In this document: in pieces, positions 1 through 64,000 of the stretch
Position numbering within the stretch: the stretch's first letter is position 1
How the letters are laid out: every line of letters starts with the position of its first letter
Assembly: GCF_947495705.1 (NCBI RefSeq)
Contig: NZ_CANLZR010000004.1
Coordinates: 186,001-250,000, forward strand
DNA length: 64,000 bases
Direction of reading: 5' to 3'
Source of the DNA: an uncultured Phycicoccus sp.
Lineage (GTDB): Bacteria > Actinomycetota > Actinomycetes > Actinomycetales > Dermatophilaceae
Notes under the pieces: model-generated
The model's input: the letters and a program-made list of their open reading frames with translations, nothing else
Told to the model about the DNA's origin: nothing
The model's database searches: none
Translations under genes and position numbers: made by a program

Positions 1-165
1 GCCGACGAAGGTGACGGTGCGCGTCTGCGGAGGCTGCCCGGCCGGCTCGACCCGGAGAACGATGGTCCGCCCGTCGGGGCAGCCCCGGCGGATCTCCTCG
101 GCGGTGAACGGGGTCGGCAGGTGCCCCGGCTCGACGAGGTGCGCGTCGGCGCCGCGGATCGTCAC
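1..165 (-). CDS. Hypothetical protein, N-terminal part (truncated by window edge)
   Basis: The reverse strand opens with a GTG at 165 preceded by a good ribosome-binding site (GGCAGGGA, 5-6 bases upstream). It stays open for 55 codons to the window edge. The peptide begins MTIRGADAHLVEPGHLPTPF and continues with a GCPDGRTIVLRVEP-like segment. I do not recognise a named domain. It lies 47 bases downstream of the Nei/Fpg glycosylase on the same strand, so the two may be cotranscribed. Only the first 55 residues are visible and no function is proposed. Confidence 0.6.
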   Translation of the reverse strand, partial: MTIRGADAHLVEPGHLPTPFTAEEIRRGCPDGRTIVLRVEPAGQPPQTRTVTFVG

Positions 166-212
166 GGGTCCCTGCCTACCAGTCGCCGGGTACCGGTGTC
201 ACGGAGTTGGGG

Positions 213-1040
213 TCAACGACGCCGCTGGCAGTTCCCGCACCAGAACAGGTTGCGCCCCGCGACGACCCGGGTCCGGATCCTCGACCCGCACCGCTCGCAC
301 GGCTGCCCGTCCCTCCGGTAGACGTACGACGTCCGCTCCTGAAGACGCGGGACCTCGCCACGGCCCAGCGCCGCCTCGACGGCGAGGACCTGCTCCTCGA
401 CGGTGACGATGCGCCCGGTCGCCACCCCCAGCGGCATCAGCCGGACCAGGTCGTCCCACACGAGCCGCCACGACGCCGGGCGGAGCCGACGGCCCTCGGT
501 CATCGGCGAGAGCCGGTGCCGGAAGAGCACCTCGGACCGGTAGACGTTGCCGACGCCGGCGAGCACCGCCTGGTCCATGAGCAGCTCGCCGACGGTCCGT
601 GCCGACCGCGAGATCCGCCGCCAGGCGAGGTCGGGGTCGGCGTCCGGGCGCAGGGGGTCGGGACCGAGCCGGGCGAGGACCGCGGCGACCTCGTCCGGGG
701 TGACGACGGCGCACAGGTTGGGGCCGCGCAGGTCCGCGACGTGCTCGGGGGTCGCGAGGCGCATCCGCACCTGGCCGACGACGGGCACCTCGGCCGTCCA
801 GGGCCGCTCGTCGATGGTGAAGGTGCCGATGAGCCCGAGGTGGACGTGGACCCACAGCTCGCCGTCCACCTCGAGGAACAGGTGCTTGCCGCGGGAGGTC
901 GCGCCGAGGAACGGGCGGCCGCTGACGCGGGCCGCGCCCTCGGCGAAGCGCCCCTGCGGGCTCGTCACCTCGGGGGCGGTGCCGGCGAAGGCGGCGTGCA
1001 GGTCGCGCGCGAGCGCGTAGAGCGTGTGTCCCTCGGGCAT
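213..1040 (-). CDS. Fpg/Nei-family DNA glycosylase (endonuclease VIII-like)
   Basis: Predicted base-excision repair enzyme that removes oxidised bases and cleaves the abasic site. The start is placed at the ATG giving MPEGHTLYAL, because the family uses the proline right after the removed Met as its catalytic nucleophile, followed by Glu (PEGH). The slightly longer ORF beginning MRGMPEG would bury that proline. A helix-two-turn-helix segment follows (QAVLAGVGNVYRSEVLF), and a C-terminal four-Cys zinc finger is intact (CERC...CGNC). The length of 275 residues is normal. PEGHTL rather than PELPEV favours the Nei subfamily over Fpg/MutM. Upstream, a CAGAAT hexamer 7 bases before the ATG could be the -10 of a leaderless transcript. 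Confidence 0.92.
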   Translation of the reverse strand: MPEGHTLYALARDLHAAFAGTAPEVTSPQGRFAEGAARVSGRPFLGATSRGKHLFLEVDGELWVHVHLGLIGTFTIDERPWTAEVPVVGQVRMRLATPEHVADLRGPNLCAVVTPDEVAAVLARLGPDPLRPDADPDLAWRRISRSARTVGELLMDQAVLAGVGNVYRSEVLFRHRLSPMTEGRRLRPASWRLVWDDLVRLMPLGVATGRIVTVEEQVLAVEAALGRGEVPRLQERTSYVYRRDGQPCERCGSRIRTRVVAGRNLFWCGNCQRRR

Positions 1041-1110
1041 GCCTCGCATTCTGCGACATGCCGCGGTCGCGGCAGCGGTGCGGGCTCCCGGCTGCGTGGT
1101 GGGGGCGCGC

Positions 1111-1803
1111 TCAGGTGAGGCGTTCGAGCATGTCGTTCATCTGCCCGATCTGCTTGGACTGGGTGGCGGTGATCTCGGCGGCGAGCTCCTCGACCCGCTC
1201 GTCCGCAGCCCCCTTGGCGTGCTCGTCGACCATCGTCAGCGCCCCCTCGTGGTGGGCGATCATGAGCGCGAGGAAGAGCCGGTCGACGTCAGACCCGCGG
1301 GCCTGGGCCAGGTGCGCGAGCTGGGTCTCGGAGGCCATCCCCGGCATCCCCGCGTGGGCACCGTGGTCGGCGAGGCGCGGGTTGGCCGCCTCGGGGGGCA
1401 CGTCCTGGCCGCGCGCCTCGAGCCACCCCGCCATCGCCGCGATCTCCGGGCCCTGCTCGTCGCGGATCCGCGAAGCCAGGCTGGCGACCTGAGTGTCCGA
1501 GAACCGATTCCCGGCGGTGTCGACCATCACGATGGCCTGCGCGTGGTGGGCGATCATGTCCTGGAGGAAACGGGTGTCCTCCGGGGAGGCGCTGGCGCTG
1601 ACGACGGGCGTGGCCGCGGGGCCCGTGAGCGTCGTGTTGGGCTCGCCCGGGCTGCCCGGCTGCAGGACGGGGACGCTGCCGGCGCTGGCCGTGACCGCCG
1701 GCGCCGCGTCGCCGCCGCTGCACCCGGTGAGGAGGGCGGCGACCCCGGCCACGAGCGCGGCGCCCGCACGGCGGCGTCGGGTCGAGGGTCGGTGGATCGG
1801 CAC
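1111..1803 (-). CDS. DUF305-domain lipoprotein
   Basis: A 230-residue exported protein. The N-terminus has an Arg-rich n-region, a hydrophobic stretch and a lipobox (LLTGC, Cys about residue 28), then a low-complexity linker. Two copies of the DUF305 signature follow, MIAHHAQAIVM and MIAHHEGALTM, which form the ferritin-like four-helix fold of this family. The function of the family is unresolved; some members sit near copper or redox genes, but nothing here points that way. The GTG start has no clear Shine-Dalgarno but is preceded by TACAGT exactly 6 bases upstream, suggesting a leaderless mRNA. It is divergent from the LVIVD protein. Confidence 0.88.
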   Translation of the reverse strand: MPIHRPSTRRRRAGAALVAGVAALLTGCSGGDAAPAVTASAGSVPVLQPGSPGEPNTTLTGPAATPVVSASASPEDTRFLQDMIAHHAQAIVMVDTAGNRFSDTQVASLASRIRDEQGPEIAAMAGWLEARGQDVPPEAANPRLADHGAHAGMPGMASETQLAHLAQARGSDVDRLFLALMIAHHEGALTMVDEHAKGAADERVEELAAEITATQSKQIGQMNDMLERLT

Positions 1804-1809
1804 GGCGCC

Positions 1810-1815
1810 ACTGTA
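1810..1815 (-). promoter_or_regulatory. -10 element TACAGT, putative leaderless promoter of the DUF305 gene
   Basis: On the minus strand TACAGT is separated by 6 bases from the GTG start at 1803, so transcription would begin at or next to the start codon. No convincing -35 is visible. The same geometry recurs before radA, the Nudix gene and a lipoprotein gene in this window. Confidence 0.5.
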
Positions 1816-1986
1816 TGACGCGGAACCGGAGCCCTCGACACCACGTGGCAGGCGCGATCGTTCCTTGCCATTTCTTTACTCACGCCGGGGTCCATCGAGC
1901 GCGTCGGCACGGCATTGTGAGCCGGACCCTCCCGAGGACGCTGGACCGCATGGGGCTCCGGCGCCTCCCCAGAGGAAGGGGTGGGT

Positions 1987-3381
1987 ATGTCACGTTTCCG
2001 ACGCATCGCGGCCATCACCGCGGGAGCAGTCGTGGCCTTGGGCGGCGGGGTGAGCGCGGCGGCCGCCGGTGACGGGCTGGGCCTGTCGGGCACCGACCTC
2101 GCCCCGGACCAGGTCGGTCACAGCAAGAACATCGAGCATCTCGCGAACGTCCCGCACGTCGGGCCGTTCACGGGCCAGTTCGGCACCGACATCGCCTTCC
2201 AGGGCGACCGGGCCTACGTCGGGAACTACCAGGGCTTCATCATCTACGACATCTCGGACCCTGCGGCTCCGAAGACCCTGAGCCAGGTCAACTGCCCGGG
2301 GTCGCAGAACGACGTGACCGTCTCGGGTGACCTGCTGTACCTGTCGACGGACAGCTCGCGCAGCGACTCCTCGTGCGCGTCGACGACCCAGTCGGTGACG
2401 CTCAAGAACTCGTGGGAGGGCATCAAGATCTTCGATGTCTCCGACCCGACCGCGCCGCGGTACGTCAAGGCCGTCGAGACCGCGTGCGGCTCGCACACCA
2501 ACACCCTCGTGCCGGCCGGGGACACCGACTACATCTACGTGTCCAGCTACTCCCCGCGCGCGGACTACCCGGACTGCCAGCCCCCGCACGACGCCATCTC
2601 GATCATCGAGGTCGACAAGGACGCCCCGGAGACGGCCTCGGTCATCGCCGCCCCCAACCTGTTCCCCGACGGCGGCAACCCCGGCGGCACCGACTCCGAG
2701 GGTCACCGGTACTCGGCGACCACCGGTTGCCACGACATCACCGCCTACCCCGCGAAGAAGATCGCCGCGGGCGCCTGCATGGGCGACGGCGTCATCCTCG
2801 ACATCTCGGACCCGGCCGCCCCGTCGGTCATCGAGCGGGTCACCGACACCGAGAACTTCGCGTTCTGGCACTCGGCGACGTTCAACCAGAAGGGCACCAA
2901 GGTCGTCTTCACCGACGAGCTCGGCGGCGGCGGCGCGGCGACGTGCAACGCCGACATCGGCCCGACGCGTGGGGCCAACGCCATCTACGAGCTGTCCAAG
3001 AGCAACGAGCTGACCTTCGCGTCGTACTTCAAGATCCCGCGGCACCAGTTCGACTCCGAGAACTGCGTCGCGCACAACGGGTCGATCGTGCCGGTCAAGG
3101 GCCGTGACGTCATGGTCCAGTCCTGGTACCAGGGCGGGGTCTCGCTGTGGGACTTCACCGACACCGAGAACCCGCGCGAGCTCGGCTGGTTCGAGCGCGG
3201 CCCGCTGGCTCCGGCCAACGTCGGTGGCACGTGGTCGGCGTACTACTACAACGGTCACGTCTACAGCTCGGACATCCAGAAGGGCTTCGACGTCCTCAAG
3301 CTCAACGAGCCCAGCCTCAAGAAGGCGGCGGACGTCCGGCTCGACGAGCTGAACCCGCAGTCCCAGCCGCTCTACCGCTGA
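1987..3381 (+). CDS. Secreted LVIVD-repeat (beta-propeller-like) protein
   Basis: A 464-residue predicted exported protein. The signal peptide runs MSRFRRIAAITAGAVVALG and ends near an AAAAG motif. The rest carries repeated segments of the form ...YVGNYQGFIIYDISDPAAPK, IKIFDVSDPTAPRYVK, VILDISDPAAPSVIE and VSLWDFTDTENPRE, which are LVIVD-type blades predicted to build a beta-propeller. The biochemical role is unknown. An ATG at 1987 is preferred over the GTG at 1981 because AGGAAGG lies at proper distance from the ATG. It is monocistronic, divergent from DUF305 and convergent with the MOSC gene, with a strong hairpin terminator downstream. Confidence 0.85.
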   Translation: MSRFRRIAAITAGAVVALGGGVSAAAAGDGLGLSGTDLAPDQVGHSKNIEHLANVPHVGPFTGQFGTDIAFQGDRAYVGNYQGFIIYDISDPAAPKTLSQVNCPGSQNDVTVSGDLLYLSTDSSRSDSSCASTTQSVTLKNSWEGIKIFDVSDPTAPRYVKAVETACGSHTNTLVPAGDTDYIYVSSYSPRADYPDCQPPHDAISIIEVDKDAPETASVIAAPNLFPDGGNPGGTDSEGHRYSATTGCHDITAYPAKKIAAGACMGDGVILDISDPAAPSVIERVTDTENFAFWHSATFNQKGTKVVFTDELGGGGAATCNADIGPTRGANAIYELSKSNELTFASYFKIPRHQFDSENCVAHNGSIVPVKGRDVMVQSWYQGGVSLWDFTDTENPRELGWFERGPLAPANVGGTWSAYYYNGHVYSSDIQKGFDVLKLNEPSLKKAADVRLDELNPQSQPLYR

Positions 3382-3415
3382 CCGGCCGCTCGACCGCTGA
3401 CCGGCCGAGCACACC

Positions 3416-3456
3416 GACGACGGCCCGTCCCCCTTGATGGGGGGCGGGCCGTCGTC
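3416..3456 (+). terminator. GC-rich hairpin terminator after the LVIVD gene
   Basis: An 18-bp stem (one G-T pair) with a 5-base TTGAT loop, 34 bases after the stop codon at 3381. There is no U-tract, as is usual in high-GC actinobacteria. Confidence 0.75.
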
Positions 3457-3471
3457 CTGCGCCGTCCCCAC

Positions 3472-3540
3472 ATCGACCAATAGGTCACGCCAGGTACACC
3501 CCACCCGTCCCCGTATCGACCAATAGGTCACGCCAGGTAC
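3472..3540 (+). repeat. Direct pair of 26-bp intergenic repeats, 43-bp period (locus 1)
   Basis: Two identical 26-bp copies at 3472-3497 and 3515-3540 share the core CGACCAATAGGTCACGCC and are separated by a 17-bp C-rich spacer. They lie in the convergent gap between the LVIVD gene and the MOSC gene, ending 9 bases from the MOSC stop codon. The same element with the same 43-bp period recurs at 17433-17536. Confidence 0.9.
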
Positions 3541-3548
3541 GCCGGAGG

Positions 3549-4157
3549 TCAGGAACCGGCAGGGACGTCACCATCAGGCCGGACGACGGTGACGGTGTCG
3601 CCCGGACGGATCCGCCCGGCCGCGACCACGCGTGCATTGAGACCCCGGAGCCGCAGCGGCCGCCCCACGGGGCCGTTGACGAAACGCATGGCGTCGGCTC
3701 CGAAGCGTTCGACGAACTTCGCGCATCCCGTGTGCGGCTGCTCGGTGACCTCGATGATCGGGCCGCGGCGCTCGGGCTCGCCGAACACGAGCCGGCTGCC
3801 CGCCGGCAGGTTCTCGTGCGAGAGATCGAGGTCGACGTACAGCTGGTCACCGGCGAGGGCCTGCTGGTCGCGGCCCGACGCGAGCAGCCCCACCATCCGA
3901 GCGCTCATGACGTTGAGCTGCATGTCGGGGTGGGGACGGCCGTCCGGGGTGCGCTTGCTGCCTCGGACGGCCCAGGTGTCCCCCACGAGACCGGCGGCCG
4001 CGTCCAGCTCGCCCTCGGCCAGCACCTCGCGCGCGCCCAGCGCAGGCCGGCGGACCACGAGGTCGAGCGTGCCGACGTCGTGCGGAGCAGCGAGCAGGTG
4101 CGGCAGGCAGGCAGTGAGCTCGGCAACGGTGCGGTGCGCACCGGCGGTCGGGGTCAC
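3549..4157 (-). CDS. MOSC-domain protein
   Basis: A 202-residue protein with a MOSC (molybdenum cofactor sulfurase C-terminal) domain. The central region (SKRTPDGRPHPD, then DLDLSHENLPAGSRLVFGE) and the HTGCAKF segment holding the expected conserved Cys are typical of stand-alone YiiM/MOSC proteins. The family acts in sulfur or molybdenum-cofactor related reactions; the exact substrate is unknown. The GTG at 4157 has no Shine-Dalgarno, but CATACT sits 6 bases upstream, so the mRNA may be leaderless. The reading frame continues upstream antisense-like through the mutY region, which I treat as spurious. Confidence 0.8.
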   Translation of the reverse strand: MTPTAGAHRTVAELTACLPHLLAAPHDVGTLDLVVRRPALGAREVLAEGELDAAAGLVGDTWAVRGSKRTPDGRPHPDMQLNVMSARMVGLLASGRDQQALAGDQLYVDLDLSHENLPAGSRLVFGEPERRGPIIEVTEQPHTGCAKFVERFGADAMRFVNGPVGRPLRLRGLNARVVAAGRIRPGDTVTVVRPDGDVPAGS

Positions 4158-4197
4158 GGTTCGAGTATGTCGGCTGCGAGCCGGGAGCACGTGCTGG

Positions 4198-5082
4198 TCA
4201 CACCGGCAGGCGGAGGTGACCGACTCCGGCGGGCTCGACGAGACCGTCCTCGACGAGCGAGGCGATGCACCGGTCGACCTGCTCTGGGTCGTCGGCGACC
4301 TGCTCGAGGACGGCCCGCGGCACCGGGTCAGCGCTCTCGCGGAGGGCCTGCACCACCGCGCCGCGGACCTGACGGTCGGTGCCGTGCCAGGCCTGGCCAC
4401 GCCGGGGCGGTCCCGCATCGGCGGGGCTGCCCGCCGCCACCCAGGCACAGAGGTCGACGAGCGGGCACGCCTCACAGCGTGGCCCGCGCGCCCGGCACAC
4501 CAGCGCCCCCAGCTCCATGACCGCGACGTTCCAGACGCTCGCCGCCTCAGCGTCCTCGGGAACGACGGACGCCGCGAGCCTGCCCTCCGCTGCGGTGAGC
4601 GCCGGCGCCGCCTGGGCGCGCCCCTGCAGCGCACGGACCAGGACCCGTCGCACGTTGGTGTCGACGACCACCGTCCGCTGCCCGTGCGCGAACGCCGCGA
4701 CCGCGGCCGCCGTGTAGGCCCCGACGCCCGGCAGCTCGCGCAACGCCTCCTCGTCCCGGGGCACCTCGCCGCCATGCCGCTCGACCAGGGCCGCGGCGGC
4801 CCCGTGCAGCCGCAGCGCCCGCCGCGGATAGCCCAGGCGGCCCCACGCCCGCACGACCTCCCCGGGGGACTCGGCGGCCAGCGCAGCGGGCGTCGGCCAG
4901 CGCCGCAGCCACTCCCGCCAGACCGGCTCGACCCTGCCGACCGGTGTCTGCTGCGACATGACCTCGGAGACGAAGACACCCCACGGGGTGCAGGACGGGT
5001 CGCGCCACGGCAGCGGGCGCGCGTGCTCGGCGTACCAGGAGAGCACCCGGTCGTGCAGGACCGGGACCGCGACCGCGCTCAC
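4198..5082 (-). CDS. mutY: A/G-specific adenine glycosylase MutY (short form)
   Basis: Removes adenine mispaired with 8-oxoguanine. The N-terminal catalytic half begins around PLPWRDPSCTPWGVFVSEVM. The helix-hairpin-helix ELPGVGAYTAAAVAAFA is followed by the catalytic Asp in VVVDTNVRRV. The [4Fe-4S] cluster motif C-x6-C-x2-C-x5-C is complete in CRARGPRCEACPLVDLC. At 294 residues it lacks the C-terminal Nudix-like 8-oxoG recognition domain, as is common in actinobacteria. The GTG start lies 1 base after the disA stop codon, so the gene is cotranscribed with disA and probably radA. Confidence 0.93.
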   Translation of the reverse strand: MSAVAVPVLHDRVLSWYAEHARPLPWRDPSCTPWGVFVSEVMSQQTPVGRVEPVWREWLRRWPTPAALAAESPGEVVRAWGRLGYPRRALRLHGAAAALVERHGGEVPRDEEALRELPGVGAYTAAAVAAFAHGQRTVVVDTNVRRVLVRALQGRAQAAPALTAAEGRLAASVVPEDAEAASVWNVAVMELGALVCRARGPRCEACPLVDLCAWVAAGSPADAGPPRRGQAWHGTDRQVRGAVVQALRESADPVPRAVLEQVADDPEQVDRCIASLVEDGLVEPAGVGHLRLPV

Positions 5083-5083
5083 C

Positions 5084-6166
5084 TCAGACGTAGCGCTCGA
5101 GGATGCTGGTCTCGGCGAGCCGCGACAGGCCCTCGCGCACGAGGCGCGCCCGGCCCTCGCCGACCCCGTCGACGTCCATGAGGTCGTCGACGTTCGCTGC
5201 GAGGAGCTTCTGCAGCGACCCGAAGTGGACGACGAGCCGCTCGACGATGGCGCCGGGCAGGCGCGGGACCTTCGACAGCAGACGGTGCCCGAGCGGGCTC
5301 ACCGACGAGTCGAGGGAGTCCCCGACCACGGTGAAGCCCATCGCCTTGGCGCCGGCTGCCGGGTCGAGCAGCTCGGTGCTGTCGATGTCGGTGAGGTTGG
5401 CGACGGCCTGGGCGTGTGAGTACCCGGCCTTGGTCTCGGGGAGGTAGTCGCGGATGACGAGCCCCAGGTCGTCGGACAGGCCCCCGGTGAGCTCCTCGAG
5501 CTGGAGGCTGAGCAGACGCCCGTCGGTGCCCAGCTGGACGACGTACTCGGCGATCTCGTCCTTGATCCGGCGCACCATCTCGAGGCGCTGGAGGACGTTC
5601 GCGACGTCACGGACGGTGACGAGATCCTCGATCTCGAGGGCGGAGAGGGTGCCGGTGACCTCGTCGAGCCGGGACTTGTAGCGCTCGAGGGTCTGCAGCG
5701 CCTGGTTGGCCCGAGACAGGATGGCGCTGGAGTCCTCGAGGACCACCCGCCGACCCGCCACGTAGAGCTGGATGATCCGCATCGACTGGCTCACCGACAC
5801 GACCGGCAGGCCCGTCTGGATCGCGACCCGCTCAGCCGTCCGGTGCCGCGTCCCGGACTCCATCGTCTCGATCCCGGCGTCGGGCAGCAGCTGGGTGGCG
5901 GCGCGCAGGATGCGCGTGACGTCACGGTCGACGACGACCCCGCCGTCCATCTTCGCGAGCTCGCGCAGGCGGGTGGCCGAGAACTCGATGTCGAGGCGGA
6001 AGCCACCGGTGGCGATCTGCTCGATGACACGGTCGTGGCCGAGCACGATGAGGGCGCCGGTGCGGCCGCGCAGGATCCGCTCGAGCCCGTCGCGCAGCTC
6101 GGTGCCGGGGGCGACGGCGGCGAGGGTGGCGCGCAGGATGTCGTCGTCGCTCTGCGGCACGCTCAC
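5084..6166 (-). CDS. disA: DNA integrity scanning protein DisA, diadenylate cyclase
   Basis: Makes c-di-AMP from two ATP while scanning DNA for branched structures. The N-terminal DAC domain holds GALIVLGHD, KMDGGVVVD and the SGTRHR motif (RHR about residues 107-109). A helical spine follows (ILSRANQALQTLERYKSRLDEV), then C-terminal helix-hairpin-helix motifs (DVDGVGEGRARLVREGL). The catalytic DGA motif reads DGG here (residues 74-76), an unusual Ala to Gly change. The GTG at 6166 is chosen because AAGGGA lies upstream and the product starts MSVPQSDDDILRATL. It sits between radA and mutY on the same strand, consistent with a repair operon. Confidence 0.94.
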   Translation of the reverse strand: MSVPQSDDDILRATLAAVAPGTELRDGLERILRGRTGALIVLGHDRVIEQIATGGFRLDIEFSATRLRELAKMDGGVVVDRDVTRILRAATQLLPDAGIETMESGTRHRTAERVAIQTGLPVVSVSQSMRIIQLYVAGRRVVLEDSSAILSRANQALQTLERYKSRLDEVTGTLSALEIEDLVTVRDVANVLQRLEMVRRIKDEIAEYVVQLGTDGRLLSLQLEELTGGLSDDLGLVIRDYLPETKAGYSHAQAVANLTDIDSTELLDPAAGAKAMGFTVVGDSLDSSVSPLGHRLLSKVPRLPGAIVERLVVHFGSLQKLLAANVDDLMDVDGVGEGRARLVREGLSRLAETSILERYV

Positions 6167-6318
6167 TCCACATCCCTTCGCCGGTTCGGGCCCGCCACGC
6201 ACGGCGGAATGCCGGAACGGTCACGCGGAATCCTAACCGGCGCCGGGTCACGGGGAGGTCTCGTTTCGACGTGCCCCCACGGCGGATGCCCGGCGGGCAC
6301 GCTCGCCCGGTCGGGAGG

Positions 6319-7725
6319 TCAGGCGACCGGCACCGCGTGCAGGCCTCGCAGGACCGCCTCGGAGACCGTGCCGACCTCGAGGACGGAGATGGTGTCGGGC
6401 ACCGGCCCGGCGCCGAGGACACCCGGCGGGACGATGGCCCGGGTGAAGCCGAGCCGCGCCGCCTCGGCGAGACGGCGGTGCGCGCCGGTGCAGGGGCGCA
6501 CCTCGCCGGCGAGCCCGACCTCGCCGAAGGCGACCGTGCCGCCCGGCAGCGGCCGGTCGGTGATGGCACCGGCGAGCGCGAGGGTGACGGCGAGGTCGGC
6601 GGCGGGCTCGGTGAGCCGGACACCGCCGACCGTCGACAGGTAGGCGTCACTCCCCCCGATCGGCGCCTCCGCCCGCTTGTCGAGCACGGCGAGCACCATG
6701 TTGACGCGGGCGGTGTCGAGGCCGCTCGTGGCGCGGCGGGGGGTGGCGAGGGTGGACCGGGTGACGAGGGCCTGCACCTCGGTGACGAGCGGGCGACGGC
6801 CCTCGAGTGTCACCGTGACGCAGGTGCCCGGGACCGCGGCGGTGCGGCCGGACAGGAAGAGCCCGCTGGGGTCGGCGAGCCCGACGATGCCGACGTCGGA
6901 GAGGTCGAAGCAGCCGACTTCGTCGGTGGGGCCGAACCGGTTCTTGACGGCCCGGACGAGCCGCAGCCGCGAGTGTCGGTCACCCTCGAACTGGACGACG
7001 ACGTCGACGAGATGCTCGAGCACCCGAGGCCCAGCGATCGAGCCGTCCTTCGTGACGTGCCCGACGAGGAGGACGGCGATACCGCGGGCCTTCGCGACCT
7101 GGATGAGCGAGGCCGCGACCTCGCGGACCTGGGCGACGTTGCCGGCCGAGCCCTCGACGTCACCGCTGGAGATGGTCTGCACCGAGTCGACGACGAGCAG
7201 CTCGGGCTGCACCTGGTCGACCTGCCCCAGCACCGTGGCGAGGTCGGTCTCGCTCGCGAGGTAGAGCGTGCGGGCCATCGCCTCGATCCGCTCGGCCCGG
7301 GAACGGACCTGAGCCGAGGACTCCTCGCCGCTGACGTAGAGAACGCGACGCTCGCCGTGCTCGCCGGAGCGGGCCGCCCGCCCCGCGACGTCGAGCAGGA
7401 GCGTGGACTTGCCGATGCCGGGCTCGCCCGCGACGAGGACGACGGCCCCCGGGACGAGGCCACCGCCGAGGACGCGGTCGAACTCCGGGACGCCGGTGGG
7501 ACGGGCGACCGCCCGGGTGACGTCGACCTCGCCGATGGGCACCGCGGGCCGCTCGACGGCCCCCGCCGCGGTGGTGCGGGTGGTGACGGCGCCGGCCTCG
7601 GCGACCGAGCCCCAGGCCTGACATTCGCCGCACCGGCCGACCCACTTGGCCGTCTGCCACCCGCACTCGGAGCAGCGGAAGGCCGCCTGCCCGCGGGCCC
7701 CGCGTCGTGTCGTCGTCCCAGCCAT
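6319..7725 (-). CDS. radA: DNA repair protein RadA (Sms)
   Basis: A RecA-like ATPase that promotes branch migration during recombination repair. Domains in order: N-terminal C4 zinc finger (FRCSECGWQTAKWVGRCGEC), Walker A GEPGIGKST, Walker B LLVVDSVQT, the RadA-specific KNRFG motif, and a C-terminal Lon-like domain (GGVRLTEPAADLAV; GEVGLAGEVR). The length of 468 residues is normal. The ATG at 7725 opens directly on the zinc finger region. No Shine-Dalgarno is visible; TACGGT lies exactly 6 bases upstream, suggesting a leaderless transcript. It heads the radA-disA-mutY run. Confidence 0.96.
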   Translation of the reverse strand: MAGTTTRRGARGQAAFRCSECGWQTAKWVGRCGECQAWGSVAEAGAVTTRTTAAGAVERPAVPIGEVDVTRAVARPTGVPEFDRVLGGGLVPGAVVLVAGEPGIGKSTLLLDVAGRAARSGEHGERRVLYVSGEESSAQVRSRAERIEAMARTLYLASETDLATVLGQVDQVQPELLVVDSVQTISSGDVEGSAGNVAQVREVAASLIQVAKARGIAVLLVGHVTKDGSIAGPRVLEHLVDVVVQFEGDRHSRLRLVRAVKNRFGPTDEVGCFDLSDVGIVGLADPSGLFLSGRTAAVPGTCVTVTLEGRRPLVTEVQALVTRSTLATPRRATSGLDTARVNMVLAVLDKRAEAPIGGSDAYLSTVGGVRLTEPAADLAVTLALAGAITDRPLPGGTVAFGEVGLAGEVRPCTGAHRRLAEAARLGFTRAIVPPGVLGAGPVPDTISVLEVGTVSEAVLRGLHAVPVA

Positions 7726-7731
7726 GGCGCC

Positions 7732-7737
7732 ACCGTA
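7732..7737 (-). promoter_or_regulatory. -10 element TACGGT, putative leaderless promoter of radA
   Basis: TACGGT on the minus strand is 6 bases from the radA ATG. The gene lacks a ribosome-binding site, in keeping with leaderless initiation. The -35 region is weak. Confidence 0.5.
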
Positions 7738-7835
7738 GGCGTCGCCCCCGACAGCACGTCCGACCGCCGCGCGGTGGGGAGGGCCGCGGTGCGCCCGGGC
7801 TCCCCTGCCGGGCGCGCCCCCACCGGGCCCTGACG

Positions 7836-7875
7836 GCCGGAGGCCCCACCGACGGGCGTCGGTGGGGCCTCCGGC
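7836..7875 (-). terminator. Perfect 19-bp hairpin after the BCCT transporter gene
   Basis: A perfect 19-bp stem with a 2-base centre begins 26 bases beyond the BCCT stop codon and lies upstream of the radA promoter. It should insulate radA from read-through. No U-tract is present. Confidence 0.8.
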
Positions 7876-7900
7876 TGCCCAGCGGGCAGGAGCGGTTCGG

Positions 7901-9637
7901 TCAGGGACCGGTCGGCACCTCACGGGTCTCGGCCGGGTCCGGGGTGGCGGCCCTGCGGGACCTCGGCGACCCGTTGCCGCTCACCTCCTCGCGCAGGCCG
8001 GGGGTGCGCGCGATGTGGCCGGCCACCTCGTCGGCGAGCAGCCGCCGCTCGGCGCGCTCGAGGCGGCCGTGCTCGCGGAGCAGGGCCCGGGTCGTGGCGA
8101 ACACCATGCCGATCATCACGAGACTGAACGGCAGCGCGAGGAGGATCGCCGCCGTCTGGAGGGCGCTGAGCCCACCACCGCCCGCGAGCAGCAGCGCAGC
8201 GGCCACCGCGCCCTCGAGGGTCGCCCACAGCACCCGGCTCCAGACCGGGGGCTCCGGGTTGCCGCCGCTGGCGAGCATGTCGACGACGAATGAGCCGGAG
8301 TCCGAGCTCGTGACGAAGAAGATGACGACGAGCACGATGGCGACGACGCTGAGCAGCCCGGACAGCGGGAAGCCGTCGAGCAGCTGGAACAGCGCGCCCT
8401 CGGTGTCGACGGCGCCCTCCGGCCCGATGAGGCCGCCCTCGCCGAAGATCTCGCGGTGGATGGCGGAGCCACCGAAGACGGCGAACCACAGGAACGTCAC
8501 GAGGGTCGGCACGAGGAGGACGCCGGCGACGAACTCCCGGACGGTCCGGCCGCGGGAGATGCGGGCGATGAAGACACCGACGAAGGGTGCCCAGCTCATC
8601 CACCAGCCCCAGTAGAACGTCGTCCAGCCCGAGAGCCATGCGGTCCCGTCGGACCCCTCGAAGGAGAGGGTCTGGAACGAGAGGCGGAAGAAGTTCGACA
8701 CGTAGCTGCCGACCGACGACACGAAGTCGCCGAGCAGGAAGACGGTCGGGCCCAGGATCAGCACGGCGAGCATCAGCGCGCCCGCGAGGCCCATGTTGAC
8801 GTTCGAGAGGAACTTGATGCCCTTGTCGAGGCCGGTGACGACCGAGACCGTCGCCATCGCGGTGATGCCGATGACGAGCAGGACGAGCAGCCCGGTGCCG
8901 GCGGTGCCGACGGCGCCGAGGAACTCCAGCCCGGCACCGACCTGGGTCACGCCGAAGCCGAGGGAGGTCGCGACGCCGAAGACCGTGCCGACGACGGCGA
9001 TGACGTCGATGGTGTCACCGAGCCACCCCTTGACCCGGTCGCCGAGCAGGGGCTCCAGGGCCCACCGGATCGACACCGGACGGCCCTTGCGGTGGATCGC
9101 GTACGCCATCGCCAGGCCGACGATGACGTAGATGCCCCACGCGTGCAGACCCCAGTGCAGGTACGTCACGTCGGTGGCGACGCGGGCCGCCTCGGCCGGG
9201 GTGTCCCCGGTGCCCGGCGGCGGCGCGGCGAAGTGGTTGAGCGGCTCGGCGACGCCCCAGAACACGAGGCCGATGCCCATCCCGGCCGCGAAGAGCATCG
9301 CGAACCAGGTCCGCAACCCGAACTCCGGCGCCTCCTCGTCGCGGCCGAGGACGATGCGACCCATCGGCGACACCGCGATCCACAGCGCGAACGCGACGAA
9401 GCCGCTGACGATGAGGATGTAGTACCAACCGAGGTCACCGACGACGGTGCCGTTCAAGGTGGAGAAGAGGTCGCCCATCGCGCCCGGCGCGGCGAGCGCG
9501 AGGACGACGAACGTGACGATGATGCCGAGCGCGGGCCAGAAGACCCGGGGGCAGGTGACGCGCCGGCCGCTGCGTGCCGGGGCGGGCGGCAGGTCCGCGT
9601 CGGTGACGCTGGACTCGGGGTGGTCTGAGACGGACAC
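7901..9637 (-). CDS. BCCT-family transporter (betaine/choline/carnitine)
   Basis: A 578-residue membrane protein with about 12 hydrophobic helices, predicted to import glycine betaine or a related compatible solute by cation symport. Family signatures include GMGIGLVFWGVAEPLNHF, the Trp-rich TM8 segment FYWGWWMSWAPFVGVFIARISRGRT, and a cytoplasmic charged C-tail (LREHGRLERAERR). The GTG at 9637 is preferred to the ATG 6 bases earlier, because AGAGGAG then has 7-base spacing instead of being 1 base from the ATG. The gene stands alone with hairpins on both sides. The true substrate cannot be read from sequence. Confidence 0.92.
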   Translation of the reverse strand: MSVSDHPESSVTDADLPPAPARSGRRVTCPRVFWPALGIIVTFVVLALAAPGAMGDLFSTLNGTVVGDLGWYYILIVSGFVAFALWIAVSPMGRIVLGRDEEAPEFGLRTWFAMLFAAGMGIGLVFWGVAEPLNHFAAPPPGTGDTPAEAARVATDVTYLHWGLHAWGIYVIVGLAMAYAIHRKGRPVSIRWALEPLLGDRVKGWLGDTIDVIAVVGTVFGVATSLGFGVTQVGAGLEFLGAVGTAGTGLLVLLVIGITAMATVSVVTGLDKGIKFLSNVNMGLAGALMLAVLILGPTVFLLGDFVSSVGSYVSNFFRLSFQTLSFEGSDGTAWLSGWTTFYWGWWMSWAPFVGVFIARISRGRTVREFVAGVLLVPTLVTFLWFAVFGGSAIHREIFGEGGLIGPEGAVDTEGALFQLLDGFPLSGLLSVVAIVLVVIFFVTSSDSGSFVVDMLASGGNPEPPVWSRVLWATLEGAVAAALLLAGGGGLSALQTAAILLALPFSLVMIGMVFATTRALLREHGRLERAERRLLADEVAGHIARTPGLREEVSGNGSPRSRRAATPDPAETREVPTGP

Positions 9638-9962
9638 GTTCATGCTCCTCTGTGAGGGGGCGGTTGGGACGTCGCTCAGCCTTCGACCGTAACCGCCCTC
9701 GGCGTGTCGCGCCAGCCCCCGCGCCCCGCGAGCGCCTCAACGCGGCCCAGGTCGTAAGGAATTCCCCCGTGACACAGGCGCGTCCGGGACTGAGTCACAA
9801 GAGCGTCACGAAGCCACGCTCGCGGGGAAGGACCCCCCGTGCGGTCCGATGAGTCGGACGAGCGCGCGCCTGCGGCTCAGCCTGTTCGCGCCGGATCTAC
9901 GCATGACGGGGACACACGAGGGCCCCGGACCGTGACGGTCCGGGGCCCTCGTGGTGGCTGCG
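9638..9962. other. Intergenic region between rplI and the BCCT gene
   Basis: About 325 bases with no convincing ORF or RNA gene. It holds the rplI terminator (9915-9953), the BCCT upstream region and a small perfect 6-bp inverted repeat (GTCCGA/TCGGAC, 9844-9859) of unknown meaning. Confidence 0.6.
9915..9953 (-). terminator. Perfect 18-bp hairpin terminator after rplI
   Basis: An 18-bp perfect stem with a 3-base loop, 10 bases downstream of the rplI stop. It ends the rpsF-ssb-rpsR-rplI operon. Confidence 0.85.
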
Positions 9963-10409
9963 TCAGCCGGCGACGACGTCGAGGGCGACGGTGGCCTGGA
10001 CCTCCGGGTGGAGGCGGACGAGCGCGGTGTGCGAGCCGGTCGAGCGGATCGGGGTGGGGACCTCGATCTTGCGACGGTCGAGCTCGGGGCCGCCGCCGTC
10101 CTTGACGGCCGCGGCGATGTCGGCGGTCGAGACGGCGCCGAAGAGGCGACCGCTGCTGCCGGCGTGCGCCGTGACCTTGACCGGGGAGGACTCGAGGTTG
10201 CCCTTGATGGACTGCGCTTCCTCGAGCGTCTTCACGGCGCGGGTCTCACGACCCTTGGCGATCGCGTCGACCTGCTTCTGGCCGCCCTTGGTCCACTGCG
10301 TCGCGAGGTTGCGACGGAAGAGGAAGTTGCGGGCGTAGCCGTCCTTGACGTCGACGACGTCACCGGCGGTACCGAGGCCGGTGACCTCGTGGGTGAGGAT
10401 GACCTTCAT
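9963..10409 (-). CDS. rplI: 50S ribosomal protein L9
   Basis: Large-subunit protein L9, 148 residues. The N-terminal rRNA-binding domain shows the family signature [19 protein letters not shown] connecting helix ([12 protein letters not shown]) leads to the C-terminal domain ([16 protein letters not shown]). It is the last gene of the conserved rpsF-ssb-rpsR-rplI operon, 21 bases after rpsR, with a GGAGCC ribosome-binding site and a strong hairpin terminator downstream. Confidence 0.98.
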
Positions 10410-10430
10410 CGTTCTGGCTCCTTCGGCGGG

Positions 10431-10667
10431 TCAGCGGGACGAGCTCGAGTACGGCAGGAGCGCCATCTCGCGAGCGTTCTTGACCGCGTTGGCGATGAGG
10501 CGCTGCTCCTGGACGGAGACGCCGGTCACGCGCCGGGCGCGGATCTTGCCACGGTCGGAGATGAACTTGCGCAGGAGCGCAACGTCCTTGTAGTCGATGT
10601 TCTCGACCTTCGCCGCCTTGAGCGGGTTGGCCTTCTTCTTCGGCTTGCGAATGGCGGGCTTGGCCAT
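10431..10667 (-). CDS. rpsR: 30S ribosomal protein S18, zinc-free form
   Basis: A 78-residue S18 with the signature [26 protein letters not shown]. The Cys residues that bind zinc in the C+ form of S18 are replaced ([19 protein letters not shown] contains no Cys), so this is the C-minus type often found in Micrococcales. S18 pairs with S6 on the 30S platform, and its gene shares the operon with rpsF. An AGGAGAGC ribosome-binding site precedes the ATG. The 110-base spacer to ssb is unusually rich in hairpins. Confidence 0.97.
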
Positions 10668-10684
10668 CGTGGTGCTCTCCTTCT

Positions 10685-10777
10685 GCCGGGGCGTCCCCGG
10701 CGGATGAGCCCTGGTCTCCCAGGGATGGTGTCTGGATCGTTCAGTGGGGTGCCGTCACGGACCGGGAGGTCGTGACG
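10685..10777 (-). other. Hairpin-rich spacer between ssb and rpsR
   Basis: Three inverted repeats are visible: GCCGGGG/CCCCGGC with a 3-base loop (10685-10701), CCCTGG/CCAGGG next to it, and CGTCACG/CGTGACG (10753-10777). They could form an attenuator, an RNA-processing site or an S18-related leader; no function can be assigned by eye. Confidence 0.5.
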
Positions 10778-10778
10778 A

Positions 10779-11357
10779 TCAGAAAGGGGGCTCGTCGTAG
10801 CTCGGCGCCTGACCCCAGCCGCCGCCGCCCTGCTGACCACCTTGGGGCTGCTGCTGCGGGGCCTGCTGGCTACCGCCCCAGCCGCCGCCCTGCTGCCCGC
10901 CACCCTGCGGGGGAGCGGAGCCGCCGGTGGCCCACGGGTCGTTCTGCTGCTGGCCGCCGCCGCCGCCGAAACCGCCGCCGCCGGAGCCGCCGCGCTCGGC
11001 CTTGGTGACCTTCGCGGAGGCGTACCGCAGCGAGGGGCCGACCTCGTCGACCTCGAGCTCGACGACGGTGCGCTTCTCGCCCTCCTTGGTCTCGTACGAG
11101 CGCGACTTCAGCCGCCCCGACACGATGACCCGGGTGCCTCGGTGGAGGGACTCGGCCACGTTCTCGGCCGCGTCACGCCAGATGGAGCAGCGCATGAAGA
11201 GGGTCTCGCCGTCCTTCCACTCGTTCGACTGACGGTCGAACTGGCGCGGAGTGGACGCGACGGTGAAGTTGGCGACCGCTGCGCCGGAGGGCGTGAAGCG
11301 GAGCTCGGGGTCGGCGGTGAGGTTGCCGATGATGGTGATGACGGTGTCGCCTGCCAT
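10779..11357 (-). CDS. ssb: Single-stranded DNA-binding protein
   Basis: A 192-residue SSB. The OB-fold occupies about residues 1-110 ([55 protein letters not shown]). A Gly/Gln-rich disordered linker leads to the acidic-hydrophobic tip YDEPPF, the actinobacterial version of the DDDIPF tail that recruits replication and repair partners. An AGAAGGGAC ribosome-binding site precedes the ATG. It lies between rpsF and rpsR in the operon. The linker is long and low in complexity, as usual in actinobacteria. Confidence 0.98.
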
Positions 11358-11403
11358 GACGAGTGTCCCTTCTGGGGTAGGTCGTGGACCGGTGACTGCG
11401 GGC

Positions 11404-11691
11404 TCAGGCGCCGGGGCGCATGAGCTTGGTCCGCATGACCGACTCGTTGAGGCCGAGCTGACGGTCCAGCTCCTTGGCCGTGGCCGGCTCGGCGGTGAAG
11501 TTGACGACGGCGTAGATGCCCTCGGGCTTCTTCTTGATCTCGTAAGCGAGCCGGCGGCGGCCCCAGACGTCGATCGTGTCGACGGTGCCACCATCGGTCG
11601 TCACGACGCCGAGGAACTTCTCCAGCGAGGGCTGGACGGTCCGGTCGTCGAGCTCGGGGTCGAGGATGACCATGAGTTCGTACTGACGCAT
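11404..11691 (-). CDS. rpsF: 30S ribosomal protein S6
   Basis: A 95-residue S6 beginning [16 protein letters not shown], with the conserved [19 protein letters not shown] core that contacts S18. It is the first gene of the rpsF-ssb-rpsR-rplI operon, preceded by a textbook AGGAGG ribosome-binding site. It follows 30 bases after the stop of the membrane protein gene, so read-through from ponA is possible. Confidence 0.98.
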
Positions 11692-11721
11692 GCGTTAACC
11701 CGCCTCCTTCGGTCTGAGCGG

Positions 11722-13077
11722 TCACGGTCCTTCCGTGACAGGAGGGTATGCACTGCCGCCCACAGCGCCCCGGGCTTCGTCCACAGGGCGCACGGTGGGC
11801 AACCGCTGAAGCGTACCCGCCCGTGGCGGATCCCCCCAACTCGCGCGCGCCCACACGACCCAGCCGAGCCGGGTCACCGCGAGGACCCGTAACGCCAGCG
11901 CGGTGGCGTACCAGCCGGCCGGCAGCCCGTGCGCGGCGTCGGTCTGGGCCGAGACCCACCCGAACCAGGCCACGAGGTGAACCGCCTCGGCGCCCGCCCA
12001 GACCAGGTGATCGCGCCACGGCACCCCGGCGAGCGCGACGAACGGCACGAGCCACAGCGCCGCCGTGACGGGCGCGGACGGTGCCGTGACGAGCGCGGCG
12101 ACCAGGCCGACGAGCGCGACCCCTGCGGCCGGCGGCGCGGGCCGGCGCGAGGCCAGGACGACGACGAGAGCGGCGGCGAGCAGGAGCCCGAGGACGGAGA
12201 TCGCCGCGACCGGACCGGGTCCCAGCGGGTGCAGCGCGAGCTCGGGCACGTAGAGCAGCGAGCCGGGACCGGCGCCCCCGGTCCACCAGGCGCGCAGCGG
12301 CCGGACGAGGGTCCCGAGGTCGAGCGCCGCTACCGGCCCCACGACCAGGAGGGTCGTGACGGCGACCGAGGTGAGGAGCCGCCGCACGGCGCGGGGAACC
12401 TCGGCTGGCGGGACGACGGCCAGGGCGAGGACGACGAGGAGTGCCTGCGGCCCCCCGAGCAGGGCGAGACCCAGCAGGACTCCGGCGAGCTCGGGGCGGT
12501 GCCGGGACCAGGCCCACACGGCGACGACGGCCAGCGCCACCGGGACGAGGTCGGTCGAGAGGAGCACGCTGAGTGCCAGCACCGGCGACAGCGCGAGCGC
12601 CACCGGGTCGGCATCGGGCGCCCCCCGGACGGTGCCGACGACCACGACGAGCCCGGCGAGGATGACCGCGGCGAGCACGGTCCACAGGACGAGGACCCAG
12701 CGCTGCTCGCCGATGCCGGCGCCGGGGGCCAGGGTTGCGAGTCCCGTCGCCACGACCCCGCGCAGGACCGGCAGGTCGAGGGGCGCCGCACCGGTGAGGT
12801 AGGCCCACACCCCGCGGCCGGCGTCGTCCTCGACGAGCGAGGCGAGCAGCGGCGACGCGCACTGCCGCCACACGGGCGCGCGGCCCTCCCAGCCGTGGTC
12901 GGCGCAGGAGGCCTGGCGCAGCGCTGCGACGACCAGCGGCAGGCCGAGGAGCAGCACGACCGGCGCTAACCGACCCAGGCCGGTCGCCCGGCTGCGCGCC
13001 CGGGCGCCCCGCGGCCCCCCGAGGGCCGTCAGCAGACCCTCGGGGAGCCGCACCCGGGGTCCGGGGGACGCGAGCAC
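11722..13077 (-). CDS. Polytopic membrane protein, GT87/DUF2029-like (Rv0051-type position)
   Basis: A 451-residue protein with about 10 or more hydrophobic segments and large Leu/Val/Ala-rich helices. It resembles the polyprenol-phosphate-dependent glycosyltransferase-like proteins (GT87/DUF2029) that follow ponA in many actinobacteria, such as the mycobacterial Rv0051 position. The aqueous loop ASCADHGWEGRAPVWRQCASPL after the first helix may hold functional residues. No activity can be demonstrated from the sequence. The GTG start lies 16 bases after the ponA stop, so it is probably cotranscribed and involved in the cell envelope. The C-tail (PTVRPVDEARGAVGGS) is cytoplasmic-looking. Confidence 0.7.
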   Translation of the reverse strand: MLASPGPRVRLPEGLLTALGGPRGARARSRATGLGRLAPVVLLLGLPLVVAALRQASCADHGWEGRAPVWRQCASPLLASLVEDDAGRGVWAYLTGAAPLDLPVLRGVVATGLATLAPGAGIGEQRWVLVLWTVLAAVILAGLVVVVGTVRGAPDADPVALALSPVLALSVLLSTDLVPVALAVVAVWAWSRHRPELAGVLLGLALLGGPQALLVVLALAVVPPAEVPRAVRRLLTSVAVTTLLVVGPVAALDLGTLVRPLRAWWTGGAGPGSLLYVPELALHPLGPGPVAAISVLGLLLAAALVVVLASRRPAPPAAGVALVGLVAALVTAPSAPVTAALWLVPFVALAGVPWRDHLVWAGAEAVHLVAWFGWVSAQTDAAHGLPAGWYATALALRVLAVTRLGWVVWARASWGDPPRAGTLQRLPTVRPVDEARGAVGGSAYPPVTEGP

Positions 13078-13093
13078 GGTGAAGGCGTGCGGC

Positions 13094-15337
13094 TCAGTCG
13101 GGCGGCGGCGACCCGGCGGCCGACGGGCTCCCGCTCGACGACGGCTTGGGCGACCGGCTGGGACCGGGCAGTGTGATCGTCGAGGAGGGGGACTCGGTCG
13201 GGCTCGGCGGGGCGCTGGTCGTCGGCGGGGCGCTCGTCGTGGTCGGCGGGGCGCTCGTCGTCGACGGCGGGGCCGAGGACGTGGGCGGCGCGGTGGTCGA
13301 CGGCGGCGCGGCGTCCTCGTTGATGAACGCAGGCTCCGGGAACTCCTGCACCTCGGTGCCCTCGAGCGCCGCCTTCATGTACGCCGTCCAGATCCGGACC
13401 GGGAACGTGCCGCCGGTGATGCTGCCGGCGGTCTCGAGGTCCGTCATGGCCAGCTCGTCGCCGGTCTCGGGGTCGGAGCGGTACATCCCGACGGCGGTCG
13501 CCAACTGCGGCACGTACCCGTCGAACCAGGCGGACCGGAAGTTCTCGGAGGTGCCGGTCTTGCCCGCGGCGGGCCGGTCGAGGTTCTCGCCGACGTAGCG
13601 CGCCGTCCCGCCGTTGACGGGCTCCTGCATCGCGTCGATGACGTCGCTCATGAGGTCCTCGTCGAAGACCCGCTTGGTCGTCGGCTCGGCCGTGATCGTC
13701 GGCAGGCCCTCGTCGAGGAACTTGACCTCCTTGACGAGGTACGGGTCGGAGCGGACACCCTGCGCGGCGATCGTCGCGTAGGCGTTGGCCATGTCCATGA
13801 CCGTCACGTAGTCGGTGCCGAGCACGTCGGCGACGACGGGCTCGAGCTTGGAGCGGATGCCCGCGTCCTCGGCCGCCTTCATCGTGTTCTCGGCCCCGAC
13901 GTCGATGTTGACCCTCGCGTAGACGGTGTTCACGGAGTGACCCGTCGCGGTGAGCATGTCGATGTTGCCGAACTGCTCGTCCCCGAAGTTCTTGACCCGG
14001 CCCTGCTTCAGCTCGGGGGTCAGCCCGTTGGGGTCGGCGAACTCCTCGAAGAACTGGGGGCTCGCGCCGTTGTACCGGGTCTTGGTGCTCACGTCACCGG
14101 ACTGCAGGGCGGCGATGAGGGTGAAGATCTTGAACGTCGAGCCCGCCTGCATCTTCGCCTGGGTGGCGTCGTTGAGCGGGCGCTCGGCGAAGTCGTCGCC
14201 GCCGTAGAGGGCGACGACCGCGCCGTCCCCGGGGAGGATCGAGACGAGGCCGGCGTGGATCTCGGGCTCGTCCTGCGGGCGCTCCTCGCGGACGGCGATG
14301 TTCGCGTCGTACTGCTTGTCCTTGTCGATGGTGGACACCACCCGCAGGCCACCGCGCTGGATGTCGGAGTCGGTGAGCTGGTGCTTGCTCACGAGCTCCT
14401 GCTTCACGAGGTCGACGATGTACCCGTTGGTCCCGCCCAGCGCGCGCGGCTTGTAGGCGCGGGGCTCCACGAAGGTCGCGTCGGCGCGCTCCGCGGAGGA
14501 CAGCCAGCCCTGGTCCACCATCGCGTCGAGGATGTAGGCGCTGCGGCTCTCGGCGTTCTTCAGCTGCTCGTCGCCGAGCTGCGGGTCGTAGAGCGACGGA
14601 CCGCGGATCACCGACGCCAGCAGGGCGGACTCGGCGGCGGTGAGGTCCTTCGCGGACTTGTCGAAGTACGCCTTCGACGCGGTCTCGATCCCGTAGGCAC
14701 CGCGGCCGTAGTAGATCGTGTTGAGGTAGTTCTCGAGGATCTCGTCCTTGGACTGCTGCTTGTCGATCTTCAGCGAGATGAGGATCTCGCGGGCCTTGCG
14801 GGTGATCGTCCGGTCCTGGGTGAGGAAGTAGTTCTTCACGTACTGCTGGGTGATCGTCGACCCGCCCTGCGTCGCCTGCCCGCCCTTGACAGCCACCCAG
14901 ACGGCCCGGGCGATGCCGGTGGGGCTGATGCCGTTGTTCTGGTAGAAGTCCCGGTCCTCGGCCGCGAGGATCGCGTGCTGCATGTGCTCGGAGATCTCCG
15001 ACAGCGGCACCGACTCGCGGTTCCCGCCGTCGTCCGAGAGCCGGGCCAGCTCGGTCTTGCCGTCGCTGTAGTAGACGATGCTCGCCTGGGCCCGCACCAT
15101 CTGGTTCGGCGCCGGGATGTCGGTCATCGCGTAGGCGATGCCGACCCCGATGAGGCCGAGGACGAACGCCACCAGCGCGCCCCAGAGCCCGCGTCTCGCC
15201 CACACCCGCCGCCGCGACGGTCGGGACGCGGCACCGCGCGCCGCAGGACGGGTCCGGGACGCACCGGCTCCTGCGGTCGATCGGCTGCCGCGGGCCTTCT
15301 TGGCCTCGGCACGGTTACGTGGCTGTCGCTCGCTCAT
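13094..15337 (-). CDS. ponA: Bifunctional class A penicillin-binding protein
   Basis: Polymerises glycan strands and crosslinks peptides. A basic cytoplasmic tail (about 1-50) leads to one transmembrane helix (about 51-71). The GT51 transglycosylase domain shows AAEDRDFYQNNGIS (catalytic Glu 127) and GGSTITQQYVKN. The transpeptidase domain shows STFK (Ser 400), SVN and KTGTS (about 593). A Pro/Ser/Thr-rich tail made of APPTTSAPPSTT-like units ends the 747-residue protein. The ATG start MSERQPRNRAEAKKARG has GAAGG upstream; the frame continues antisense through ino1, which is spurious. It is divergent from PadR and starts the ponA-GT87 unit. Confidence 0.96.
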   Translation of the reverse strand: MSERQPRNRAEAKKARGSRSTAGAGASRTRPAARGAASRPSRRRVWARRGLWGALVAFVLGLIGVGIAYAMTDIPAPNQMVRAQASIVYYSDGKTELARLSDDGGNRESVPLSEISEHMQHAILAAEDRDFYQNNGISPTGIARAVWVAVKGGQATQGGSTITQQYVKNYFLTQDRTITRKAREILISLKIDKQQSKDEILENYLNTIYYGRGAYGIETASKAYFDKSAKDLTAAESALLASVIRGPSLYDPQLGDEQLKNAESRSAYILDAMVDQGWLSSAERADATFVEPRAYKPRALGGTNGYIVDLVKQELVSKHQLTDSDIQRGGLRVVSTIDKDKQYDANIAVREERPQDEPEIHAGLVSILPGDGAVVALYGGDDFAERPLNDATQAKMQAGSTFKIFTLIAALQSGDVSTKTRYNGASPQFFEEFADPNGLTPELKQGRVKNFGDEQFGNIDMLTATGHSVNTVYARVNIDVGAENTMKAAEDAGIRSKLEPVVADVLGTDYVTVMDMANAYATIAAQGVRSDPYLVKEVKFLDEGLPTITAEPTTKRVFDEDLMSDVIDAMQEPVNGGTARYVGENLDRPAAGKTGTSENFRSAWFDGYVPQLATAVGMYRSDPETGDELAMTDLETAGSITGGTFPVRIWTAYMKAALEGTEVQEFPEPAFINEDAAPPSTTAPPTSSAPPSTTSAPPTTTSAPPTTSAPPSPTESPSSTITLPGPSRSPKPSSSGSPSAAGSPPPD

Positions 15338-15393
15338 GGGCCTTCGGGGGATCGGGGCACGAGAAAAGGGGCGCTGACCACGCCCACTGCCCG

Positions 15394-15399
15394 AGTATG
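15394..15399 (-). promoter_or_regulatory. Possible -10 (CATACT) for ponA
   Basis: CATACT on the minus strand, 56 bases upstream of the ponA ATG in the divergent ponA-padR region. The -35 is not obvious. Confidence 0.35.
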
Positions 15400-15464
15400 A
15401 CGGGCGTTCCTGGGAAATCCCGCATTGAGCGACCGGGCTCCTCGGCGCCCACAGGTTGGTGCCG

Positions 15465-15483
15465 ATGTATCGCACCGATATAT
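15465..15483 (+). promoter_or_regulatory. Candidate PadR operator (imperfect palindrome)
   Basis: ATGTATCG-CAC-CGATATAT, 7 of 8 positions palindromic, about 70 bases before the padR start. PadR regulators typically bind AT-rich palindromes, and this is the most AT-rich stretch in the intergenic region. Autoregulation is an inference. Confidence 0.45.
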
Positions 15484-15499
15484 CCGTGCTAACGTCGAG

Positions 15500-15522
15500 G
15501 TGACAAGGTCCGAGTTTGTCAC
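15500..15522 (+). promoter_or_regulatory. Perfect inverted repeat GTGACAA-N9-TTGTCAC upstream of padR
   Basis: A perfect 7-bp inverted repeat 31 bases before the padR GTG. It could be a second operator or overlap the transcription start. It is distinct from the palindrome at 15465-15483. Confidence 0.5.
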
Positions 15523-15553
15523 CCGGACGAACCGCGTACGAGAGGAGCCCGCT

Positions 15554-16117
15554 GTGGTCAGCCGCCGCTCCCAGCTCCTGGAGTTCGCCGTTCTCGGGCT
15601 CCTCCACGAGGGGCCCACCCACGGGTACGACCTGCGCCGCCGCCTCAACACGGCACTGGGGCCGTTCCGTGCCCTGTCCTACGGGACGCTCTACCCGGCG
15701 CTGAAGTCGCTGCTCGGCCGCGGGCTCATCGCCGAGGCGGCCGACCCCGTCCACTCCGGCAAGCGGCCGCGCGTCGTCTACGAGCTGACCGCCACCGGCA
15801 AGGAGCACTTCGCCGACCTCGTGGCCCGCACCGACGCCACCGCCTACGAGGACGACGGCTTCGACGTGCGGTTCGCCTTCTTCGCGCGGACCGAGCACGA
15901 TGTGCGGCTGCGCATCCTCGAAGGCCGCCGCTCCCGCCTCGAGGAGAACCTCGAGCGGGTCCGCGAGCAGTCCGTCCGGGGCCGCGAGCGGCTCGATGCC
16001 TACACCTCGGCCCTGCAGCAGCACGGCGAGGAGACTGCCGAGCGCGAGGTCCGGTGGCTCACCGAGCTCATCGACACCGAGCGCCGTCACCCCACCGACC
16101 CCGGCCCCCAGCCGTAG
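15554..16117 (+). CDS. PadR-family transcriptional regulator
   Basis: A 187-residue regulator. The N-terminal winged helix LLEFAVLGLLHEGPTHGYDL continues with SYGTLYPALKSLLGRGLI, the recognition and wing region. The C-terminal coiled-coil dimerisation part is VRLRILEGRRSRLEENLERV. The GTG at 15554 is chosen from the AGAGGAG ribosome-binding site 7 bases upstream; the longer frame starting at 15425 would read through the operators. It lies 87 bases before ino1, the same pairing as Rv0047c-Rv0046c in mycobacteria, so it may control ino1, ponA and itself. The ligand is unknown. Confidence 0.9.
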   Translation: MVSRRSQLLEFAVLGLLHEGPTHGYDLRRRLNTALGPFRALSYGTLYPALKSLLGRGLIAEAADPVHSGKRPRVVYELTATGKEHFADLVARTDATAYEDDGFDVRFAFFARTEHDVRLRILEGRRSRLEENLERVREQSVRGRERLDAYTSALQQHGEETAEREVRWLTELIDTERRHPTDPGPQP

Positions 16118-16204
16118 GTGCTCCGCCGCTCGGCCCCCCGACGTCGGCACCTCCCCCGTCCCCGTCCCCCGTCCACCCCCGCAGCACTTCCGTAGGAGAA
16201 AGTC

Positions 16205-17296
16205 ATGGGTTCCATCCGAGTCGCCGTCGTCGGCGTCGGCAACTGCGCGTCCTCGCTCGTCCAGGGCGTCCACTACTACCGGGACGCTGACCCGTCCGCG
16301 ACCGTGCCCGGCCTCATGCACGTCCGCTTCGGTGACTACCACGTCAGCGACGTCGAGTTCGTCGCCGCCTTCGACGTCGACGACAAGAAGGTCGGCAAGG
16401 ACCTCGCCGAGGCCATCGACGCCTCCGAGAACAACACGATCAAGATCGCGGACGTCCCCACGACCGGCGTCACCGTGCAGCGCGGCCACACCCTCGACGG
16501 CCTCGGCAAGTACTACCGCCAGACCATCGACGAGTCCGGCGCCGAGCCGGTCGACATCGTCGCCGCGCTCAAGGACGCCGAGGTCGACGTCCTGGTCTCC
16601 TACCTCCCGGTGGGGTCGGAGCAGGCCGACAAGTTCTACGCCCAGTGCGCCATCGACGCCGGCGTGGCCTTCGTCAACGCCCTCCCCGTCTTCATCGCCT
16701 CCGACCCGGAGTGGGCCGCCAAGTTCGAGGCCGCCGGCGTCCCCGTCATCGGCGACGACATCAAGAGCCAGGTCGGCGCGACCATCACGCACCGGGTCAT
16801 GGCCAAGCTCTTCGAGGACCGCGGCGTGCAGCTGGACCGCACGTACCAGCTCAACGTCGGCGGCAACATGGACTTCAAGAACATGCTCGAGCGCGAGCGC
16901 CTCGAGTCCAAGAAGATCTCGAAGACCCAGGCCGTCACGTCCAACCTCACCGGCTCGCTCGCCGGCAAGACCGAGGACCGCAACGTCCACATCGGCCCGT
17001 CGGACTACGTCGCGTGGCTCGACGACCGCAAGTGGGCCTACGTCCGCCTCGAGGGTCGCGCGTTCGGAGACGTGCCGCTGAACCTCGAGTACAAGCTCGA
17101 GGTCTGGGACTCCCCCAACTCGGCCGGCATCATCATCGACGCCATCCGCGCGGCGAAGATCGCCAAGGACCGCGGGGTCGGCGGCGCGCTGCTGTCGGCG
17201 TCCTCCTACCTCATGAAGTCCCCGCCGGAGCAGCGCCCCGACGACCTCGGCCGCGCGCGGCTCGAGGCGTTCATCGCGGGCGACGAGGAGCGCTGA
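16205..17296 (+). CDS. ino1: Inositol-3-phosphate synthase
   Basis: Converts glucose-6-phosphate to L-myo-inositol-1-phosphate with NAD+ as internal cofactor. It feeds phosphatidylinositol and mycothiol synthesis. The NAD-binding motif GVGNCASS opens the 363-residue protein. Signatures include [20 protein letters not shown], the [11 protein letters not shown] segment and [12 protein letters not shown] with active-site Lys and Asn residues, all typical of the short actinobacterial and archaeal form. The ATG has a TAGGAGAA ribosome-binding site. A hairpin terminator and the 26-bp repeats follow. It is likely regulated by the upstream PadR protein. Confidence 0.96.
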
Positions 17297-17356
17297 CGCG
17301 TCGTCACCCCGCAGTGACGGTCGTCATCGCGACCGGTACCGCGTAGCACGCACGGT

Positions 17357-17395
17357 GGAGCGGGCGGCATCCCACGCAGGGGTGCCGCCCGCTCC
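17357..17395 (+). terminator. Hairpin terminator after ino1
   Basis: A perfect 13-bp stem (GGAGCGGGCGGCA and its complement) with a 13-base loop, 60 bases after the ino1 stop. Confidence 0.75.
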
Positions 17396-17432
17396 GTCGT
17401 GTCAGGGGCCCCCGGACGTTCGTGTACCCACC

Positions 17433-17536
17433 TCGACCAGTAGGTCACGCCGCGTTCGGGGCGGGGCGTACCTGACGTGACCTATTGGTCGATGTGCGGA
17501 CGGCGGGTGCGTACCTGGCGTGACCTATTGGTCGAT
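17433..17536 (-). repeat. Cluster of three 26-bp intergenic repeats (locus 2)
   Basis: One diverged copy reads on the + strand (17433-17452), and two near-identical copies read on the minus strand at 17468-17493 and 17511-17536, again with an exact 43-bp period. The first and second copies form a 17-bp stem (17433-17449 with 17476-17492, one G-T pair) that may terminate the minus-strand transglutaminase operon ending at 17553. The core matches the repeats at 3472-3540. Confidence 0.9.
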
Positions 17537-17552
17537 GGGGGGACGGGGACGG

Positions 17553-20051
17553 TCAGGCGGGGGACGGGACCTGCCGGCGGCGCCACCGGCGGGCGGCGGG
17601 CGCGGTGCGCTCCCGCGCGACGAGGAGCGGCCGTGGGTCGGCGTCCGAGCGCAGCCGGGTCCACCGGCCGACCCGCGAGCGCAGCGTCGAGCGGGCCGCC
17701 TCGGCCCGAGCGTGCAGCGCCGCGCTCGTCGCGGGGTCGCCGTCACCGGGACCGAACACGACCGCGTCGATCGCGACAGCGACCGAGACCACGGAGACCA
17801 CACCCTCGGGCGGCCGGGCGAACCGGCCGACCTCACCCGGGGCGGCCGTGCCGGTGATCGCCTCGACGACGGCCCCGTCGACCGCCCACGCCTGCTCCCG
17901 ACGTGTCATGCCTCGCGGCACGGCGACACCGAGCGAGCGGGTCTCGGCGACCAGGTCCCGCCACACCCATGCGGCCCGCTCCGGTACCGGCCCGTGCGAC
18001 GCGTGGCGCCGGCGCCGGCGCGCCTTGAGCCACCGCAGCACCAGGACGTACAGCGCCGCGAGGAGCAGCGGGACGAGCACCGCGAACACGAGGATCTTGA
18101 GCCACAGCGGCCAGGCCGCGACGTCGAACGGGCTCTTCTTGCGCTTCGTGACGTCGGTGGCGTTCTGCGCCTGGTCCGGGCCCTGGAGCACCGACGGCGG
18201 GCTGACCCCGGCCGGGGGCGGCACCTGGGCGCCCACCTGCTGCTCCTCGGTGCGCAGCTGCTGCTCGCTCGGGGTCTTGTCGCGGCTCGGCACGAACGTG
18301 TCCCAGCCGAGCGGGAACCACGAGCCGTCGCCGAGGCGGACCTCGACCCAGGCGTGCACGTCCTTGCCGCGCACCTCGCCGCCCGCCTCCGGCACGGCCC
18401 CCATGACGACGCGGGACGGGATGCCGAGGCGCTGCCCGACGAGCGCGAGCGTGGCCGCGTACTGCTCGTCGTTGCCCGCCAGCTTGCTCGACCCGACGAA
18501 CCGGGTGAGCCGCGACATGGCGTGCCCGGGCAGGTACACCTTCTCGAAGCTGTTGGGGGTGCCGCCGTCGGTGTACGTGCCCTCGGTGCGCATCGCGGTC
18601 GCGAACGCCCGCAGCTTGGCCCAGGAACCGCCCTCGGCGCGGCTCGTCCAGGCATCGATCCGCGAGTCGAGGAAGTCGACGTCGACGCCGGCCGAGGCGC
18701 CCGAGGCGACGTCGAGGTCCTCGGGCAGCTCGGCGGCGGGCGCGGCCGGCACGAGGGCGCTCATCCGGTAGGTCTCCCCCCCGACGAGCCCGGCGGGGAC
18801 GAGCGCGGTGGCGGTGTCGGTGTTGAGCCAGAGGGCGCCGGCGAGGTCGTCGGCCCGCGGCCCGTCGAACTCGATGCGCGTCGGCGCGCCCACCGTCGGC
18901 AGCCAGGTGCCCCGGTACCCGCCGTCGGGCACCGCGACCTCGACCTCGACCGGGGTGCCCCGGCCGGACGCGGCGATCCGGGAGCCCACCTGCTGGAAGG
19001 GCACCCCGTCGGCGCTCCGGTCGGCGGCGCCCCAGACGAGCCCGTCGTACCGGTCGAGCGTCGCGAAGCGGACGACCTGACCCTGCGGCAGGCCGCGGAC
19101 CCGGAGCACGACCTCGTCGTACAGGTCGGCCTCGTTCGGCTCGGTGTACTGCCGGTAGCCGGGCAGCGGGCTCGGGAACTGCGACACGTCGAACGGGGGC
19201 ACGAGCGCGGTCCGCACGACCTCCCGCCGCTCGGCCGCGGCGTACCCGGGCAGGAGGGGGCCGGCGAAGAACCCGCCGAGGAGCGCGACGACCGCCAGGC
19301 CGGCGCCGGTGAGGACCCGGGCGCGGGCACCGGCCCCGTTCTGGATCGGCGCCCGGGTCCGGTGCGACCGGACGACGAGCCAGCCGACGAGCACCGCGGC
19401 GAACCCGACCCCCTGGACCAGCACGGCGGCCGGCTCCAGGGTGCCGAGGGCGATGGAGGCCGCGAGCAGGCCGAGCGGGGCGAGCGCGCTGAGCGGCACA
19501 CTCGCCCACCGCCGGGCCACGCCCAGGGTCAGCGCACCCCCGAGCAGGCCGGCGAGCCACGGCAGCGCCAGGACCGGGCCGCGCGCGTCGACCGGCGGCA
19601 GCAGGGTGAGCCACTGCTTCCACCCGGTGACCGCCCACGTCGCGAGATCGGCGAACGTCTGCGGCGTCGGGACGACACCGGCGACCAGGGAGTCACGAAC
19701 CGCCAGCGGCCCACCGAGCAGCAGGTACCCGGCGACCAGGACGAGGAACGTCGTGAGCGCCATCCACCGGAACGCGGCAGCCAGGTGCCCGACGGCCAGC
19801 CCGAGGACGAGCCCGGCCCACGCGGCCACGACCCACTCGACGCCGAGGAACCCGGTGCGCAGCCCGAGCAGGGCGATGCTCACGAGGACCGCGGCGAACG
19901 CGAGGTCGACGAGCGCGTCCCGGTCGGGCACGGCCCGGCGCAGCACGCTGGGCGCGCCGGGGTCGCGGGGCGCCCGCCGGGCACCCCCGCGCAGCGCGGT
20001 CGCGAGGCTCGGCGGGGCCTGCGCCGCCGGCCCGCCGGCGGGCCCGCTCAT
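17553..20051 (-). CDS. TgpA-like transglutaminase-fold membrane protein, catalytic Cys replaced
   Basis: An 832-residue protein. Several N-terminal transmembrane helices (about residues 45-275, DUF3488-like) are followed by an extracytoplasmic transglutaminase-like core, one more helix (WPLWLKILVFAVLVPLLLAA) and a cytoplasmic DUF4129-like tail. In the core the usual GYCEQ motif reads GNDEQ, so the catalytic Cys is Asp 528. The His (VHAWVEV, His 566) and Asp (GWDTF, Asp 584) are kept. Classical acyl transfer is therefore unlikely unless chemistry differs. The ATG overlaps the DUF58 stop as ATGA. It is the last gene of the MoxR-DUF58-TgpA run. Confidence 0.9.
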   Translation of the reverse strand: MSGPAGGPAAQAPPSLATALRGGARRAPRDPGAPSVLRRAVPDRDALVDLAFAAVLVSIALLGLRTGFLGVEWVVAAWAGLVLGLAVGHLAAAFRWMALTTFLVLVAGYLLLGGPLAVRDSLVAGVVPTPQTFADLATWAVTGWKQWLTLLPPVDARGPVLALPWLAGLLGGALTLGVARRWASVPLSALAPLGLLAASIALGTLEPAAVLVQGVGFAAVLVGWLVVRSHRTRAPIQNGAGARARVLTGAGLAVVALLGGFFAGPLLPGYAAAERREVVRTALVPPFDVSQFPSPLPGYRQYTEPNEADLYDEVVLRVRGLPQGQVVRFATLDRYDGLVWGAADRSADGVPFQQVGSRIAASGRGTPVEVEVAVPDGGYRGTWLPTVGAPTRIEFDGPRADDLAGALWLNTDTATALVPAGLVGGETYRMSALVPAAPAAELPEDLDVASGASAGVDVDFLDSRIDAWTSRAEGGSWAKLRAFATAMRTEGTYTDGGTPNSFEKVYLPGHAMSRLTRFVGSSKLAGNDEQYAATLALVGQRLGIPSRVVMGAVPEAGGEVRGKDVHAWVEVRLGDGSWFPLGWDTFVPSRDKTPSEQQLRTEEQQVGAQVPPPAGVSPPSVLQGPDQAQNATDVTKRKKSPFDVAAWPLWLKILVFAVLVPLLLAALYVLVLRWLKARRRRRHASHGPVPERAAWVWRDLVAETRSLGVAVPRGMTRREQAWAVDGAVVEAITGTAAPGEVGRFARPPEGVVSVVSVAVAIDAVVFGPGDGDPATSAALHARAEAARSTLRSRVGRWTRLRSDADPRPLLVARERTAPAARRWRRRQVPSPA

Positions 20052-21493
20052 GCCAGCGCCCCGGAGAACAGGACGCGCCGCACGTCGGTGAGCTCGCGGA
20101 CGTGGAGGATGACGATGGAGCCCAGGCGCCGCACCCCCACCGGCACGTCGGCGTCGACGACGAGCGCGACGCGCACCACCTCGGGCTCGAACTGGTCCAG
20201 GGTGCGCTGCACCTGGATGAACGGCCGGTCGACGCCGGTGACGAGCACCGCGACGCTCGCGTCCGGGGCGAGCCCGGCGGCCTGCCCGACCGAGGCGTAC
20301 AGGTCGAGCGGCCCGACGTCGGCACGCGCGAGCGCGTCGAGGGTGAGCGGGGCGGTGGTGCGGGACGCGGTCTCGCCGTGGCAGACGACCGTGGTGTCCT
20401 GCTCGTCGAGGATCGAGCGCAGGGCAAGCGACGCCGCGCAGGAGATGGCCACCTCGACGTCGTCCTCGCCGCCGGTGTAGACCTCCGGGCTCGTGTCGAC
20501 GACCACCGCGAGGTGGGACCGGCGGGTGTCGAGGAACTGGCGCACGAGGAGGCGGTCGTGCTTGGCGGAGGAGCGCCAGTGGATGTAGCGACGGTCGTCG
20601 CCGGGCTGGTACTCGCGCAGTGCGTGGAACGCGAGGTCGGACATCGACAGATCCGGCGTCACCTGGCCCTCGAGGTCGCGCAGCAGGCCGGCGCCGAGGC
20701 TCTCGAGCGAGATGGTGCGGGGGTGCACGACGAGCTCGGTGCGCTCGGTCCAAGCGACGGTGCGTCGGACGAGCCCGAGGGGGTCGCCGTGCACGGTCGT
20801 CGCGGGCCCGACGGGGACGACGCCGCGGGCGCCGGTCGGTACGACGAACAGCTCCTCGTGGGTGCGGCCCGCACCGAGCGACGGGAGCGTGAACCGCGCT
20901 GCGGTCCGCCCGACGGGCAGCTCGAGGAGCAGCGGCATCGTCCCGCGCGCCGACTCGTTCCGCACCGTCACCCGGCCGGTCGCGGGGTCCCCCACGGTGA
21001 CCCGGCTCGGCTCGACCTCGGCCCGGATCCGCAGCTTCGCCCGGCCGACGGCGAGCAGGACGCACGCGAGGACGAGGACGAGGCAGGTGGCGGCCACCAT
21101 CGACAGCTCGAGCCAGGCGTACCGGGCGGTCATCCACCACGCGAGGAGCCCGACGGCCAGCACCGTCCAGCCGAGCGGGGACACCCAGCGCAGGATGTCG
21201 AGCACCGGGCGCCACACCGGTCGGGTCTGCTGCGCGAGAGGGCGGATCCGGCTGCCGGTGAGGACGAGGATGCGGGCCCCGGTGTCGGTGAGCGCGGTCG
21301 GCACCTGGACCCGCGGCAGCGTGATGGTGCGGGTCTCGCCGTCGGCCCTGCTGCGGCGACGCGGGGGCTGCCCGGGGGCCCCAGCGGCGACGGGGCGCGC
21401 GGCAGGCGCCTCCGCCCGCGGGGCGGGGGGAGGGGTCAGGCCGGAGCGACGGACGGTCGACTCGGCCTCGTCGGGCGGACCCACCGTGCTCAT
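20048..21493 (-). CDS. DUF58 protein
   Basis: A 481-residue membrane-linked protein. Two adjacent hydrophobic helices (about residues 104-150) follow a Pro/Ala-rich cytoplasmic region. The DUF58 signature YQPGDDRRYIHWRSSAKHDRLLVRQ is present, then a von Willebrand A-like segment with a metal-binding DTS (LAVVVDTSPEVY). DUF58 proteins pair with MoxR ATPases and are thought to act as their targets or adaptors in envelope assembly. Both ends overlap the neighbours by ATGA, so translation is coupled to MoxR and TgpA. Confidence 0.92.
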   Translation of the reverse strand: MSTVGPPDEAESTVRRSGLTPPPAPRAEAPAARPVAAGAPGQPPRRRSRADGETRTITLPRVQVPTALTDTGARILVLTGSRIRPLAQQTRPVWRPVLDILRWVSPLGWTVLAVGLLAWWMTARYAWLELSMVAATCLVLVLACVLLAVGRAKLRIRAEVEPSRVTVGDPATGRVTVRNESARGTMPLLLELPVGRTAARFTLPSLGAGRTHEELFVVPTGARGVVPVGPATTVHGDPLGLVRRTVAWTERTELVVHPRTISLESLGAGLLRDLEGQVTPDLSMSDLAFHALREYQPGDDRRYIHWRSSAKHDRLLVRQFLDTRRSHLAVVVDTSPEVYTGGEDDVEVAISCAASLALRSILDEQDTTVVCHGETASRTTAPLTLDALARADVGPLDLYASVGQAAGLAPDASVAVLVTGVDRPFIQVQRTLDQFEPEVVRVALVVDADVPVGVRRLGSIVILHVRELTDVRRVLFSGALA

Positions 21494-22461
21494 GCCGGGA
21501 CGCGCTCCGTGGGGGGCGACACCTCGGCGAGGATCTGGTCGATGACCTGCGGGGTGGTGATGCCCGCGAACTGCGCCTCGGCGGTGACGAGCAGCCGATG
21601 GTTGAGCACCGGCTGGGCGAGCAGCTTGATGTCGTCGGGGACCACGTGGTCCCGGCCCTGGCTGATGGCCCAGGTCTTCGCGCAGCGGACGAACGCGAGG
21701 CACCCGCGCACCGACAGCCCGAGCCGGACGCTCACGTGCCGCCGGGTCTCCTCGGCCAGCCGGGAGACGTAGTCGAGGATCGCGGTGTCGACGTGCACCT
21801 CGTCGGCGAGCTCGGCCATGTCCGACACGACCTGGGAGGTGACGACCGGCTCGAGCCCGCGGGTCCGGTCGCGCACCTTCGCGTCGCGCAGCACCCGCAC
21901 GGTCGCCTCGTGGTCGGGGTAGCCGAGCGTCGTCTTCATGAGGAACCGGTCGAGCTGGGCCTCGGGCAGCCGGTACGTGCCCGCCTGCTCGATGGGGTTC
22001 TGGGTCGCGATGACCATGAACGGCTCGCCGACGCTGTGCCGGGTGCGGTCGACGGTGACGTGCCCCTCCTCCATCACCTCCAGCAGCGCCGACTGGGTCT
22101 TCGGCGAGGCGCGGTTGATCTCGTCGGCGAGGACGATGGTCGCGAAGATCGGGCCCTGGTGGAACTCGAACTGCTTGGTGTTCGGGTCGTAGATCGTCAC
22201 CCCGGTGACGTCGCTCGGCAGCAGGTCGGGCGTGAACTGGATGCGCGAGTTCGAGCCCTTGACCGTGCCGGCCATCGCCCGCGCGAGCTGGGTCTTGCCC
22301 GTGCCCGGGAAGTCCTCGAGGAGCAGGTGCCCCTCGGACAGCATGCACGTCAGGGCGAGGCGGATGACGTGCTCCTTGCCGAGCACCGCCTTGTCGACGT
22401 TGGCGACCATGGCGGTGAAGGTCTGGGCGAACCAGGCGGCCTGGTCGGTCGTGACGGTCAT
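21490..22461 (-). CDS. MoxR-family AAA+ ATPase
   Basis: A 323-residue chaperone-like ATPase. Walker A is FPGTGKT (about 51-57), Walker B is IVLADEIN (about 109-116), sensor 1 is VIATQNPIEQAGTYRLPEAQ, and arginine-finger and lid segments follow (LDRFLMKTTLGYP). MoxR ATPases usually mature or insert cofactors into VWA/DUF58 partners; here the partner gene overlaps by ATGA. The gene starts 37 bases after the giant FN3 gene stops, so all are probably one operon. The Shine-Dalgarno (GGAAGGA) is rather far, about 11 bases, from the ATG. Confidence 0.95.
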   Translation of the reverse strand: MTVTTDQAAWFAQTFTAMVANVDKAVLGKEHVIRLALTCMLSEGHLLLEDFPGTGKTQLARAMAGTVKGSNSRIQFTPDLLPSDVTGVTIYDPNTKQFEFHQGPIFATIVLADEINRASPKTQSALLEVMEEGHVTVDRTRHSVGEPFMVIATQNPIEQAGTYRLPEAQLDRFLMKTTLGYPDHEATVRVLRDAKVRDRTRGLEPVVTSQVVSDMAELADEVHVDTAILDYVSRLAEETRRHVSVRLGLSVRGCLAFVRCAKTWAISQGRDHVVPDDIKLLAQPVLNHRLLVTAEAQFAGITTPQVIDQILAEVSPPTERVPA

Positions 22462-22498
22462 GCGAGAGGTGTCCTTCCGTGGGGCTGATGGGCGGGGG

Positions 22499-25400
22499 CT
22501 AGCCCCAGTTGGTGCTGCCGGAGTGCGACCCCGACCCGTTGAAGAGGCGGACGGTGACGGTGCCGACGTTGTTGCCGTACAGGCACCGGCCCGGCCAGGT
22601 GTAGCCGTTGCCGCCCGGCCCGACGGTGAGCTTGGAGCTCGAGACGAACCCGCCGGCGTTCGTGCTGCGACACTCGACGCTCCACACCGACCCGCCGGGG
22701 AAGTCGCGGATGTCGAAGAGCACCTCGGGGCAGCCCGGGCTGTAGCTGCACGAGCCTTGGCCGTTGGGGTCGACGTAGCGCTGCTGGCTCTTGCGGACGT
22801 TGTAGACCTCCGGGGGCGGGTTGGGCACGGTGACGCTGCGGTACGCCGTCCAGCCCGACCAGCCCGCGGCCGAGTGCGCCCGCACCCGCAGCTGGTAGGT
22901 GCCGGGGCCGCGGTTGATCGACTCGGAGGTCTTGTTGCCGCCGAAGGTGCCGTTGACCGCGCCGTCGAGCTGGACCTGGTCGACGTTGCGGCCGTTCTCG
23001 GGCAGGTTCCACGTCCACGTCACGGTGTCGCCGTTGCGCGACCCGGTGAATGCGGTCGGGGTCAGGGTGTCGCCGTACGGGGTCGCGCCGTCGCTGACCC
23101 GGTTGGACTCGTTGCCGCCGGAGTTGACCGTCCACACGGTGACCGTCCGCGGGGTCGTCGGGCTCGTCTGGAACGGCCCCACGGTGAAGGTGACCTGCGA
23201 CCCGGCGGCGCACCCGCACGTGTGCGTCCCGTTCTGGCCGTCGCTGGCGCGCCACCGGACGGCGGTGAAGCTGCCGGCCCGCGGCTGCCCGACCGAGACC
23301 GTCACCTCGATGCGCTTGTTGCTCGCCGGCGTCGTCGCGCGCACCGTCGGCGTCGACGGGATGCCGTTGGAGGTGAACGAGGACGAGTTGCTGCGCGGCG
23401 ACTCCAGCCCGGCACCGTTGGTGAGCGTCGCGGTGTACCGGTAGGTGCGCCCGTCGTACGGGATGACGACCTTGGCGCTGCGCACGTCGGGCGCGGTGTC
23501 GGTGACCTTGGTCCAGGCCCCCGAGTCCACCGACTGGTAGAGGGTGTACCTCGTCGTCGGCGGGCCGTTGGGCGTGCCCTGCTCCCAGGTGACGGTGAGC
23601 GTGGCCGAGTCCTGCGCCGGGCCCGGCCCGCTGGCGGCGATGCCGGGGGCGGCGAGCGCGGGCGGGGTGCCGGCCGACTGCATCGTGACGGCCGGGCCGA
23701 ACGGCCCCGCGCCCAGCTCGTTCCAGGCCTGGACCTGCACGTCCTGCTCGGCCATGTTGTCGAGGCCGGTCACCGTCGCCTGCCGGGTCGGCGCGGCGAC
23801 GTCCTGGGTCTTGGTCTGCCCGGTGCTCGAGATGAGCCGCACGACGTACTTGCGCAGCGCGCTGCCCTCGTTGACCGGCTCCTCCCAGACGATGGTGAGC
23901 GAGCCGTCGCCGCGGGAGACCATGCGCACACCGGTGACCTGCTCGGGCAGCCGGTCCGGGCGCACCGCCGGTGTCGGCGCCGAGGGCTCACCCTCGCCGA
24001 CGCCGTTGACCGCCGCGACGGTGAAGCGGTAGTCCTGCCCGTTCGTCAGGCCGGTGACGGTGCACGGGGACGCCGTGCACGTCGTGCTGCCCGACGAGCC
24101 CCCCGTCCAGCGGACGACGTAGGAGGTGACGACCGACCCGCCGTCGTACGCGGGGGGCAGCCAGGACACCCGAGCCTGGCCGCCCGAGTCGCGGTCCGCG
24201 ACCGCGGCCACCTGCCGGGGGACCGACGGGCGGCCGAGCATCGTGACGGTGATCCGGCCCGGGGCCTGCCGGCCGGGGCCGTCACTGACGACGATGCCCA
24301 CCTGGGCGGTCTGGGACGGCTCGGTCCCCACGGCGAGCGTCACCGAGCAGCCCGACGCCGACGCCGTGAGGCCGGAGCCGGACTCGACGGCGGCGGAGGT
24401 GACGGTGCAGCGCGGCTCGGGCAGGGGCGAGTCGAGGTACGGGCGGATGTCGACGGTGCGCGACTGCCCCTCCTCGAGCCCCGACACGTCGATGGGCCGC
24501 ACGCTCGCCGGCGGCAGCGGGCTGTCGTCGTCCCCCGTGGCGTCCGCGGCGCGGCCGACGACCCGCACGGCGATCGTCGACGGCTCGTCGAGGCCGGGCG
24601 AGGTGACCGAGAGCGACCCCTGGGAGGTGGAGGCGTCGGGGCCGGCCCGCAGCGTCAGGGTGCGGTTGCCGGGCCCGTCGACGGTGAGGTCGACGTCCGG
24701 CTCCTCCTGCCACCGGGTCTCGAACTGCACGTCGTCCAGGGTCATCCCGACGGGCAGCCAGGCGTGACAGAAGGTCGGGATGTCGACGACGCGCTCGAGC
24801 CCGCCGGCGGTGACGGTGACCGCGCCGTCGGGGCAGCGCAGGAGCGGGACCTTCGGGCCGATCTGCACCGGGACCGACACGTACGCCGTGCCGTAGTCGG
24901 TCTGGTCGACCGCGTCCTGGTCGGTGACCTCGAGCATGACCGCGGCCGGGCCGACGTACCCGTTCGAGGAGGTCAGCTCCAGGGTCCGCTGGTCGGTGAG
25001 CGACACCGACAGGTGCTCGGCGGGTGAGGCCGACAGCGTCTCGGCGGTCGTGACCGACACGACCCGGCCCCGCGGGGACCTGACGTAGTCGTTGACCGGG
25101 ACCGTCCTCGTCGAGTCCGGGTCCATCTCGACGAGCGAGCCGGCGACGACGAACGGCTGGCCGTTGGCGCCCGTGGGGACGTGGATCAGCGCCATCGCCT
25201 GGGCGCCGTCCTCGTCCTCGATGACGTACGGCACCGAGTGCGGGTGGTCGAGGATCTGCACCCGGACCTGGTTCGTCGCGGGGTCGTAGGCGGCGTCCGG
25301 GGACAGGACCTCGACGATCCGCAGGGTCTCGGGGTCGGAGTCGACGTCGGTGTCGTTGGCGAGCGCGTCGACGAGGGTGCCGGTCTCCCCCGGCTTGGGC

Positions 25401-28400
25401 GCCGCGACGTCGTCGTTGGCGACCGGAGGGTTGACGTAGCCCGGCACCGGACGGACCAGGATGCTGGCCCGCGAGGGGTCGAAGAGGCCGTCGCTGATGC
25501 CGTAGACCAGCTGGTGCAGCGCGGTGACGTCCTCGGGGACCTTCGTCGTCACGGTGTGGTCCTCGTCGACCGGCCACCGCTCCAGGGTGGCGGCGTCGTT
25601 GAGCGACTCGGTGTCGACCTCGACGACATCGCCGCGGGCGATGAGGTCGTTGACGAGGGGCCGGATCGTCACGGTCTTGCCCGGGGCGGCGAACACCTCG
25701 TCGGGCACCGCCACCGGCGGCTGGGCGTCGCCGGGCTGGACGACCCCGACCCGCACGAACGCACGGCTCGTCGCGCCGAAGCGGTCGTTGACCTCGTAGG
25801 TGATGACCTCGGTCCCCGCCGCGAGCGGGTAGGCCTCGTAGCGGATCGTCGTCGGCCCGATCGCGACGACCCGGCCGAAGGTGAGGTCGACGGGCCCGCC
25901 GTCGGCCCCCACCACCCCGGCGACCGAGACCGAGTCGCCGTCGGGGTCGACGCCGAAGGTCGGGATCGTCATCGTGATGGGATCGCCGGCGGTGACGGTG
26001 GCGGTGAAGGTGCGGGCCACGGGCGACTGGTTGATGCGCTGCGCGGTGGGCAGCGGGGTGACCTGCACCCGGACCCGGGCGGACTGCGCGCGCTCCTTGC
26101 TGCCCTCGGCGTACGCCGCGTACTCGATGGTGACGAACGACGACGCCGTGAGGCCCCGGGCCTCCGGCACGTAGCGGACGACGTTGCCGGAGGCGAAGGC
26201 CCGTTGCGCGCGACCCTTGCTCACGACCTTGACGCTGGCGGGGTCGAGCCGCAGCGGGATGCCGTCGGCCATCGTGTCGTTGTCGAGCACCGGGATCGAG
26301 ACGGTGTCGCCCTCCCGGACGGTGGCCTCGTCGTCGACGACGATGGGCAGCGCGTCGGTGAGGGCACCCTGCTGCAGCACCGACACCTGGCCGGTGACGC
26401 GCTGCGTCCCGTCGCTCACCGTGTAGCGCACGACACCGCGCCGGCCCTGCTCGCCTGCCGGTGCGGGCTCACGGGCCTCGAGCCGGACCCACCGCCCCTG
26501 GTAGATCGAGGGCTGGATCCAGGAGGCGTCCTCGTCCGACTCCACCGACGCCGTCACGAGGACGTCGCCGCGCGGGGAGTAGTCATTGGCCAGCACGTCG
26601 ACCATGGCGGGGGCCTGGTCGTGCAGGGTCGCGGTGTCGGGCACCGACACCGGCGGCGCCCCCTCGGGCGGGGCGACGAGGTCGACCCGGATGCGACCCG
26701 GTGCCGCGCCCGCGCCGGTGACCGCCGAGTACGACAGGTCGTAGGTGCCCGGGGTCGCCCCGGTGACCGTCACCGCGCCGGTGGCGAGGTCGGTGTCGAC
26801 CTGGAGCGGGCCGACGGGACGCACCTCGCTGCGCAGCGTCAGCACCGCGTCGGGCTCGCCGGGGTCGGCCCCGGCGATGTCGTTGCCGAGCGGCTCGACC
26901 TGCAGGGGCTTGCCGACGACGCCGCGCACGGCGTCGGGCTGGGTCCGCGGGGCCACGAACTTGCTCTCGCCGTCGGTGCCGATGACCTGGGCGTTGACCG
27001 TGCCCTTCGTCGTGCCGCCACGGCCGTCCGTGACGACGTAGGCGACGGCCTGGCGGCCCACCTCGAGCGGAGCGGTGAGGGTCACCCGGCCGGCGCCGTC
27101 GATGACACTGCCCTCGCGGTCGGCCCGGGCGGCGAGGACGTCGTTCTCGGGGTCCCGCCAGTCGGCGAGCACCGGCACCGACAGGCGCTTGCCGGCGATG
27201 ACGGGGTAGGCCTGCTGGGCCAGCGCCGCGCCCTGCCGCAGCCGCGGGGACCCGTTGACCTCGTCCCCGACGATGCGCACCGACACCGTCGCGGACTCCT
27301 TGGACACCGCCTTGCCGTTGTTCACCTTGTACGTGAACTGGAACTGCTGGTTCTCGGTGCCTTCGGGGACCGAGACGTCCACGGCCTGCCCGTCCGAGCT
27401 CACCGTCGCCGCCACCCCGCGCAGCGAGGGCGCGCTGACGTCGCGCTGGTCGATCGCGAGGACGGACCCGGCCACGTCGGTGTCGTTGTCGAGGACGTGC
27501 AGCTTGCTCGTGCGACCCGGGCGGACCGTCAGGGCGTCGGGCACGGCCTTCGGCGGCTGCTGGAGGCTCGCCTCGTCGAGGAGGTTCTCGTCCTTCTTCT
27601 CGTTGTCGTCGTCCTGGCGGGTCGGCGGCGTCAACGCGTCCCAGTTGTCGATCTTCGTCGGCTTGTCCTCGAGGTCCCACACCCCGCCGTTGTCGAGGTC
27701 GTTGAGGACGAGCAGCCCGCGGTTGACCCGGAAGGCGACGCCGTCCCGGGTCGGTTCCTCGCCGTCCGCCGGGAGCGTGGCCGTCGGCTGGTCGTCGACC
27801 CGGCCGCAGTTGGCGCCGTAGAAGACCCGGTTCTGCTCGGCCCACGCGGCATGGAGGCAGCCGTCGAGGACGACCGGCCGGGTGATGAGGGTCGCTCCCG
27901 GCACCCGGTTCACCTGCTCGCCGACGACGACGCCGCCCGGGGCCGCGTCACCGCCGAGCGGCACCCGCGCCGCCCGGGACGTCGACGCCACGACGACGGA
28001 GCCGGCCTCGGGCCCCGGCACCTGGAGGGCCGCGAGCCGTTCGCCGTCGACGGTGACCTGCGCGTCGGTGCCGTCCGGGCGTCCCGCCGTGTAGACCGTG
28101 TCGGTCTCGGCGTCGTAGGCGACCCAGTCGGCGCCGACCGCGGTGATGTCGGGCAGGTCGCTGCGCAGGGCCGTCTCGACGACGACCGGGGCGGCGAACC
28201 CCTGCGGCGTCGGCGCGATGGAGGTGACGGTGCCCTCCGCGCCCGAGACGACGTGGATCACCCCGTCGAGACCGACCGTCAGGGCCCCGTCGCCGCCGAC
28301 CTCCGCGACCGGCTCGGCGCCGACGGCGAGGCCCGGGAAGCTGTCGGTGCCGGCCTCGGGGTCCACCCGCTCGGCGTACACCGTGCCCTTGGCCGGGTCG

Positions 28401-28849
28401 AGCATCGCGAGGGTGCCGCCGCGCAGGTCGACCGGTCGCGGCACGAAGCGCCCGCGGCCACCGGGAGCGGCGGGCACGGTGGCGGCCGGGTCGCCGGCGG
28501 TCGAGGTCCGCACGTCGATCGGGAGGAGCTCGCCGGTGGCGGTGCCGAGGCCGAGGACGACCGCGCCGTCCTGGAGCACGTCGAGACCGCCACCGGCTCC
28601 GGCGTCGGTGGCGACGCCGGTGTCGAGCTGGCCGATCGGGACGTTGGCCCGGGCGAACTTCGCCTGGGCGCCCGAGCTCACCCACACCCCGGCGTCGTGG
28701 AGGTCCGCCTCGTGCACGGTGGTGCCGTCACTGGCGACGGCGGCGTAGCCCAACCCGGCGGCGACGAGCACGACGGTGAGCGCGCTGGCGGTGCGCCGCC
28801 GCGCGGCGTTCCTCGCCGCGCGGACGCGCGGAGCAGCAGCCCGGCTCAC
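22499..28849 (-). CDS. Giant Ig-like/fibronectin type III surface protein
   Basis: A 2,116-residue protein. A basic N-terminus and one hydrophobic segment (about 20-40) act as anchor or signal. Residues about 45-410 look like a propeller-type beta domain. From about 430 to 1460 there are cadherin/Ig-like (VCBS-type) repeats marked by LDNDTDV, LANDYSPRG, LDNDTMADG and ANDTDVDSD. From about 1540, FN3 domains follow, e.g. GLTNGQDYRFTVAAVNGVGEG, then a Cys-containing C-terminus (CSYSPGCPE...CRST...RCLYG). The GTG has an AAGGAG ribosome-binding site. It corresponds to the FN3 protein of the bifidobacterial PFNA cluster. A role as an extracellular sensor, adhesin or scaffold is inferred. Confidence 0.9.
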   Translation of the reverse strand: MSRAAAPRVRAARNAARRRTASALTVVLVAAGLGYAAVASDGTTVHEADLHDAGVWVSSGAQAKFARANVPIGQLDTGVATDAGAGGGLDVLQDGAVVLGLGTATGELLPIDVRTSTAGDPAATVPAAPGGRGRFVPRPVDLRGGTLAMLDPAKGTVYAERVDPEAGTDSFPGLAVGAEPVAEVGGDGALTVGLDGVIHVVSGAEGTVTSIAPTPQGFAAPVVVETALRSDLPDITAVGADWVAYDAETDTVYTAGRPDGTDAQVTVDGERLAALQVPGPEAGSVVVASTSRAARVPLGGDAAPGGVVVGEQVNRVPGATLITRPVVLDGCLHAAWAEQNRVFYGANCGRVDDQPTATLPADGEEPTRDGVAFRVNRGLLVLNDLDNGGVWDLEDKPTKIDNWDALTPPTRQDDDNEKKDENLLDEASLQQPPKAVPDALTVRPGRTSKLHVLDNDTDVAGSVLAIDQRDVSAPSLRGVAATVSSDGQAVDVSVPEGTENQQFQFTYKVNNGKAVSKESATVSVRIVGDEVNGSPRLRQGAALAQQAYPVIAGKRLSVPVLADWRDPENDVLAARADREGSVIDGAGRVTLTAPLEVGRQAVAYVVTDGRGGTTKGTVNAQVIGTDGESKFVAPRTQPDAVRGVVGKPLQVEPLGNDIAGADPGEPDAVLTLRSEVRPVGPLQVDTDLATGAVTVTGATPGTYDLSYSAVTGAGAAPGRIRVDLVAPPEGAPPVSVPDTATLHDQAPAMVDVLANDYSPRGDVLVTASVESDEDASWIQPSIYQGRWVRLEAREPAPAGEQGRRGVVRYTVSDGTQRVTGQVSVLQQGALTDALPIVVDDEATVREGDTVSIPVLDNDTMADGIPLRLDPASVKVVSKGRAQRAFASGNVVRYVPEARGLTASSFVTIEYAAYAEGSKERAQSARVRVQVTPLPTAQRINQSPVARTFTATVTAGDPITMTIPTFGVDPDGDSVSVAGVVGADGGPVDLTFGRVVAIGPTTIRYEAYPLAAGTEVITYEVNDRFGATSRAFVRVGVVQPGDAQPPVAVPDEVFAAPGKTVTIRPLVNDLIARGDVVEVDTESLNDAATLERWPVDEDHTVTTKVPEDVTALHQLVYGISDGLFDPSRASILVRPVPGYVNPPVANDDVAAPKPGETGTLVDALANDTDVDSDPETLRIVEVLSPDAAYDPATNQVRVQILDHPHSVPYVIEDEDGAQAMALIHVPTGANGQPFVVAGSLVEMDPDSTRTVPVNDYVRSPRGRVVSVTTAETLSASPAEHLSVSLTDQRTLELTSSNGYVGPAAVMLEVTDQDAVDQTDYGTAYVSVPVQIGPKVPLLRCPDGAVTVTAGGLERVVDIPTFCHAWLPVGMTLDDVQFETRWQEEPDVDLTVDGPGNRTLTLRAGPDASTSQGSLSVTSPGLDEPSTIAVRVVGRAADATGDDDSPLPPASVRPIDVSGLEEGQSRTVDIRPYLDSPLPEPRCTVTSAAVESGSGLTASASGCSVTLAVGTEPSQTAQVGIVVSDGPGRQAPGRITVTMLGRPSVPRQVAAVADRDSGGQARVSWLPPAYDGGSVVTSYVVRWTGGSSGSTTCTASPCTVTGLTNGQDYRFTVAAVNGVGEGEPSAPTPAVRPDRLPEQVTGVRMVSRGDGSLTIVWEEPVNEGSALRKYVVRLISSTGQTKTQDVAAPTRQATVTGLDNMAEQDVQVQAWNELGAGPFGPAVTMQSAGTPPALAAPGIAASGPGPAQDSATLTVTWEQGTPNGPPTTRYTLYQSVDSGAWTKVTDTAPDVRSAKVVIPYDGRTYRYTATLTNGAGLESPRSNSSSFTSNGIPSTPTVRATTPASNKRIEVTVSVGQPRAGSFTAVRWRASDGQNGTHTCGCAAGSQVTFTVGPFQTSPTTPRTVTVWTVNSGGNESNRVSDGATPYGDTLTPTAFTGSRNGDTVTWTWNLPENGRNVDQVQLDGAVNGTFGGNKTSESINRGPGTYQLRVRAHSAAGWSGWTAYRSVTVPNPPPEVYNVRKSQQRYVDPNGQGSCSYSPGCPEVLFDIRDFPGGSVWSVECRSTNAGGFVSSSKLTVGPGGNGYTWPGRCLYGNNVGTVTVRLFNGSGSHSGSTNWG

Positions 28850-28916
28850 GTCCCACTCCTTGCTCGTCGGTCACCCACGGGGTGATCGGCCCCCCACGTC
28901 ATCGGTCCCCGCGCCC

Positions 28917-28922
28917 AGGGTA
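28917..28922 (-). promoter_or_regulatory. Possible -10 (TACCCT) for the FN3-MoxR-DUF58-TgpA unit
   Basis: TACCCT on the minus strand, 68 bases upstream of the FN3 GTG, in the 137-base gap after the FHA-like gene. The -35 is weak, and the palindrome at 28957-28970 lies just upstream of it. Confidence 0.4.
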
Positions 28923-28956
28923 GGCGACGGGCCCGGCCCAGGTGCCGGGATGGGGC

Positions 28957-28970
28957 GGGGAGCACTCCCC
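28957..28970. promoter_or_regulatory. Palindrome GGGGAGCACTCCCC upstream of the FN3 gene
   Basis: A 14-bp perfect palindrome, extended to a GGC/GCC-flanked 20-bp stem here. The same 14-mer occurs at 34626-34639 upstream of the other operon of this locus, both times about 45-55 bases before a probable transcription start. It is a candidate operator; a terminator hairpin for the FHA-like gene is the alternative reading here. Confidence 0.5.
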
Positions 28971-28986
28971 GCCAGCCGGTCGCTCG

Positions 28987-29688
28987 CTACGGCACAGCGG
29001 GCAGGAGGACGAGGTCGGCCTCGGTGACCATCCGGGTCGAGAGCGCGTGCTCGACGAGGCGCGCCTTTCGGTTGCTCGCGAGCTTCCCCGGCCCGCCGTG
29101 CAGCCCGCGGGTGCCGGCGTCGGCCAGCTTCTGGCACACGTTGTCGAGCTTGCGGTTGAACTTCGTGACGGTCCAGCCGAGCCGGGCGGCCGCGTCCGCC
29201 GACGACGGGATGTGGCCGCCGCCCGCATAGGTCGTGCGCAGGAAGCTCTCGCAGAGCGCGAGAACGAGCAGCTTCTGGTCCGGGGTCATCGAGACCCGAC
29301 CCACCGTCGTCTCGGCGGCGCCGTCCTCGGGTGCGAGCTCGGCGGCGGTCTCGACGGACACGAAGGGGGTGTCGGTGACGGCGAGGTCGAAGTCGTAGGT
29401 GGTCGGACCCGCGGTGAACCAGACCGTGAACGCCTCGAGGGCCAGGGGGATCCGCGCGCCCGGCGACAGCCAGGCCTGGAACAGCCCCTTGGTGTCGGCG
29501 ACGGTCGCCGTCAGCGTGGACCCGACGTTCGTCAGCCACCACAGCCCGTGCTCGTGGTGCACCTGGAGGAACACCCGGTGCAGGTACGGGTTGTCGTCGA
29601 TCTCGACGTCGGCGACCCGCCCGATCGTCAGCGGGCGGTCGTCCGGCGCGACGAACTCCTCGCCGCAGAACTCCACGGTCACGCCCAT
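28987..29688 (-). CDS. FHA-like/winged-helix two-domain protein
   Basis: A 233-residue protein. The N-terminal half resembles a divergent FHA fold (RPLTIGRVADVEIDDNPYLH, then GLWWLTNVGS), where GR, H and N(V)GS stand in for the GR...SxxH...N(G) pattern. The C-terminal half reads MTPDQKLLVLALCESFLRT, then PSSADAAARLGWTVTKFNRKLDNVCQKL, a winged helix-turn-helix arrangement. This suggests a DNA-binding protein that reads the phosphorylation state set by the adjacent kinase, but that is inference. It starts 22 bases after the kinase gene with an AGGAAGGA ribosome-binding site. Confidence 0.75.
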   Translation of the reverse strand: MGVTVEFCGEEFVAPDDRPLTIGRVADVEIDDNPYLHRVFLQVHHEHGLWWLTNVGSTLTATVADTKGLFQAWLSPGARIPLALEAFTVWFTAGPTTYDFDLAVTDTPFVSVETAAELAPEDGAAETTVGRVSMTPDQKLLVLALCESFLRTTYAGGGHIPSSADAAARLGWTVTKFNRKLDNVCQKLADAGTRGLHGGPGKLASNRKARLVEHALSTRMVTEADLVLLPAVP

Positions 29689-29710
29689 GGCGCGGTCCTT
29701 CCTCCTGGGG

Positions 29711-31162
29711 TCACCGGGCGGCCTCGCACCGGATCGGGGACCGGGGCGAGGTGATCCCGGACTCGCGGGACACCGTCACCTGGGCGCAGACCGTCGACCC
29801 CGGGGCGGCCCGTACCCGGTACGAGCTGTCGTCCCGCACCGTGACGACCTCGGCCCCGGCGAGCTCGGCCTCGGAGTCGCCCACCCGCAGCTGGTAGAAG
29901 TCGCCGCTCTCGGCGCCGACGTAGTTCCACGAGAACGTCACCGCACCGGCGGCGGCGCGGGCGTCGATGGCGGGCTGCTCGGGGTAGTCGACGACCCGGC
30001 TGGGCGGGGCGGTGCGGGTCACCGTCCCCTGCGCGGGCGCGGGTGGCGGTTCCTCCTCGCCCCGGCCGACCGCCCAGACGACGACCGCGACGGTGACCGC
30101 GACGAGCCCGGCGAGGACCCCGAGCACGACCCCGCCGCTGATCGTCGGCGGCTGGTCCGCCGCGTCCTCCTCGGCCGGGCCGGCGGGGGCCGGGGCCGGC
30201 GCCGCGGCGGGCAGGGCCACGGCGCGCACGCTCGTGCGGTCGGCGTCATCCGCGCCGCGGCCGGCGGGCAGCTCGCTGACGGCGGTGTTGCCCGTCTCGT
30301 CGAGCACGACCACCGGGGTGGTCGCCAGGCGCTGCTCGCGCTCGACGGCCTGGAGTCCCCGCGCCAGCTCGAGGGCGGTGCGCGGACGGGCCTCCGGGCT
30401 CTTGGCCATCGCATGGGCGAGGAGGCGCTCGAGCGAGAGGGGGACGTCGGCCCGCCCGGTCGTCGGGACCGGGGTCGCCCGGATCCGCGGCATCAGCGCG
30501 TAGGCGGAGTTGTCGCCCCCCGGCTGCTCGAACGGCGAGCGCCCCACCAGCAGGTGCCACAGCGTGGCGCCCAGCGAGTACACGTCGCTGCGGGCGTCGC
30601 CGTTGGACTGGCCGTAGAGGACCTCGGGGGCCGACCACGGGACCGAGACGCCGACGTCCTCGTCGACGTCCTCCGCGTGACCGCCGCGCCCGGCGATCCC
30701 GAAGTCGGTGAGCCCCGGCTGGCCGTACTGGCTGACGAGGACGTTCGCCGGCTTGATGTCGCGGTGGATGATGCCCGCGCGGTGCGCGGTCTCGACGGCG
30801 CTCGCGAGCTGGATCCCGGTGCGCAGGACCTCCTCGACCCCGAGGCGTTCGGCCTTGGCCCGCTGCGCGAGGTTCGGCGGCGGGTAGTACTTCATGACGA
30901 GGTACGCGCCGCCGTCCCCGGTCTGCTCGGACCGGAAGACCTGGACGATGTACGGGTGGTCGGCGAGCTGGGCCATCGTGGTGGCCTCGTCGACGAACTG
31001 GCGCCGGATCGCGGCGGTCAGCCCCTGCCGCTTCAGCACCTTGACCGCGACGTTCATCCGCGGCGACTGCTGCTCGTACAGGTACACGTCGGCGTACCCG
31101 CCCGAGCCGAGCGGGCGCACGAACTCCAGCCCGGGGATGTCCGGGGCAGAGCCATCGATCAT
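29711..31162 (-). CDS. Transmembrane Ser/Thr protein kinase with extracytoplasmic FN3-like domain
   Basis: A 483-residue kinase. The catalytic domain (about 10-275) is complete: glycine loop GSGGYADV, Lys 41 (VAVKVL), HRDIKPAN (133-140), DFG (153-155) and APE (178-180). An Ala/Pro linker leads to one transmembrane helix (about 345-366) and a short extracytoplasmic FN3-like beta domain (about 394-478) instead of PASTA repeats. It matches the position of Pkb2 in the bifidobacterial PFNA cluster. The ATG overlaps the upstream FHA gene by ATGA, so kinase and FHA partner are translationally coupled. The PP2C gene nearby is the likely antagonist. Confidence 0.95.
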   Translation of the reverse strand: MIDGSAPDIPGLEFVRPLGSGGYADVYLYEQQSPRMNVAVKVLKRQGLTAAIRRQFVDEATTMAQLADHPYIVQVFRSEQTGDGGAYLVMKYYPPPNLAQRAKAERLGVEEVLRTGIQLASAVETAHRAGIIHRDIKPANVLVSQYGQPGLTDFGIAGRGGHAEDVDEDVGVSVPWSAPEVLYGQSNGDARSDVYSLGATLWHLLVGRSPFEQPGGDNSAYALMPRIRATPVPTTGRADVPLSLERLLAHAMAKSPEARPRTALELARGLQAVEREQRLATTPVVVLDETGNTAVSELPAGRGADDADRTSVRAVALPAAAPAPAPAGPAEEDAADQPPTISGGVVLGVLAGLVAVTVAVVVWAVGRGEEEPPPAPAQGTVTRTAPPSRVVDYPEQPAIDARAAAGAVTFSWNYVGAESGDFYQLRVGDSEAELAGAEVVTVRDDSSYRVRAAPGSTVCAQVTVSRESGITSPRSPIRCEAAR

Positions 31163-32499
31163 GCGTCGACCTCGTAGGTGAGCGAGACCTCGTCGGCGAG
31201 GGTGATGACGGCCCCCGGCTCGATGCCCTGGTCCTCCGTGGGGCGCAGGCGCACGGGCTCCTCACCGGGCAAGGTGACGGTGGTCCCGTTCGTCGAGCCG
31301 AGGTCGCGCACCAGGACGTGCCAGCCCTCGAGGACCACCTCGGCGTGGTTGCGGCTGATGTCGCGGTCGACGCTGCCGACCCGGATCAGGTGCGGGCGCT
31401 GGCTCGGTGCCAGCTCCTCGTTGACCCGTGGCGCGCGCCCGAGCAGGACCCCGCGGTCGAGCGTCACGACACCGCCGGTCGAGATGCGCAGGACCCCGAG
31501 GGCCGGGCGCGGGATCGGGACGGGCTGCTGGGGCGGGATCGCGCGCCCGCAGCCGCGGCAGTGCCCGGCGTGCGGCGGTGAGTGATGGCCGGCCGGGCAG
31601 AGGACGGCCAGGACGACCGGCCGGTCGAGATCCTCGTCGTTGCGCGGCAGCGACGCCCGGGCGGTCGTGACCTCGACCGGAGCCGGCTCGGCGGGTGTCT
31701 CGGTGGCCGCCGGCTCCGGGGGCGCCGCCTCGGTGACGTCCGGCACTGCGGGCTGCTCCTCCGGAACGGGCGCGGCGGCCGGCTCGCCGTCGGGCGCTCC
31801 GGGTTCCGTGGCCGGGAGCGCGGCGGTGGCCGGAGCCGCGGGCGCCGGCGCGGCCGGGTGCGCCGCGGCACCACCCGCGCGCCGCCACGGCACGGAGTCG
31901 ATGAGGGCACTGTCCGGGGCGGGGCCGGGCGGGACCCGGTCGGCCGGGCTGGCGCCGGGGCTCTCTGCGGGCGGGGGCAGGGTGAGGTCGGCCGGCGGGA
32001 CGGCGGGCGTGCCCTGCTCCGGCGTCGGCGTCGGCTCCGGGACCGGCGCAGGGTCGGGGTCCGGGTCGGGCTCGGGCGCGGCCGCTGCGGGAACGGCGGC
32101 AGCAGAAGTGCCCAGACGGGCCGGGCGACGCCAGCCCCGCGCGACGACGGGCTCGGGCTCCGGGGCCGCGAGGGTGATCTCGGCCCCGGGGTCGGGGACG
32201 TCGACGTCGGCCCAGGGCTCGCGCTCCTCGGCGGCCAGGACCCGGCCGTCCTTCAGCTCGACGCGCACCACCCCCCGCAGGATGGCGCGCACGGCCGGGC
32301 CGTCGGTCGCCACGACGCCGAACGCGGGCAGGACGAGCAGCCCGCGGGAGCAGAGCAGGTCGAGGAACGGCACGAGCCCCTCGGCCGCGGCAGCCGTCAG
32401 GGCGTCGACGTGCCGCTCGGCCACCTCGACGACCGCGCTGATGCCGGGCCCGCTGATCTCGACGAAGCCGTCGGGCACCGACGTACGGACCGCGGTCAC
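31159..32499 (-). CDS. FHA-domain protein with zinc ribbon
   Basis: A 446-residue soluble protein. Residues about 1-100 form an unnamed N-terminal domain (VEISGPGISAVVEVAERHVD). A long Pro/Ala/Glu-rich disordered linker follows to about 290, then a zinc-ribbon-like CPAGHHSPPHAGHCRGCG. The C-terminal FHA domain has the full phosphothreonine-binding pattern LLGRAPRV, SRNHAEV and LGSTNGT. It should bind a phosphorylated partner, most simply the overlapping kinase. GAGGAG lies 6 bases before the GTG start, and a TACGCT -10 is present upstream. Confidence 0.9.
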   Translation of the reverse strand: MTAVRTSVPDGFVEISGPGISAVVEVAERHVDALTAAAAEGLVPFLDLLCSRGLLVLPAFGVVATDGPAVRAILRGVVRVELKDGRVLAAEEREPWADVDVPDPGAEITLAAPEPEPVVARGWRRPARLGTSAAAVPAAAAPEPDPDPDPAPVPEPTPTPEQGTPAVPPADLTLPPPAESPGASPADRVPPGPAPDSALIDSVPWRRAGGAAAHPAAPAPAAPATAALPATEPGAPDGEPAAAPVPEEQPAVPDVTEAAPPEPAATETPAEPAPVEVTTARASLPRNDEDLDRPVVLAVLCPAGHHSPPHAGHCRGCGRAIPPQQPVPIPRPALGVLRISTGGVVTLDRGVLLGRAPRVNEELAPSQRPHLIRVGSVDRDISRNHAEVVLEGWHVLVRDLGSTNGTTVTLPGEEPVRLRPTEDQGIEPGAVITLADEVSLTYEVDA

Positions 32500-32544
32500 A
32501 GGGGCTCCTCACGGGCTCGAACGGGCGGGGGCGAAACAGCCATC

Positions 32545-32550
32545 AGCGTA
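32545..32550 (-). promoter_or_regulatory. Possible -10 (TACGCT) for the FHA-kinase operon
   Basis: TACGCT on the minus strand, 45 bases upstream of the FHA gene start in the divergent gap with the 2H-like gene. A weak -35 is compatible. Confidence 0.45.
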
Positions 32551-32599
32551 ATGGGGTGGGCGTCTCGGGTTCCGGGAGTCGGCGAACCCGTCGCCGTCA

Positions 32600-32605
32600 T
32601 ACGGT
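32600..32605 (+). promoter_or_regulatory. Possible -10 (TACGGT) for the 2H-like gene
   Basis: TACGGT on the + strand, 79 bases before the GTG at 32685. It is the same hexamer as the radA -10 and sits back to back with the FHA-kinase promoter. Confidence 0.4.
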
Positions 32606-32684
32606 GTCCGCGCATCCTGCCCATCGAAGCGCCCTCGAGGTGCGACGATGTCCGCGACCACCCCGCCCGACCCAGGAGGACCCC

Positions 32685-33245
32685 GTGCACGTGTCCGTCG
32701 CGATCCTCCCCCCCGAGCGGATCCGCACCGACATCGCCGAACTCGTCGGGAGCGTCCTCGGGGGCGACCCGGAGCTCGAACGGGTCACGGCCGACGCGAT
32801 GCGGCTGCGGCTCTTCGGGCTGGGCAACCTCACCCGCCTCGACGTGGACGCCCTGTGCGAGAACCTCGCCCGGCAGATCAGCGAGATCGGGGTGCGCCCG
32901 CGGATCCACCTCGCCGGGGTCTGGGCGCTCGAGGACAGCGCGGACCCGAGCATCGCGCTGCACGTCGCCGGCGACACCGCCGGGGTGGTCACGCTGGCCA
33001 ACGCACTGCCGCCCCTCGTCATGGCCCACGGCTTCTTCGTGGACCGCCGGCTCTTCGTGCCCCGGGTCACCGTGGCCCGGGTCACCGACGCGACCTCGGT
33101 CAAGGTCCTCGAACGGCTCGTCAAGGCCCTCGAGGGCTACCGGAGCCCGGAGTGGGAGGTGGACGCGGTCGACGTCATCAGCCCTGTCCGCCGCGACGGC
33201 ACCGGGGCCTTCGAGACCGTCTACTCCCTGGCGACCTCGCGCTGA
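32685..33245 (+). CDS. 2H phosphoesterase (LigT/2'-5' RNA ligase)-like protein, catalytic His missing
   Basis: A 186-residue protein. VSVAILPPERIRTDI at the start and FVPRVTVARVTD near residue 125 follow the layout of 2H phosphoesterases. Where the family has HxT motifs, this protein shows RLRLFGLG and PRVTVAR, so both catalytic histidines appear replaced, most likely by Arg. If the assignment holds it would be a binding protein rather than an enzyme. The GTG start has a strong AGGAGGA ribosome-binding site. It is the only + strand gene inside the kinase/FN3 locus. Fold assignment by eye is moderate; another fold cannot be excluded. Confidence 0.55.
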   Translation: MHVSVAILPPERIRTDIAELVGSVLGGDPELERVTADAMRLRLFGLGNLTRLDVDALCENLARQISEIGVRPRIHLAGVWALEDSADPSIALHVAGDTAGVVTLANALPPLVMAHGFFVDRRLFVPRVTVARVTDATSVKVLERLVKALEGYRSPEWEVDAVDVISPVRRDGTGAFETVYSLATSR

Positions 33246-33276
33246 CACGGGGCGTCCGCGCACCCCGCCGGCGCCC

Positions 33277-34086
33277 TCAGGGTCTGGCGAGGCCGGCCCG
33301 GGGCTGGGTGTCGCCGTCGGCGTCGTCGTCCCCGGCCGCGACGGCGACGACGACGACCGAGACGTTGTCGTGGCCACCGGCCCGCACCGCCGCCGCGACG
33401 AGCGCGTCGGCCGCGCGCTGCGGGTCCGGGTTCTCGCGGGTGAGCAGCATGATGTCGCGGTCGTCGAGCTCCCCCGAGAGCCCGTCGCTGCACACGACGA
33501 ACGTCTCGCCCGGGGTGGGAGCCAGGACCCACACGTCCGGCTCGGGGCCGGGGTCGGTCCCCAGCGAGCGGGTGATGACGTGACGCAGGGGGTGGCTCGA
33601 CACCTCGGACGGCTCGAGCAGCCCCGCGTCGACCAGCTCCCGGACCTCCGAGTGGTCCCGGGTGACCTGGTGCATCCGGTTCTCGGCCACGCGGTAGACG
33701 CGGGAGTCCCCGACGTTGAACACGACCCAGTGCTCGCGGCCCCCGGCGTCGACGACCGTGACCCCCGTCGCCGTCGTCCCCATGCCCCGCAGCTCGGGAT
33801 GGTCGGCCTGGGCCCGCAGGATGCGCCGGTTGGCCTCGCGCAGGGCCTCGGCGACGTCGTCGGGGCGGGAGGCCGGGTGGTCCTCGAGCTCGGTGAGCAC
33901 CTCGACGGCGATCCGCGAGGCGACCTCGCCCGCCGCGTGCCCGCCCATCCCGTCGGCGACCGCGAACACCCGCGCCCCGGCGACGAGGCTGTCCTCGTTG
34001 TGCTCGCGCACCCGGCCGACGTGGGTGGCCCCCGCGGCGCGCACGAGCAGCGAGCTGCCGCGCAGGACCCGCCCGGCGCGGGTCAT
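33277..34086 (-). CDS. PP2C-family Ser/Thr phosphatase
   Basis: A 269-residue soluble protein phosphatase, the predicted antagonist of the local kinase. Metal-binding motifs are intact: REHNEDS, VADGMGGHAAGE, VGDSRVYR, CSDGLSGELDD and GGHDNVSVVVV. The ATG overlaps the stop of the upstream small gene by ATGA. There is no transmembrane segment. It converges on the 2H-like gene with a 31-base gap. This corresponds to PrpC in bifidobacterial PFNA clusters, although there the gene order differs. Confidence 0.96.
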   Translation of the reverse strand: MTRAGRVLRGSSLLVRAAGATHVGRVREHNEDSLVAGARVFAVADGMGGHAAGEVASRIAVEVLTELEDHPASRPDDVAEALREANRRILRAQADHPELRGMGTTATGVTVVDAGGREHWVVFNVGDSRVYRVAENRMHQVTRDHSEVRELVDAGLLEPSEVSSHPLRHVITRSLGTDPGPEPDVWVLAPTPGETFVVCSDGLSGELDDRDIMLLTRENPDPQRAADALVAAAVRAGGHDNVSVVVVAVAAGDDDADGDTQPRAGLARP

Positions 34087-34559
34087 CCGCGCACCTCCTC
34101 GACGACGAGGGACTCCAGGACCGCCTGGAGCGCGTCGTAGTCGGCGTCCAGCCCCGCACCGCGCGCCCGGCCCACGGCCAGGACGTGGCGGCTCACGACG
34201 TCCGTGGGGTCCAGGGTGGTGGCGAGGTGGACCTCGACGACGGGCGTGCCGTCCTCGTCCCACGAGACGTTGCGGGCGTGCCACTCGCGACCGCCGATCT
34301 CGACGACGAACGGCTCCTCCACCTGGCCCGCTCCCCCGGCCACCTGCGACGTCGAGTCCTCCACGAGCACAGCGCTGCCGAGTGCGGGGTCGCCCGTGAG
34401 GTGTCGGACGGCGATCTCGACGGCGTCCCCGCCGGCCCCGGACCCGGCGGCCCGGAGCAGGGCGTCACCGGACGGCTGCGGCTGCCAGCCGTCGGGGATC
34501 TCGAGCCGCACGGCGGGCGCGGGTGGAGCGCTCGGGCCCGGGTGGGTGACAACGGGCAT
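34083..34559 (-). CDS. Conserved hypothetical protein coupled to the PP2C phosphatase
   Basis: A 158-residue soluble protein of unknown function. After a short Pro/Ala-rich N-terminus it reads AVRLEIPDGWQPQPSGDAL and later VVEIGGREWHARNVSWDEDG and VSRHVLAVGRARG. This has the look of a small alpha/beta domain (possibly PsbP/LpqN-like, a weak impression), without a signal peptide. The ATG at 34559 has an AGGGGGAG ribosome-binding site, and the gene ends in an ATGA overlap with PP2C, so it belongs to the same signalling system. Confidence 0.75.
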   Translation of the reverse strand: MPVVTHPGPSAPPAPAVRLEIPDGWQPQPSGDALLRAAGSGAGGDAVEIAVRHLTGDPALGSAVLVEDSTSQVAGGAGQVEEPFVVEIGGREWHARNVSWDEDGTPVVEVHLATTLDPTDVVSRHVLAVGRARGAGLDADYDALQAVLESLVVEEVRG

Positions 34560-34594
34560 GTGCGGCTCCCCCTTCGACGACAGCGGTTCGCACG

Positions 34595-34600
34595 AGCCTA
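34595..34600 (-). promoter_or_regulatory. Possible -10 (TAGGCT) for the hypothetical-PP2C operon
   Basis: TAGGCT on the minus strand, 36 bases before the ATG at 34559, with the GGGGAGCACTCCCC palindrome starting 26 bases further upstream. Confidence 0.45.
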
Positions 34601-34625
34601 GACGGGCGGTGGGCGCCGCCCCCAT

Positions 34626-34639
34626 GGGGAGCACTCCCC
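34626..34639. promoter_or_regulatory. Palindrome GGGGAGCACTCCCC upstream of the hypothetical-PP2C operon
   Basis: The second copy of the 14-bp palindrome seen at 28957-28970. It is centred about 44 bases upstream of the likely transcription start, where an operator or activator site would lie. I found no further copy on reading the window. Confidence 0.55.
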
Positions 34640-34694
34640 GTCCGGTCCGGACCCCGGACCCGGTGGCCGGGGCCCAGGGTCCGCGGGTGACCGG

Positions 34695-36161
34695 TCAGGT
34701 GCCGGACTCGGGCTGGTCCGCCCACCAGGCGAGGAGGCGCTCCCGGGCCATGTCCTTGCCGACCGGCCCGTCGTCGGTGCGCACCTGCAGGAGGTACTTG
34801 TAGGCGCGGCCGAGCACCGGGCCGGGCCGGATCCCGAGCACCTCGGCGATCTCGTTGCCGTCGAGCTCGGGCCGCAGCGCCTTGAACTCCTCGGCCTCCA
34901 GGAGCCGCTCGATGCGGCCCTCGAGGTCGTCGTAGGCCGCGCCGAGCCGGCGGGCCTTCTTGACGTTGCGGGTCGTGCAGTCGGCGCGGGTCAGCCGGTG
35001 CAGACGCGGCAGGAGGTCGCCGGCGTCGGTGATGTACCGGCGCACGGCGGAGTCGGTCCACTGGCCCTCGCCGTAGCCGTGGAAGCGCAGATGCAGCTCG
35101 ACGAGACGGGCCACCTGGCGGGTCGTCTCCTTGTCGAAGCGCAGGGCCTTCATCCGCTTCGCCGCGAGCTTGGCGCCGACGACCTCGTGGTGGTGGAACG
35201 AGACCCCGCCGCCGTCCTCGAAGCGCCGGGTGGCGGGCTTGCCGATGTCGTGGAGCAGCGCGGCGAGACGCAGCACGAGGTCGGGGCCCGGGACCGACTC
35301 CGGCGGCCCCCCGGGCGGGCCCTCGAGGTCGATGGCCTGCTCGAGGACGATCATCGAGTGGTCGTAGACGTCCTTGTGCCGGTGGTGCTCGTCCACCTCG
35401 AGCTGGAGCGCCGGCAGCTCGGGCAGGACGACCGCCGCCAGGCCGGAGGCGACGAGCAGCTCGAGGCCGGCCCGGGGGTGCGGGGCCAGCAGCAGCTTGG
35501 TCAGCTCGTCCCTGACCCGTTCGGCGGAGACCCGCTCGATGGAGCCGGCGAGGTCCCGCATCGCCTCGAGCACGCCGGCGTCGGGCACGAACCCGAGCTG
35601 GGCGACGAAGCGGGCGGCCCGCATCATCCGCAGCGGGTCGTCACCGAAGGACACCTCGGGCGTCGTGGGGGTCCGCAGGATGCGGGCCTGGAGGTCCTGG
35701 AGGCCGCCGTTGGGGTCGACGAAGGTCAGGTCGGGCAGCCGCAGCGCCATGGCGTTGCACGCGAAGTCCCGCCGCACGAGGTCGTCCTCGAGGGAGTCGC
35801 CGAACGCGACGGCCGGCTTGCGGGTCACCCCGTCGTAGGCGTCGGCGCGGTAGGTGGTGACCTCGACGACGTCGTCGCCCCGCCGGGCCCCGATGGTGCC
35901 GAACGCCCGGCCCATGTCCCACGTGGCCGACCCCCAGGCCGCGAGGATCGCCTCGGTGTCGTCGGGGCGCGCCGACGTCGCGAGGTCGAGGTCGGTCGCG
36001 GGCCGGCCGAGGAAGGCGTCGCGGACGGGCCCCCCGACGAGGGCGAGCTCGTGGCCGGCCGCGGCGAAGCGCTGCCCGAGGTCGGTGAGCACAGGCAGGG
36101 CCGGCGCGAGGTGTGCGACGGCCTGCCGCAGTAGGGCGGCCGGGGGCTGGCGGGTGGACAC
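34695..36161 (-). CDS. cca: CCA-adding tRNA nucleotidyltransferase
   Basis: Adds or repairs the CCA tail of tRNAs. The class II nucleotidyltransferase head shows LVGGPVRDAFLG and the metal-binding DLDLATSA, followed by RRDFACNAMAL, the head-neck segment DDPLRMMRAARFVAQLGF and an HD phosphohydrolase-like domain (LLHDIGK). At 488 residues it is the HD-containing actinobacterial form (PcnA/Rv3907c position). The GTG at 36161 is chosen; the TTG at 36170 is also in frame. Neither has a Shine-Dalgarno, but TAGGCT lies 8 bases before the GTG, so it may be leaderless. It is divergent from the Nudix gene. Confidence 0.95.
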   Translation of the reverse strand: MSTRQPPAALLRQAVAHLAPALPVLTDLGQRFAAAGHELALVGGPVRDAFLGRPATDLDLATSARPDDTEAILAAWGSATWDMGRAFGTIGARRGDDVVEVTTYRADAYDGVTRKPAVAFGDSLEDDLVRRDFACNAMALRLPDLTFVDPNGGLQDLQARILRTPTTPEVSFGDDPLRMMRAARFVAQLGFVPDAGVLEAMRDLAGSIERVSAERVRDELTKLLLAPHPRAGLELLVASGLAAVVLPELPALQLEVDEHHRHKDVYDHSMIVLEQAIDLEGPPGGPPESVPGPDLVLRLAALLHDIGKPATRRFEDGGGVSFHHHEVVGAKLAAKRMKALRFDKETTRQVARLVELHLRFHGYGEGQWTDSAVRRYITDAGDLLPRLHRLTRADCTTRNVKKARRLGAAYDDLEGRIERLLEAEEFKALRPELDGNEIAEVLGIRPGPVLGRAYKYLLQVRTDDGPVGKDMARERLLAWWADQPESGT

Positions 36162-36282
36162 GAGGGACAAGCCTAGGTGCTGGCGTCCGACCCGCCGTAC
36201 GTCCCGCCCGGGGCCCGGGCGAGCGGCGGCGAGCCCGTGCGCGTCGTGCCCCGGTCGACGGTTTCGGGGGCACCCGGGTCGT

Positions 36283-36288
36283 TACAGT
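36283..36288 (+). promoter_or_regulatory. -10 element TACAGT, putative leaderless promoter of the Nudix-murJ unit
   Basis: TACAGT is 6 bases before the ATG at 36295, and the gene has no ribosome-binding site. It matches the DUF305 promoter hexamer and spacing exactly. Confidence 0.5.
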
Positions 36289-36294
36289 GACCAG

Positions 36295-36786
36295 ATGAGC
36301 CACGCCGCCGCCGATCCCACCGGGGCGCCCGTGCGGCGGCTCCCGGCGGTCGAGGAGCGCAGCGCGGGCGGCGTCGTCGTCGACGTCCACGAGGGGCAGG
36401 CGCGGATCGCCGTCATCGCCCGTCGCAACCGGGCCGGCCGCGTCGAGTGGTGCCTCCCGAAGGGTCACATCGAGGGCGAGGAGACCCTGCCCGAGACGGC
36501 CGTCCGCGAGGTGGCCGAGGAGACCGGCATCGAGGGCCGGGTCCTCATCGAGCTCGGCACCATCGACTACTGGTTCGCCGCCGGCGACCGGCGCATCCAC
36601 AAGTACGTGCACCACTACCTCCTCGAGGCCACCGGCGGCTGCCTGACCATCGAGAACGACCCCGACCACGAGGCCATCGACGTCGCGTGGTTCCTCCTCA
36701 GCGAGGCCCACCGGCACCTCACCTTCCCCAACGAGCGCCGGATCGCCCGGCTCGCCTGGCAGCGGTTGGCCGGGGACGCCGGGTGA
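36295..36786 (+). CDS. Nudix hydrolase
   Basis: A 163-residue hydrolase for a nucleoside-diphosphate-linked substrate. The Nudix box is complete (GX5EX7REUXEEXGU: G-HIEGE-E ... REVAEETGI). It occupies the mutT4 (Rv3908) position between the CCA enzyme and murJ. The substrate is not evident. The stop codon overlaps the murJ GTG (GTGA), so the two are translationally coupled. The start is fixed by MSHAAADPTG with a TACAGT hexamer upstream. Confidence 0.93.
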   Translation: MSHAAADPTGAPVRRLPAVEERSAGGVVVDVHEGQARIAVIARRNRAGRVEWCLPKGHIEGEETLPETAVREVAEETGIEGRVLIELGTIDYWFAAGDRRIHKYVHHYLLEATGGCLTIENDPDHEAIDVAWFLLSEAHRHLTFPNERRIARLAWQRLAGDAG

Positions 36787-38435
36787 GCCCGCCGGCCCAG
36801 AGCATCGGACGCTCCGGGGCGGTGATGGCGGCGGGGACGCTCGCCAGCCGCGTCGCGGGGATGCTCCGCGCCTCCCTGCTCGCGTCGGTCATCGGCGCCT
36901 CCGGCCTGGCCGCCGAGGCGTTCACCGTCGCGAACACCCTCCCGAACAGCCTCTACCTGCTGCTGGCGGGCGGCACGCTCAACGCGGTCCTCGTGCCGCA
37001 GATCATCCGGGCCCGGACCCGCCCCGACGCCGGTGAGGACTTCGTCAACCGGCTGCTCACCGCCGCGATCGCGCTCTTCGTGCTCTCGTCGGTCGTGCTG
37101 ACCGCGCTCGCCCCGCTCCTCGTGCGGCTCTACTTCGACACCGGCGACGCCCAGGCGCTGCAGCTCGCGACGGTGTTCGCGTTCATCTGCATCCCGCAGG
37201 TCCTCTTCTACGGGCTGTACACGATCTTCGGGCAGGTGCTCAACGCCAACGGCCGGTTCGCCGCCTTCACGTGGGCCCCGCTCGTCGCCAACGTCGTCGC
37301 CGTCGGCGGGCTCCTGTGGTTCCGCGGCGAGGGGCTGCCGCTGCGCGCCGACCCCGGCGCGTGGACGCCGCGGATGATCGGGATCCTCGCCGGGACCGCG
37401 ACGCTCTCGATCGCGCTGCAGGCCGCGGCCCTCGTGGTCCCGCTGCGCCGGATGGGCTTCCGCTACCGGCCCCGGTGGGGGCTGCGCGGCCACGGCTTCG
37501 AGGGCGTCTCGGATGTCGCGAAGTGGAGCTTCGGCTCGATCGTCATCGTCCAGATCGGGTACCTGGTGACGACCAAGGTCCTCACGAACGCCGCGAGCGA
37601 GGCCGACCGGATCGGGCTCACCGGCGCCGCCGGCATCGCCGCGTTCAACCCGGCGCAGCTGCTCATGATGCTGCCGCACGGGCTCGTCACGGTCTCACTC
37701 GTCACGGCGCTCTACACCCAGCTGTCGGAGGCGGCCAGCCGCGGGGACCACGCGACGGTCATGCGCCACCACGAGCAGGGCCTGCGGATCCCGGCCGCGC
37801 TGCTGCTGCCCGTCGTGGCCCTGGTGCTGGCCACGGTGCCACTCGTCACGGCCACGTTCTTCTTCGACAACCCGCTCACCGACACCGAGGCCATCGCGGC
37901 CGTGCTCGTCGGGCTGTTCGGCGGCATCATCCCGCTCGGCTGGGTCTACCTCAACGACCGGGTGTTCTACGCCCAGCAGCAGACCTTCTGGTCGTTCCGC
38001 ACGCAGTTCGTCGTGACGAGCATCTCGATCACCGTGGCGCTCGGGGCCGCCCAGCTCTCGCCGGCGTGGACCGGGACGGTCCTGGCCTTCGGGCAGACCT
38101 TCGCCTACGTCGTCGGGGCCGCGGTGGGTTGGGCGGTGCTGCGCCGGCAGCACGGTCGCATCGGGCTGCGCGGCGCGGCCTCGGTCTACCTGCGGATCGG
38201 CGTGCCGGCGGCCGTGACCGCCGTCGCGCTCGGTCTCGCCATCCGCTGGCTGTTCCCGGACTTCGGCGTCGACCGCGGCGTCGGGGCGCTGGTGGACGGC
38301 GCCGTGATCCTCGGTGTCGCGGGGGTCGTGCAGGTCGTCGTCACCTGGGGTGTGGCGCACCTGCTCGGGGTCCGGGAGATCGCCCGCCTCCTCGATCCGC
38401 TCACCCGGCGGGTGCGCGGACTCCGTCGTCGCTGA
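36783..38435 (+). CDS. murJ: Lipid II flippase MurJ (MviN)
   Basis: A 550-residue polytopic membrane protein of the MOP superfamily that flips lipid II to the outer leaflet. Signatures include SRVAGMLRASLLASVIG, FTVANTLPNSLYLLLAGG and FGQVLNANGRFAAF, and about 14 hydrophobic helices are visible. Unlike mycobacterial MviN it ends soon after the last helix (LTRRVRGLRRR) and has no fused pseudokinase; that domain is the next gene. The GTG start overlaps the Nudix stop. The DUF6049-type gene (Rv3909 position) that lies between them in mycobacteria is absent. Confidence 0.95.
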   Translation: MSPPAQSIGRSGAVMAAGTLASRVAGMLRASLLASVIGASGLAAEAFTVANTLPNSLYLLLAGGTLNAVLVPQIIRARTRPDAGEDFVNRLLTAAIALFVLSSVVLTALAPLLVRLYFDTGDAQALQLATVFAFICIPQVLFYGLYTIFGQVLNANGRFAAFTWAPLVANVVAVGGLLWFRGEGLPLRADPGAWTPRMIGILAGTATLSIALQAAALVVPLRRMGFRYRPRWGLRGHGFEGVSDVAKWSFGSIVIVQIGYLVTTKVLTNAASEADRIGLTGAAGIAAFNPAQLLMMLPHGLVTVSLVTALYTQLSEAASRGDHATVMRHHEQGLRIPAALLLPVVALVLATVPLVTATFFFDNPLTDTEAIAAVLVGLFGGIIPLGWVYLNDRVFYAQQQTFWSFRTQFVVTSISITVALGAAQLSPAWTGTVLAFGQTFAYVVGAAVGWAVLRRQHGRIGLRGAASVYLRIGVPAAVTAVALGLAIRWLFPDFGVDRGVGALVDGAVILGVAGVVQVVVTWGVAHLLGVREIARLLDPLTRRVRGLRRR

Positions 38436-38443
38436 GGCACCCC

Positions 38444-38449
38444 CTACGA
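38444..38449 (+). promoter_or_regulatory. Possible -10 (TACGAT) for the pseudokinase-sigM unit
   Basis: TACGAT begins 9 bases after the murJ stop and lies 61 bases before the pseudokinase GTG. An 8-bp hairpin (CCCCACCG/CGGTGGGG, 38458-38479) follows in the leader and might instead be a weak murJ terminator. Confidence 0.4.
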
Positions 38450-38510
38450 TGGACGGACCCCACCGAGTGACCGGTGGGGCAGCCGTGACGGACGACCGGA
38501 AGGAGCCGCG

Positions 38511-40772
38511 GTGAAGGGTGTGGGACCCGGCACCGTCCTCGGCGGGCGCTACACGGTGCATCGCCGCATCGCCCAGGACCGGGGCACCGAACGGTGGACC
38601 GCCGACGACACGACGCTCGGGCGCCAGGTGTCGATCCTCGTCGTCCCGCTCGAGGACCACCGCACCGCCTCGTTCGTCGACGCCGCCCGGCGCGCCTCCT
38701 CGGTGTCCCACGCGGTGCTCGTGCGCATCCTCGACGTCGGCCAGGACGACGACGTCGCCTTCGTCGTCGAGGAGGTCCTCGACGACGCCCGCAGCCTCGC
38801 CCAGATCGTCACCGACGGGGGTATCCCCGGCGACGAGGTCCGCCGCATCACCGGGGAGGTCGCCGCTGCGCTGGAGTCCGCCCGCCAGCGGGGCATGCAC
38901 CACCTCGACCTCACCCCCGACGACGTCCTGCGGACCCCCGACGGCGAGGTCCGTCTCAGAGGCATCGAGATCGCCGGCATCCGGGCCGGCGAGGACGCCC
39001 TCGACCCCGAGGAGGCGGCCCGCCGCGACGCCGTCGGCGTCGTCGCCCTCGCCTATGCCGGGCTCACCGGCCTGTGGCCGCTCGGGGCCGGCGGCTCCGG
39101 GCTCGGGCCTGCTCCGCGGGTCCCGGCCGGGGTGGCGGCCCCCTCCGAGATCGCGGCCGGGGTGCCGCGCGACATCGACGCCATCTGCCGGCTGACGCTC
39201 AACGACGACCAGGGCCCCACGACCCCCGGCGACTACGCCCGCCAGGTCGCGCCCTGGCCCTCCCGGCAGGTCGTCGGCCGCCCCGTCGTCCCCGCCATCG
39301 CGCAGGCCGAACCGGTCGAGGAAGCCCCGCCGGCCGAGCCGAAAGAGCCCGCCGCTGCCGCCACGGCGGCCGTCGCCGCGCCGCCGGCCCCCGAGGAATC
39401 CGAGGAGGCCGAGGGGCAGGTGGCCGAGCCGTCCACCGCCGACGACGGCCTCGCGTCCACCGCGACGCTCCCGGTCATCGCGGCCGGCGGCCCGCCCCCC
39501 GCAGCCGCCCCGCCCGCCGCCGAACCGGCCGACCGCACCGACCCGGGCGTGGACGCACCCGCACCTGCGCGACCCGACGCTCCGGCGTGGCTCGCCGCTG
39601 GCGACGACCCCTTCGAGACGGCGGCGGTGACGCCCGCAGCGGGTGCGGCGGGCATCGCGGCCGCGGCAGCGGCGTCGTCGGGCGCCGGGCCCGCGGTCGA
39701 CGAGCCGCCCGCCCGGCGCTCCTGGTTCGGCGGCGCCGCCGGGCCGGGCGTCGACGAGGGGCTGTGGAGCAGCGACTCCGGCTCCGCGGAGGACGACGAC
39801 GACGGCTGGGACGACACGGCCTGGGGCTCGGGCGACTGGGACGACGAGCGTGAGCCGGCGGCCGTGGCCCGCGCCGACGACCGCGGCGCCGGGTCGGACG
39901 ACGACGAGGACGGCCACGACGGCCACGACGGCCACGACGCCCGCGGGCAGGCGGCCGCCGCGGGGGCTGCCGTGGCGGAGGCGTTCGGCACCGTCAGCAC
40001 CCGGGTCTCCGGGTTCGCGCGGCGCGCCGTCGACAAGGTCACCGAGCTCAGCCCCGACACCGAGCGCATCCCGCGCGAGTTCGACGACGAGGCCCCGGCG
40101 GCGCTCGTGCCCGCCGAGCCGCTGACCCGCGACGAGTCCAAGCTGGCCATCGGCATCGTCGCGGCCTTCCTCGTGCTCGCGCTCGTCATCGGCATCTGGG
40201 GCGTCATGCAGATCGGGTCGCGCACCGACCTCGGCCTCGACGGCCCTGCCGGGACCCCCGCCGGCTCGGCCTCCCCGACCGGGTCGCCCGAGGCCACCGG
40301 AGGCGAGGGCGAGGGCGAGGGTGAAGGCGGCGGAGCCGCCGAGCCGCTGGCGATCCTCAAGGTCGAGGCCTACGACCCTCAGGGCGACGGCGCCGAGAAC
40401 AACAGCCTCACCCCTAAGACCTACGACGGCGACACCTCCACCGGCTGGAACTCCGAGAACTACCGCACCGACCCGTTCGGCGGGCTCAAGAAGGGCCTCG
40501 GGCTCATCGTCGACCTCGGGCCGAACAAGAAGCCCCAGGAAGTCCAGCTCGACATTCCCAAGAATGTCGACCTCGAGGTGTGGGTCGGCCCGGACGCCTC
40601 CCTCGACGGCGCGACGAAGATCGGCGAGAAGACCGACAGCAAGGGCGGCCTGGATTTCGCGGTTCCCGACGACGTGAGCGGTCAATACATCATCATCTGG
40701 TACACCGGCCTCCACCCCGACGAGGACGGCAAGCGCCGGGCGTGGCTCAACGAGGTCGTCGTCACCGGCTGA
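38511..40772 (+). CDS. MurJ-associated pseudokinase with C-terminal discoidin-like domain
   Basis: A 753-residue membrane protein. Residues about 10-250 keep a kinase-like layout (LGGRYTVHRRIAQDRGTERW) but lack the ATP-lysine (VSILVVPLE), have HLDLTPDDVL in place of HRDxKxxN, and have no DFG. A long Ala/Pro/Asp-rich cytoplasmic linker with a GHDGHDGHD stretch follows. One transmembrane helix is at about 547-567 (LAIGIVAAFLVLALVIGIWG), and an external F5/8-type beta domain (TYDGDTSTGWNSENY) ends the protein. In mycobacteria this unit is fused to MviN and, when phosphorylated, recruits FhaA to control peptidoglycan synthesis; a similar role is inferred. An AAGGAG ribosome-binding site is present. 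Confidence 0.88.
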   Translation: MKGVGPGTVLGGRYTVHRRIAQDRGTERWTADDTTLGRQVSILVVPLEDHRTASFVDAARRASSVSHAVLVRILDVGQDDDVAFVVEEVLDDARSLAQIVTDGGIPGDEVRRITGEVAAALESARQRGMHHLDLTPDDVLRTPDGEVRLRGIEIAGIRAGEDALDPEEAARRDAVGVVALAYAGLTGLWPLGAGGSGLGPAPRVPAGVAAPSEIAAGVPRDIDAICRLTLNDDQGPTTPGDYARQVAPWPSRQVVGRPVVPAIAQAEPVEEAPPAEPKEPAAAATAAVAAPPAPEESEEAEGQVAEPSTADDGLASTATLPVIAAGGPPPAAAPPAAEPADRTDPGVDAPAPARPDAPAWLAAGDDPFETAAVTPAAGAAGIAAAAAASSGAGPAVDEPPARRSWFGGAAGPGVDEGLWSSDSGSAEDDDDGWDDTAWGSGDWDDEREPAAVARADDRGAGSDDDEDGHDGHDGHDARGQAAAAGAAVAEAFGTVSTRVSGFARRAVDKVTELSPDTERIPREFDDEAPAALVPAEPLTRDESKLAIGIVAAFLVLALVIGIWGVMQIGSRTDLGLDGPAGTPAGSASPTGSPEATGGEGEGEGEGGGAAEPLAILKVEAYDPQGDGAENNSLTPKTYDGDTSTGWNSENYRTDPFGGLKKGLGLIVDLGPNKKPQEVQLDIPKNVDLEVWVGPDASLDGATKIGEKTDSKGGLDFAVPDDVSGQYIIIWYTGLHPDEDGKRRAWLNEVVVTG

Positions 40773-40784
40773 TCGGGAGGCCGC

Positions 40785-41408
40785 GTGCCCACGGAGAACC
40801 GCGACGCGGGTGCGCTCGACGCGCTCGCAGACCTCGACGATGCCGCGCTGCTGGCTCGGCACGTCCGCGGTGGTGACGACGGGGCCGCGTTCGGCGAGCT
40901 GTTCCGCCGCCACCGGGACCGCATGTACGCGGTCGCGATCCGCACCACCGGCCAGCGCGAGCTGGCCGCCGACGCGGTCCAGGAGGCGTTCGTCTCGGCC
41001 TTCCGGCGCGCCGACGCCTTCCGTGGCGAGGCGGCCGTCACCACCTGGCTCCACCGGATCGTCGTCAACGCCTGCCTGGACCGGCTGCGGCGCGAGAAGA
41101 ACGCGACCGTCCGCCGCGCGGGCGACGTCGCCGACATCGACCTCCCCGACCGGCACGACCACCACGCGGCCACGGAGACCGCGATCGTCGTCCGGGACGC
41201 CCTCGCGCGCCTCCCCGAGGCCCAGCGGCTGGCCCTGGTCCTGGTCGACATGCAGGGGCTGTCGGTGGCCGAGGCCGCGGCCGTCCTCGACGTCGCCGAG
41301 GGAACCGTGAAGTCGCGGTGCTTCCGCGGTCGTGAGGCCCTGGCCCGGATCCTGAGGCCGCCCTCAGCCACAGGTCCCGGCCCGGCGGAACCACAGGAGG
41401 CCACATGA
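40785..41408 (+). CDS. sigM: ECF sigma factor, SigM-type
   Basis: A 207-residue ECF sigma factor. Region 2 shows FGELFRRHRDRMYAVAIRTTG and TWLHRIVVNACLDRLRR; region 4 shows LPEAQRLALVLVDMQGLSVAEAAAVL and GTVKSRCFRGREAL. Position (after murJ and the pseudokinase, before the anti-sigma and trxBA) matches mycobacterial sigM (Rv3911). A GGGAGG ribosome-binding site precedes the GTG, 12 bases after the pseudokinase stop, indicating one operon. A SigM-regulated envelope or redox response is inferred from the neighbours. Confidence 0.9.
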   Translation: MPTENRDAGALDALADLDDAALLARHVRGGDDGAAFGELFRRHRDRMYAVAIRTTGQRELAADAVQEAFVSAFRRADAFRGEAAVTTWLHRIVVNACLDRLRREKNATVRRAGDVADIDLPDRHDHHAATETAIVVRDALARLPEAQRLALVLVDMQGLSVAEAAAVLDVAEGTVKSRCFRGREALARILRPPSATGPGPAEPQEAT

Positions 41409-41481
41409 CGTCACACCCTCGACCGGACCCGCACCCCAGGCCCCGGTCCTTCCCCGCCCGTGGCCACCGTCGGAGCAGCTC

Positions 41482-42297
41482 GTGAATCACCCCCACGACG
41501 ACACCGACCCGACCGAGCTCGATCCCACCGGGATGCGTGCCCTGCTCGGGAGCCTGCCCGACCCCGCCCCCATGCCCGCCGACCTCGTCGAGCGCATCGA
41601 GGCGGCTCTCGCGGAGGAGGCCCGCCGCGGCAACGGCTGGGCCGTCCCCGAGTGCCCGCCCGAGCTCCGGGCCGCGACACCGGACGCCCCGGCCGGCGTC
41701 GTCCCCCTGCGCCGCCGCCCCGTCTGGCGGGGGCTCGGCGCGGCGGCCGCCGTCGTCGGCGTCCTGGGCCTCGGTGGGCTCATCCTCGAGACCGCGAGCC
41801 CCGGGGGCCTCCAGGCCGCCCTCGGCGTCGCGGACGACCTGGCGGGTGGAGGCACCGTCTCGGGTGCCGAGTCCGACGGCGCGGTTGGCGGGTCCGACGG
41901 GTCCGGCAGCCGTGGCGCCCCGGCCCGACTGCTCGCCGCCGACCCCGACCTGCGGGTGCACGTCCTCGACGGCGGCTCGGTCATCTCCTCCGCCGAGCTC
42001 GCGGACGCCGCCCGCCAGGTTCCGGTGGCTCCGGGCAAGGCGGCACCGGCGGCCCCCGCAGACGAGGGGGTCTCGGGCGCCCCGGTGGCGACGGCCGAGG
42101 GCGCCCGGGCCTGCGCGACCGGGCTCGGGGTGCCACGCGGGGATGCCGTCGTCGTCGAGCTCGTCGTCGTCGACGGTCGGCCGGCCGCGCTCGTCGTCGC
42201 GACCTCTCCCAGCGGCGCGCGCACGGCCTGGGCGGCCCTGCGCACCTGTGCGCCGGGCGACCCCGGGGCGCTCGCGGGGCCGGTTCCGGTGGGCTGA
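41482..42297 (+). CDS. Putative anti-sigma factor, membrane protein
   Basis: A 271-residue protein. A cytoplasmic N-terminal part (LLGSLPDPAPMPADLVERIEAAL) lacks the zinc HxxxCxxC motif. One transmembrane helix at about residues 80-103 (GLGAAAAVVGVLGLGGLIL) leads to an extracytoplasmic domain with two Cys (ARACATGLGV and LRTCAPGD) that could form a disulfide. Position right after sigM matches RsmA (Rv3912), the anti-SigM factor. Sequence conservation is weak in this family, so the call rests mainly on layout and context. Confidence 0.7.
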   Translation: MNHPHDDTDPTELDPTGMRALLGSLPDPAPMPADLVERIEAALAEEARRGNGWAVPECPPELRAATPDAPAGVVPLRRRPVWRGLGAAAAVVGVLGLGGLILETASPGGLQAALGVADDLAGGGTVSGAESDGAVGGSDGSGSRGAPARLLAADPDLRVHVLDGGSVISSAELADAARQVPVAPGKAAPAAPADEGVSGAPVATAEGARACATGLGVPRGDAVVVELVVVDGRPAALVVATSPSGARTAWAALRTCAPGDPGALAGPVPVG

Positions 42298-42350
42298 CGC
42301 GACCCGTCGCCAACCGGTCGCACCCCCACCGGCGGGGCGGCACCCGCCCG

Positions 42351-42376
42351 GGAACATCGCGGCCCTAGGATCGGTT
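42351..42376 (+). promoter_or_regulatory. SigR/SigH-type promoter of trxB-trxA
   Basis: GGAAC (42351-42355), exactly 18 bases, then GTT (42374-42376). This fits the actinobacterial thiol-stress consensus GGAAY-N18-GTT that drives trxBA in Streptomyces. It lies about 58 bases before the trxB start. SigM promoters also begin GGAAC but have a different -10. Confidence 0.65.
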
Positions 42377-42434
42377 GACGACAACACCGCATATAGCGGT
42401 CATCATCTGCTTCCACCACCACAGGATGTGTTCC

Positions 42435-43364
42435 GTGACCTCTGACGTCCGCAACGTCATCATCATCGGCTCCGGCCCGGCCGGTTGGACCGCTGCCGTG
42501 TACGCGGCGCGGGCGAACCTGGAGCCGCTGATCATCGAGGGTGCGGTCACCGCCGGTGGCGCCCTGATGAACACGACCGAGGTCGAGAACTTCCCCGGCT
42601 TCCGGGACGGCATCATGGGCCCGGACCTCATGGAGAACATGCGGGCCCAGGCCGAGCGGTTCGGCACCGAGATCGTCACCGACGACGTCGAGCACGTCGA
42701 GCTCGAGGGCGACATCAAGCTCGTGCGCGACTCCGCCGGCAACGAGTACCGGGCGCGCGCCGTGATCCTCGCGATGGGCTCGGCCTACCGCGAGCTGGGC
42801 CTGCCCGACGAGAAGCGCCTCTCCGGTCACGGCGTCTCCTGGTGCGCGACCTGCGACGGGTTCTTCTTCCGCGACCAGGACATCGTCGTCGTCGGCGGCG
42901 GGGACTCCGCGATGGAGGAGGCGACGTTCCTCACCAAGTTCGCGAAGTCGGTCACCGTCATCGTCCGCCGCGACGAGCTGCGGGCCAGCGCGATCATGGC
43001 CGAGCGGGCCATGGCCAACGACAAGATCCACTTCCGCTGGAACAGCGCCGTCGAGGCGATCCACGGCGAGAGCAAGCTCACCGGGGTCACCCTGCGCGAC
43101 ACCGTCACCGGCGAGACCAGCGAGCTCGCGGTCACCGGCCTGTTCATCGCCATCGGGCACGACCCCCGCAACGAGCTCGTCAAGGGCCAGGTCGACCTCG
43201 ACGCCGACGGCTACGTGCTCACCGAGGGCCGCACCTCCAAGACCAACCTCCCCGGCGTCTTCGCCTCCGGCGACCTCGTCGACCACACCTACCGGCAGGC
43301 CATCACGGCCGCCGGCTCCGGCTGCGCCGCCGCCCTCGACGCCGAACGCTTCCTCGCCCACTGA
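42435..43364 (+). CDS. trxB: Thioredoxin reductase
   Basis: A flavoenzyme that passes electrons from NADPH to thioredoxin. The FAD motif is [16 protein letters not shown], the NADPH motif is [15 protein letters not shown], the redox disulfide is WCATCD (Cys 137 and Cys 140), and the C-terminal FAD site is [23 protein letters not shown] (shown in part: FASGDLVD). The GTG at 42435 is chosen because AGGA lies 8 bases upstream; the ATG at 42426 lacks a proper ribosome-binding site. It is followed by trxA after 52 bases and preceded by a SigR-type promoter. Confidence 0.96.
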
Positions 43365-43416
43365 CCGGGCCTCGCACCTCCACCCCGGCCCGCACGGGCC
43401 ACGAAAGGAACTCCCC

Positions 43417-43743
43417 ATGGCAGACGTCACGACGACCTCGGACGCCACCTTCGACGCCGACGTCATCAAGAGCGACAAGCCGGTGCTCGTCGACTTCTGG
43501 GCTCCCTGGTGCGGCCCGTGCCGTGCCGTGGCCCCCGTGCTCGAGGAGATCGCGCGCGACCACGGCGACAAGGTCTCGGTCGTCAAGCTGAACACCGACG
43601 AGAACCCGCAGATCACCGGCAAGCTCGGTATCACGAGCATCCCGACGATGCACGTTTACCTCGGCGGCGAGATCGTCAAGACGATCATCGGCGCCCGGCC
43701 CAAGCCGGTGCTGCTCCGCGAGCTCGAGCCGTTCCTCGGCTGA
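43417..43743 (+). CDS. trxA: Thioredoxin
   Basis: A 108-residue thioredoxin with the active-site WCGPC (Cys 32, Cys 35) in VDFWAPWCGPCRAVAP and the conserved cis-Pro in SIPTM. An AAAGGAAC ribosome-binding site precedes the ATG. It is cotranscribed with trxB and ends at a strong hairpin. The cwlM gene that follows trxC in mycobacteria is absent here. Confidence 0.98.
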   Translation: MADVTTTSDATFDADVIKSDKPVLVDFWAPWCGPCRAVAPVLEEIARDHGDKVSVVKLNTDENPQITGKLGITSIPTMHVYLGGEIVKTIIGARPKPVLLRELEPFLG

Positions 43744-43771
43744 GGCTCACCCGACGTTCTGTCGAGCGCCG

Positions 43772-43802
43772 ACAGGCCCGGACCCTCGTGGTCCGGGCCT
43801 GT
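43772..43802 (+). terminator. Hairpin terminator after trxA
   Basis: A perfect 13-bp stem with a 5-base loop, followed by GTTGG, 28 bases after the trxA stop. Confidence 0.85.
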
Positions 43803-43883
43803 TGGCGTCCGGCGTCAGTTTGTTTCTGGCGCAACGTGTTTCAGACACCCCTGGGCCGTTCGACGCGGTGCCGATCCCGCGAT

Positions 43884-43897
43884 GTTTCACGTGGAAC
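43884..43897. other. Degenerate parS site
   Basis: GTTTCACGTGGAAC, 13 of 14 matches to the parS consensus GTTTCACGTGAAAC, in the convergent trxA-parB gap. Confidence 0.6.
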
Positions 43898-43931
43898 GTC
43901 GTGCCCCAGCCCCGCCCGGTGCCAACAGACG

Positions 43932-43970
43932 CACGGAGCCGACGGGGTGCTGGACCCCGTCGGCTCCGTG
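43932..43970 (-). terminator. Hairpin terminator after parB
   Basis: A perfect 17-bp stem with a 5-base loop, 17 bases beyond the parB stop. It ends the long rpmH-to-parB gene run. Confidence 0.85.
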
Positions 43971-43987
43971 CTGGCCGTCGACTCGCG

Positions 43988-45034
43988 TCAGGGCTGCTCG
44001 CGGAGGCGCATCACGTCGAGGATGCGGTTCAGGTCCTCCACCGACGCGAACTCCACGGTGAGCCGCCCCTTCTTCTGACCGAGCGCGATGCGGACGCGCG
44101 TCTCGAGCCGGTCCGACAGGTCGGAGGCGAGCTCGTCGAGCTGGGGCCGGCGCCCGCCGGCCCGCGGTGCGGTCCGCCGGGTGGACGCGGGGGTGTCGTC
44201 GTCCCCCATCGCCACGATCTCCTCGACCGTGCGGACCGACATGCCCTCCGCCACGATGCGCTGGGCCAGGCGTTCCATGGCGGCGGCGTCCGGGACCGCC
44301 AGCAGGGCCCGGGCATGCCCGGCGCTCAGCACGCCGGCTGCGACGCGGCGCGCCACGGGCGGGGGCAGGCGCAGGAGACGCAGCGTGTTGGAGATCTGCG
44401 GTCGGGACCGCCCGATCCGACCGGCCAGCTGCTCCTGGGTACAGCCGAAGTCGTCGAGGAGCTGCTGGTACGCGGCGGCCTCCTCCAACGGGTTGAGCTC
44501 GCTGCGGTGGAGGTTCTCCAGGAGCGCGTCGCGCAGGAGGTCGTCCTCGTCCGTCGACCGGACGATGGCCGGCACGGTCTCCCGGCCTGCCGCCCGCGAC
44601 GCCCGCCAGCGCCGCTCGCCCATGATGAGCTCGTAGCGCACCACACTGTCCGGGCCGGCGTCGGGAGCGGGACGCACGACGATCGGCTGCAGCACACCGA
44701 TCTCACGGATCGAGTACACGAGCTCGGCGAGGGCCTCCTCGTCGAAGACGGTGCGCGGCTGCTTGGGGTTCGGGCGGATGGCGTCGAGCGGGATCTCGGC
44801 GAACTCCGCTCCCGGCACCGGCTGCAGCGCGACGTCGGCCTCCGGGGCCGGCGCCGTGAGGGTCGCCGTGCCGTTGCGGCTCCCGTTGCCGGCAGCAGCG
44901 ACGTCGGGGACGTCCTCCCTGGTCACCCCCTGCTCGCGCTCCTTGAAGAAGACGTCGACGGGTCGGTCGGTGGCCGGGGTGCTCGGGATGAGAGCGCCCA
45001 GGCCGCGGCCGAGGGCGCGGCGCTTCTCGCTCAT
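43988..45034 (-). CDS. parB: Chromosome-partitioning protein ParB
   Basis: Binds parS, spreads by CTP-dependent clamping and loads SMC. The N-terminus is ALGRGLGALIPST. The CTPase/spreading domain contains IRPNPKQPRTVF, the ELIMGERRWRA box (GERRxRA) and LLENLHRSELNPLEEA. The parS-binding helix-turn-helix is CTQEQLAGRIGRSRPQISNTLRL (in part: GRSRPQISNTLRL), and a C-terminal dimer domain follows. The length is 348 residues. Its ATG overlaps the parA stop by ATGA. parS copies flank and lie inside the neighbouring genes. Confidence 0.96.
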   Translation of the reverse strand: MSEKRRALGRGLGALIPSTPATDRPVDVFFKEREQGVTREDVPDVAAAGNGSRNGTATLTAPAPEADVALQPVPGAEFAEIPLDAIRPNPKQPRTVFDEEALAELVYSIREIGVLQPIVVRPAPDAGPDSVVRYELIMGERRWRASRAAGRETVPAIVRSTDEDDLLRDALLENLHRSELNPLEEAAAYQQLLDDFGCTQEQLAGRIGRSRPQISNTLRLLRLPPPVARRVAAGVLSAGHARALLAVPDAAAMERLAQRIVAEGMSVRTVEEIVAMGDDDTPASTRRTAPRAGGRRPQLDELASDLSDRLETRVRIALGQKKGRLTVEFASVEDLNRILDVMRLREQP

Positions 45035-46269
45035 GCAGACTCCTCCGTGGTCGTGCGGGCCACTCCGCGCTCGGCGAGCTCGACGGCCGCCTCGAGGTAG
45101 GACAGGGCACCACTGCTGTTCGGGTCGTAGGTGATGACGGTCTGCCCGTGGCTGGGCGCCTCCGAGATCCGGACCGACCGCGGCACGGTGGCCTTCAGGG
45201 TCTGGTCGGCGAAGTGCGTGCGCACCTCGTCGGCCACCTGGGCGGACAGCCGCGTGCGCGCGTCGTACATCGTCAGCAGGATCGTCGAGACGTGCAGGGC
45301 CGGGTTGAGGTGGCTGCGGATCATCTCGATGTTGTTGAGGAGCTGCGAGAGCCCCTCGAGCGCGTAGTACTCGCACTGGATCGGGATGAACACCTCGCTC
45401 GCGGCGACGAAGGCGTTGACCGTGAGCAGTCCGAGGCTCGGCGGGCAGTCGACGAGCACGTAGTCGAGGGCGTCCCCCGACGCGGTCCGCGTCTCCACAT
45501 ACGCCGCGATCGCCTTCTGGAGCCGGGTCTCGCGTGCCACGAGCGACACGAGCTCGATCTCCGCGCCCGCCAGGTCGATGGTCGCGGGCGCACAAAGGAG
45601 GTTGGGGAGGTCCGGGCACGCCTGCACGACCTCGCTGATGTCCTGCCCCTCGACGAGGACGTCGTAGACGCTCGGGACCTCCGCGTGGTGGTCGATGCCG
45701 AGCGCGGTACTGGCGTTGCCCTGCGGGTCGAGGTCGACGACGAGCACCGTGCTGCCGGCCTGGGCCAGCGCGGCCGCGATGTTCACCGTGGTCGTCGTCT
45801 TCCCGACCCCGCCCTTCTGGTTGGCGACGGTGAGGACCCGGGTGCGCGGTGGTCGCGGCACCGACCGCCCGGTGAGGGTGATGCGCTTGCGCGCGTCCGC
45901 GGCCGCCGCCTGGGCCAGCGGGGTGAAGGAGTCGGCTGCTGGGATGGATGCGGCGATGGCTGCACGCTCCTCGCTGTCGTCGGTGGTCTGGGGGGCGGCC
46001 GGCGGCGCGGTGGTCGCCGCACCCTCCGGGGCCGTCGAGTGGGCCGTGACGGGCCCCTCCGTTGCGACGTCCGTCAGGTCGCTCTCCGACACCGCCGGGG
46101 AGCCGTTGGGGGCCGACTCGAGCGGCGACTGCCACGGGCGCTCGGACGATGTTTCACGTGAAACGGTGGCGGGCCAGCCGAGCGCGCTCGCCGGCTGCCC
46201 CTCTGGACGAGGAAACCCCAACCCTGCCGCCACGGACTGCTCCCCCACCGGGTTGGGCGCTGCGTCCAC
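45031..46269 (-). CDS. parA: Chromosome-partitioning ATPase ParA (Soj)
   Basis: A 412-residue ATPase. The deviant Walker A KGGVGKTTTT is at about residues 152-161, Walker A' is LVVDLDPQGNAS, Walker B is YVLVDCPPSLG, and SVRISEAPSHG is also typical. An unusually long, Ala/Ser-rich N-terminal extension of about 150 residues precedes the ATPase core. The GTG at 46269 is chosen because AGGAGGAGG lies 6 bases upstream; the frame continues upstream through other parS sites but without a ribosome-binding site. A perfect parS lies within codons about 36-40 and is translated as VSRET. Confidence 0.94.
   Translation of the reverse strand: MDAAPNPVGEQSVAAGLGFPRPEGQPASALGWPATVSRETSSERPWQSPLESAPNGSPAVSESDLTDVATEGPVTAHSTAPEGAATTAPPAAPQTTDDSEERAAIAASIPAADSFTPLAQAAAADARKRITLTGRSVPRPPRTRVLTVANQKGGVGKTTTTVNIAAALAQAGSTVLVVDLDPQGNASTALGIDHHAEVPSVYDVLVEGQDISEVVQACPDLPNLLCAPATIDLAGAEIELVSLVARETRLQKAIAAYVETRTASGDALDYVLVDCPPSLGLLTVNAFVAASEVFIPIQCEYYALEGLSQLLNNIEMIRSHLNPALHVSTILLTMYDARTRLSAQVADEVRTHFADQTLKATVPRSVRISEAPSHGQTVITYDPNSSGALSYLEAAVELAERGVARTTTEESA
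46151..46164. other. parS: parS site inside parA
   Basis: Perfect GTTTCACGTGAAAC, located in the N-terminal coding extension of parA. Confidence 0.92.
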
Positions 46270-46390
46270 TTCGTACCTCCTCCTGAACCGGCCCCCATCC
46301 AACAGCACAGATCGGCGACACGCCAAGCGGACGCACCCCTGTGGACAACGTGTGCATTCTCGCGTCTCCCCTCGCCGACACGCCGTGGCC

Positions 46391-46404
46391 GTTTCACGTG
46401 AAAC
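46391..46404. other. parS: parS site
   Basis: Perfect GTTTCACGTGAAAC, 122 bases upstream of the parA start. Confidence 0.93.
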
Positions 46405-46565
46405 CCGCGAAACGGCGCGGATTAGGGGGCAAGGGTGATAGGGGAAGGCCTTGGGGACGGCGGAAGCGCCCGGGGGATAACCTGTGGACAACTTCCGGGG
46501 GTGGCTCCCCCGGCGACCCCTGGCGTCTTACCCCTCGGGCCTGATTCGGGTCTGCGGTCGGACGC

Positions 46566-46579
46566 GTTTCACGTGAAAC
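46566..46579. other. parS: parS site
   Basis: Perfect GTTTCACGTGAAAC, 88 bases beyond the rsmG stop. Confidence 0.93.
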
Positions 46580-46667
46580 ATCTGTCGCGTCGCGGGGTGC
46601 GGCGACATTCCCGTTCTGCCCTGAGGGGGCATTCTCGAGCGGGGTTTCACCCCCGCTCCGCCGTGGC

Positions 46668-47390
46668 TCAGGAGCGACGCGAGCGGCCGCTGGCGCTGCC
46701 CGGCCGGCGGCGGCCCGCCGACGCACCCGCGGCCGGCCGGCGTCCTCCTCGGCGGGGCGCGGTCTGCTCGAACACGAGATCCACGGTCAGCACCGGCTCG
46801 TCGAGCACAGCGCTCCCGTGACCGGTGACCGTCGCCGAGACCAGTCCGAGCTTGGTCAGGGCCGGTCGGTCGGCCTCGAGCTCGTCCGAGGCGCTGCGTC
46901 CCTTCATCGCGACGAGCGTGCCCCCCGGCTCGAGGAGCGGGGTGCACCACCGGGCGAGCTTGTCGAGCCGGGCCACCGCGCGGGCCGTCACCCAGGGGGC
47001 TGACAGTGACCCCGCCAGGTCCTCGGCACGCCCGCGGTGGACGGTGACCGTCTCGAGGCGGAGCTGCTCCACGACCCCCGTGAGCCAGGTCGTCCTGCGC
47101 TCCATGGGCTCGACGAGGTGGATCTCCAGGTCGGGCCGCGCGATCGCGAGGGCGAGTCCTGGCAGACCTGCCCCGGCGCCGACGTCGACGAGACGCGCGC
47201 CCTCCGGGAAGGCGTCCTCGATGACGGCACAGTTGAGGATGTGCCGATCCCACAGCCGCGGCACCTCCCGCGGACCGATGAGTCCGTGACTGACCCCGGT
47301 GTCCGCCAGGACCGTGGCGAACCGTTCGGCGAGCACGAGCCGGTCGCCGAACACAGCGGCCGCACCCTCAGGTGCGGCCGCTGGTGTCAT
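46668..47390 (-). CDS. rsmG: 16S rRNA (guanine527-N7)-methyltransferase RsmG (GidB)
   Basis: Methylates G527 of 16S rRNA with S-adenosylmethionine. The Rossmann motif LVDVGAGAGLPGLALAIARP and the preceding LWDRHILNCAV are typical. The C-terminus is extended by an Arg/Ala-rich tail (RRGGRRPAAGASAGRRR) not needed for the fold. The ATG at 47390 is chosen for its GAGGGGGA ribosome-binding site; an alternative GTG start lies within the parS just upstream. The N-terminal codons contain an 11-bp perfect inverted repeat (about 47357-47382). Confidence 0.95.
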   Translation of the reverse strand: MTPAAAPEGAAAVFGDRLVLAERFATVLADTGVSHGLIGPREVPRLWDRHILNCAVIEDAFPEGARLVDVGAGAGLPGLALAIARPDLEIHLVEPMERRTTWLTGVVEQLRLETVTVHRGRAEDLAGSLSAPWVTARAVARLDKLARWCTPLLEPGGTLVAMKGRSASDELEADRPALTKLGLVSATVTGHGSAVLDEPVLTVDLVFEQTAPRRGGRRPAAGASAGRRRPGSASGRSRRS

Positions 47391-47407
47391 CGGGGCGTCC
47401 CCCTCAT

Positions 47408-47421
47408 GTTTCACGTGAAAC
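47408..47421. other. parS: parS site between jag and rsmG
   Basis: Perfect GTTTCACGTGAAAC, 18 bases before the rsmG start and 7 bases after the jag stop codon. Confidence 0.93.
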
Positions 47422-47427
47422 GGGCCC

Positions 47428-48171
47428 TCACGCCGACGGGCTGATGACGACGTACCGGCGGGGCTCGCTGCCCTCGGACTCGGAGACGAGGCCGGACGCG
47501 AGCACCTCGTCATGGACGACCTTGCGCTCGAAGGCCGTCATCGGGGACAGCGACTTCGCTTCGCCCGACTCCTTCACCTCGGCGACGGCCTCCTTCGCGA
47601 GGGCGACCAGGGCGGCCCGCCGCTCCGCGCGGTGGCCGGCGACGTCGAGCATGAGGCGGCTGCGCTCACCCGTTTCGGACTGCACGGCGAGCCGGGTCAG
47701 CTCCTGGAGCGCCTCGAGCACCTGGCCGTCGGGCCCGACGAGGCGCCGGGGCACCCGCCCGTCCTCGCTGTCGACGATGGCCACCGCGGCCCGGTCGCCG
47801 TCGATGTCGACATCGAGGTCACCGTCGAGGTCGCAGATGTCGAGGAGGTTCTCGAGAAAGTCGGCCGCCACCTCACCCTCGCGCACGAGCTGCGCCTTGC
47901 GACCACCCGGACGACGGGACCCCTCCTCGCCGTCCTCGCCGTCCTCGCGGTCCTCGGTCGCTTCGGTGGTCTCGGTGTTCTCGTCGGCATCCTTCGCGGC
48001 GGCCTCGCCCGTGCCCTCGCCCGCCTCGGGCTCGGCGTCGGTCGGGGCCTCAGCCGAGTGCGAACCGGCCTCGTCGAGGGACGCCGAGTCCGACGGCTCG
48101 CTCGTCTCGGTGGGCTCGTCCGTGCTGTCGGCCGAGACGGGCTCGGTCTCCTCGATGCGCTGGTCGCTCAT
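47428..48171 (-). CDS. jag: RNA-binding protein Jag/KhpB (KH and R3H domains)
   Basis: A 247-residue RNA-binding protein. A long acidic Glu/Asp/Ser/Thr-rich N-terminal region (about 1-95) replaces the Jag-N domain. Then come a KH-II domain (VAADFLENLLDICDLDGDLD, VGPDGQVLEALQELTRLAV) and a C-terminal R3H domain (LSPMTAFERKVVHDEV, EPRRYVVI). The ATG at 48171 has a GGAGAG ribosome-binding site. It sits directly after yidC, as in most actinobacteria. Confidence 0.93.
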   Translation of the reverse strand: MSDQRIEETEPVSADSTDEPTETSEPSDSASLDEAGSHSAEAPTDAEPEAGEGTGEAAAKDADENTETTEATEDREDGEDGEEGSRRPGGRKAQLVREGEVAADFLENLLDICDLDGDLDVDIDGDRAAVAIVDSEDGRVPRRLVGPDGQVLEALQELTRLAVQSETGERSRLMLDVAGHRAERRAALVALAKEAVAEVKESGEAKSLSPMTAFERKVVHDEVLASGLVSESEGSEPRRYVVISPSA

Positions 48172-48219
48172 GGGACTCTCCAGGTCTGTCGTGATGGTGC
48201 AGGTCAACGGGGCGGTGGG

Positions 48220-49389
48220 TCAGGACCCGGGCGTCGAGCGCTGGCCCTGGGGGTTCCGCTTCTTCTTCTTCTTGCCCGAGCCGGGGCCCTTCGGCGGCGT
48301 CGTGCCGCTGCCCTTGGGGGCGGCCGCGGGGGCATCAGCGGCCTTCGGCCCGTCCGTAGCCGGGGCGGCCGGGGACGCTGCGCCGTCGCCGGCCGCCGTC
48401 GCGTCCGACGCCGCGGAGTCGCCCGCGGGCTTCGCGCCCTTGGCGCCCTTGGCCCGCTTCTTCGACTTGGGCTGGACCCGCTGGCCGGTCTGCGGCACCT
48501 CGGGCTCCTCGGCCTCGGTGGCGGCCACGGCACCCGGGATCGGCTTGCCCTTGCGCTTCAGGCGCTCGTGATAGGCCCGCTCGGCCGCCGACCCGGGGGC
48601 CGGCATCCGGCGGATGACGTAGAACTGCTGGGTCATCGACCACACGTTCGTCGTGAACCAGTAGATGAGGACACCGATCGGGAAGTTGACCCCGGACACG
48701 GCGAAGATGACGGGGAAGATGTAGAGCAGCATCTTCTGCTGCTTCGCGAACGGGCTGTCCAGCGCCGACTGCGGCATGTTCTTCGTCATCAGCTGCTTCT
48801 GCGTGAGGAACGTCGTCGCAGACATGAGGATGACGAGGATGACGGTGACGATCTGGGTCGAGAGCCCGTCAGCGCCGAGGAAGGTGTCCGACAGCTGCGC
48901 GCCGAACAGGGACGCCGACTCCGCCTGGGCGGCCACCGTCTTGGACAACGGCCCGATCGGCTCCGTGGAGCCGGCGGCGACCTCGTCGAGGCCGTTGAGC
49001 ACCCGGAAGAGGCCGAAGAAGAACGGCGACTGCACGAGGATCGGCAGGCACGAGCTGAACGGGTTCGTGCCCTCCTTCTTGTACAGGCTCATCGTCTCCT
49101 GGGTCATCGCCTGGCGTGACTCGGGGTCGGTCTTGCCCTTGTACTTCTTCTGGATCTTCTGGATCTCGGGCTGGATCATCTGCAGCTTGCGCGAGGCCTT
49201 GATCTGCTTCACGAAGAGCGGGATCATCGCCGCGCGCATGACGAGGACGAGCCCGACGATGGACAGCGTCCAGGTCCAGCCGGAGGCCTCGGGCATCCCG
49301 ATCCCGGTGAGCAGCTCGTGGAAGCTGAACATGATCCAGGCCACGAGCCACTCGATGGGGCTCAGGATGCTGTTGAACAGATCGACCAT
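48220..49389 (-). CDS. yidC: Membrane protein insertase YidC
   Basis: A 389-residue Oxa1/YidC/Alb3 insertase. TM1 and the cytoplasmic loop (IPLFVKQIKASRKLQMIQPE, IQKKYKGK) are conserved, as are the conserved loop before TM2 and five hydrophobic segments in total, with FPVIFAVSGVNFPIGVLIYWFTTNVWS near the end (key residues in FPIGVLIYWFTTN). A C-terminal Lys/Ala/Gly/Pro-rich tail of about 110 residues ends GSGKKKKKRNPQGQR and may contact the ribosome. The ATG has a GAAGGA ribosome-binding site. Confidence 0.96.
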   Translation of the reverse strand: MVDLFNSILSPIEWLVAWIMFSFHELLTGIGMPEASGWTWTLSIVGLVLVMRAAMIPLFVKQIKASRKLQMIQPEIQKIQKKYKGKTDPESRQAMTQETMSLYKKEGTNPFSSCLPILVQSPFFFGLFRVLNGLDEVAAGSTEPIGPLSKTVAAQAESASLFGAQLSDTFLGADGLSTQIVTVILVILMSATTFLTQKQLMTKNMPQSALDSPFAKQQKMLLYIFPVIFAVSGVNFPIGVLIYWFTTNVWSMTQQFYVIRRMPAPGSAAERAYHERLKRKGKPIPGAVAATEAEEPEVPQTGQRVQPKSKKRAKGAKGAKPAGDSAASDATAAGDGAASPAAPATDGPKAADAPAAAPKGSGTTPPKGPGSGKKKKKRNPQGQRSTPGS

Positions 49390-49448
49390 GATGTCCTTCG
49401 ACGGGCCGGCCGAGGCCGGCAGGTGATGTCACCGGTGGTGACGTGAGG

Positions 49449-49769
49449 TCAAGGCTGGGACGCGTCCGAGGTGGTCCCGGATCCGGCATACGGTTTCGGC
49501 CCGGTCGTCCCCGGCACGGGGCGGCCCGTCACCGGGTCACGGTCGGGGACGTGGTCGACCCCCCCAGGGGTCCACGGGTGGCAGCGGAGCAGCCGAGCCG
49601 CGGCCATCCACGTCCCCCGCAGGGGTCCGAACCGCTCGAGCGAGGTGACGGCGTAGGCCGAGCACGACGGGTAGTAGCGGCAGGTCGGCGGGCGCAGCGG
49701 GCTGATGAAGCGCTGGTAGAGGCGGATGAGCCAGAGCACCGGCGTGACGAGCACTCGCCCGGGACTCAT
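49449..49769 (-). CDS. yidD: Membrane protein insertion efficiency factor YidD
   Basis: A 106-residue YidD with [20 protein letters not shown] and [14 protein letters not shown], the family core including its conserved Cys residues. A short Pro/Gly-rich tail follows [18 protein letters not shown]. It aids insertion with YidC, the next gene. The ATG overlaps the rnpA stop by ATGA. Confidence 0.95.
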
Positions 49770-50131
49770 CTGGTGACCTCGATCTTTCCAATTACCCTGT
49801 GCAGCAACGGTTTCAGCGCTGACTCAAGCTCTGCCGACGTGGCCGTGGCAGCGGCCGGGTTGGCTCGCACGACTAGGTCGGCACCGGCCGGCAGGTCGGC
49901 CAGCTGTCCGGCCACGACGGCGCGGAGCCGGCGCTTGACCCGGGTGCGCACGACGGCCCCACCGACAGCCTTGGACACGACGAAACCGACCCGCGGCGGG
50001 GATCCCGCTCGCGCGTCGGTCCGGGTGGCGTGCACCACGAGGAGTCGTGAGCCGGCGCGAACACTGCTGCGGCCTCGGACCGCCGACGTGAAGTCCGACC
50101 GCTGCCGCAGTCGGTTCGGCGCCGGCAGCAC
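49766..50131 (-). CDS. rnpA: Ribonuclease P protein component
   Basis: A 121-residue protein subunit of RNase P. It shows [45 protein letters not shown] (RNR-like motif within RTRVKRRLR) and a C-terminal helix. It follows rpmH after 9 bases, overlaps yidD by ATGA, and is in the canonical rpmH-rnpA-yidD-yidC order. Confidence 0.97.
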
Positions 50132-50140
50132 CGAACGGCC

Positions 50141-50278
50141 TCAGGCCGAGAGCTCGGCGCGGCCCTTACGACGCCGGGCGGCGAGGATGGCGCGGCCGGC
50201 GCGGGTGCGCATCCGCAGACGGAAGCCGTGCGTCTTGGCCCGGCGGCGGTTGTTCGGCTGGAAGGTCCGCTTGCTCAC
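50141..50278 (-). CDS. rpmH: 50S ribosomal protein L34
   Basis: A 45-residue protein reading [20 protein letters not shown], then [19 protein letters not shown] and a final ELSA. This is the full L34 signature. It starts at a GTG at 50278 with a weak ribosome-binding site (AAAGAGA). It is the first gene of the minus-strand run that reaches parB and lies divergent from dnaA. Confidence 0.98.
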
Positions 50279-50636
50279 GATGATCTCTTTCGCACTGTTC
50301 GGGCCGGTTGGCCCAGGTGGTCAGGGGTGCCTGGTCGGCGGTCATCGGAGGCCCGGGACGTGTAGATCGCGCGGCACGGACGGGCGAAAACCGCCGACAA
50401 CAGACCGCATCAAGGTACCGGAGCCACCGGCCGCCGACCAAACCCGCGGATCGGCTGCGCACGATGCCCGGGAACCCTCTACCATCGCACGGAGCATCGA
50501 CCGGCCGCGGTAACGACACACGAGGTGTCGTCGCCCTATGTCGTTCCCACAACCTGTGGACAATGGTGTGGATGACCCACACCCGCTCGGTGCCTGTGCA
50601 CCGTCGACGAGCGCACACGGACAGAACGGGGACGAC
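50279..50636. other. rpmH-dnaA divergent intergenic region
   Basis: About 358 bases with divergent promoters. It contains a perfect DnaA box on the minus strand at 50555-50563, probably for dnaA autoregulation, and a TACCAT hexamer at 50480-50485 that could be a dnaA -10. Confidence 0.65.
50412..50441 (-). promoter_or_regulatory. Promoter of the rpmH operon
   Basis: On the minus strand, TTGGTC (50436-50441), an 18-base spacer and TACCTT (50412-50417) form a good vegetative promoter 134 bases before the rpmH start. Confidence 0.5.
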
Positions 50637-52181
50637 GTGCCGGACACGATGATGGCCCAGCTGTGGAGCGCCACGCTCGACGCACTCGACGAGGACGGCA
50701 TTCCGATCCAGTCGCGGGCCTTCCTGAGCCTCGCGCGCCTCGTCGGGCTCCTCGACGACACGGCCCTGATCGCCGTCCCGAACGACTTCACCAAGGACAT
50801 GGTCGAGACCCGGCTCCGGGAGCCGGTCACCCAGACCCTCAGCGCCCGGCTCGGTCGTGAGGTGCGCCTGGCCGTCACCGTCGACCCCTCGCTCGGTGAC
50901 GTCCAGCCCGAAGCCACGGACCTGCCGGGCCCCGACGGCACCACGGACGGCACCACCGAGGCCCATGACCAGCGGGCCGCCGACCGCCGCCAGCAGATCC
51001 ACGACCTCGAGCTCGACGACGACGCCGACGGCCACGGGCCGGGCGCGGGCCACGACGGCTCGTCGTCCGACGCCGCCCGGTCGGGGCTGGTCGAGGTGCC
51101 CGGCATGCGCCGGCCGCGCCCCGGCACCGCCGTCCCCGAGCAGGTCGAGCTGACCCGCCTCAACCCCAAGTACACGTTCGACACCTTCGTCATCGGCGCC
51201 TCCAACCGGTTCGCCCACGCGGCCGCCGTCGCGGTGGCCGAGGCGCCGGCCAAGGCGTACAACCCGCTCTTCGTCTACGGCGACTCCGGGCTGGGCAAGA
51301 CCCACCTTCTGCACGCCATCGGCCATTACGCCCGCGCGCTCTTCCCCAACGTCAAGGTGCGCTACGTGAACTCCGAGGAGTTCACCAACGACTTCATCAA
51401 CAGCATCCGCGACGACAAGGCCGCCAACTTCCAGCGCCGGTACCGCGACGTCGACGTGCTGCTCATCGACGACATCCAGTTCCTCCAGGGCAAGGTCCAG
51501 ACCCAGGAGGAGTTCTTCCACACGTTCAACACCCTCCACAACGCGAGCAAGCAGGTCGTCATCACCAGCGACGTCCCGCCGAAGCTGCTCACCGGCTTCG
51601 AGGCACGGATGCGCAGCCGGTTCGAGATGGGGCTGCTCACCGACGTCCAGCCGCCCGACCTCGAGACCCGGATCGCCATCCTGCGCAAGAAGGCGATCCA
51701 GGAGCGGCTCAGCGTCCCCGACGACGTCCACGAGTTCATCGCCTCGCGGATCTCGACGAACATCCGCGAGCTCGAGGGGGCCCTGATCCGGGTCACGGCG
51801 TTCGCGAGCCTCAACCGCCAGCCGGTCGACATGAGCCTCGCCGAGATCGTGCTGCGCGACCTCATCCCCGACGACTCCATGAGCCAGGTGACGCCGGCGA
51901 CGATCATCGCCCAGACCGCCGCCTACTTCGGGCTGACCATCGAGGACCTCCAGGGCCAGTCCCGCAGCCGGGTCCTCGTCACCGCCCGCCAGATCGCGAT
52001 GTACCTGTGCCGCGAGCTCACCGACATGTCGCTGCCCAAGATCGGCCAGCAGTTCGGCGGCCGCGACCACACGACGGTCATGCACGCCGACAAGAAGATC
52101 CGCCAGCTGATGGCCGAGCGCCGCGCGATCTACAACCAGGTGACCGAGCTGACGAACCGGATCAAGCAGCAGTCCCGCTGA
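50637..52181 (+). CDS. dnaA: Chromosomal replication initiator DnaA
   Basis: A 514-residue initiator. Domain I (about 1-85) begins [20 protein letters not shown]. Domain II is acidic and low in complexity ([19 protein letters not shown]). Domain III has Walker [10 protein letters not shown], Walker [11 protein letters not shown] and the AAA+ box. Domain IV ends with the DnaA-box reader [14 protein letters not shown]. The GTG at 50637 with GGGGAC upstream is preferred; the ATG at 50538 would place the DnaA box at 50555 inside the gene and adds an atypical leader. Confidence 0.96.
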
Positions 52182-52909
52182 CCCGTTCCACCCCTCCCGT
52201 CACACCGGGTCCGGAGACCGCCGGGTGGTCGTCCACAGGCGGAACCTTCGACAGTCCACCGGTCGTCCCCAGGTTGTCCACAAGCCTGGTGCGCCGGAGT
52301 CCGTGCGCCACGGCCCTCTCACCCCGCACGGCTCAGCACGTGGGTGACGCGTCGAACCTGTCGGCCAAGGTTAGACAGTGGCTGTCCACGTCTGGGCACA
52401 AGCCTGTGGACAACTCCACTGTCACCCGGCCTCGGATGCCCCCGGGACGACCCCGTTGTCCACAGGGGCTGTGGACGAGTGTGGACAAGGGCCCTCGCGC
52501 GGTGGACGACAGGCCACGCACCGGTGGACCGGGTGTGAACGCGCGTCGGCCGTTCCCAGGCCGGCCGCGTCGTCCACCGCTGCGTCCCCGGTCCGTCCAC
52601 ACCCACGCCACGCTGCCTGACCTGGGTCGACGGTGCTCCGTCCACAGCGTCCACAGCACCTATGACAACGATGAGACCTATCTAGATATCGATCCACCCC
52701 GATCACGACCCTGCTGGTGCCCCGGCCCGAACCGGCCCCGGGGAGCCGGTCGTCCGTTCCCTGCCAACCGGTACCGCCGCCCGGTGCGGTGCACTAGTGT
52801 CGTCCTCCCGTCCGACTCGGGACCGCCTCGGCGTGTCAGGGGACGGGGGTTTGCACCACACAGCACGACTTGGTTGGCGCGCGCAGACGCGCCGGATAGG
52901 GCGGTATCC
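52182..52909. other. oriC: Origin of replication oriC (dnaA-dnaN intergenic region)
   Basis: 728 bases without a gene. Perfect DnaA boxes (TTGTCCACA) lie at 52274-52282 (+), 52405-52413 (-), 52456-52464 (+) and 52480-52488 (-). One- or two-mismatch boxes lie at 52229, 52470 (-), 52593, 52638 and 52647. An AT-rich stretch at about 52661-52695 (around CTATCTAGATATCGAT) stands out in this GC-rich sequence and is the likely unwinding element. The 3' part should hold the dnaN promoter. Confidence 0.93.
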
Positions 52910-52910
52910 G
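52893..52910 (+). other. Hairpin presenting the dnaN Shine-Dalgarno
   Basis: CGGATA and TATCCG form a perfect 6-bp stem around the loop GGGCGG, which is the only Shine-Dalgarno-like sequence before the dnaN GTG. The last stem base is the G of the start codon, so initiation may be modulated by this structure. Confidence 0.5.
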
Positions 52911-54043
52911 TGAAGTTCCGCGTCGAGCGCGACGTCCTGGCCGAGGCGGTCACCTGGGTGGCCCGCGGGCTGCCGGCCCGCCCCCCGGTCCCGGTCCTGG
53001 CCGGCATCCTGCTCGAGGCAGCGGACGACGGCACCCTCACCCTCAGCGCGTTCGACTACGAGGTCTCGGCCCGGGTCACCGTCGCCGCCGACGTCATGGA
53101 GTCCGGCACGGTGCTCGTGCTCGGCCGCCTGCTCGCCGACATCTCGCGCAACCTGCCCGACCGCCCGATCGACGTCGTCACCGAGGGCAGCAAGGTCCAG
53201 GTCACGTGCGGGGCGTCCCGGTTCAGCCTGCTCATGATGCCCTCGGACGACTACCCGACCCTGCCCTCGAGCCCCGAGCCCACCGGCTCGGTCGACGGGC
53301 ACCTCTTCACCCAGGCCGTCGCCCAGGTCTCGGTCGCGGCCGATCGCGGCGACACCCTGCCGATCCTCACCGGGGTGCGGGTCGAGGTCAACGGCGACAC
53401 GATGACCCTGCTCGCCACCGACCGGTACCGGCTCGCGATGCGCGAGCTGCACTGGAACCCCACGGTCACCGACACCAACCACGTCGTCCTCATCCCGGCG
53501 CGCACCCTGTCCGAGACCGCCCGCAGCCTCGGCGCCAGCGGCTCGATCGACGTCGCGCTCGGCGCCACCGCCGGCGGCGATGGGCTCGCGGGCTTCGAGG
53601 CCGGGCGCCGCCGCACGACGACCCGCCTCCTGGACGGTGAGTACCCCAAGGTCTCCTCGATCTTCCCGACGAGCTCCGACACCGACGCGGTCGTCAAGAC
53701 CTCCGAGCTCGTCGAGGCCGTCAAGCGCGTCGCCCTCGTCGCCGAGCGCAACACCCCGGTCCGGCTGCGGTTCAGCGACGGCCAGGTCGCCATCGAGGCC
53801 GGCACCGGCGACGACGCCCAGGCGTCCGAGGCCGTCGAGTGCACGCTCACCGGCCCCGAGATCGAGATCGCGTTCAACCCCACCTACCTGCTCGACGGGC
53901 TCGGGCAGGTCGGCACCGACTGGTCGCGCATCTCGTTCACCCAGGCCTCCCGGCCCGCGGTGCTGTCGGGGCAGCCCGAGCAGGACGGCGAGGCCGACAC
54001 CTCGTACCGGTACGTCCTCATGCCGGTCCGCTACGCCTCCTGA
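52910..54043 (+). CDS. dnaN: DNA polymerase III beta subunit (sliding clamp)
   Basis: A 377-residue clamp starting MKFRVERDVLAEAVTWVARG from a GTG. The three clamp domains are recognisable: PVPVLAGILLEA, LPILTGVRVEV with LLATDRYRLAMREL, and the C-terminal YRYVLMPVRYAS. It follows oriC and precedes gnd. The in-frame extension upstream crosses oriC and is not coding. Confidence 0.97.
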   Translation: MKFRVERDVLAEAVTWVARGLPARPPVPVLAGILLEAADDGTLTLSAFDYEVSARVTVAADVMESGTVLVLGRLLADISRNLPDRPIDVVTEGSKVQVTCGASRFSLLMMPSDDYPTLPSSPEPTGSVDGHLFTQAVAQVSVAADRGDTLPILTGVRVEVNGDTMTLLATDRYRLAMRELHWNPTVTDTNHVVLIPARTLSETARSLGASGSIDVALGATAGGDGLAGFEAGRRRTTTRLLDGEYPKVSSIFPTSSDTDAVVKTSELVEAVKRVALVAERNTPVRLRFSDGQVAIEAGTGDDAQASEAVECTLTGPEIEIAFNPTYLLDGLGQVGTDWSRISFTQASRPAVLSGQPEQDGEADTSYRYVLMPVRYAS

Positions 54044-54132
54044 CGACCGGGCACGCCCGAGCCGCCGCCGCGGCCGCCCAGTAGCCTGCTGACCGCGCAC
54101 GTACTTCCGACGACGCACACGAGGAGCACCGG

Positions 54133-55209
54133 ATGCAGCTGGGACTGGTCGGCCTGGGGAAGATGGGCGGCAACATGCGCGAGCGGCTCCGCCGCGCGGG
54201 CCACGAGGTGGTCGGGTACGACCGCAACAAGGCCGTCTCGGACGCCTCGAGCCTCGCCGACATGGTCGCCCGGCTCGACGCCCCCCGCGTGGTGTGGGTG
54301 ATGGTCCCGCACGGGCCGCCCACCCGCGACACGGTCCTGGCCCTCGCGGACCTCCTCGACAAGGGCGACCTCGTCATCGACGGCGGCAACAGCAAGTGGA
54401 CCGACGACGTCGAGAACGAGAAGGTGCTCAAGGCGGCCGGGGTCGGCTACGTCGACTGTGGCGTCTCCGGCGGCATCTGGGGTCTCGAGAACGGCTACGG
54501 CCTGATGGCCGGCGGCACGAAGGCGAACGTCCGCCGCGCGATGCCGATCTTCGACGCGCTGCGCCCCGAGGGCCCCCGCGACGAGGGCTTCGTCCACGCC
54601 GGCAAGGTCGGCGCGGGCCACTACACGAAGATGGTGCACAACGGCATCGAGTACGGGCTCATGGCCGCGTACGCCGAGGGCTACGAGCTGCTCATGCGCA
54701 AGGACATCGTCGACGACGTGCCGGGGGCGTTCAAGGCCTGGAGCCGCGGCACCGTCGTGCGGTCCTGGCTGCTGGACCTCATGGTCGACGCCCTCGAGGA
54801 GGACCCGACCCTCGAGAAGGTCTCGGACTACACCTCCGACTCCGGCGAGGGCCGGTGGACCGTCGAGGAGGCCATCGAGCTCGCGGTGCCGATGCCCGTC
54901 ATCAGCGCCTCGCTCTTCGCCCGGTTCGCCTCGCGGCAGAAGGTCTCCCCGACGATGCAGGCCGTCGCCGCGCTGCGGGGTCAGTTCGGCGGGCACCAGG
55001 TGATGACTGTCGCCGAGGGCGAGGCGCTGCGGGACGAGAACGCCACCGGCCCCGAGACCGCGGCCGCCGCGTCCCGTGCCGCCGCCCGCAAGGAGAAGAA
55101 GCCGACGAAGAAGACGGCCGCGAAGAAGTCCGCCGAGGCCACGACCGCCGGCCCCGCCTCGCCGGGCCGCTCCGGGCCCCCGCGCAAGCGCCCCGCCAAG
55201 AAGGGCTGA
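54133..55209 (+). CDS. gnd: 6-phosphogluconate dehydrogenase (decarboxylating) with basic tail
   Basis: Oxidative decarboxylation of 6-phosphogluconate to ribulose-5-phosphate. NAD(P) motif [12 protein letters not shown], substrate motifs DGGNSKW and [19 protein letters not shown], the catalytic Lys in [14 protein letters not shown], and the short (about 300-residue) GndA/YqeC form. A tail of about 50 residues follows that is rich in Lys/Ala/Pro ([16 protein letters not shown]) and is not part of the enzyme fold. A GAGGAG ribosome-binding site precedes the ATG. The dnaN-gnd-recF order is typical of actinobacteria. Confidence 0.94.
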
Positions 55210-55217
55210 GCGGGCCG

Positions 55218-56429
55218 GTGCACGTCCGGCACCTGTCGGTCGCCGACTTCCGCAGCTACACGACGGCAGAGCTGCCGCTCGAGCCCGGCGTGACGACCCT
55301 CGTCGGCCTCAACGGCCAGGGCAAGACCAACCTCGTCGAGGCGATCGGGTACCTCGCCTCGCTGTCGAGCCACAGGGTCGCCACCGACGCCCCGCTCGTG
55401 CGGTTCGGCGCGGAACGGGCCGTCGTCCGCGGGGCCGTCATGAGCAACGGCCGCGAGACGATGGTCGAGCTCGAGATCACGCCGGGGCGGGCCAACCGGG
55501 CGCGGCTCAACCGGTCGCCGGTGCGTCCACGCGACGTCCTGGGGTCGCTACGGACGGTGCTGTTCGCGCCGGAGGACCTCGCGCTCGTCAAGGGGGACCC
55601 CGGCGAGCGCCGCCGGTTCCTCGACGACCTGCTCGTGGCGCGGCAGCCGCGCTGGTCGGGGGTGCGCCAGGAGTACGACCGCATCGTCAAGCAGCGCAGC
55701 GCCCTGCTGAAGTCGGCCCAGCCCTACCTGTCGCGGCGGGCCCGGGGTCGCCGGCCGCGGCCCGGGGCGGAGTCGGTCGACGCCTCGGCGGAGGCGTCGG
55801 CGCTGCACACCCTCGACATCTGGGACACCCAGCTCGCCGGGGTCGGGTCCCAGCTGCTGTACGCCCGGCTGCGGCTGCTTCGCGACCTCGGGCCGTACCT
55901 CGCGAAGGCCTACGACGAGGTGAGCAACGGCCAGTCCGACGCGCGGGTCGCGTACCGGTCGTCCCTGCGCGAGGAAACGGCCGAGCGGCTGGCCGCCGGC
56001 GAGGTGCCCGAGGTGGAGGAGCTGCACGCGCAGGTCCTGGCCTCCCTCGCGGCGGTCCGGGACCAGGAGGTGGAGCGCGGGGTGTGCCTCGTCGGTCCGC
56101 ACCGCGACGACGTCGTCCTCACCCTCGGCGAGCTGCCCGCGAAGGGGTACGCGAGCCACGGGGAGTCCTGGTCGTTCGCCCTCGGCCTGCGGCTCGCGGC
56201 GTTCCAGCTGCTGCGCACCGACCTCGGCGACGACCCGGTGCTCGTCCTGGACGACGTGTTCGCCGAGCTGGACTCCGGGCGGCGCGAGCGGCTGGCCGCG
56301 ATGGTCGCCGACGCCGAGCAGGTGCTGGTCACCGCGGCCGTCCCCGAGGACGTGCCGGCGGCCCTGGCCGGCCGGACGTACCGGGTGACGCTCGGCGAGG
56401 TCGACGTGGGGACCCCCGATGTCCCCTGA
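55218..56429 (+). CDS. recF: DNA replication and repair protein RecF
   Basis: A 403-residue SMC-like ATPase that helps load RecA at gaps. It begins [20 protein letters not shown]. Walker A is GLNGQGKTN, the signature region is [15 protein letters not shown], and Walker B is [23 protein letters not shown] at 55218 lies 8 bases after the gnd stop with a weak ribosome-binding site, so translation is probably coupled to gnd. It overlaps the next gene by 11 bases. Confidence 0.97.
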
Positions 56430-56973
56430 CCCCGACCTCCCCGAGCCACAGCAGGACGCGACCCCCGCCGACCCGCCGTCGGACGACGAGGGCCTCGCCG
56501 CCGCCGAGGCCCTCGCGCGGGCCCGGGCGGCCGCCCGGGCCAGGGGCCTGCGCCCCGGCCTGAAGCCCCGCCGCCGGCAGCGCGACCTGCCCGGGGACAA
56601 GAAGCGCGACGGCGGCCGCGACCCCCAGCTGCTCGGCGACCAGCTGGACCGGTTCGTCGCCGAGCGGGGCTGGGCCGCCGAGGTCGCCGTCGGCTCGGTC
56701 ATCGGGCGGTGGCCCTCGATCGTCGGCCCCGACGTGGCCGCGCACTCGCACCCGACCGACTTCGCCGACGGCATCCTCACCGTGCGCGCGGACTCCACCG
56801 CGTGGGCGACCCAGCTGCGGCTCCTGGAGTCCTCGCTGATGACCCGACTCGCGCAGGACGTCGGGGAGGGCACGGTGACCGAGCTGCGGATCGTCGGTCC
56901 GAGCGCCCCCACGTGGTCGCGCGGGTTCCGTCGGGCCCAGGACGGCCGGGGCCCCCGCGACACCTACGGGTGA
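56419..56973 (+). CDS. dciA: DciA-family (DUF721) helicase-loading protein
   Basis: A 184-residue DUF721 protein, the DciA family that recruits the replicative helicase in bacteria without DnaC/DnaI. The disordered basic N-terminus contains [20 protein letters not shown]. The conserved domain reads [20 protein letters not shown], then [22 protein letters not shown]. It overlaps recF by 11 bases. In most actinobacteria gyrB follows directly; here five other genes intervene. Confidence 0.93.
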
Positions 56974-57046
56974 CGGTCTGTTGGACGCGGGGACGGTGCG
57001 GTCGCAGACTGGACGGGAGGCCCGTCCACCACCGACCGGCGGCGTG

Positions 57047-57520
57047 ATGACCGTGACCAGGTACCGCTACGTCCCACCGCGGGGTGCCGACCGCGTCGTC
57101 AACGGCGCGGTCCGGTGGCTGACGGACCGGGGCGTCAGCATCCTCGGCACGCGGGTCCTGACCGTGCGCGGGCGCCGGTCCGGGATGCCGCGCCGGACCC
57201 CGGTGAACGTGCTGACGATCGACGGCGCCCGCTACCTCGTCGCACCGCGGGGCGTCACGGAGTGGGTCCGCAACGTCCGCGCCTCCGGGGGCGGCGAGCT
57301 CCGGGTGGGTCGGCGCCGCGAGACCGTCGCGCTCGTCGAGCTCCCGGACGCCGAACGCATCATGGTGCTGCGCCGGTACCTGCGCCGCTGGGGCTGGGAG
57401 GTCGGCCGGTTCGTCGACGGACTCACCAAGGACTCCTCGGACGCCGACCTCGCGGCCGCGGCGCCCGACTTCCCGGTCTTCCGGATCGAGTCCGCGGGCT
57501 GGCACGGGCGGCGCGGCTAG
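57047..57520 (+). CDS. Deazaflavin (F420)-dependent nitroreductase-family protein
   Basis: A 157-residue protein of the Ddn/nitroreductase family with split beta-barrel fold. Typical segments are VLTVRGRRSGMPRRTPVNVL and RYLVAPRGVTEWVRNVRASG, then GELRVGRRRETV. These proteins often use F420H2 to reduce quinones or nitro compounds; cofactor use here is inferred. The ATG at 57047 (after an in-frame GTG) has a poor ribosome-binding site. It lies 10 bases before the enoyl-CoA hydratase gene. Confidence 0.85.
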   Translation: MTVTRYRYVPPRGADRVVNGAVRWLTDRGVSILGTRVLTVRGRRSGMPRRTPVNVLTIDGARYLVAPRGVTEWVRNVRASGGGELRVGRRRETVALVELPDAERIMVLRRYLRRWGWEVGRFVDGLTKDSSDADLAAAAPDFPVFRIESAGWHGRRG

Positions 57521-57530
57521 GGTCGGGGCC

Positions 57531-58331
57531 GTGAGCGACGACGCGACGCAGCCCGGCCCCGACACCCCCCTCGTCCGCCGCGAGGACGACGACCGGATCG
57601 CGGTCCTCACCCTGGACTCGCCGCACAACCGCAACGCGCTGTCGCGCCGGCTCGTCGCCGAGCTCACCGGCCACCTCGACGACCTCGCCGCCGACGAGGG
57701 GATCCACGGCGTGCTGCTCCGCTCGTCGCACCGGGTCTTCTGCGCCGGCGCCGACCTCAAGGAGGCGGCCACCGTCGACATGGTCGAGGCGGCGCGCGGC
57801 ATCATCGGCGTCCAGCGGCGGCTCGCCGTGCTGCCGGTGCCCGTCGTCATCCGGCTCGACGGGCCGGTGCGGGCCGGGGGCCTGGGTCTGGTCGCCAGCG
57901 CGGACGTCGTCGTCTGCCGCGACGACGTGACGTTCGCGCTCACCGAGGTCCGGCTCGGGCTGGCCGCCGCCGTCATCTCGATCCCGCTGCGGCACCGGCT
58001 CACTGCGCGGGCCGCCGCCGACTGGTTCCTCACCGGCCGCGCCGTCACCGCCGCCGAGGCCCGCGCCGGGGGCCTGGTCACCCAGGTCGTCGACGAGGCG
58101 GGCATCGACGAGGCCGTCGCGGCCGTCCTGGACGACCTGCGAGCCGGAGCACGGCAGGGGCTGACCGCCGCCAAGCGGCTCCTCGGGGCCGACCTCGTCG
58201 CCGCGTTCGACGCCGACGGGGAGGCGATGGCGCGGCTGTCGGGTGAGCTCTTCCACTCCGCCGTCGCCCAGGAGCGGATGGCCGCCGCGCTGTCCCGGGG
58301 CGGCGCCGCGACCCCGTCGCGCCATGGCTGA
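57531..58331 (+). CDS. Enoyl-CoA hydratase/isomerase family protein
   Basis: A 266-residue crotonase-fold protein. The oxyanion-hole segments are SHRVFCAGADLKE and GPVRAGGLGLVASADVVVC. The first catalytic Glu position of classical hydratases (GGGxEL) is GGLGLV here, while the second (TEVRLGL) is retained, so it may be an isomerase or other crotonase-type enzyme rather than a standard hydratase. The GTG start is 10 bases after the nitroreductase homologue. It overlaps the GH32 gene by 8 bases. Confidence 0.88.
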   Translation: MSDDATQPGPDTPLVRREDDDRIAVLTLDSPHNRNALSRRLVAELTGHLDDLAADEGIHGVLLRSSHRVFCAGADLKEAATVDMVEAARGIIGVQRRLAVLPVPVVIRLDGPVRAGGLGLVASADVVVCRDDVTFALTEVRLGLAAAVISIPLRHRLTARAAADWFLTGRAVTAAEARAGGLVTQVVDEAGIDEAVAAVLDDLRAGARQGLTAAKRLLGADLVAAFDADGEAMARLSGELFHSAVAQERMAAALSRGGAATPSRHG

Positions 58332-59604
58332 CGCCGCCCCGGCCCCCCGGCCGCTCGTCCACCTGACCCCGGAGACGGGGTGGGTCAACGACCCGCTCGG
58401 CCTGACCTGGAGCGGCGGGCGCTGGCACCTGTTCACCCAGTTCGTCCCGGACCAGGTCGAGTGGGCGGCGACGTGCCACTGGGCCCATGCCGTCAGCGAC
58501 GACCTGCTCCGCTGGAGCCACCGCCCGGTCGCCCTGGCCCCCGGCGACGGGGACGGCGGGGTGTGGTCGGGCAGCGTCGTCCTGCCCCGCGACACCGCAG
58601 ACGACGAGCCGGGTCCGCAGCTGTACTACACGGCGGTCGACGTCGAGGACGTCACCGTGGGCCGGGTCCGGGTCGCGACCCCGGTCGACGACTCCTGGGA
58701 CCGCTGGGCCAAGGGGCCCGTCGTCGCCCAGTTGCCGCAGGGAGTGGAGGTCGACGCCTTCCGCGACCCGTTCGTCCTGCACGACGGGACGACGTGGCGG
58801 ATGGTCCTCGGCGGCGGCCTGACCGACGGCACCGCCGTGGCGTTCACCTGGACCTCCCCGGACCGTCGCGAGTGGACCTTCGCCGGCGAGCTCGTGCGCC
58901 GGGCCACGACCGAGCGCGACCCGGTCTGGACCGGCGCCGGCTGGGAGTGCCCGGTGCTCGTGCCGCTCGACGGACGCTGGGTGCTCGTCGTGTCGGTCTG
59001 GGAGCCGGGCGCCCTGCACTGGGTCGGCTACGGCGTCGGTGACCTCGTCGACGGGCGGTTCGTCGCGACGGCGTGGGGCCGCCTCGGCTACGGGCCGTCG
59101 TACTACGCGTCGTCGACCTTCCGCGACCGGGAGGGCCGGCCCGGGCTCATCCACTGGCTGCGGGGTGTCGAGGACCCCGGCGGCCGGTGGGCCGGCGCCG
59201 CCAGCGTCCCGCAGGTCCTCACCCTGCGGGGGAACCGGCTGGTCGCCCGGCCCCATCCGGTCGCCACCGGCGGCAGCGTCGTCGGCACCGCGCACGAGGG
59301 GGCGCCGGTCGCGGTCCCGGAGGCGGCCTGGCTCACGTGGAGCCGGGGCTCCGCGCTGACCCTCACCGCCGGCGGCGTCCCGCTGCTGCGGCTCTCCCGG
59401 GAGGGCGACATCCTCGTCGTCGCCGATGACGCGCGGCACTTCGTCCCGCTGGACGGCGGGGACGAGGTCGGCATCCTCGTCGACCGGCTCGTCGTCGAGG
59501 TCTTCACCGACGGGGGCATCCTCGCCGTGCCGGTACCCCCGGCCGCCGACCTCGCCGTTGAGCCGACCGGGCCGGGACAGGTCGTGGTGCGCCAGGTCGG
59601 CTGA
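58324..59604 (+). CDS. Glycoside hydrolase family 32 protein (beta-fructosidase type)
   Basis: A 426-residue GH32 enzyme predicted to hydrolyse fructosides such as sucrose, inulin or levan. The three acidic motifs are present: WVNDPLG (nucleophile Asp 23), FRDPFV (Asp 148) and WECPVL (Glu 208, acid/base). The five-bladed propeller is followed by a C-terminal beta-sandwich (VGILVDRLVVEVFTDGG). It has no signal peptide, so it should act inside the cell. The ATG lies inside the end of the enoyl-CoA hydratase gene. No sugar transporter or PTS gene is near. Confidence 0.9.
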   Translation: MADAAPAPRPLVHLTPETGWVNDPLGLTWSGGRWHLFTQFVPDQVEWAATCHWAHAVSDDLLRWSHRPVALAPGDGDGGVWSGSVVLPRDTADDEPGPQLYYTAVDVEDVTVGRVRVATPVDDSWDRWAKGPVVAQLPQGVEVDAFRDPFVLHDGTTWRMVLGGGLTDGTAVAFTWTSPDRREWTFAGELVRRATTERDPVWTGAGWECPVLVPLDGRWVLVVSVWEPGALHWVGYGVGDLVDGRFVATAWGRLGYGPSYYASSTFRDREGRPGLIHWLRGVEDPGGRWAGAASVPQVLTLRGNRLVARPHPVATGGSVVGTAHEGAPVAVPEAAWLTWSRGSALTLTAGGVPLLRLSREGDILVVADDARHFVPLDGGDEVGILVDRLVVEVFTDGGILAVPVPPAADLAVEPTGPGQVVVRQVG

Positions 59605-59652
59605 CCGTGCGCACCGGTCGCGGCTGTCGGAGGCCGGGGGCATCGTGGGGGC

Positions 59653-61113
59653 ATGACCTCCTCCGCAGCCCCCGCCCGGCCGCCGGCCCCGCACTGCACG
59701 ATCGTGCCGCCCTACCTGCTGGCCGCGCTCGCGGCCTCGGGCGACCCGCGGGTCGCCGAGCCGGCGGTCGCCACGCTGCGGGTCGACGACCTCATCCGGC
59801 GCGGGCGGGTCACCGCCGAGCTGCGCCCCGGGCGGTCCGGCCCGCAGCCCGCGCTCGAGCCGGGCACCGGCGAGGGGCCGCAGCGCACCGTCTACGACGC
59901 CCAGCAGGGCACGAGCCTGCCCGGCACCGAGGTCCGTGGCGAGGGCGACCCGGCCACCGGCGACGAGGCCGTCAGCCAGGCCTACGACGGTCTCGGCGAC
60001 ACGTGGGCGCTGTGGCGGCAGGCGTACGGCCGCAGCTCCCTCGACGACAAGGGCCTGCCCCTCGTCGCGACGGTGCACTACGGGCGCGACTACGACAACG
60101 CCTTCTGGGACGGCCGTCAGATGGTGTTCGGCGACGGCGACGGCGTCGTCTTCCTCGGGTTCACCCGCAGCCTCGACGTCATCGGCCACGAGCTCGCCCA
60201 CGGCGTCACCCAGTACACCTCCGGGCTCAACTACCAGGGCCAGTCCGGGGCGCTCAACGAGTCGGTGTCCGACGTGTTCGGGGTCCTCGTCAAGCAGCAC
60301 GTCCTCGGCCAGAGCGCCGACCAGGCCGACTGGCTCGTCGGCGCCGAGCTGCTCGCGCCCGGGGTGCAGGGCATCGCCCTGCGGTCGATGGCCGCGCCCG
60401 GCACCGCGTACGACGACCCCCGCCTGGGCCGCGACCCGCAGCCCGCGCACATGCGCGACTACGTGTCGATGTCCGAGGACAACGGCGGTGTGCACGTGAA
60501 CTCCGGCATCCCGAACAAGGCGTTCCACGACCTCGCCGTGGCGCTCGGCGGCAACGCCTGGGAGGTGCCCGGCCAGATCTGGTACGACACGATCGTCGGC
60601 GAGATCCGCGCCGACTGCGACTTCGTCACCTTCGCCGGGCTCACCCACGCGGCCGCGCGTGCCCGGTACGGCGACGGGTCCCGCGAGGCCGAGGCGGTGG
60701 CCGCGGCGTGGGCCGGGGTCGGGCTCGCGCTCGACGGCGCACCGGCCGGGGACGACGCGGGGGAGGTCGAGCCGCAGGTGCCCGAGACTCCGCAGGTGCC
60801 GCAGGCCCCCACCCCGGGCACCGAGGTCACCGTCCGGCGCACCGGCGGGATCGCCGGCATCGTCCGCGAGCGCACCGTGCCGCTGGCCGAGCTCCCCGAC
60901 GCCGACAGCCACCAGTGGCGCACGCTGCTCGAGCAGGGCCGGCTGCGCCGCATCGCCGAGGCCGCCGACGACGCGTCCCGCACCCGGCCCGACGCGTTCT
61001 GCTACGGCGTCTCGTGCGCCCAGCCGGTGCTCGACGTCCAGCTCCCCGAGCCCGCGCTCACCGACGAGGTGCGCGACCTGCTCGAGCGCACGCTCAGCCC
61101 CGGCGGCGCGTAG
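59653..61113 (+). CDS. M4 metallopeptidase (protealysin-like) fused to an emfourin-like domain
   Basis: A 486-residue protein. A short propeptide with PPYLL (about 19-23) marks the protealysin group. The zinc site is HELAH (179-183) with the third ligand Glu 203 in NESVSD, and the proton donor is His 281 (GGVHVNSGIPNKAF). No signal peptide is seen. Residues about 389-486 (EVTVRRTGGIAGIVRERTVP ... LLERTL) resemble emfourin, a protein inhibitor of protealysin-like proteases that is usually a separate gene. The ATG at 59653 has only a weak ribosome-binding site. Confidence 0.88.
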   Translation: MTSSAAPARPPAPHCTIVPPYLLAALAASGDPRVAEPAVATLRVDDLIRRGRVTAELRPGRSGPQPALEPGTGEGPQRTVYDAQQGTSLPGTEVRGEGDPATGDEAVSQAYDGLGDTWALWRQAYGRSSLDDKGLPLVATVHYGRDYDNAFWDGRQMVFGDGDGVVFLGFTRSLDVIGHELAHGVTQYTSGLNYQGQSGALNESVSDVFGVLVKQHVLGQSADQADWLVGAELLAPGVQGIALRSMAAPGTAYDDPRLGRDPQPAHMRDYVSMSEDNGGVHVNSGIPNKAFHDLAVALGGNAWEVPGQIWYDTIVGEIRADCDFVTFAGLTHAAARARYGDGSREAEAVAAAWAGVGLALDGAPAGDDAGEVEPQVPETPQVPQAPTPGTEVTVRRTGGIAGIVRERTVPLAELPDADSHQWRTLLEQGRLRRIAEAADDASRTRPDAFCYGVSCAQPVLDVQLPEPALTDEVRDLLERTLSPGGA

Positions 61114-61134
61114 GCGGGCACCGTCGCTCGGGCG

Positions 61135-61833
61135 TCAGGACCCGGTCAGCGTGGAGCGCAGCACCTGCTCCACGCGCTCGGCCTGCTCGGCGTCCCCGTG
61201 CGAGACGGTGATGAGCGCGACCCCACCCGGGCCCTTGACCCCCAGCTGGCGGCCGTACGCGGTCGTGCCGGCCACGTCGAGGCGGTAGACGGTGACGCGG
61301 CCCGGCCCCAGCGGCGTCGTCACGTCCAGCACGTCCTGCACGTCGGCGCCGATCGTCGTCAGGCCCGTGCGCATCTGCTCGGCGCTCGGCACCTCCTCGA
61401 CGGGCGAGAGCTGCACGTTGATGTTCGGGGCGAAGTCCGCGGTCGGCGGCCCGAAGACCCCGAGGTCGGTGTTGCTCGCGGCGGCTCGGAACTGGCCGGC
61501 CGTGAGGTTCATGCCGTCGGCCGCCGCCTCCAGCTCGTCTGCGTCGGCCTGTTCGAGCAGGTCGGTGAAGTCGACGACCTCCCACGACTCGGGGACCGCG
61601 AAACGGATCCGGGCGCGGCCCGCCTCGACGACCGTCGTCCCGGCCGGTGCGCTCGCCGGCGCCTGGCCGGGCCCGTCCGGGGCGGACGGTGCCGCCGCCG
61701 AGGCCGCCGCTGAGGAGCCGGTCGAGGCGGGTCCGTCCGAGCCGAACCGGGCGACGAGACCGCACCCCGACAGCGCCAGCACGGCCGCGGTCGCAGCCGC
61801 CGTCCCGGCCGCCGGACGCCTCATCCACCCCAT
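61135..61833 (-). CDS. Putative lipoprotein of unknown function
   Basis: A 232-residue protein. The n-region MGWMRRPAAG and a hydrophobic stretch end in the lipobox LALSGC; an Ala/Ser/Pro linker follows. The folded part (ARIRFAVPESWEVVDFTDLL ... NINVQLSPVEEVPSAEQM ... VTVYRLDVAGTTAYGRQLG) resembles the PsbP/LpqN-like lipoproteins of actinobacteria by eye. The ATG at 61833 lacks a ribosome-binding site and is preceded by TACCGT 6 bases upstream, suggesting a leaderless mRNA. It is convergent with the protease gene, 21 bases apart. Confidence 0.75.
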   Translation of the reverse strand: MGWMRRPAAGTAAATAAVLALSGCGLVARFGSDGPASTGSSAAASAAAPSAPDGPGQAPASAPAGTTVVEAGRARIRFAVPESWEVVDFTDLLEQADADELEAAADGMNLTAGQFRAAASNTDLGVFGPPTADFAPNINVQLSPVEEVPSAEQMRTGLTTIGADVQDVLDVTTPLGPGRVTVYRLDVAGTTAYGRQLGVKGPGGVALITVSHGDAEQAERVEQVLRSTLTGS

Positions 61834-61839
61834 GCGCCG

Positions 61840-61845
61840 ACGGTA
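61840..61845 (-). promoter_or_regulatory. -10 element TACCGT, putative leaderless promoter of the lipoprotein gene
   Basis: TACCGT on the minus strand is 6 bases from the ATG at 61833, the same geometry as for the DUF305, radA and Nudix genes. Confidence 0.45.
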
Positions 61846-61846
61846 G

Positions 61847-64000
<2,154 letters not shown>

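Follow-up and report, generated by a model that had tools for sequence, protein, structure and literature searches.

Among the described systems closest to the locus studied here, the PFNA cluster of Bifidobacterium is reported with the gene order pkb2-fn3-aaa-atp-duf58-tgm, to which prpC, a hypothetical gene and fha are optionally added, and it is described in print as unique to bifidobacteria. For B. longum, the published accounts give an eight-gene version that includes a phosphatase, a hypothetical protein and an FHA protein (PMC8430577), an FN3 protein of 1,994 aa (PMC10688814) and phosphorylation of the PFNA MoxR by Pkb2 (PMC8430577, PMC6803598); the TGM protein is labelled a presumed cysteine protease (PMC8430577). 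The TgpA of Pseudomonas aeruginosa is reported with a conserved catalytic triad and demonstrated transglutaminase activity (PMC3507681). In the MoxR-vWA ternary systems, as outlined by Kaur et al. 2020 (PMC7159879), MoxR is combined with a partner and, in one class, with a propeller.

In the window, by which we mean the whole stretch of 64,000 nucleotides analysed, the nine minus-strand genes that the original prediction had placed at 17553-34559 were all recovered, together with a plus-strand gene that it had missed:

34083-34559, minus strand: U158, 158 aa, no family match; ATGA overlap with the PP2C gene
33277-34086, minus strand: PP2C phosphatase, 269 aa; PP2C_2 62 bits (cut-off 24)
32685-33245, plus strand: LigT/2'-5' RNA ligase-like gene, 186 aa; below Pfam cut-offs
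31159-32499, minus strand: FHA protein, 446 aa; FHA 33.9 bits (cut-off 20.7)
29711-31162, minus strand: Ser/Thr kinase, 483 aa; HRD and DFG intact
28987-29688, minus strand: FHA-like protein, 233 aa; FHA fold predicted
22499-28849, minus strand: giant surface protein, 2,116 aa; Big_9 in 7 stretches, fn3 in 2 stretches
27650-28690, minus strand: predicted beta-propeller of the giant, aa 54-400; common to the short forms
21490-22461, minus strand: MoxR-family AAA+ ATPase, 323 aa; AAA_3 208 bits
20048-21493, minus strand: DUF58 protein, 481 aa; 47 bits (cut-off 23.4)
17553-20051, minus strand: TgpA-like pseudo-transglutaminase, 832 aa; Transglut_core 45.9 bits (cut-off 23) and TgpA_N 32.6 bits (cut-off 30), both cut-offs exceeded

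Five overlapping or near-overlapping junctions had been called, and rightly so: four are ATGA overlaps of -4 bp (U158/PP2C, FHA/kinase, MoxR/DUF58, DUF58/TgpA), and the kinase and FHA-like genes are +22 bp apart, giant and MoxR +37 bp, FHA-like gene and giant +137 bp. The LigT-like gene, with a GTG start and AGGAGG upstream, lies in the 777 bp that separate PP2C from FHA and divides the nine genes into 2 + 7. Because this plus-strand gene interrupts the set, a single transcript of all nine genes is unlikely. The LigT-like gene is outside the system, and the LigT profile found no match at the other mapped loci. Neighbours of the cluster in the window are genes for a penicillin-binding protein and MurJ; across the loci compared, ino1, CCA or penicillin-binding protein genes stand beside the cluster in only a part.

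The proposed match to PFNA holds for all five core genes, alike in order and direction, and further likeness lies in the optional PP2C and FHA genes and in an FN3 protein of ~2,000 aa with C-terminal FN3 domains. Unlike PFNA, the window has the FHA-like protein between kinase and giant, plus U158, and its FHA gene is found upstream, not at the end, in a genome that is Nostocoides-like. That the set exceeds the core cluster is correct relative to the five-gene core; relative to the eight-gene B. longum version as published (PMC8430577), the additions are confined to the 233-aa FHA-like protein and, it may be, U158. The described restriction to bifidobacteria did not hold, for we found 80 named loci of which only one comes from a Bifidobacteriaceae MAG. 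Named genera that have the cluster include Knoellia, Janibacter, Marihabitans, Nocardioides, Arthrobacter and Actinokineospora, most of them inhabitants of soil or water, and short forms were found in further families. Six loci taken as Bifidobacteriaceae, an assignment that uses the near identity of one genome's phosphoketolase to PDB 3ahc, show the order kinase-giant-MoxR-DUF58-TGM and a TGM protein without Cys and His. The cluster is an actinobacterial relative of the gut cluster PFNA, and PFNA itself looks like a long-armed variant of a more widespread envelope system.

The giant gene is adjacent in 74 of the 76 named loci with MoxR called, the two others involving a contig edge (L121) and a giant located 1.8 kb off (L105). 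In a MoxR-anchored sample of the order it is adjacent in 51/57, and two of the other six (L241, L242) have short-form propeller genes. A kinase gene, placed upstream, divergent or downstream, is present in 57/76 named and 37/57 order-sample stretches. Exceptions to the linkage comprise a Cys-less TgpA where the propeller was not found (L204), MoxR without DUF58 and TgpA (L214, L220), a giant without MoxR (L068) and a propeller without MoxR (L297); about half of the order's genomes (58/119) lack a cluster-type MoxR. Since the same set recurs in many genera, it is no chance grouping. The genes behave as the one functional set that had been anticipated, and their independent variation was mostly refuted by the locus comparison.

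The TgpA-like protein comprises a TgpA_N membrane part (aa 56-436), a transglutaminase-like domain (aa 478-581) and a later membrane helix. The position of the catalytic Cys (aa 528, in GNDEQYA) is occupied by Asp in the window protein, and the His of HAW is retained. In the aligned catalytic column, Cys is present in 0/172 cluster-type rows, related and non-independent as these are (171 distinct, L080 and L188 being the same in sequence), composed of 0/98, 0/54 and 0/20 further short-form rows; the 98-row set excludes the overlapping loci L050, L051, L053 and L055, and two of its rows, L059 and L061, belong to the short-form side. L217, unaligned among the 54 rows, has Glu at the Cys place as read by eye, and a stray G-x-C in three frames (L086, L191, L296) lies away from that column. 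Canonical TgpA, represented by the 30 best TgpA_N matches and the paralogue of the window's own genome, has both Cys and His in 31/31, and a tree built from 58 of 152 cluster-type and 29 of 31 canonical rows separates the two groups with support 1.0. Because the catalytic Cys is missing in all cluster-type rows, the TgpA-like protein is, judged from its sequence, a pseudoenzyme excluded from the usual Cys chemistry.

The canonical MoxR-DUF58-TgpA arrangement shares with the cluster the TgpA_N and transglutaminase fold and the order of the three genes, and differs from it in gene company as well as in the Cys. Among Cys-bearing loci, 20 of them hand-picked from high-scoring TgpA_N places, propeller, kinase, FHA or PP2C matches were found in 0/21. 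A propeller profile search retrieved shorter relatives of the giant in other families, and 19/20 fetched short-form loci have the propeller gene beside MoxR, DUF58 and a Cys-less TgpA. The tight match of Cys loss and propeller gene offers a simple genomic rule for separating two MoxR-DUF58-TgpA machines. Some short-form loci carry a linked kinase in which the Asp of HRD (L289, L290, L292, L296) or of DFG (L252) has been lost, so that phosphorylation is no constant feature of the system.

The N-terminal part of the giant is predicted to form a membrane helix (aa 8-39) and a beta-propeller (~aa 54-400), followed by an Ig-like/Big_9 array (~aa 433-1540), FN3 domains from ~aa 1541 (fn3 88 bits, best stretch aa 1544-1627) and a C-terminal region. 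The propeller model has pLDDT 87.6 and pTM 0.83, and its PDB matches have low TM-scores (≤0.47 by query length). LPxTG was found within the last 60 residues in 0/19 aligned giants, and the window giant likewise has none at its end. Long-form giants are narrowly distributed in length (65 ORFs, median 2,074 aa, 5-95% 2,020-2,159), approximate values in which the start is placed 50 residues before a motif. A strict molecular ruler as a general rule was rejected, given that short forms exist; a fixed domain order, examined in four relatives by whether the same-position segment is the best match (14, 11, 9 and 6 of 15), is clear in the nearer relatives and weak in the farthest.

The kinase has one hydrophobic helix and an ectodomain of ~100 aa; this extracytoplasmic domain is conserved in 87/102 kinase rows, and 12/102 stop directly after the membrane helix. 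The original prediction was right on its presence; its FN3-like character found no support in the hhalign comparison of the 87 rows with the giant, which gave probabilities of only 0.3-24%. Motifs were read in 52/91 long-form kinases, the remainder differing in alignment length. The PP2C has intact N-terminal metal-site motifs (NED, DGMGGH) and reaches 215 bits with NCBIfam Stp1/IreP, slightly below the cut-off of 230. The FHA protein, proline-rich in its middle, carries a C-terminal FHA domain with SRNH and GSTNGT. The FHA-like protein (28987-29688) gave no match in Pfam or NCBIfam; its predicted model has an FHA fold, best matched in the PDB by Rv1747 FHA-1 (E 9.2e-6), in which DNPYLHR, conserved, and GSTLTA replace what we take to be the phosphothreonine-contacting Ser and the Asn of the NGT motif. 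Its C-terminal half is helical, and fold matching did not confirm the winged-helix label given to it. U158, without match in Pfam, NCBIfam or PADLOC, has relatives at seven other loci (L048, L078, L081, L188-L191), two in Knoellia, the others in genomes of the window's family or order. MoxR has intact Walker A (GTGKT) and Walker B (DEINR) motifs. The DUF58 protein, 90% identical to that of Nostocoides sp. Soil756, has N-terminal hydrophobic stretches; in 30/76 of the cluster-type copies read, its vWA-like strand is without the first conserved Asp, so that a usual metal site may be absent.

These results bear directly on enzymatic surface assembly, in which TgpA would cross-link or anchor the giant covalently, a reading in line with the assembling or anchoring role originally predicted. 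The above-threshold Transglut_core and TgpA_N matches and the activity of the P. aeruginosa protein speak for it; the Cys absent from every cluster-type row, a His retained in only 55/98 and 10/54, the predicted N-terminal membrane helix of the giant's own and the missing LPxTG make it very improbable and lend no support to covalent anchoring by transglutamination. Quite improbable, too, is a conflict or defence system akin to the MoxR-vWA ternary systems. MoxR does score above the Pfam cut-off for bpMoxR (37.7 vs 27 bits), and kinase and PP2C match PADLOC models, but with AAA_3 MoxR reaches 208 bits, the PADLOC matches are broad kinase/phosphatase ones and none was obtained for the other 8/10 proteins. 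A vWA partner and an effector were not recognised among the nine genes; unlike the ternary systems as published, the window has DUF58 as the partner, and its propeller is on a separate membrane-anchored protein predicted to be extracellular.

An operon evolved for host dialogue, with FN3 binding cytokines or epithelium as receptor or adhesin in the manner proposed for PFNA, is difficult to reconcile with a cluster found in many named, mostly soil or water genera and short forms in further families. A B. longum FN3 fragment is reported to bind TNF-alpha in vitro, along with reports of adhesion (PMC8430577, PMC10688814). We consider the host reading improbable overall, unlikely as the ancestral job, and one that may apply as a derived use. 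In a cell-wall monitor, for which we see a limited but appreciable chance, peptidoglycan or the condition of the wall would be sensed by propeller, arm and kinase ectodomain, and the cluster would adjust wall synthesis, with MoxR-DUF58-pseudo-TgpA coupling the signal and no assembly involved. The adjoining penicillin-binding protein and MurJ genes, four PASTA stretches (107 bits) in the short-form propeller protein of L059 and the narrow length of long-form giants are consistent with it; against these stand the partial occurrence of such neighbours, PASTA in just 1/9 short-form propeller proteins scanned, and short forms that render arm length variable.

The explanation we favour, at about even confidence, is a long-armed envelope system in which MoxR and DUF58 remodel a pseudo-TgpA/propeller complex under kinase control. 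At the level of sequence, the set consists of a membrane-anchored predicted propeller with Ig/FN3 arm, MoxR, a membrane DUF58 and a Cys-less TgpA, accompanied by kinase, FHA and PP2C. The dead transglutaminase domain would serve as a binding module on the membrane's external side, holding propeller or arm, and MoxR, acting from inside via DUF58, would use ATP to load, remodel or release the propeller/pseudo-TgpA complex. The kinase could sense the condition of either the assembly or the external wall and phosphorylate MoxR, with the FHA proteins reading the kinase and PP2C resetting the system. The arm would be the lineage-variable part, realised as Ig/FN3 array, FN3 domains, PASTA or proline-rich tail.

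Lastly, we suggest, tentatively and at somewhat less than even confidence, that Actinobacteria have two sister MoxR-DUF58-TgpA machines, one active and stand-alone, the other Cys-less and serving as the motor of a kinase-read propeller receptor with interchangeable arm, and that PFNA, with its proposed immune role, is one late version of a general envelope-sensing system. A cluster studied for its supposed human immune dialogue would become a general actinobacterial envelope system. With the usual Cys chemistry lost, the TGM protein would therefore be better viewed as a binding partner than as an enzyme, its function to be sought in free-living relatives.

The nine minus-strand genes that the original prediction had placed at 17553-34559 were all found in the window. 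They are transcribed in the order U158, PP2C, FHA protein, Ser/Thr kinase (with a single hydrophobic helix), FHA-like protein, giant, MoxR, DUF58 and TgpA-like protein. Four junctions of the set show ATGA overlaps, and the spacing between the kinase and FHA-like genes is 22 bp. The set is flanked by a penicillin-binding protein and ino1 at one end and by a CCA tRNA nucleotidyltransferase and MurJ at the opposite end. Features referred to by position are:

22499-28849, minus strand, the giant, a surface protein of 2,116 aa
32685-33245, plus strand, a LigT/2'-5' RNA ligase-like gene that breaks up the set, lying between PP2C and FHA
34083-34559, minus strand, U158, a protein of 158 aa

Because PP2C and FHA are close to each other in Knoellia (loci L078, L081) and the LigT profile had no match in the other mapped loci, the LigT-like gene looks like a local insertion.

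Judged by its active-site residues, the TgpA-like protein of the cluster is a pseudoenzyme. Canonical TgpA was represented by the TgpA_N matches that scored best in the class (30 sequences) and by the paralogue encoded in the window genome itself (L076). In 31/31 of these the catalytic Cys stands in a G[YF]C motif and the His in HAW or HSW; for the TgpA of P. aeruginosa, the accessible text of PMC3507681 gives a conserved triad and measured transglutaminase activity. The Cys is replaced in 98/98 cluster-type rows of the first sample (Asp 84, Ala 6, Glu 3, Gly 3, Gln 1, Ser 1), in 54/54 rows of the second, with L217 read separately, and in 20/20 further rows from loci with a shorter propeller protein (18 Ser, 1 Gly, 1 Pro). 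The alignment of the latter has 22 rows, two of which (L059, L061) are already counted among the 98, and the overall count is 172/172 rows (171 distinct). The His is retained in 55/98 and 10/54 rows of the first and second samples. When 29 canonical rows were placed in one tree with 58 cluster-type rows, the two kinds separated cleanly, with support of 1.0. The negative control comprised L076 and 20 loci with a canonical TgpA, each 12 to 19.5 kb long and hand-picked from the TgpA_N matches, partly in genomes that also carry the cluster: Cys and His were both present in all 21, none had a propeller (E up to 1e-4), and none had a kinase, FHA or PP2C match above 30 bits. Loss of the Cys coincides closely with the presence of a propeller, which suggests that an ancestor of the TgpA-like protein changed from enzyme to binding module.

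The propeller in question is the N-terminal part of the giant. AlphaFold2, run on residues 1-430 with 40 rows, predicted a membrane helix (aa 8-39) followed by a beta-propeller of 27 strands of at least three residues, in about seven blades (mean pLDDT 87.6, pTM 0.83). The PDB matches of the model were mostly propellers, with E down to 8e-8, but TM-scores by query length were at most 0.47 among the matches listed. An Ig-like/Big_9 array and FN3 domains follow C-terminally, and LPxTG was absent from the last 60 residues of all 19 aligned giants. The giant varies little in length: 65 ORFs of the named loci, each measured from an approximate start, have a median of 2,074 aa (5-95% range 2,020-2,159, extremes 1,866 and 2,800), and the FN3 protein of B. 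longum has 1,994 aa according to the accessible text of PMC10688814. Some genomes carry giants in tandem (e.g., L194, L212); immediately upstream of the first giant there is another, or the end of one, in L141, L145, L147, L148, L151, L194, L212 and others, for example in Arthrobacter relatives.

Linkage of the set was assessed from several anchors. The FHA-like protein and the first 550 aa of the giant each matched in 15/148 genomes of the class, the window's own included, and around these matches giant, MoxR, DUF58 and TgpA were already grouped. A DUF58-alignment scan of named genomes, in which only genes other than DUF58 test linkage, was limited to the best 80 loci, which include Intrasporangiaceae, Nocardioides, Propionibacteriaceae, Actinokineospora, Micrococcaceae, Microbacteriaceae, Cellulosimicrobium, Oerskovia, Schaalia, a Bifidobacteriaceae MAG and an Acidimicrobiales MAG; within these 80, Nostocoides sp. 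Soil756 (L083) is the named relative closest in DUF58 (90%). All but four of the loci had MoxR called (76/80); L095, L104, L143 and L152 are cut at or near the gene. The giant lies directly upstream of MoxR in 68 of the 76 and downstream of TgpA in six, all from Knoellia and relatives (L078-L081, L089, L090), which have one or more giants there; in L105 it is 1.8 kb away, outside the adjacency criterion, and L121 ends at a contig edge. In L079 and L080 the FHA-like gene and MoxR are separated by a further protein, of 970-990 aa, that looks secreted. Read by pattern in the DUF58 proteins of L078-L157, the vWA-like strand has its first conserved Asp in 46/80 and lacks it in 30/80, with 4/80 unread.

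Among 119 genomes of the order, 61 had MoxR at E up to 1e-100, in 68 places, of which 57 were read as new and 11 were already among the earlier loci. The giant was found in 51/57, DUF58 and TgpA in 54/57. Of the six loci without a giant, L241 and L242 carry shorter propeller genes, L229 ends at a contig edge, L214 and L220 also lack DUF58 and TgpA, and L204 (G250) has a Cys-less TgpA, with no propeller found at the locus. MoxR of L214 (G161) is accompanied by FHA and PP2C only; genome G121 has giant, DUF58 and TgpA with no MoxR called in L067, and MoxR, FHA and PP2C on another contig (L220); and L068 (G002) has a giant without MoxR nearby. Since 58/119 genomes lack MoxR at this threshold, among them three of the window's own family (G069, G111, G213), the system is, on this genomic count, dispensable. 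The kinase is present in 57/76 DUF58-anchored and 37/57 MoxR-anchored stretches, upstream, divergent or downstream depending on lineage; that it stays near despite rearrangement argues for a functional tie to the set.

Searching with a profile built on the propeller gave matches in 50/246 genomes of the class, recovering long forms in the families already mentioned and shorter frames in other families. Twenty shorter or weaker places, anchored on the propeller independently of MoxR and TgpA, were chosen for reading. Their frames have 578 to 1,311 aa, apart from one of 2,085 aa and one of 459 aa that is truncated at the edge of its contig. In 19/20 the propeller gene has MoxR, DUF58 and a Cys-less TgpA as neighbours (exception L297), and a kinase match occurs in 14/20. 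Among nine short-form proteins searched with Pfam, FN3 exceeded the cut-off in L289, L290, L291 and L292 and narrowly missed it in L252, PASTA was found in L059, and L284, L299 and L303 gave nothing clear; proline-rich tails end several. The 982-aa frame of L059 (12597-15542, plus strand), divergent from an FHA-like gene, combines a membrane helix and a propeller-like part with four stretches of PASTA and a domain at the C-terminus. L061 (8099-12661, plus) and L059 (7052-11644, minus) each have a frame of about 1,520 aa whose N-terminus starts similarly, with the FHA-like gene on one side and the kinase-MoxR-DUF58-TgpA run on the other, and in L241 two short-form propeller genes (6812-9481 and 16504-19077, both plus) flank one MoxR-DUF58-TgpA set.

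Bifidobacteria themselves were represented by family f37, in which the phosphoketolase of genome G228 is almost identical to that of PDB 3ahc, a B. breve protein. The six cluster loci of the family (L227, L233-L237) have kinase, giant, MoxR, DUF58 and TgpA in this order, several with PP2C downstream, and their TgpA-like proteins read GDSEQYAS in 6/6, with the His absent at its place. Cys loss thus appears common to bifidobacteria, where the Bifidobacteriaceae status of f37 genomes other than G228 is that of the family label. The accessible text of the PFNA papers (pkb2-fn3-aaa-atp-duf58-tgm) refers to the protein as a transglutaminase or as a cysteine protease by presumption (PMC8430577, PMC6803598), describes the cluster as bifidobacteria-only (PMC8430577), places FN3 only in Bifidobacterium (PMC10688814) and points out a likeness to the mycobacterial moxR operon (PMC12067865), whereas the cluster described here extends to many other actinobacterial taxa. 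Among the papers listed by literature searches, which covered mostly open-access journals, none reported the cluster outside bifidobacteria or the missing Cys. Our confidence is high in the gene content, in the conservation of the set, in the Cys loss and, for the families sampled, in one wider system.

Catalytic Lys, Asp and DFG Asp are kept in all 52 long-form kinases read (of 91). The HRD Asp is missing from kinases linked to short forms in L289 (one of two kinases), L290, L292 and L296, and the DFG Asp from that of L252, so that in some lineages kinase and transglutaminase may both be dead enzymes. An alignable tail of 60-220 aa follows the helix in 87/102 kinase rows; of the 15 dropped, 12 stop right after the helix and three look cut. 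The tail is, by its alignment, a conserved domain, with Trp in 82 of the 87 rows and Cys in 81 and 79, and a disulfide is likely. The FN3-like character originally ascribed to this ectodomain found no support in the ectodomain comparison, and the winged-helix label of the FHA-like protein was not confirmed by a fold match, its helical half matching no known winged helix. That protein aligns full-length in 27 rows, the window included (mean column identity 64%); its predicted structure combines an FHA fold with the helical half (pLDDT 83.1), and the best PDB match is Rv1747 FHA-1. The Ser that usually contacts pThr in FHA domains and the Asn of NGT are both replaced, so that ordinary pThr reading by this protein is improbable.

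Going by the sequences and by what is known of the families, MoxR, the kinase domain, the FHA proteins and PP2C would be inside the cell; helices of DUF58, the TgpA-like protein, the kinase and the giant would span the membrane; and the propeller with its arm, the dead transglutaminase domain and the kinase ectodomain would face outward. On the simplest reading the dead domain would bind and hold, MoxR-DUF58 would be the remodelling part and the kinase the regulator. Pkb2 is reported to phosphorylate the MoxR of PFNA, which fits this reading. We consider the chances of this mechanism about even, with wall sensing as the role of the system our second choice. Candidate contacts of the arm are the wall, neighbour cells and surfaces.
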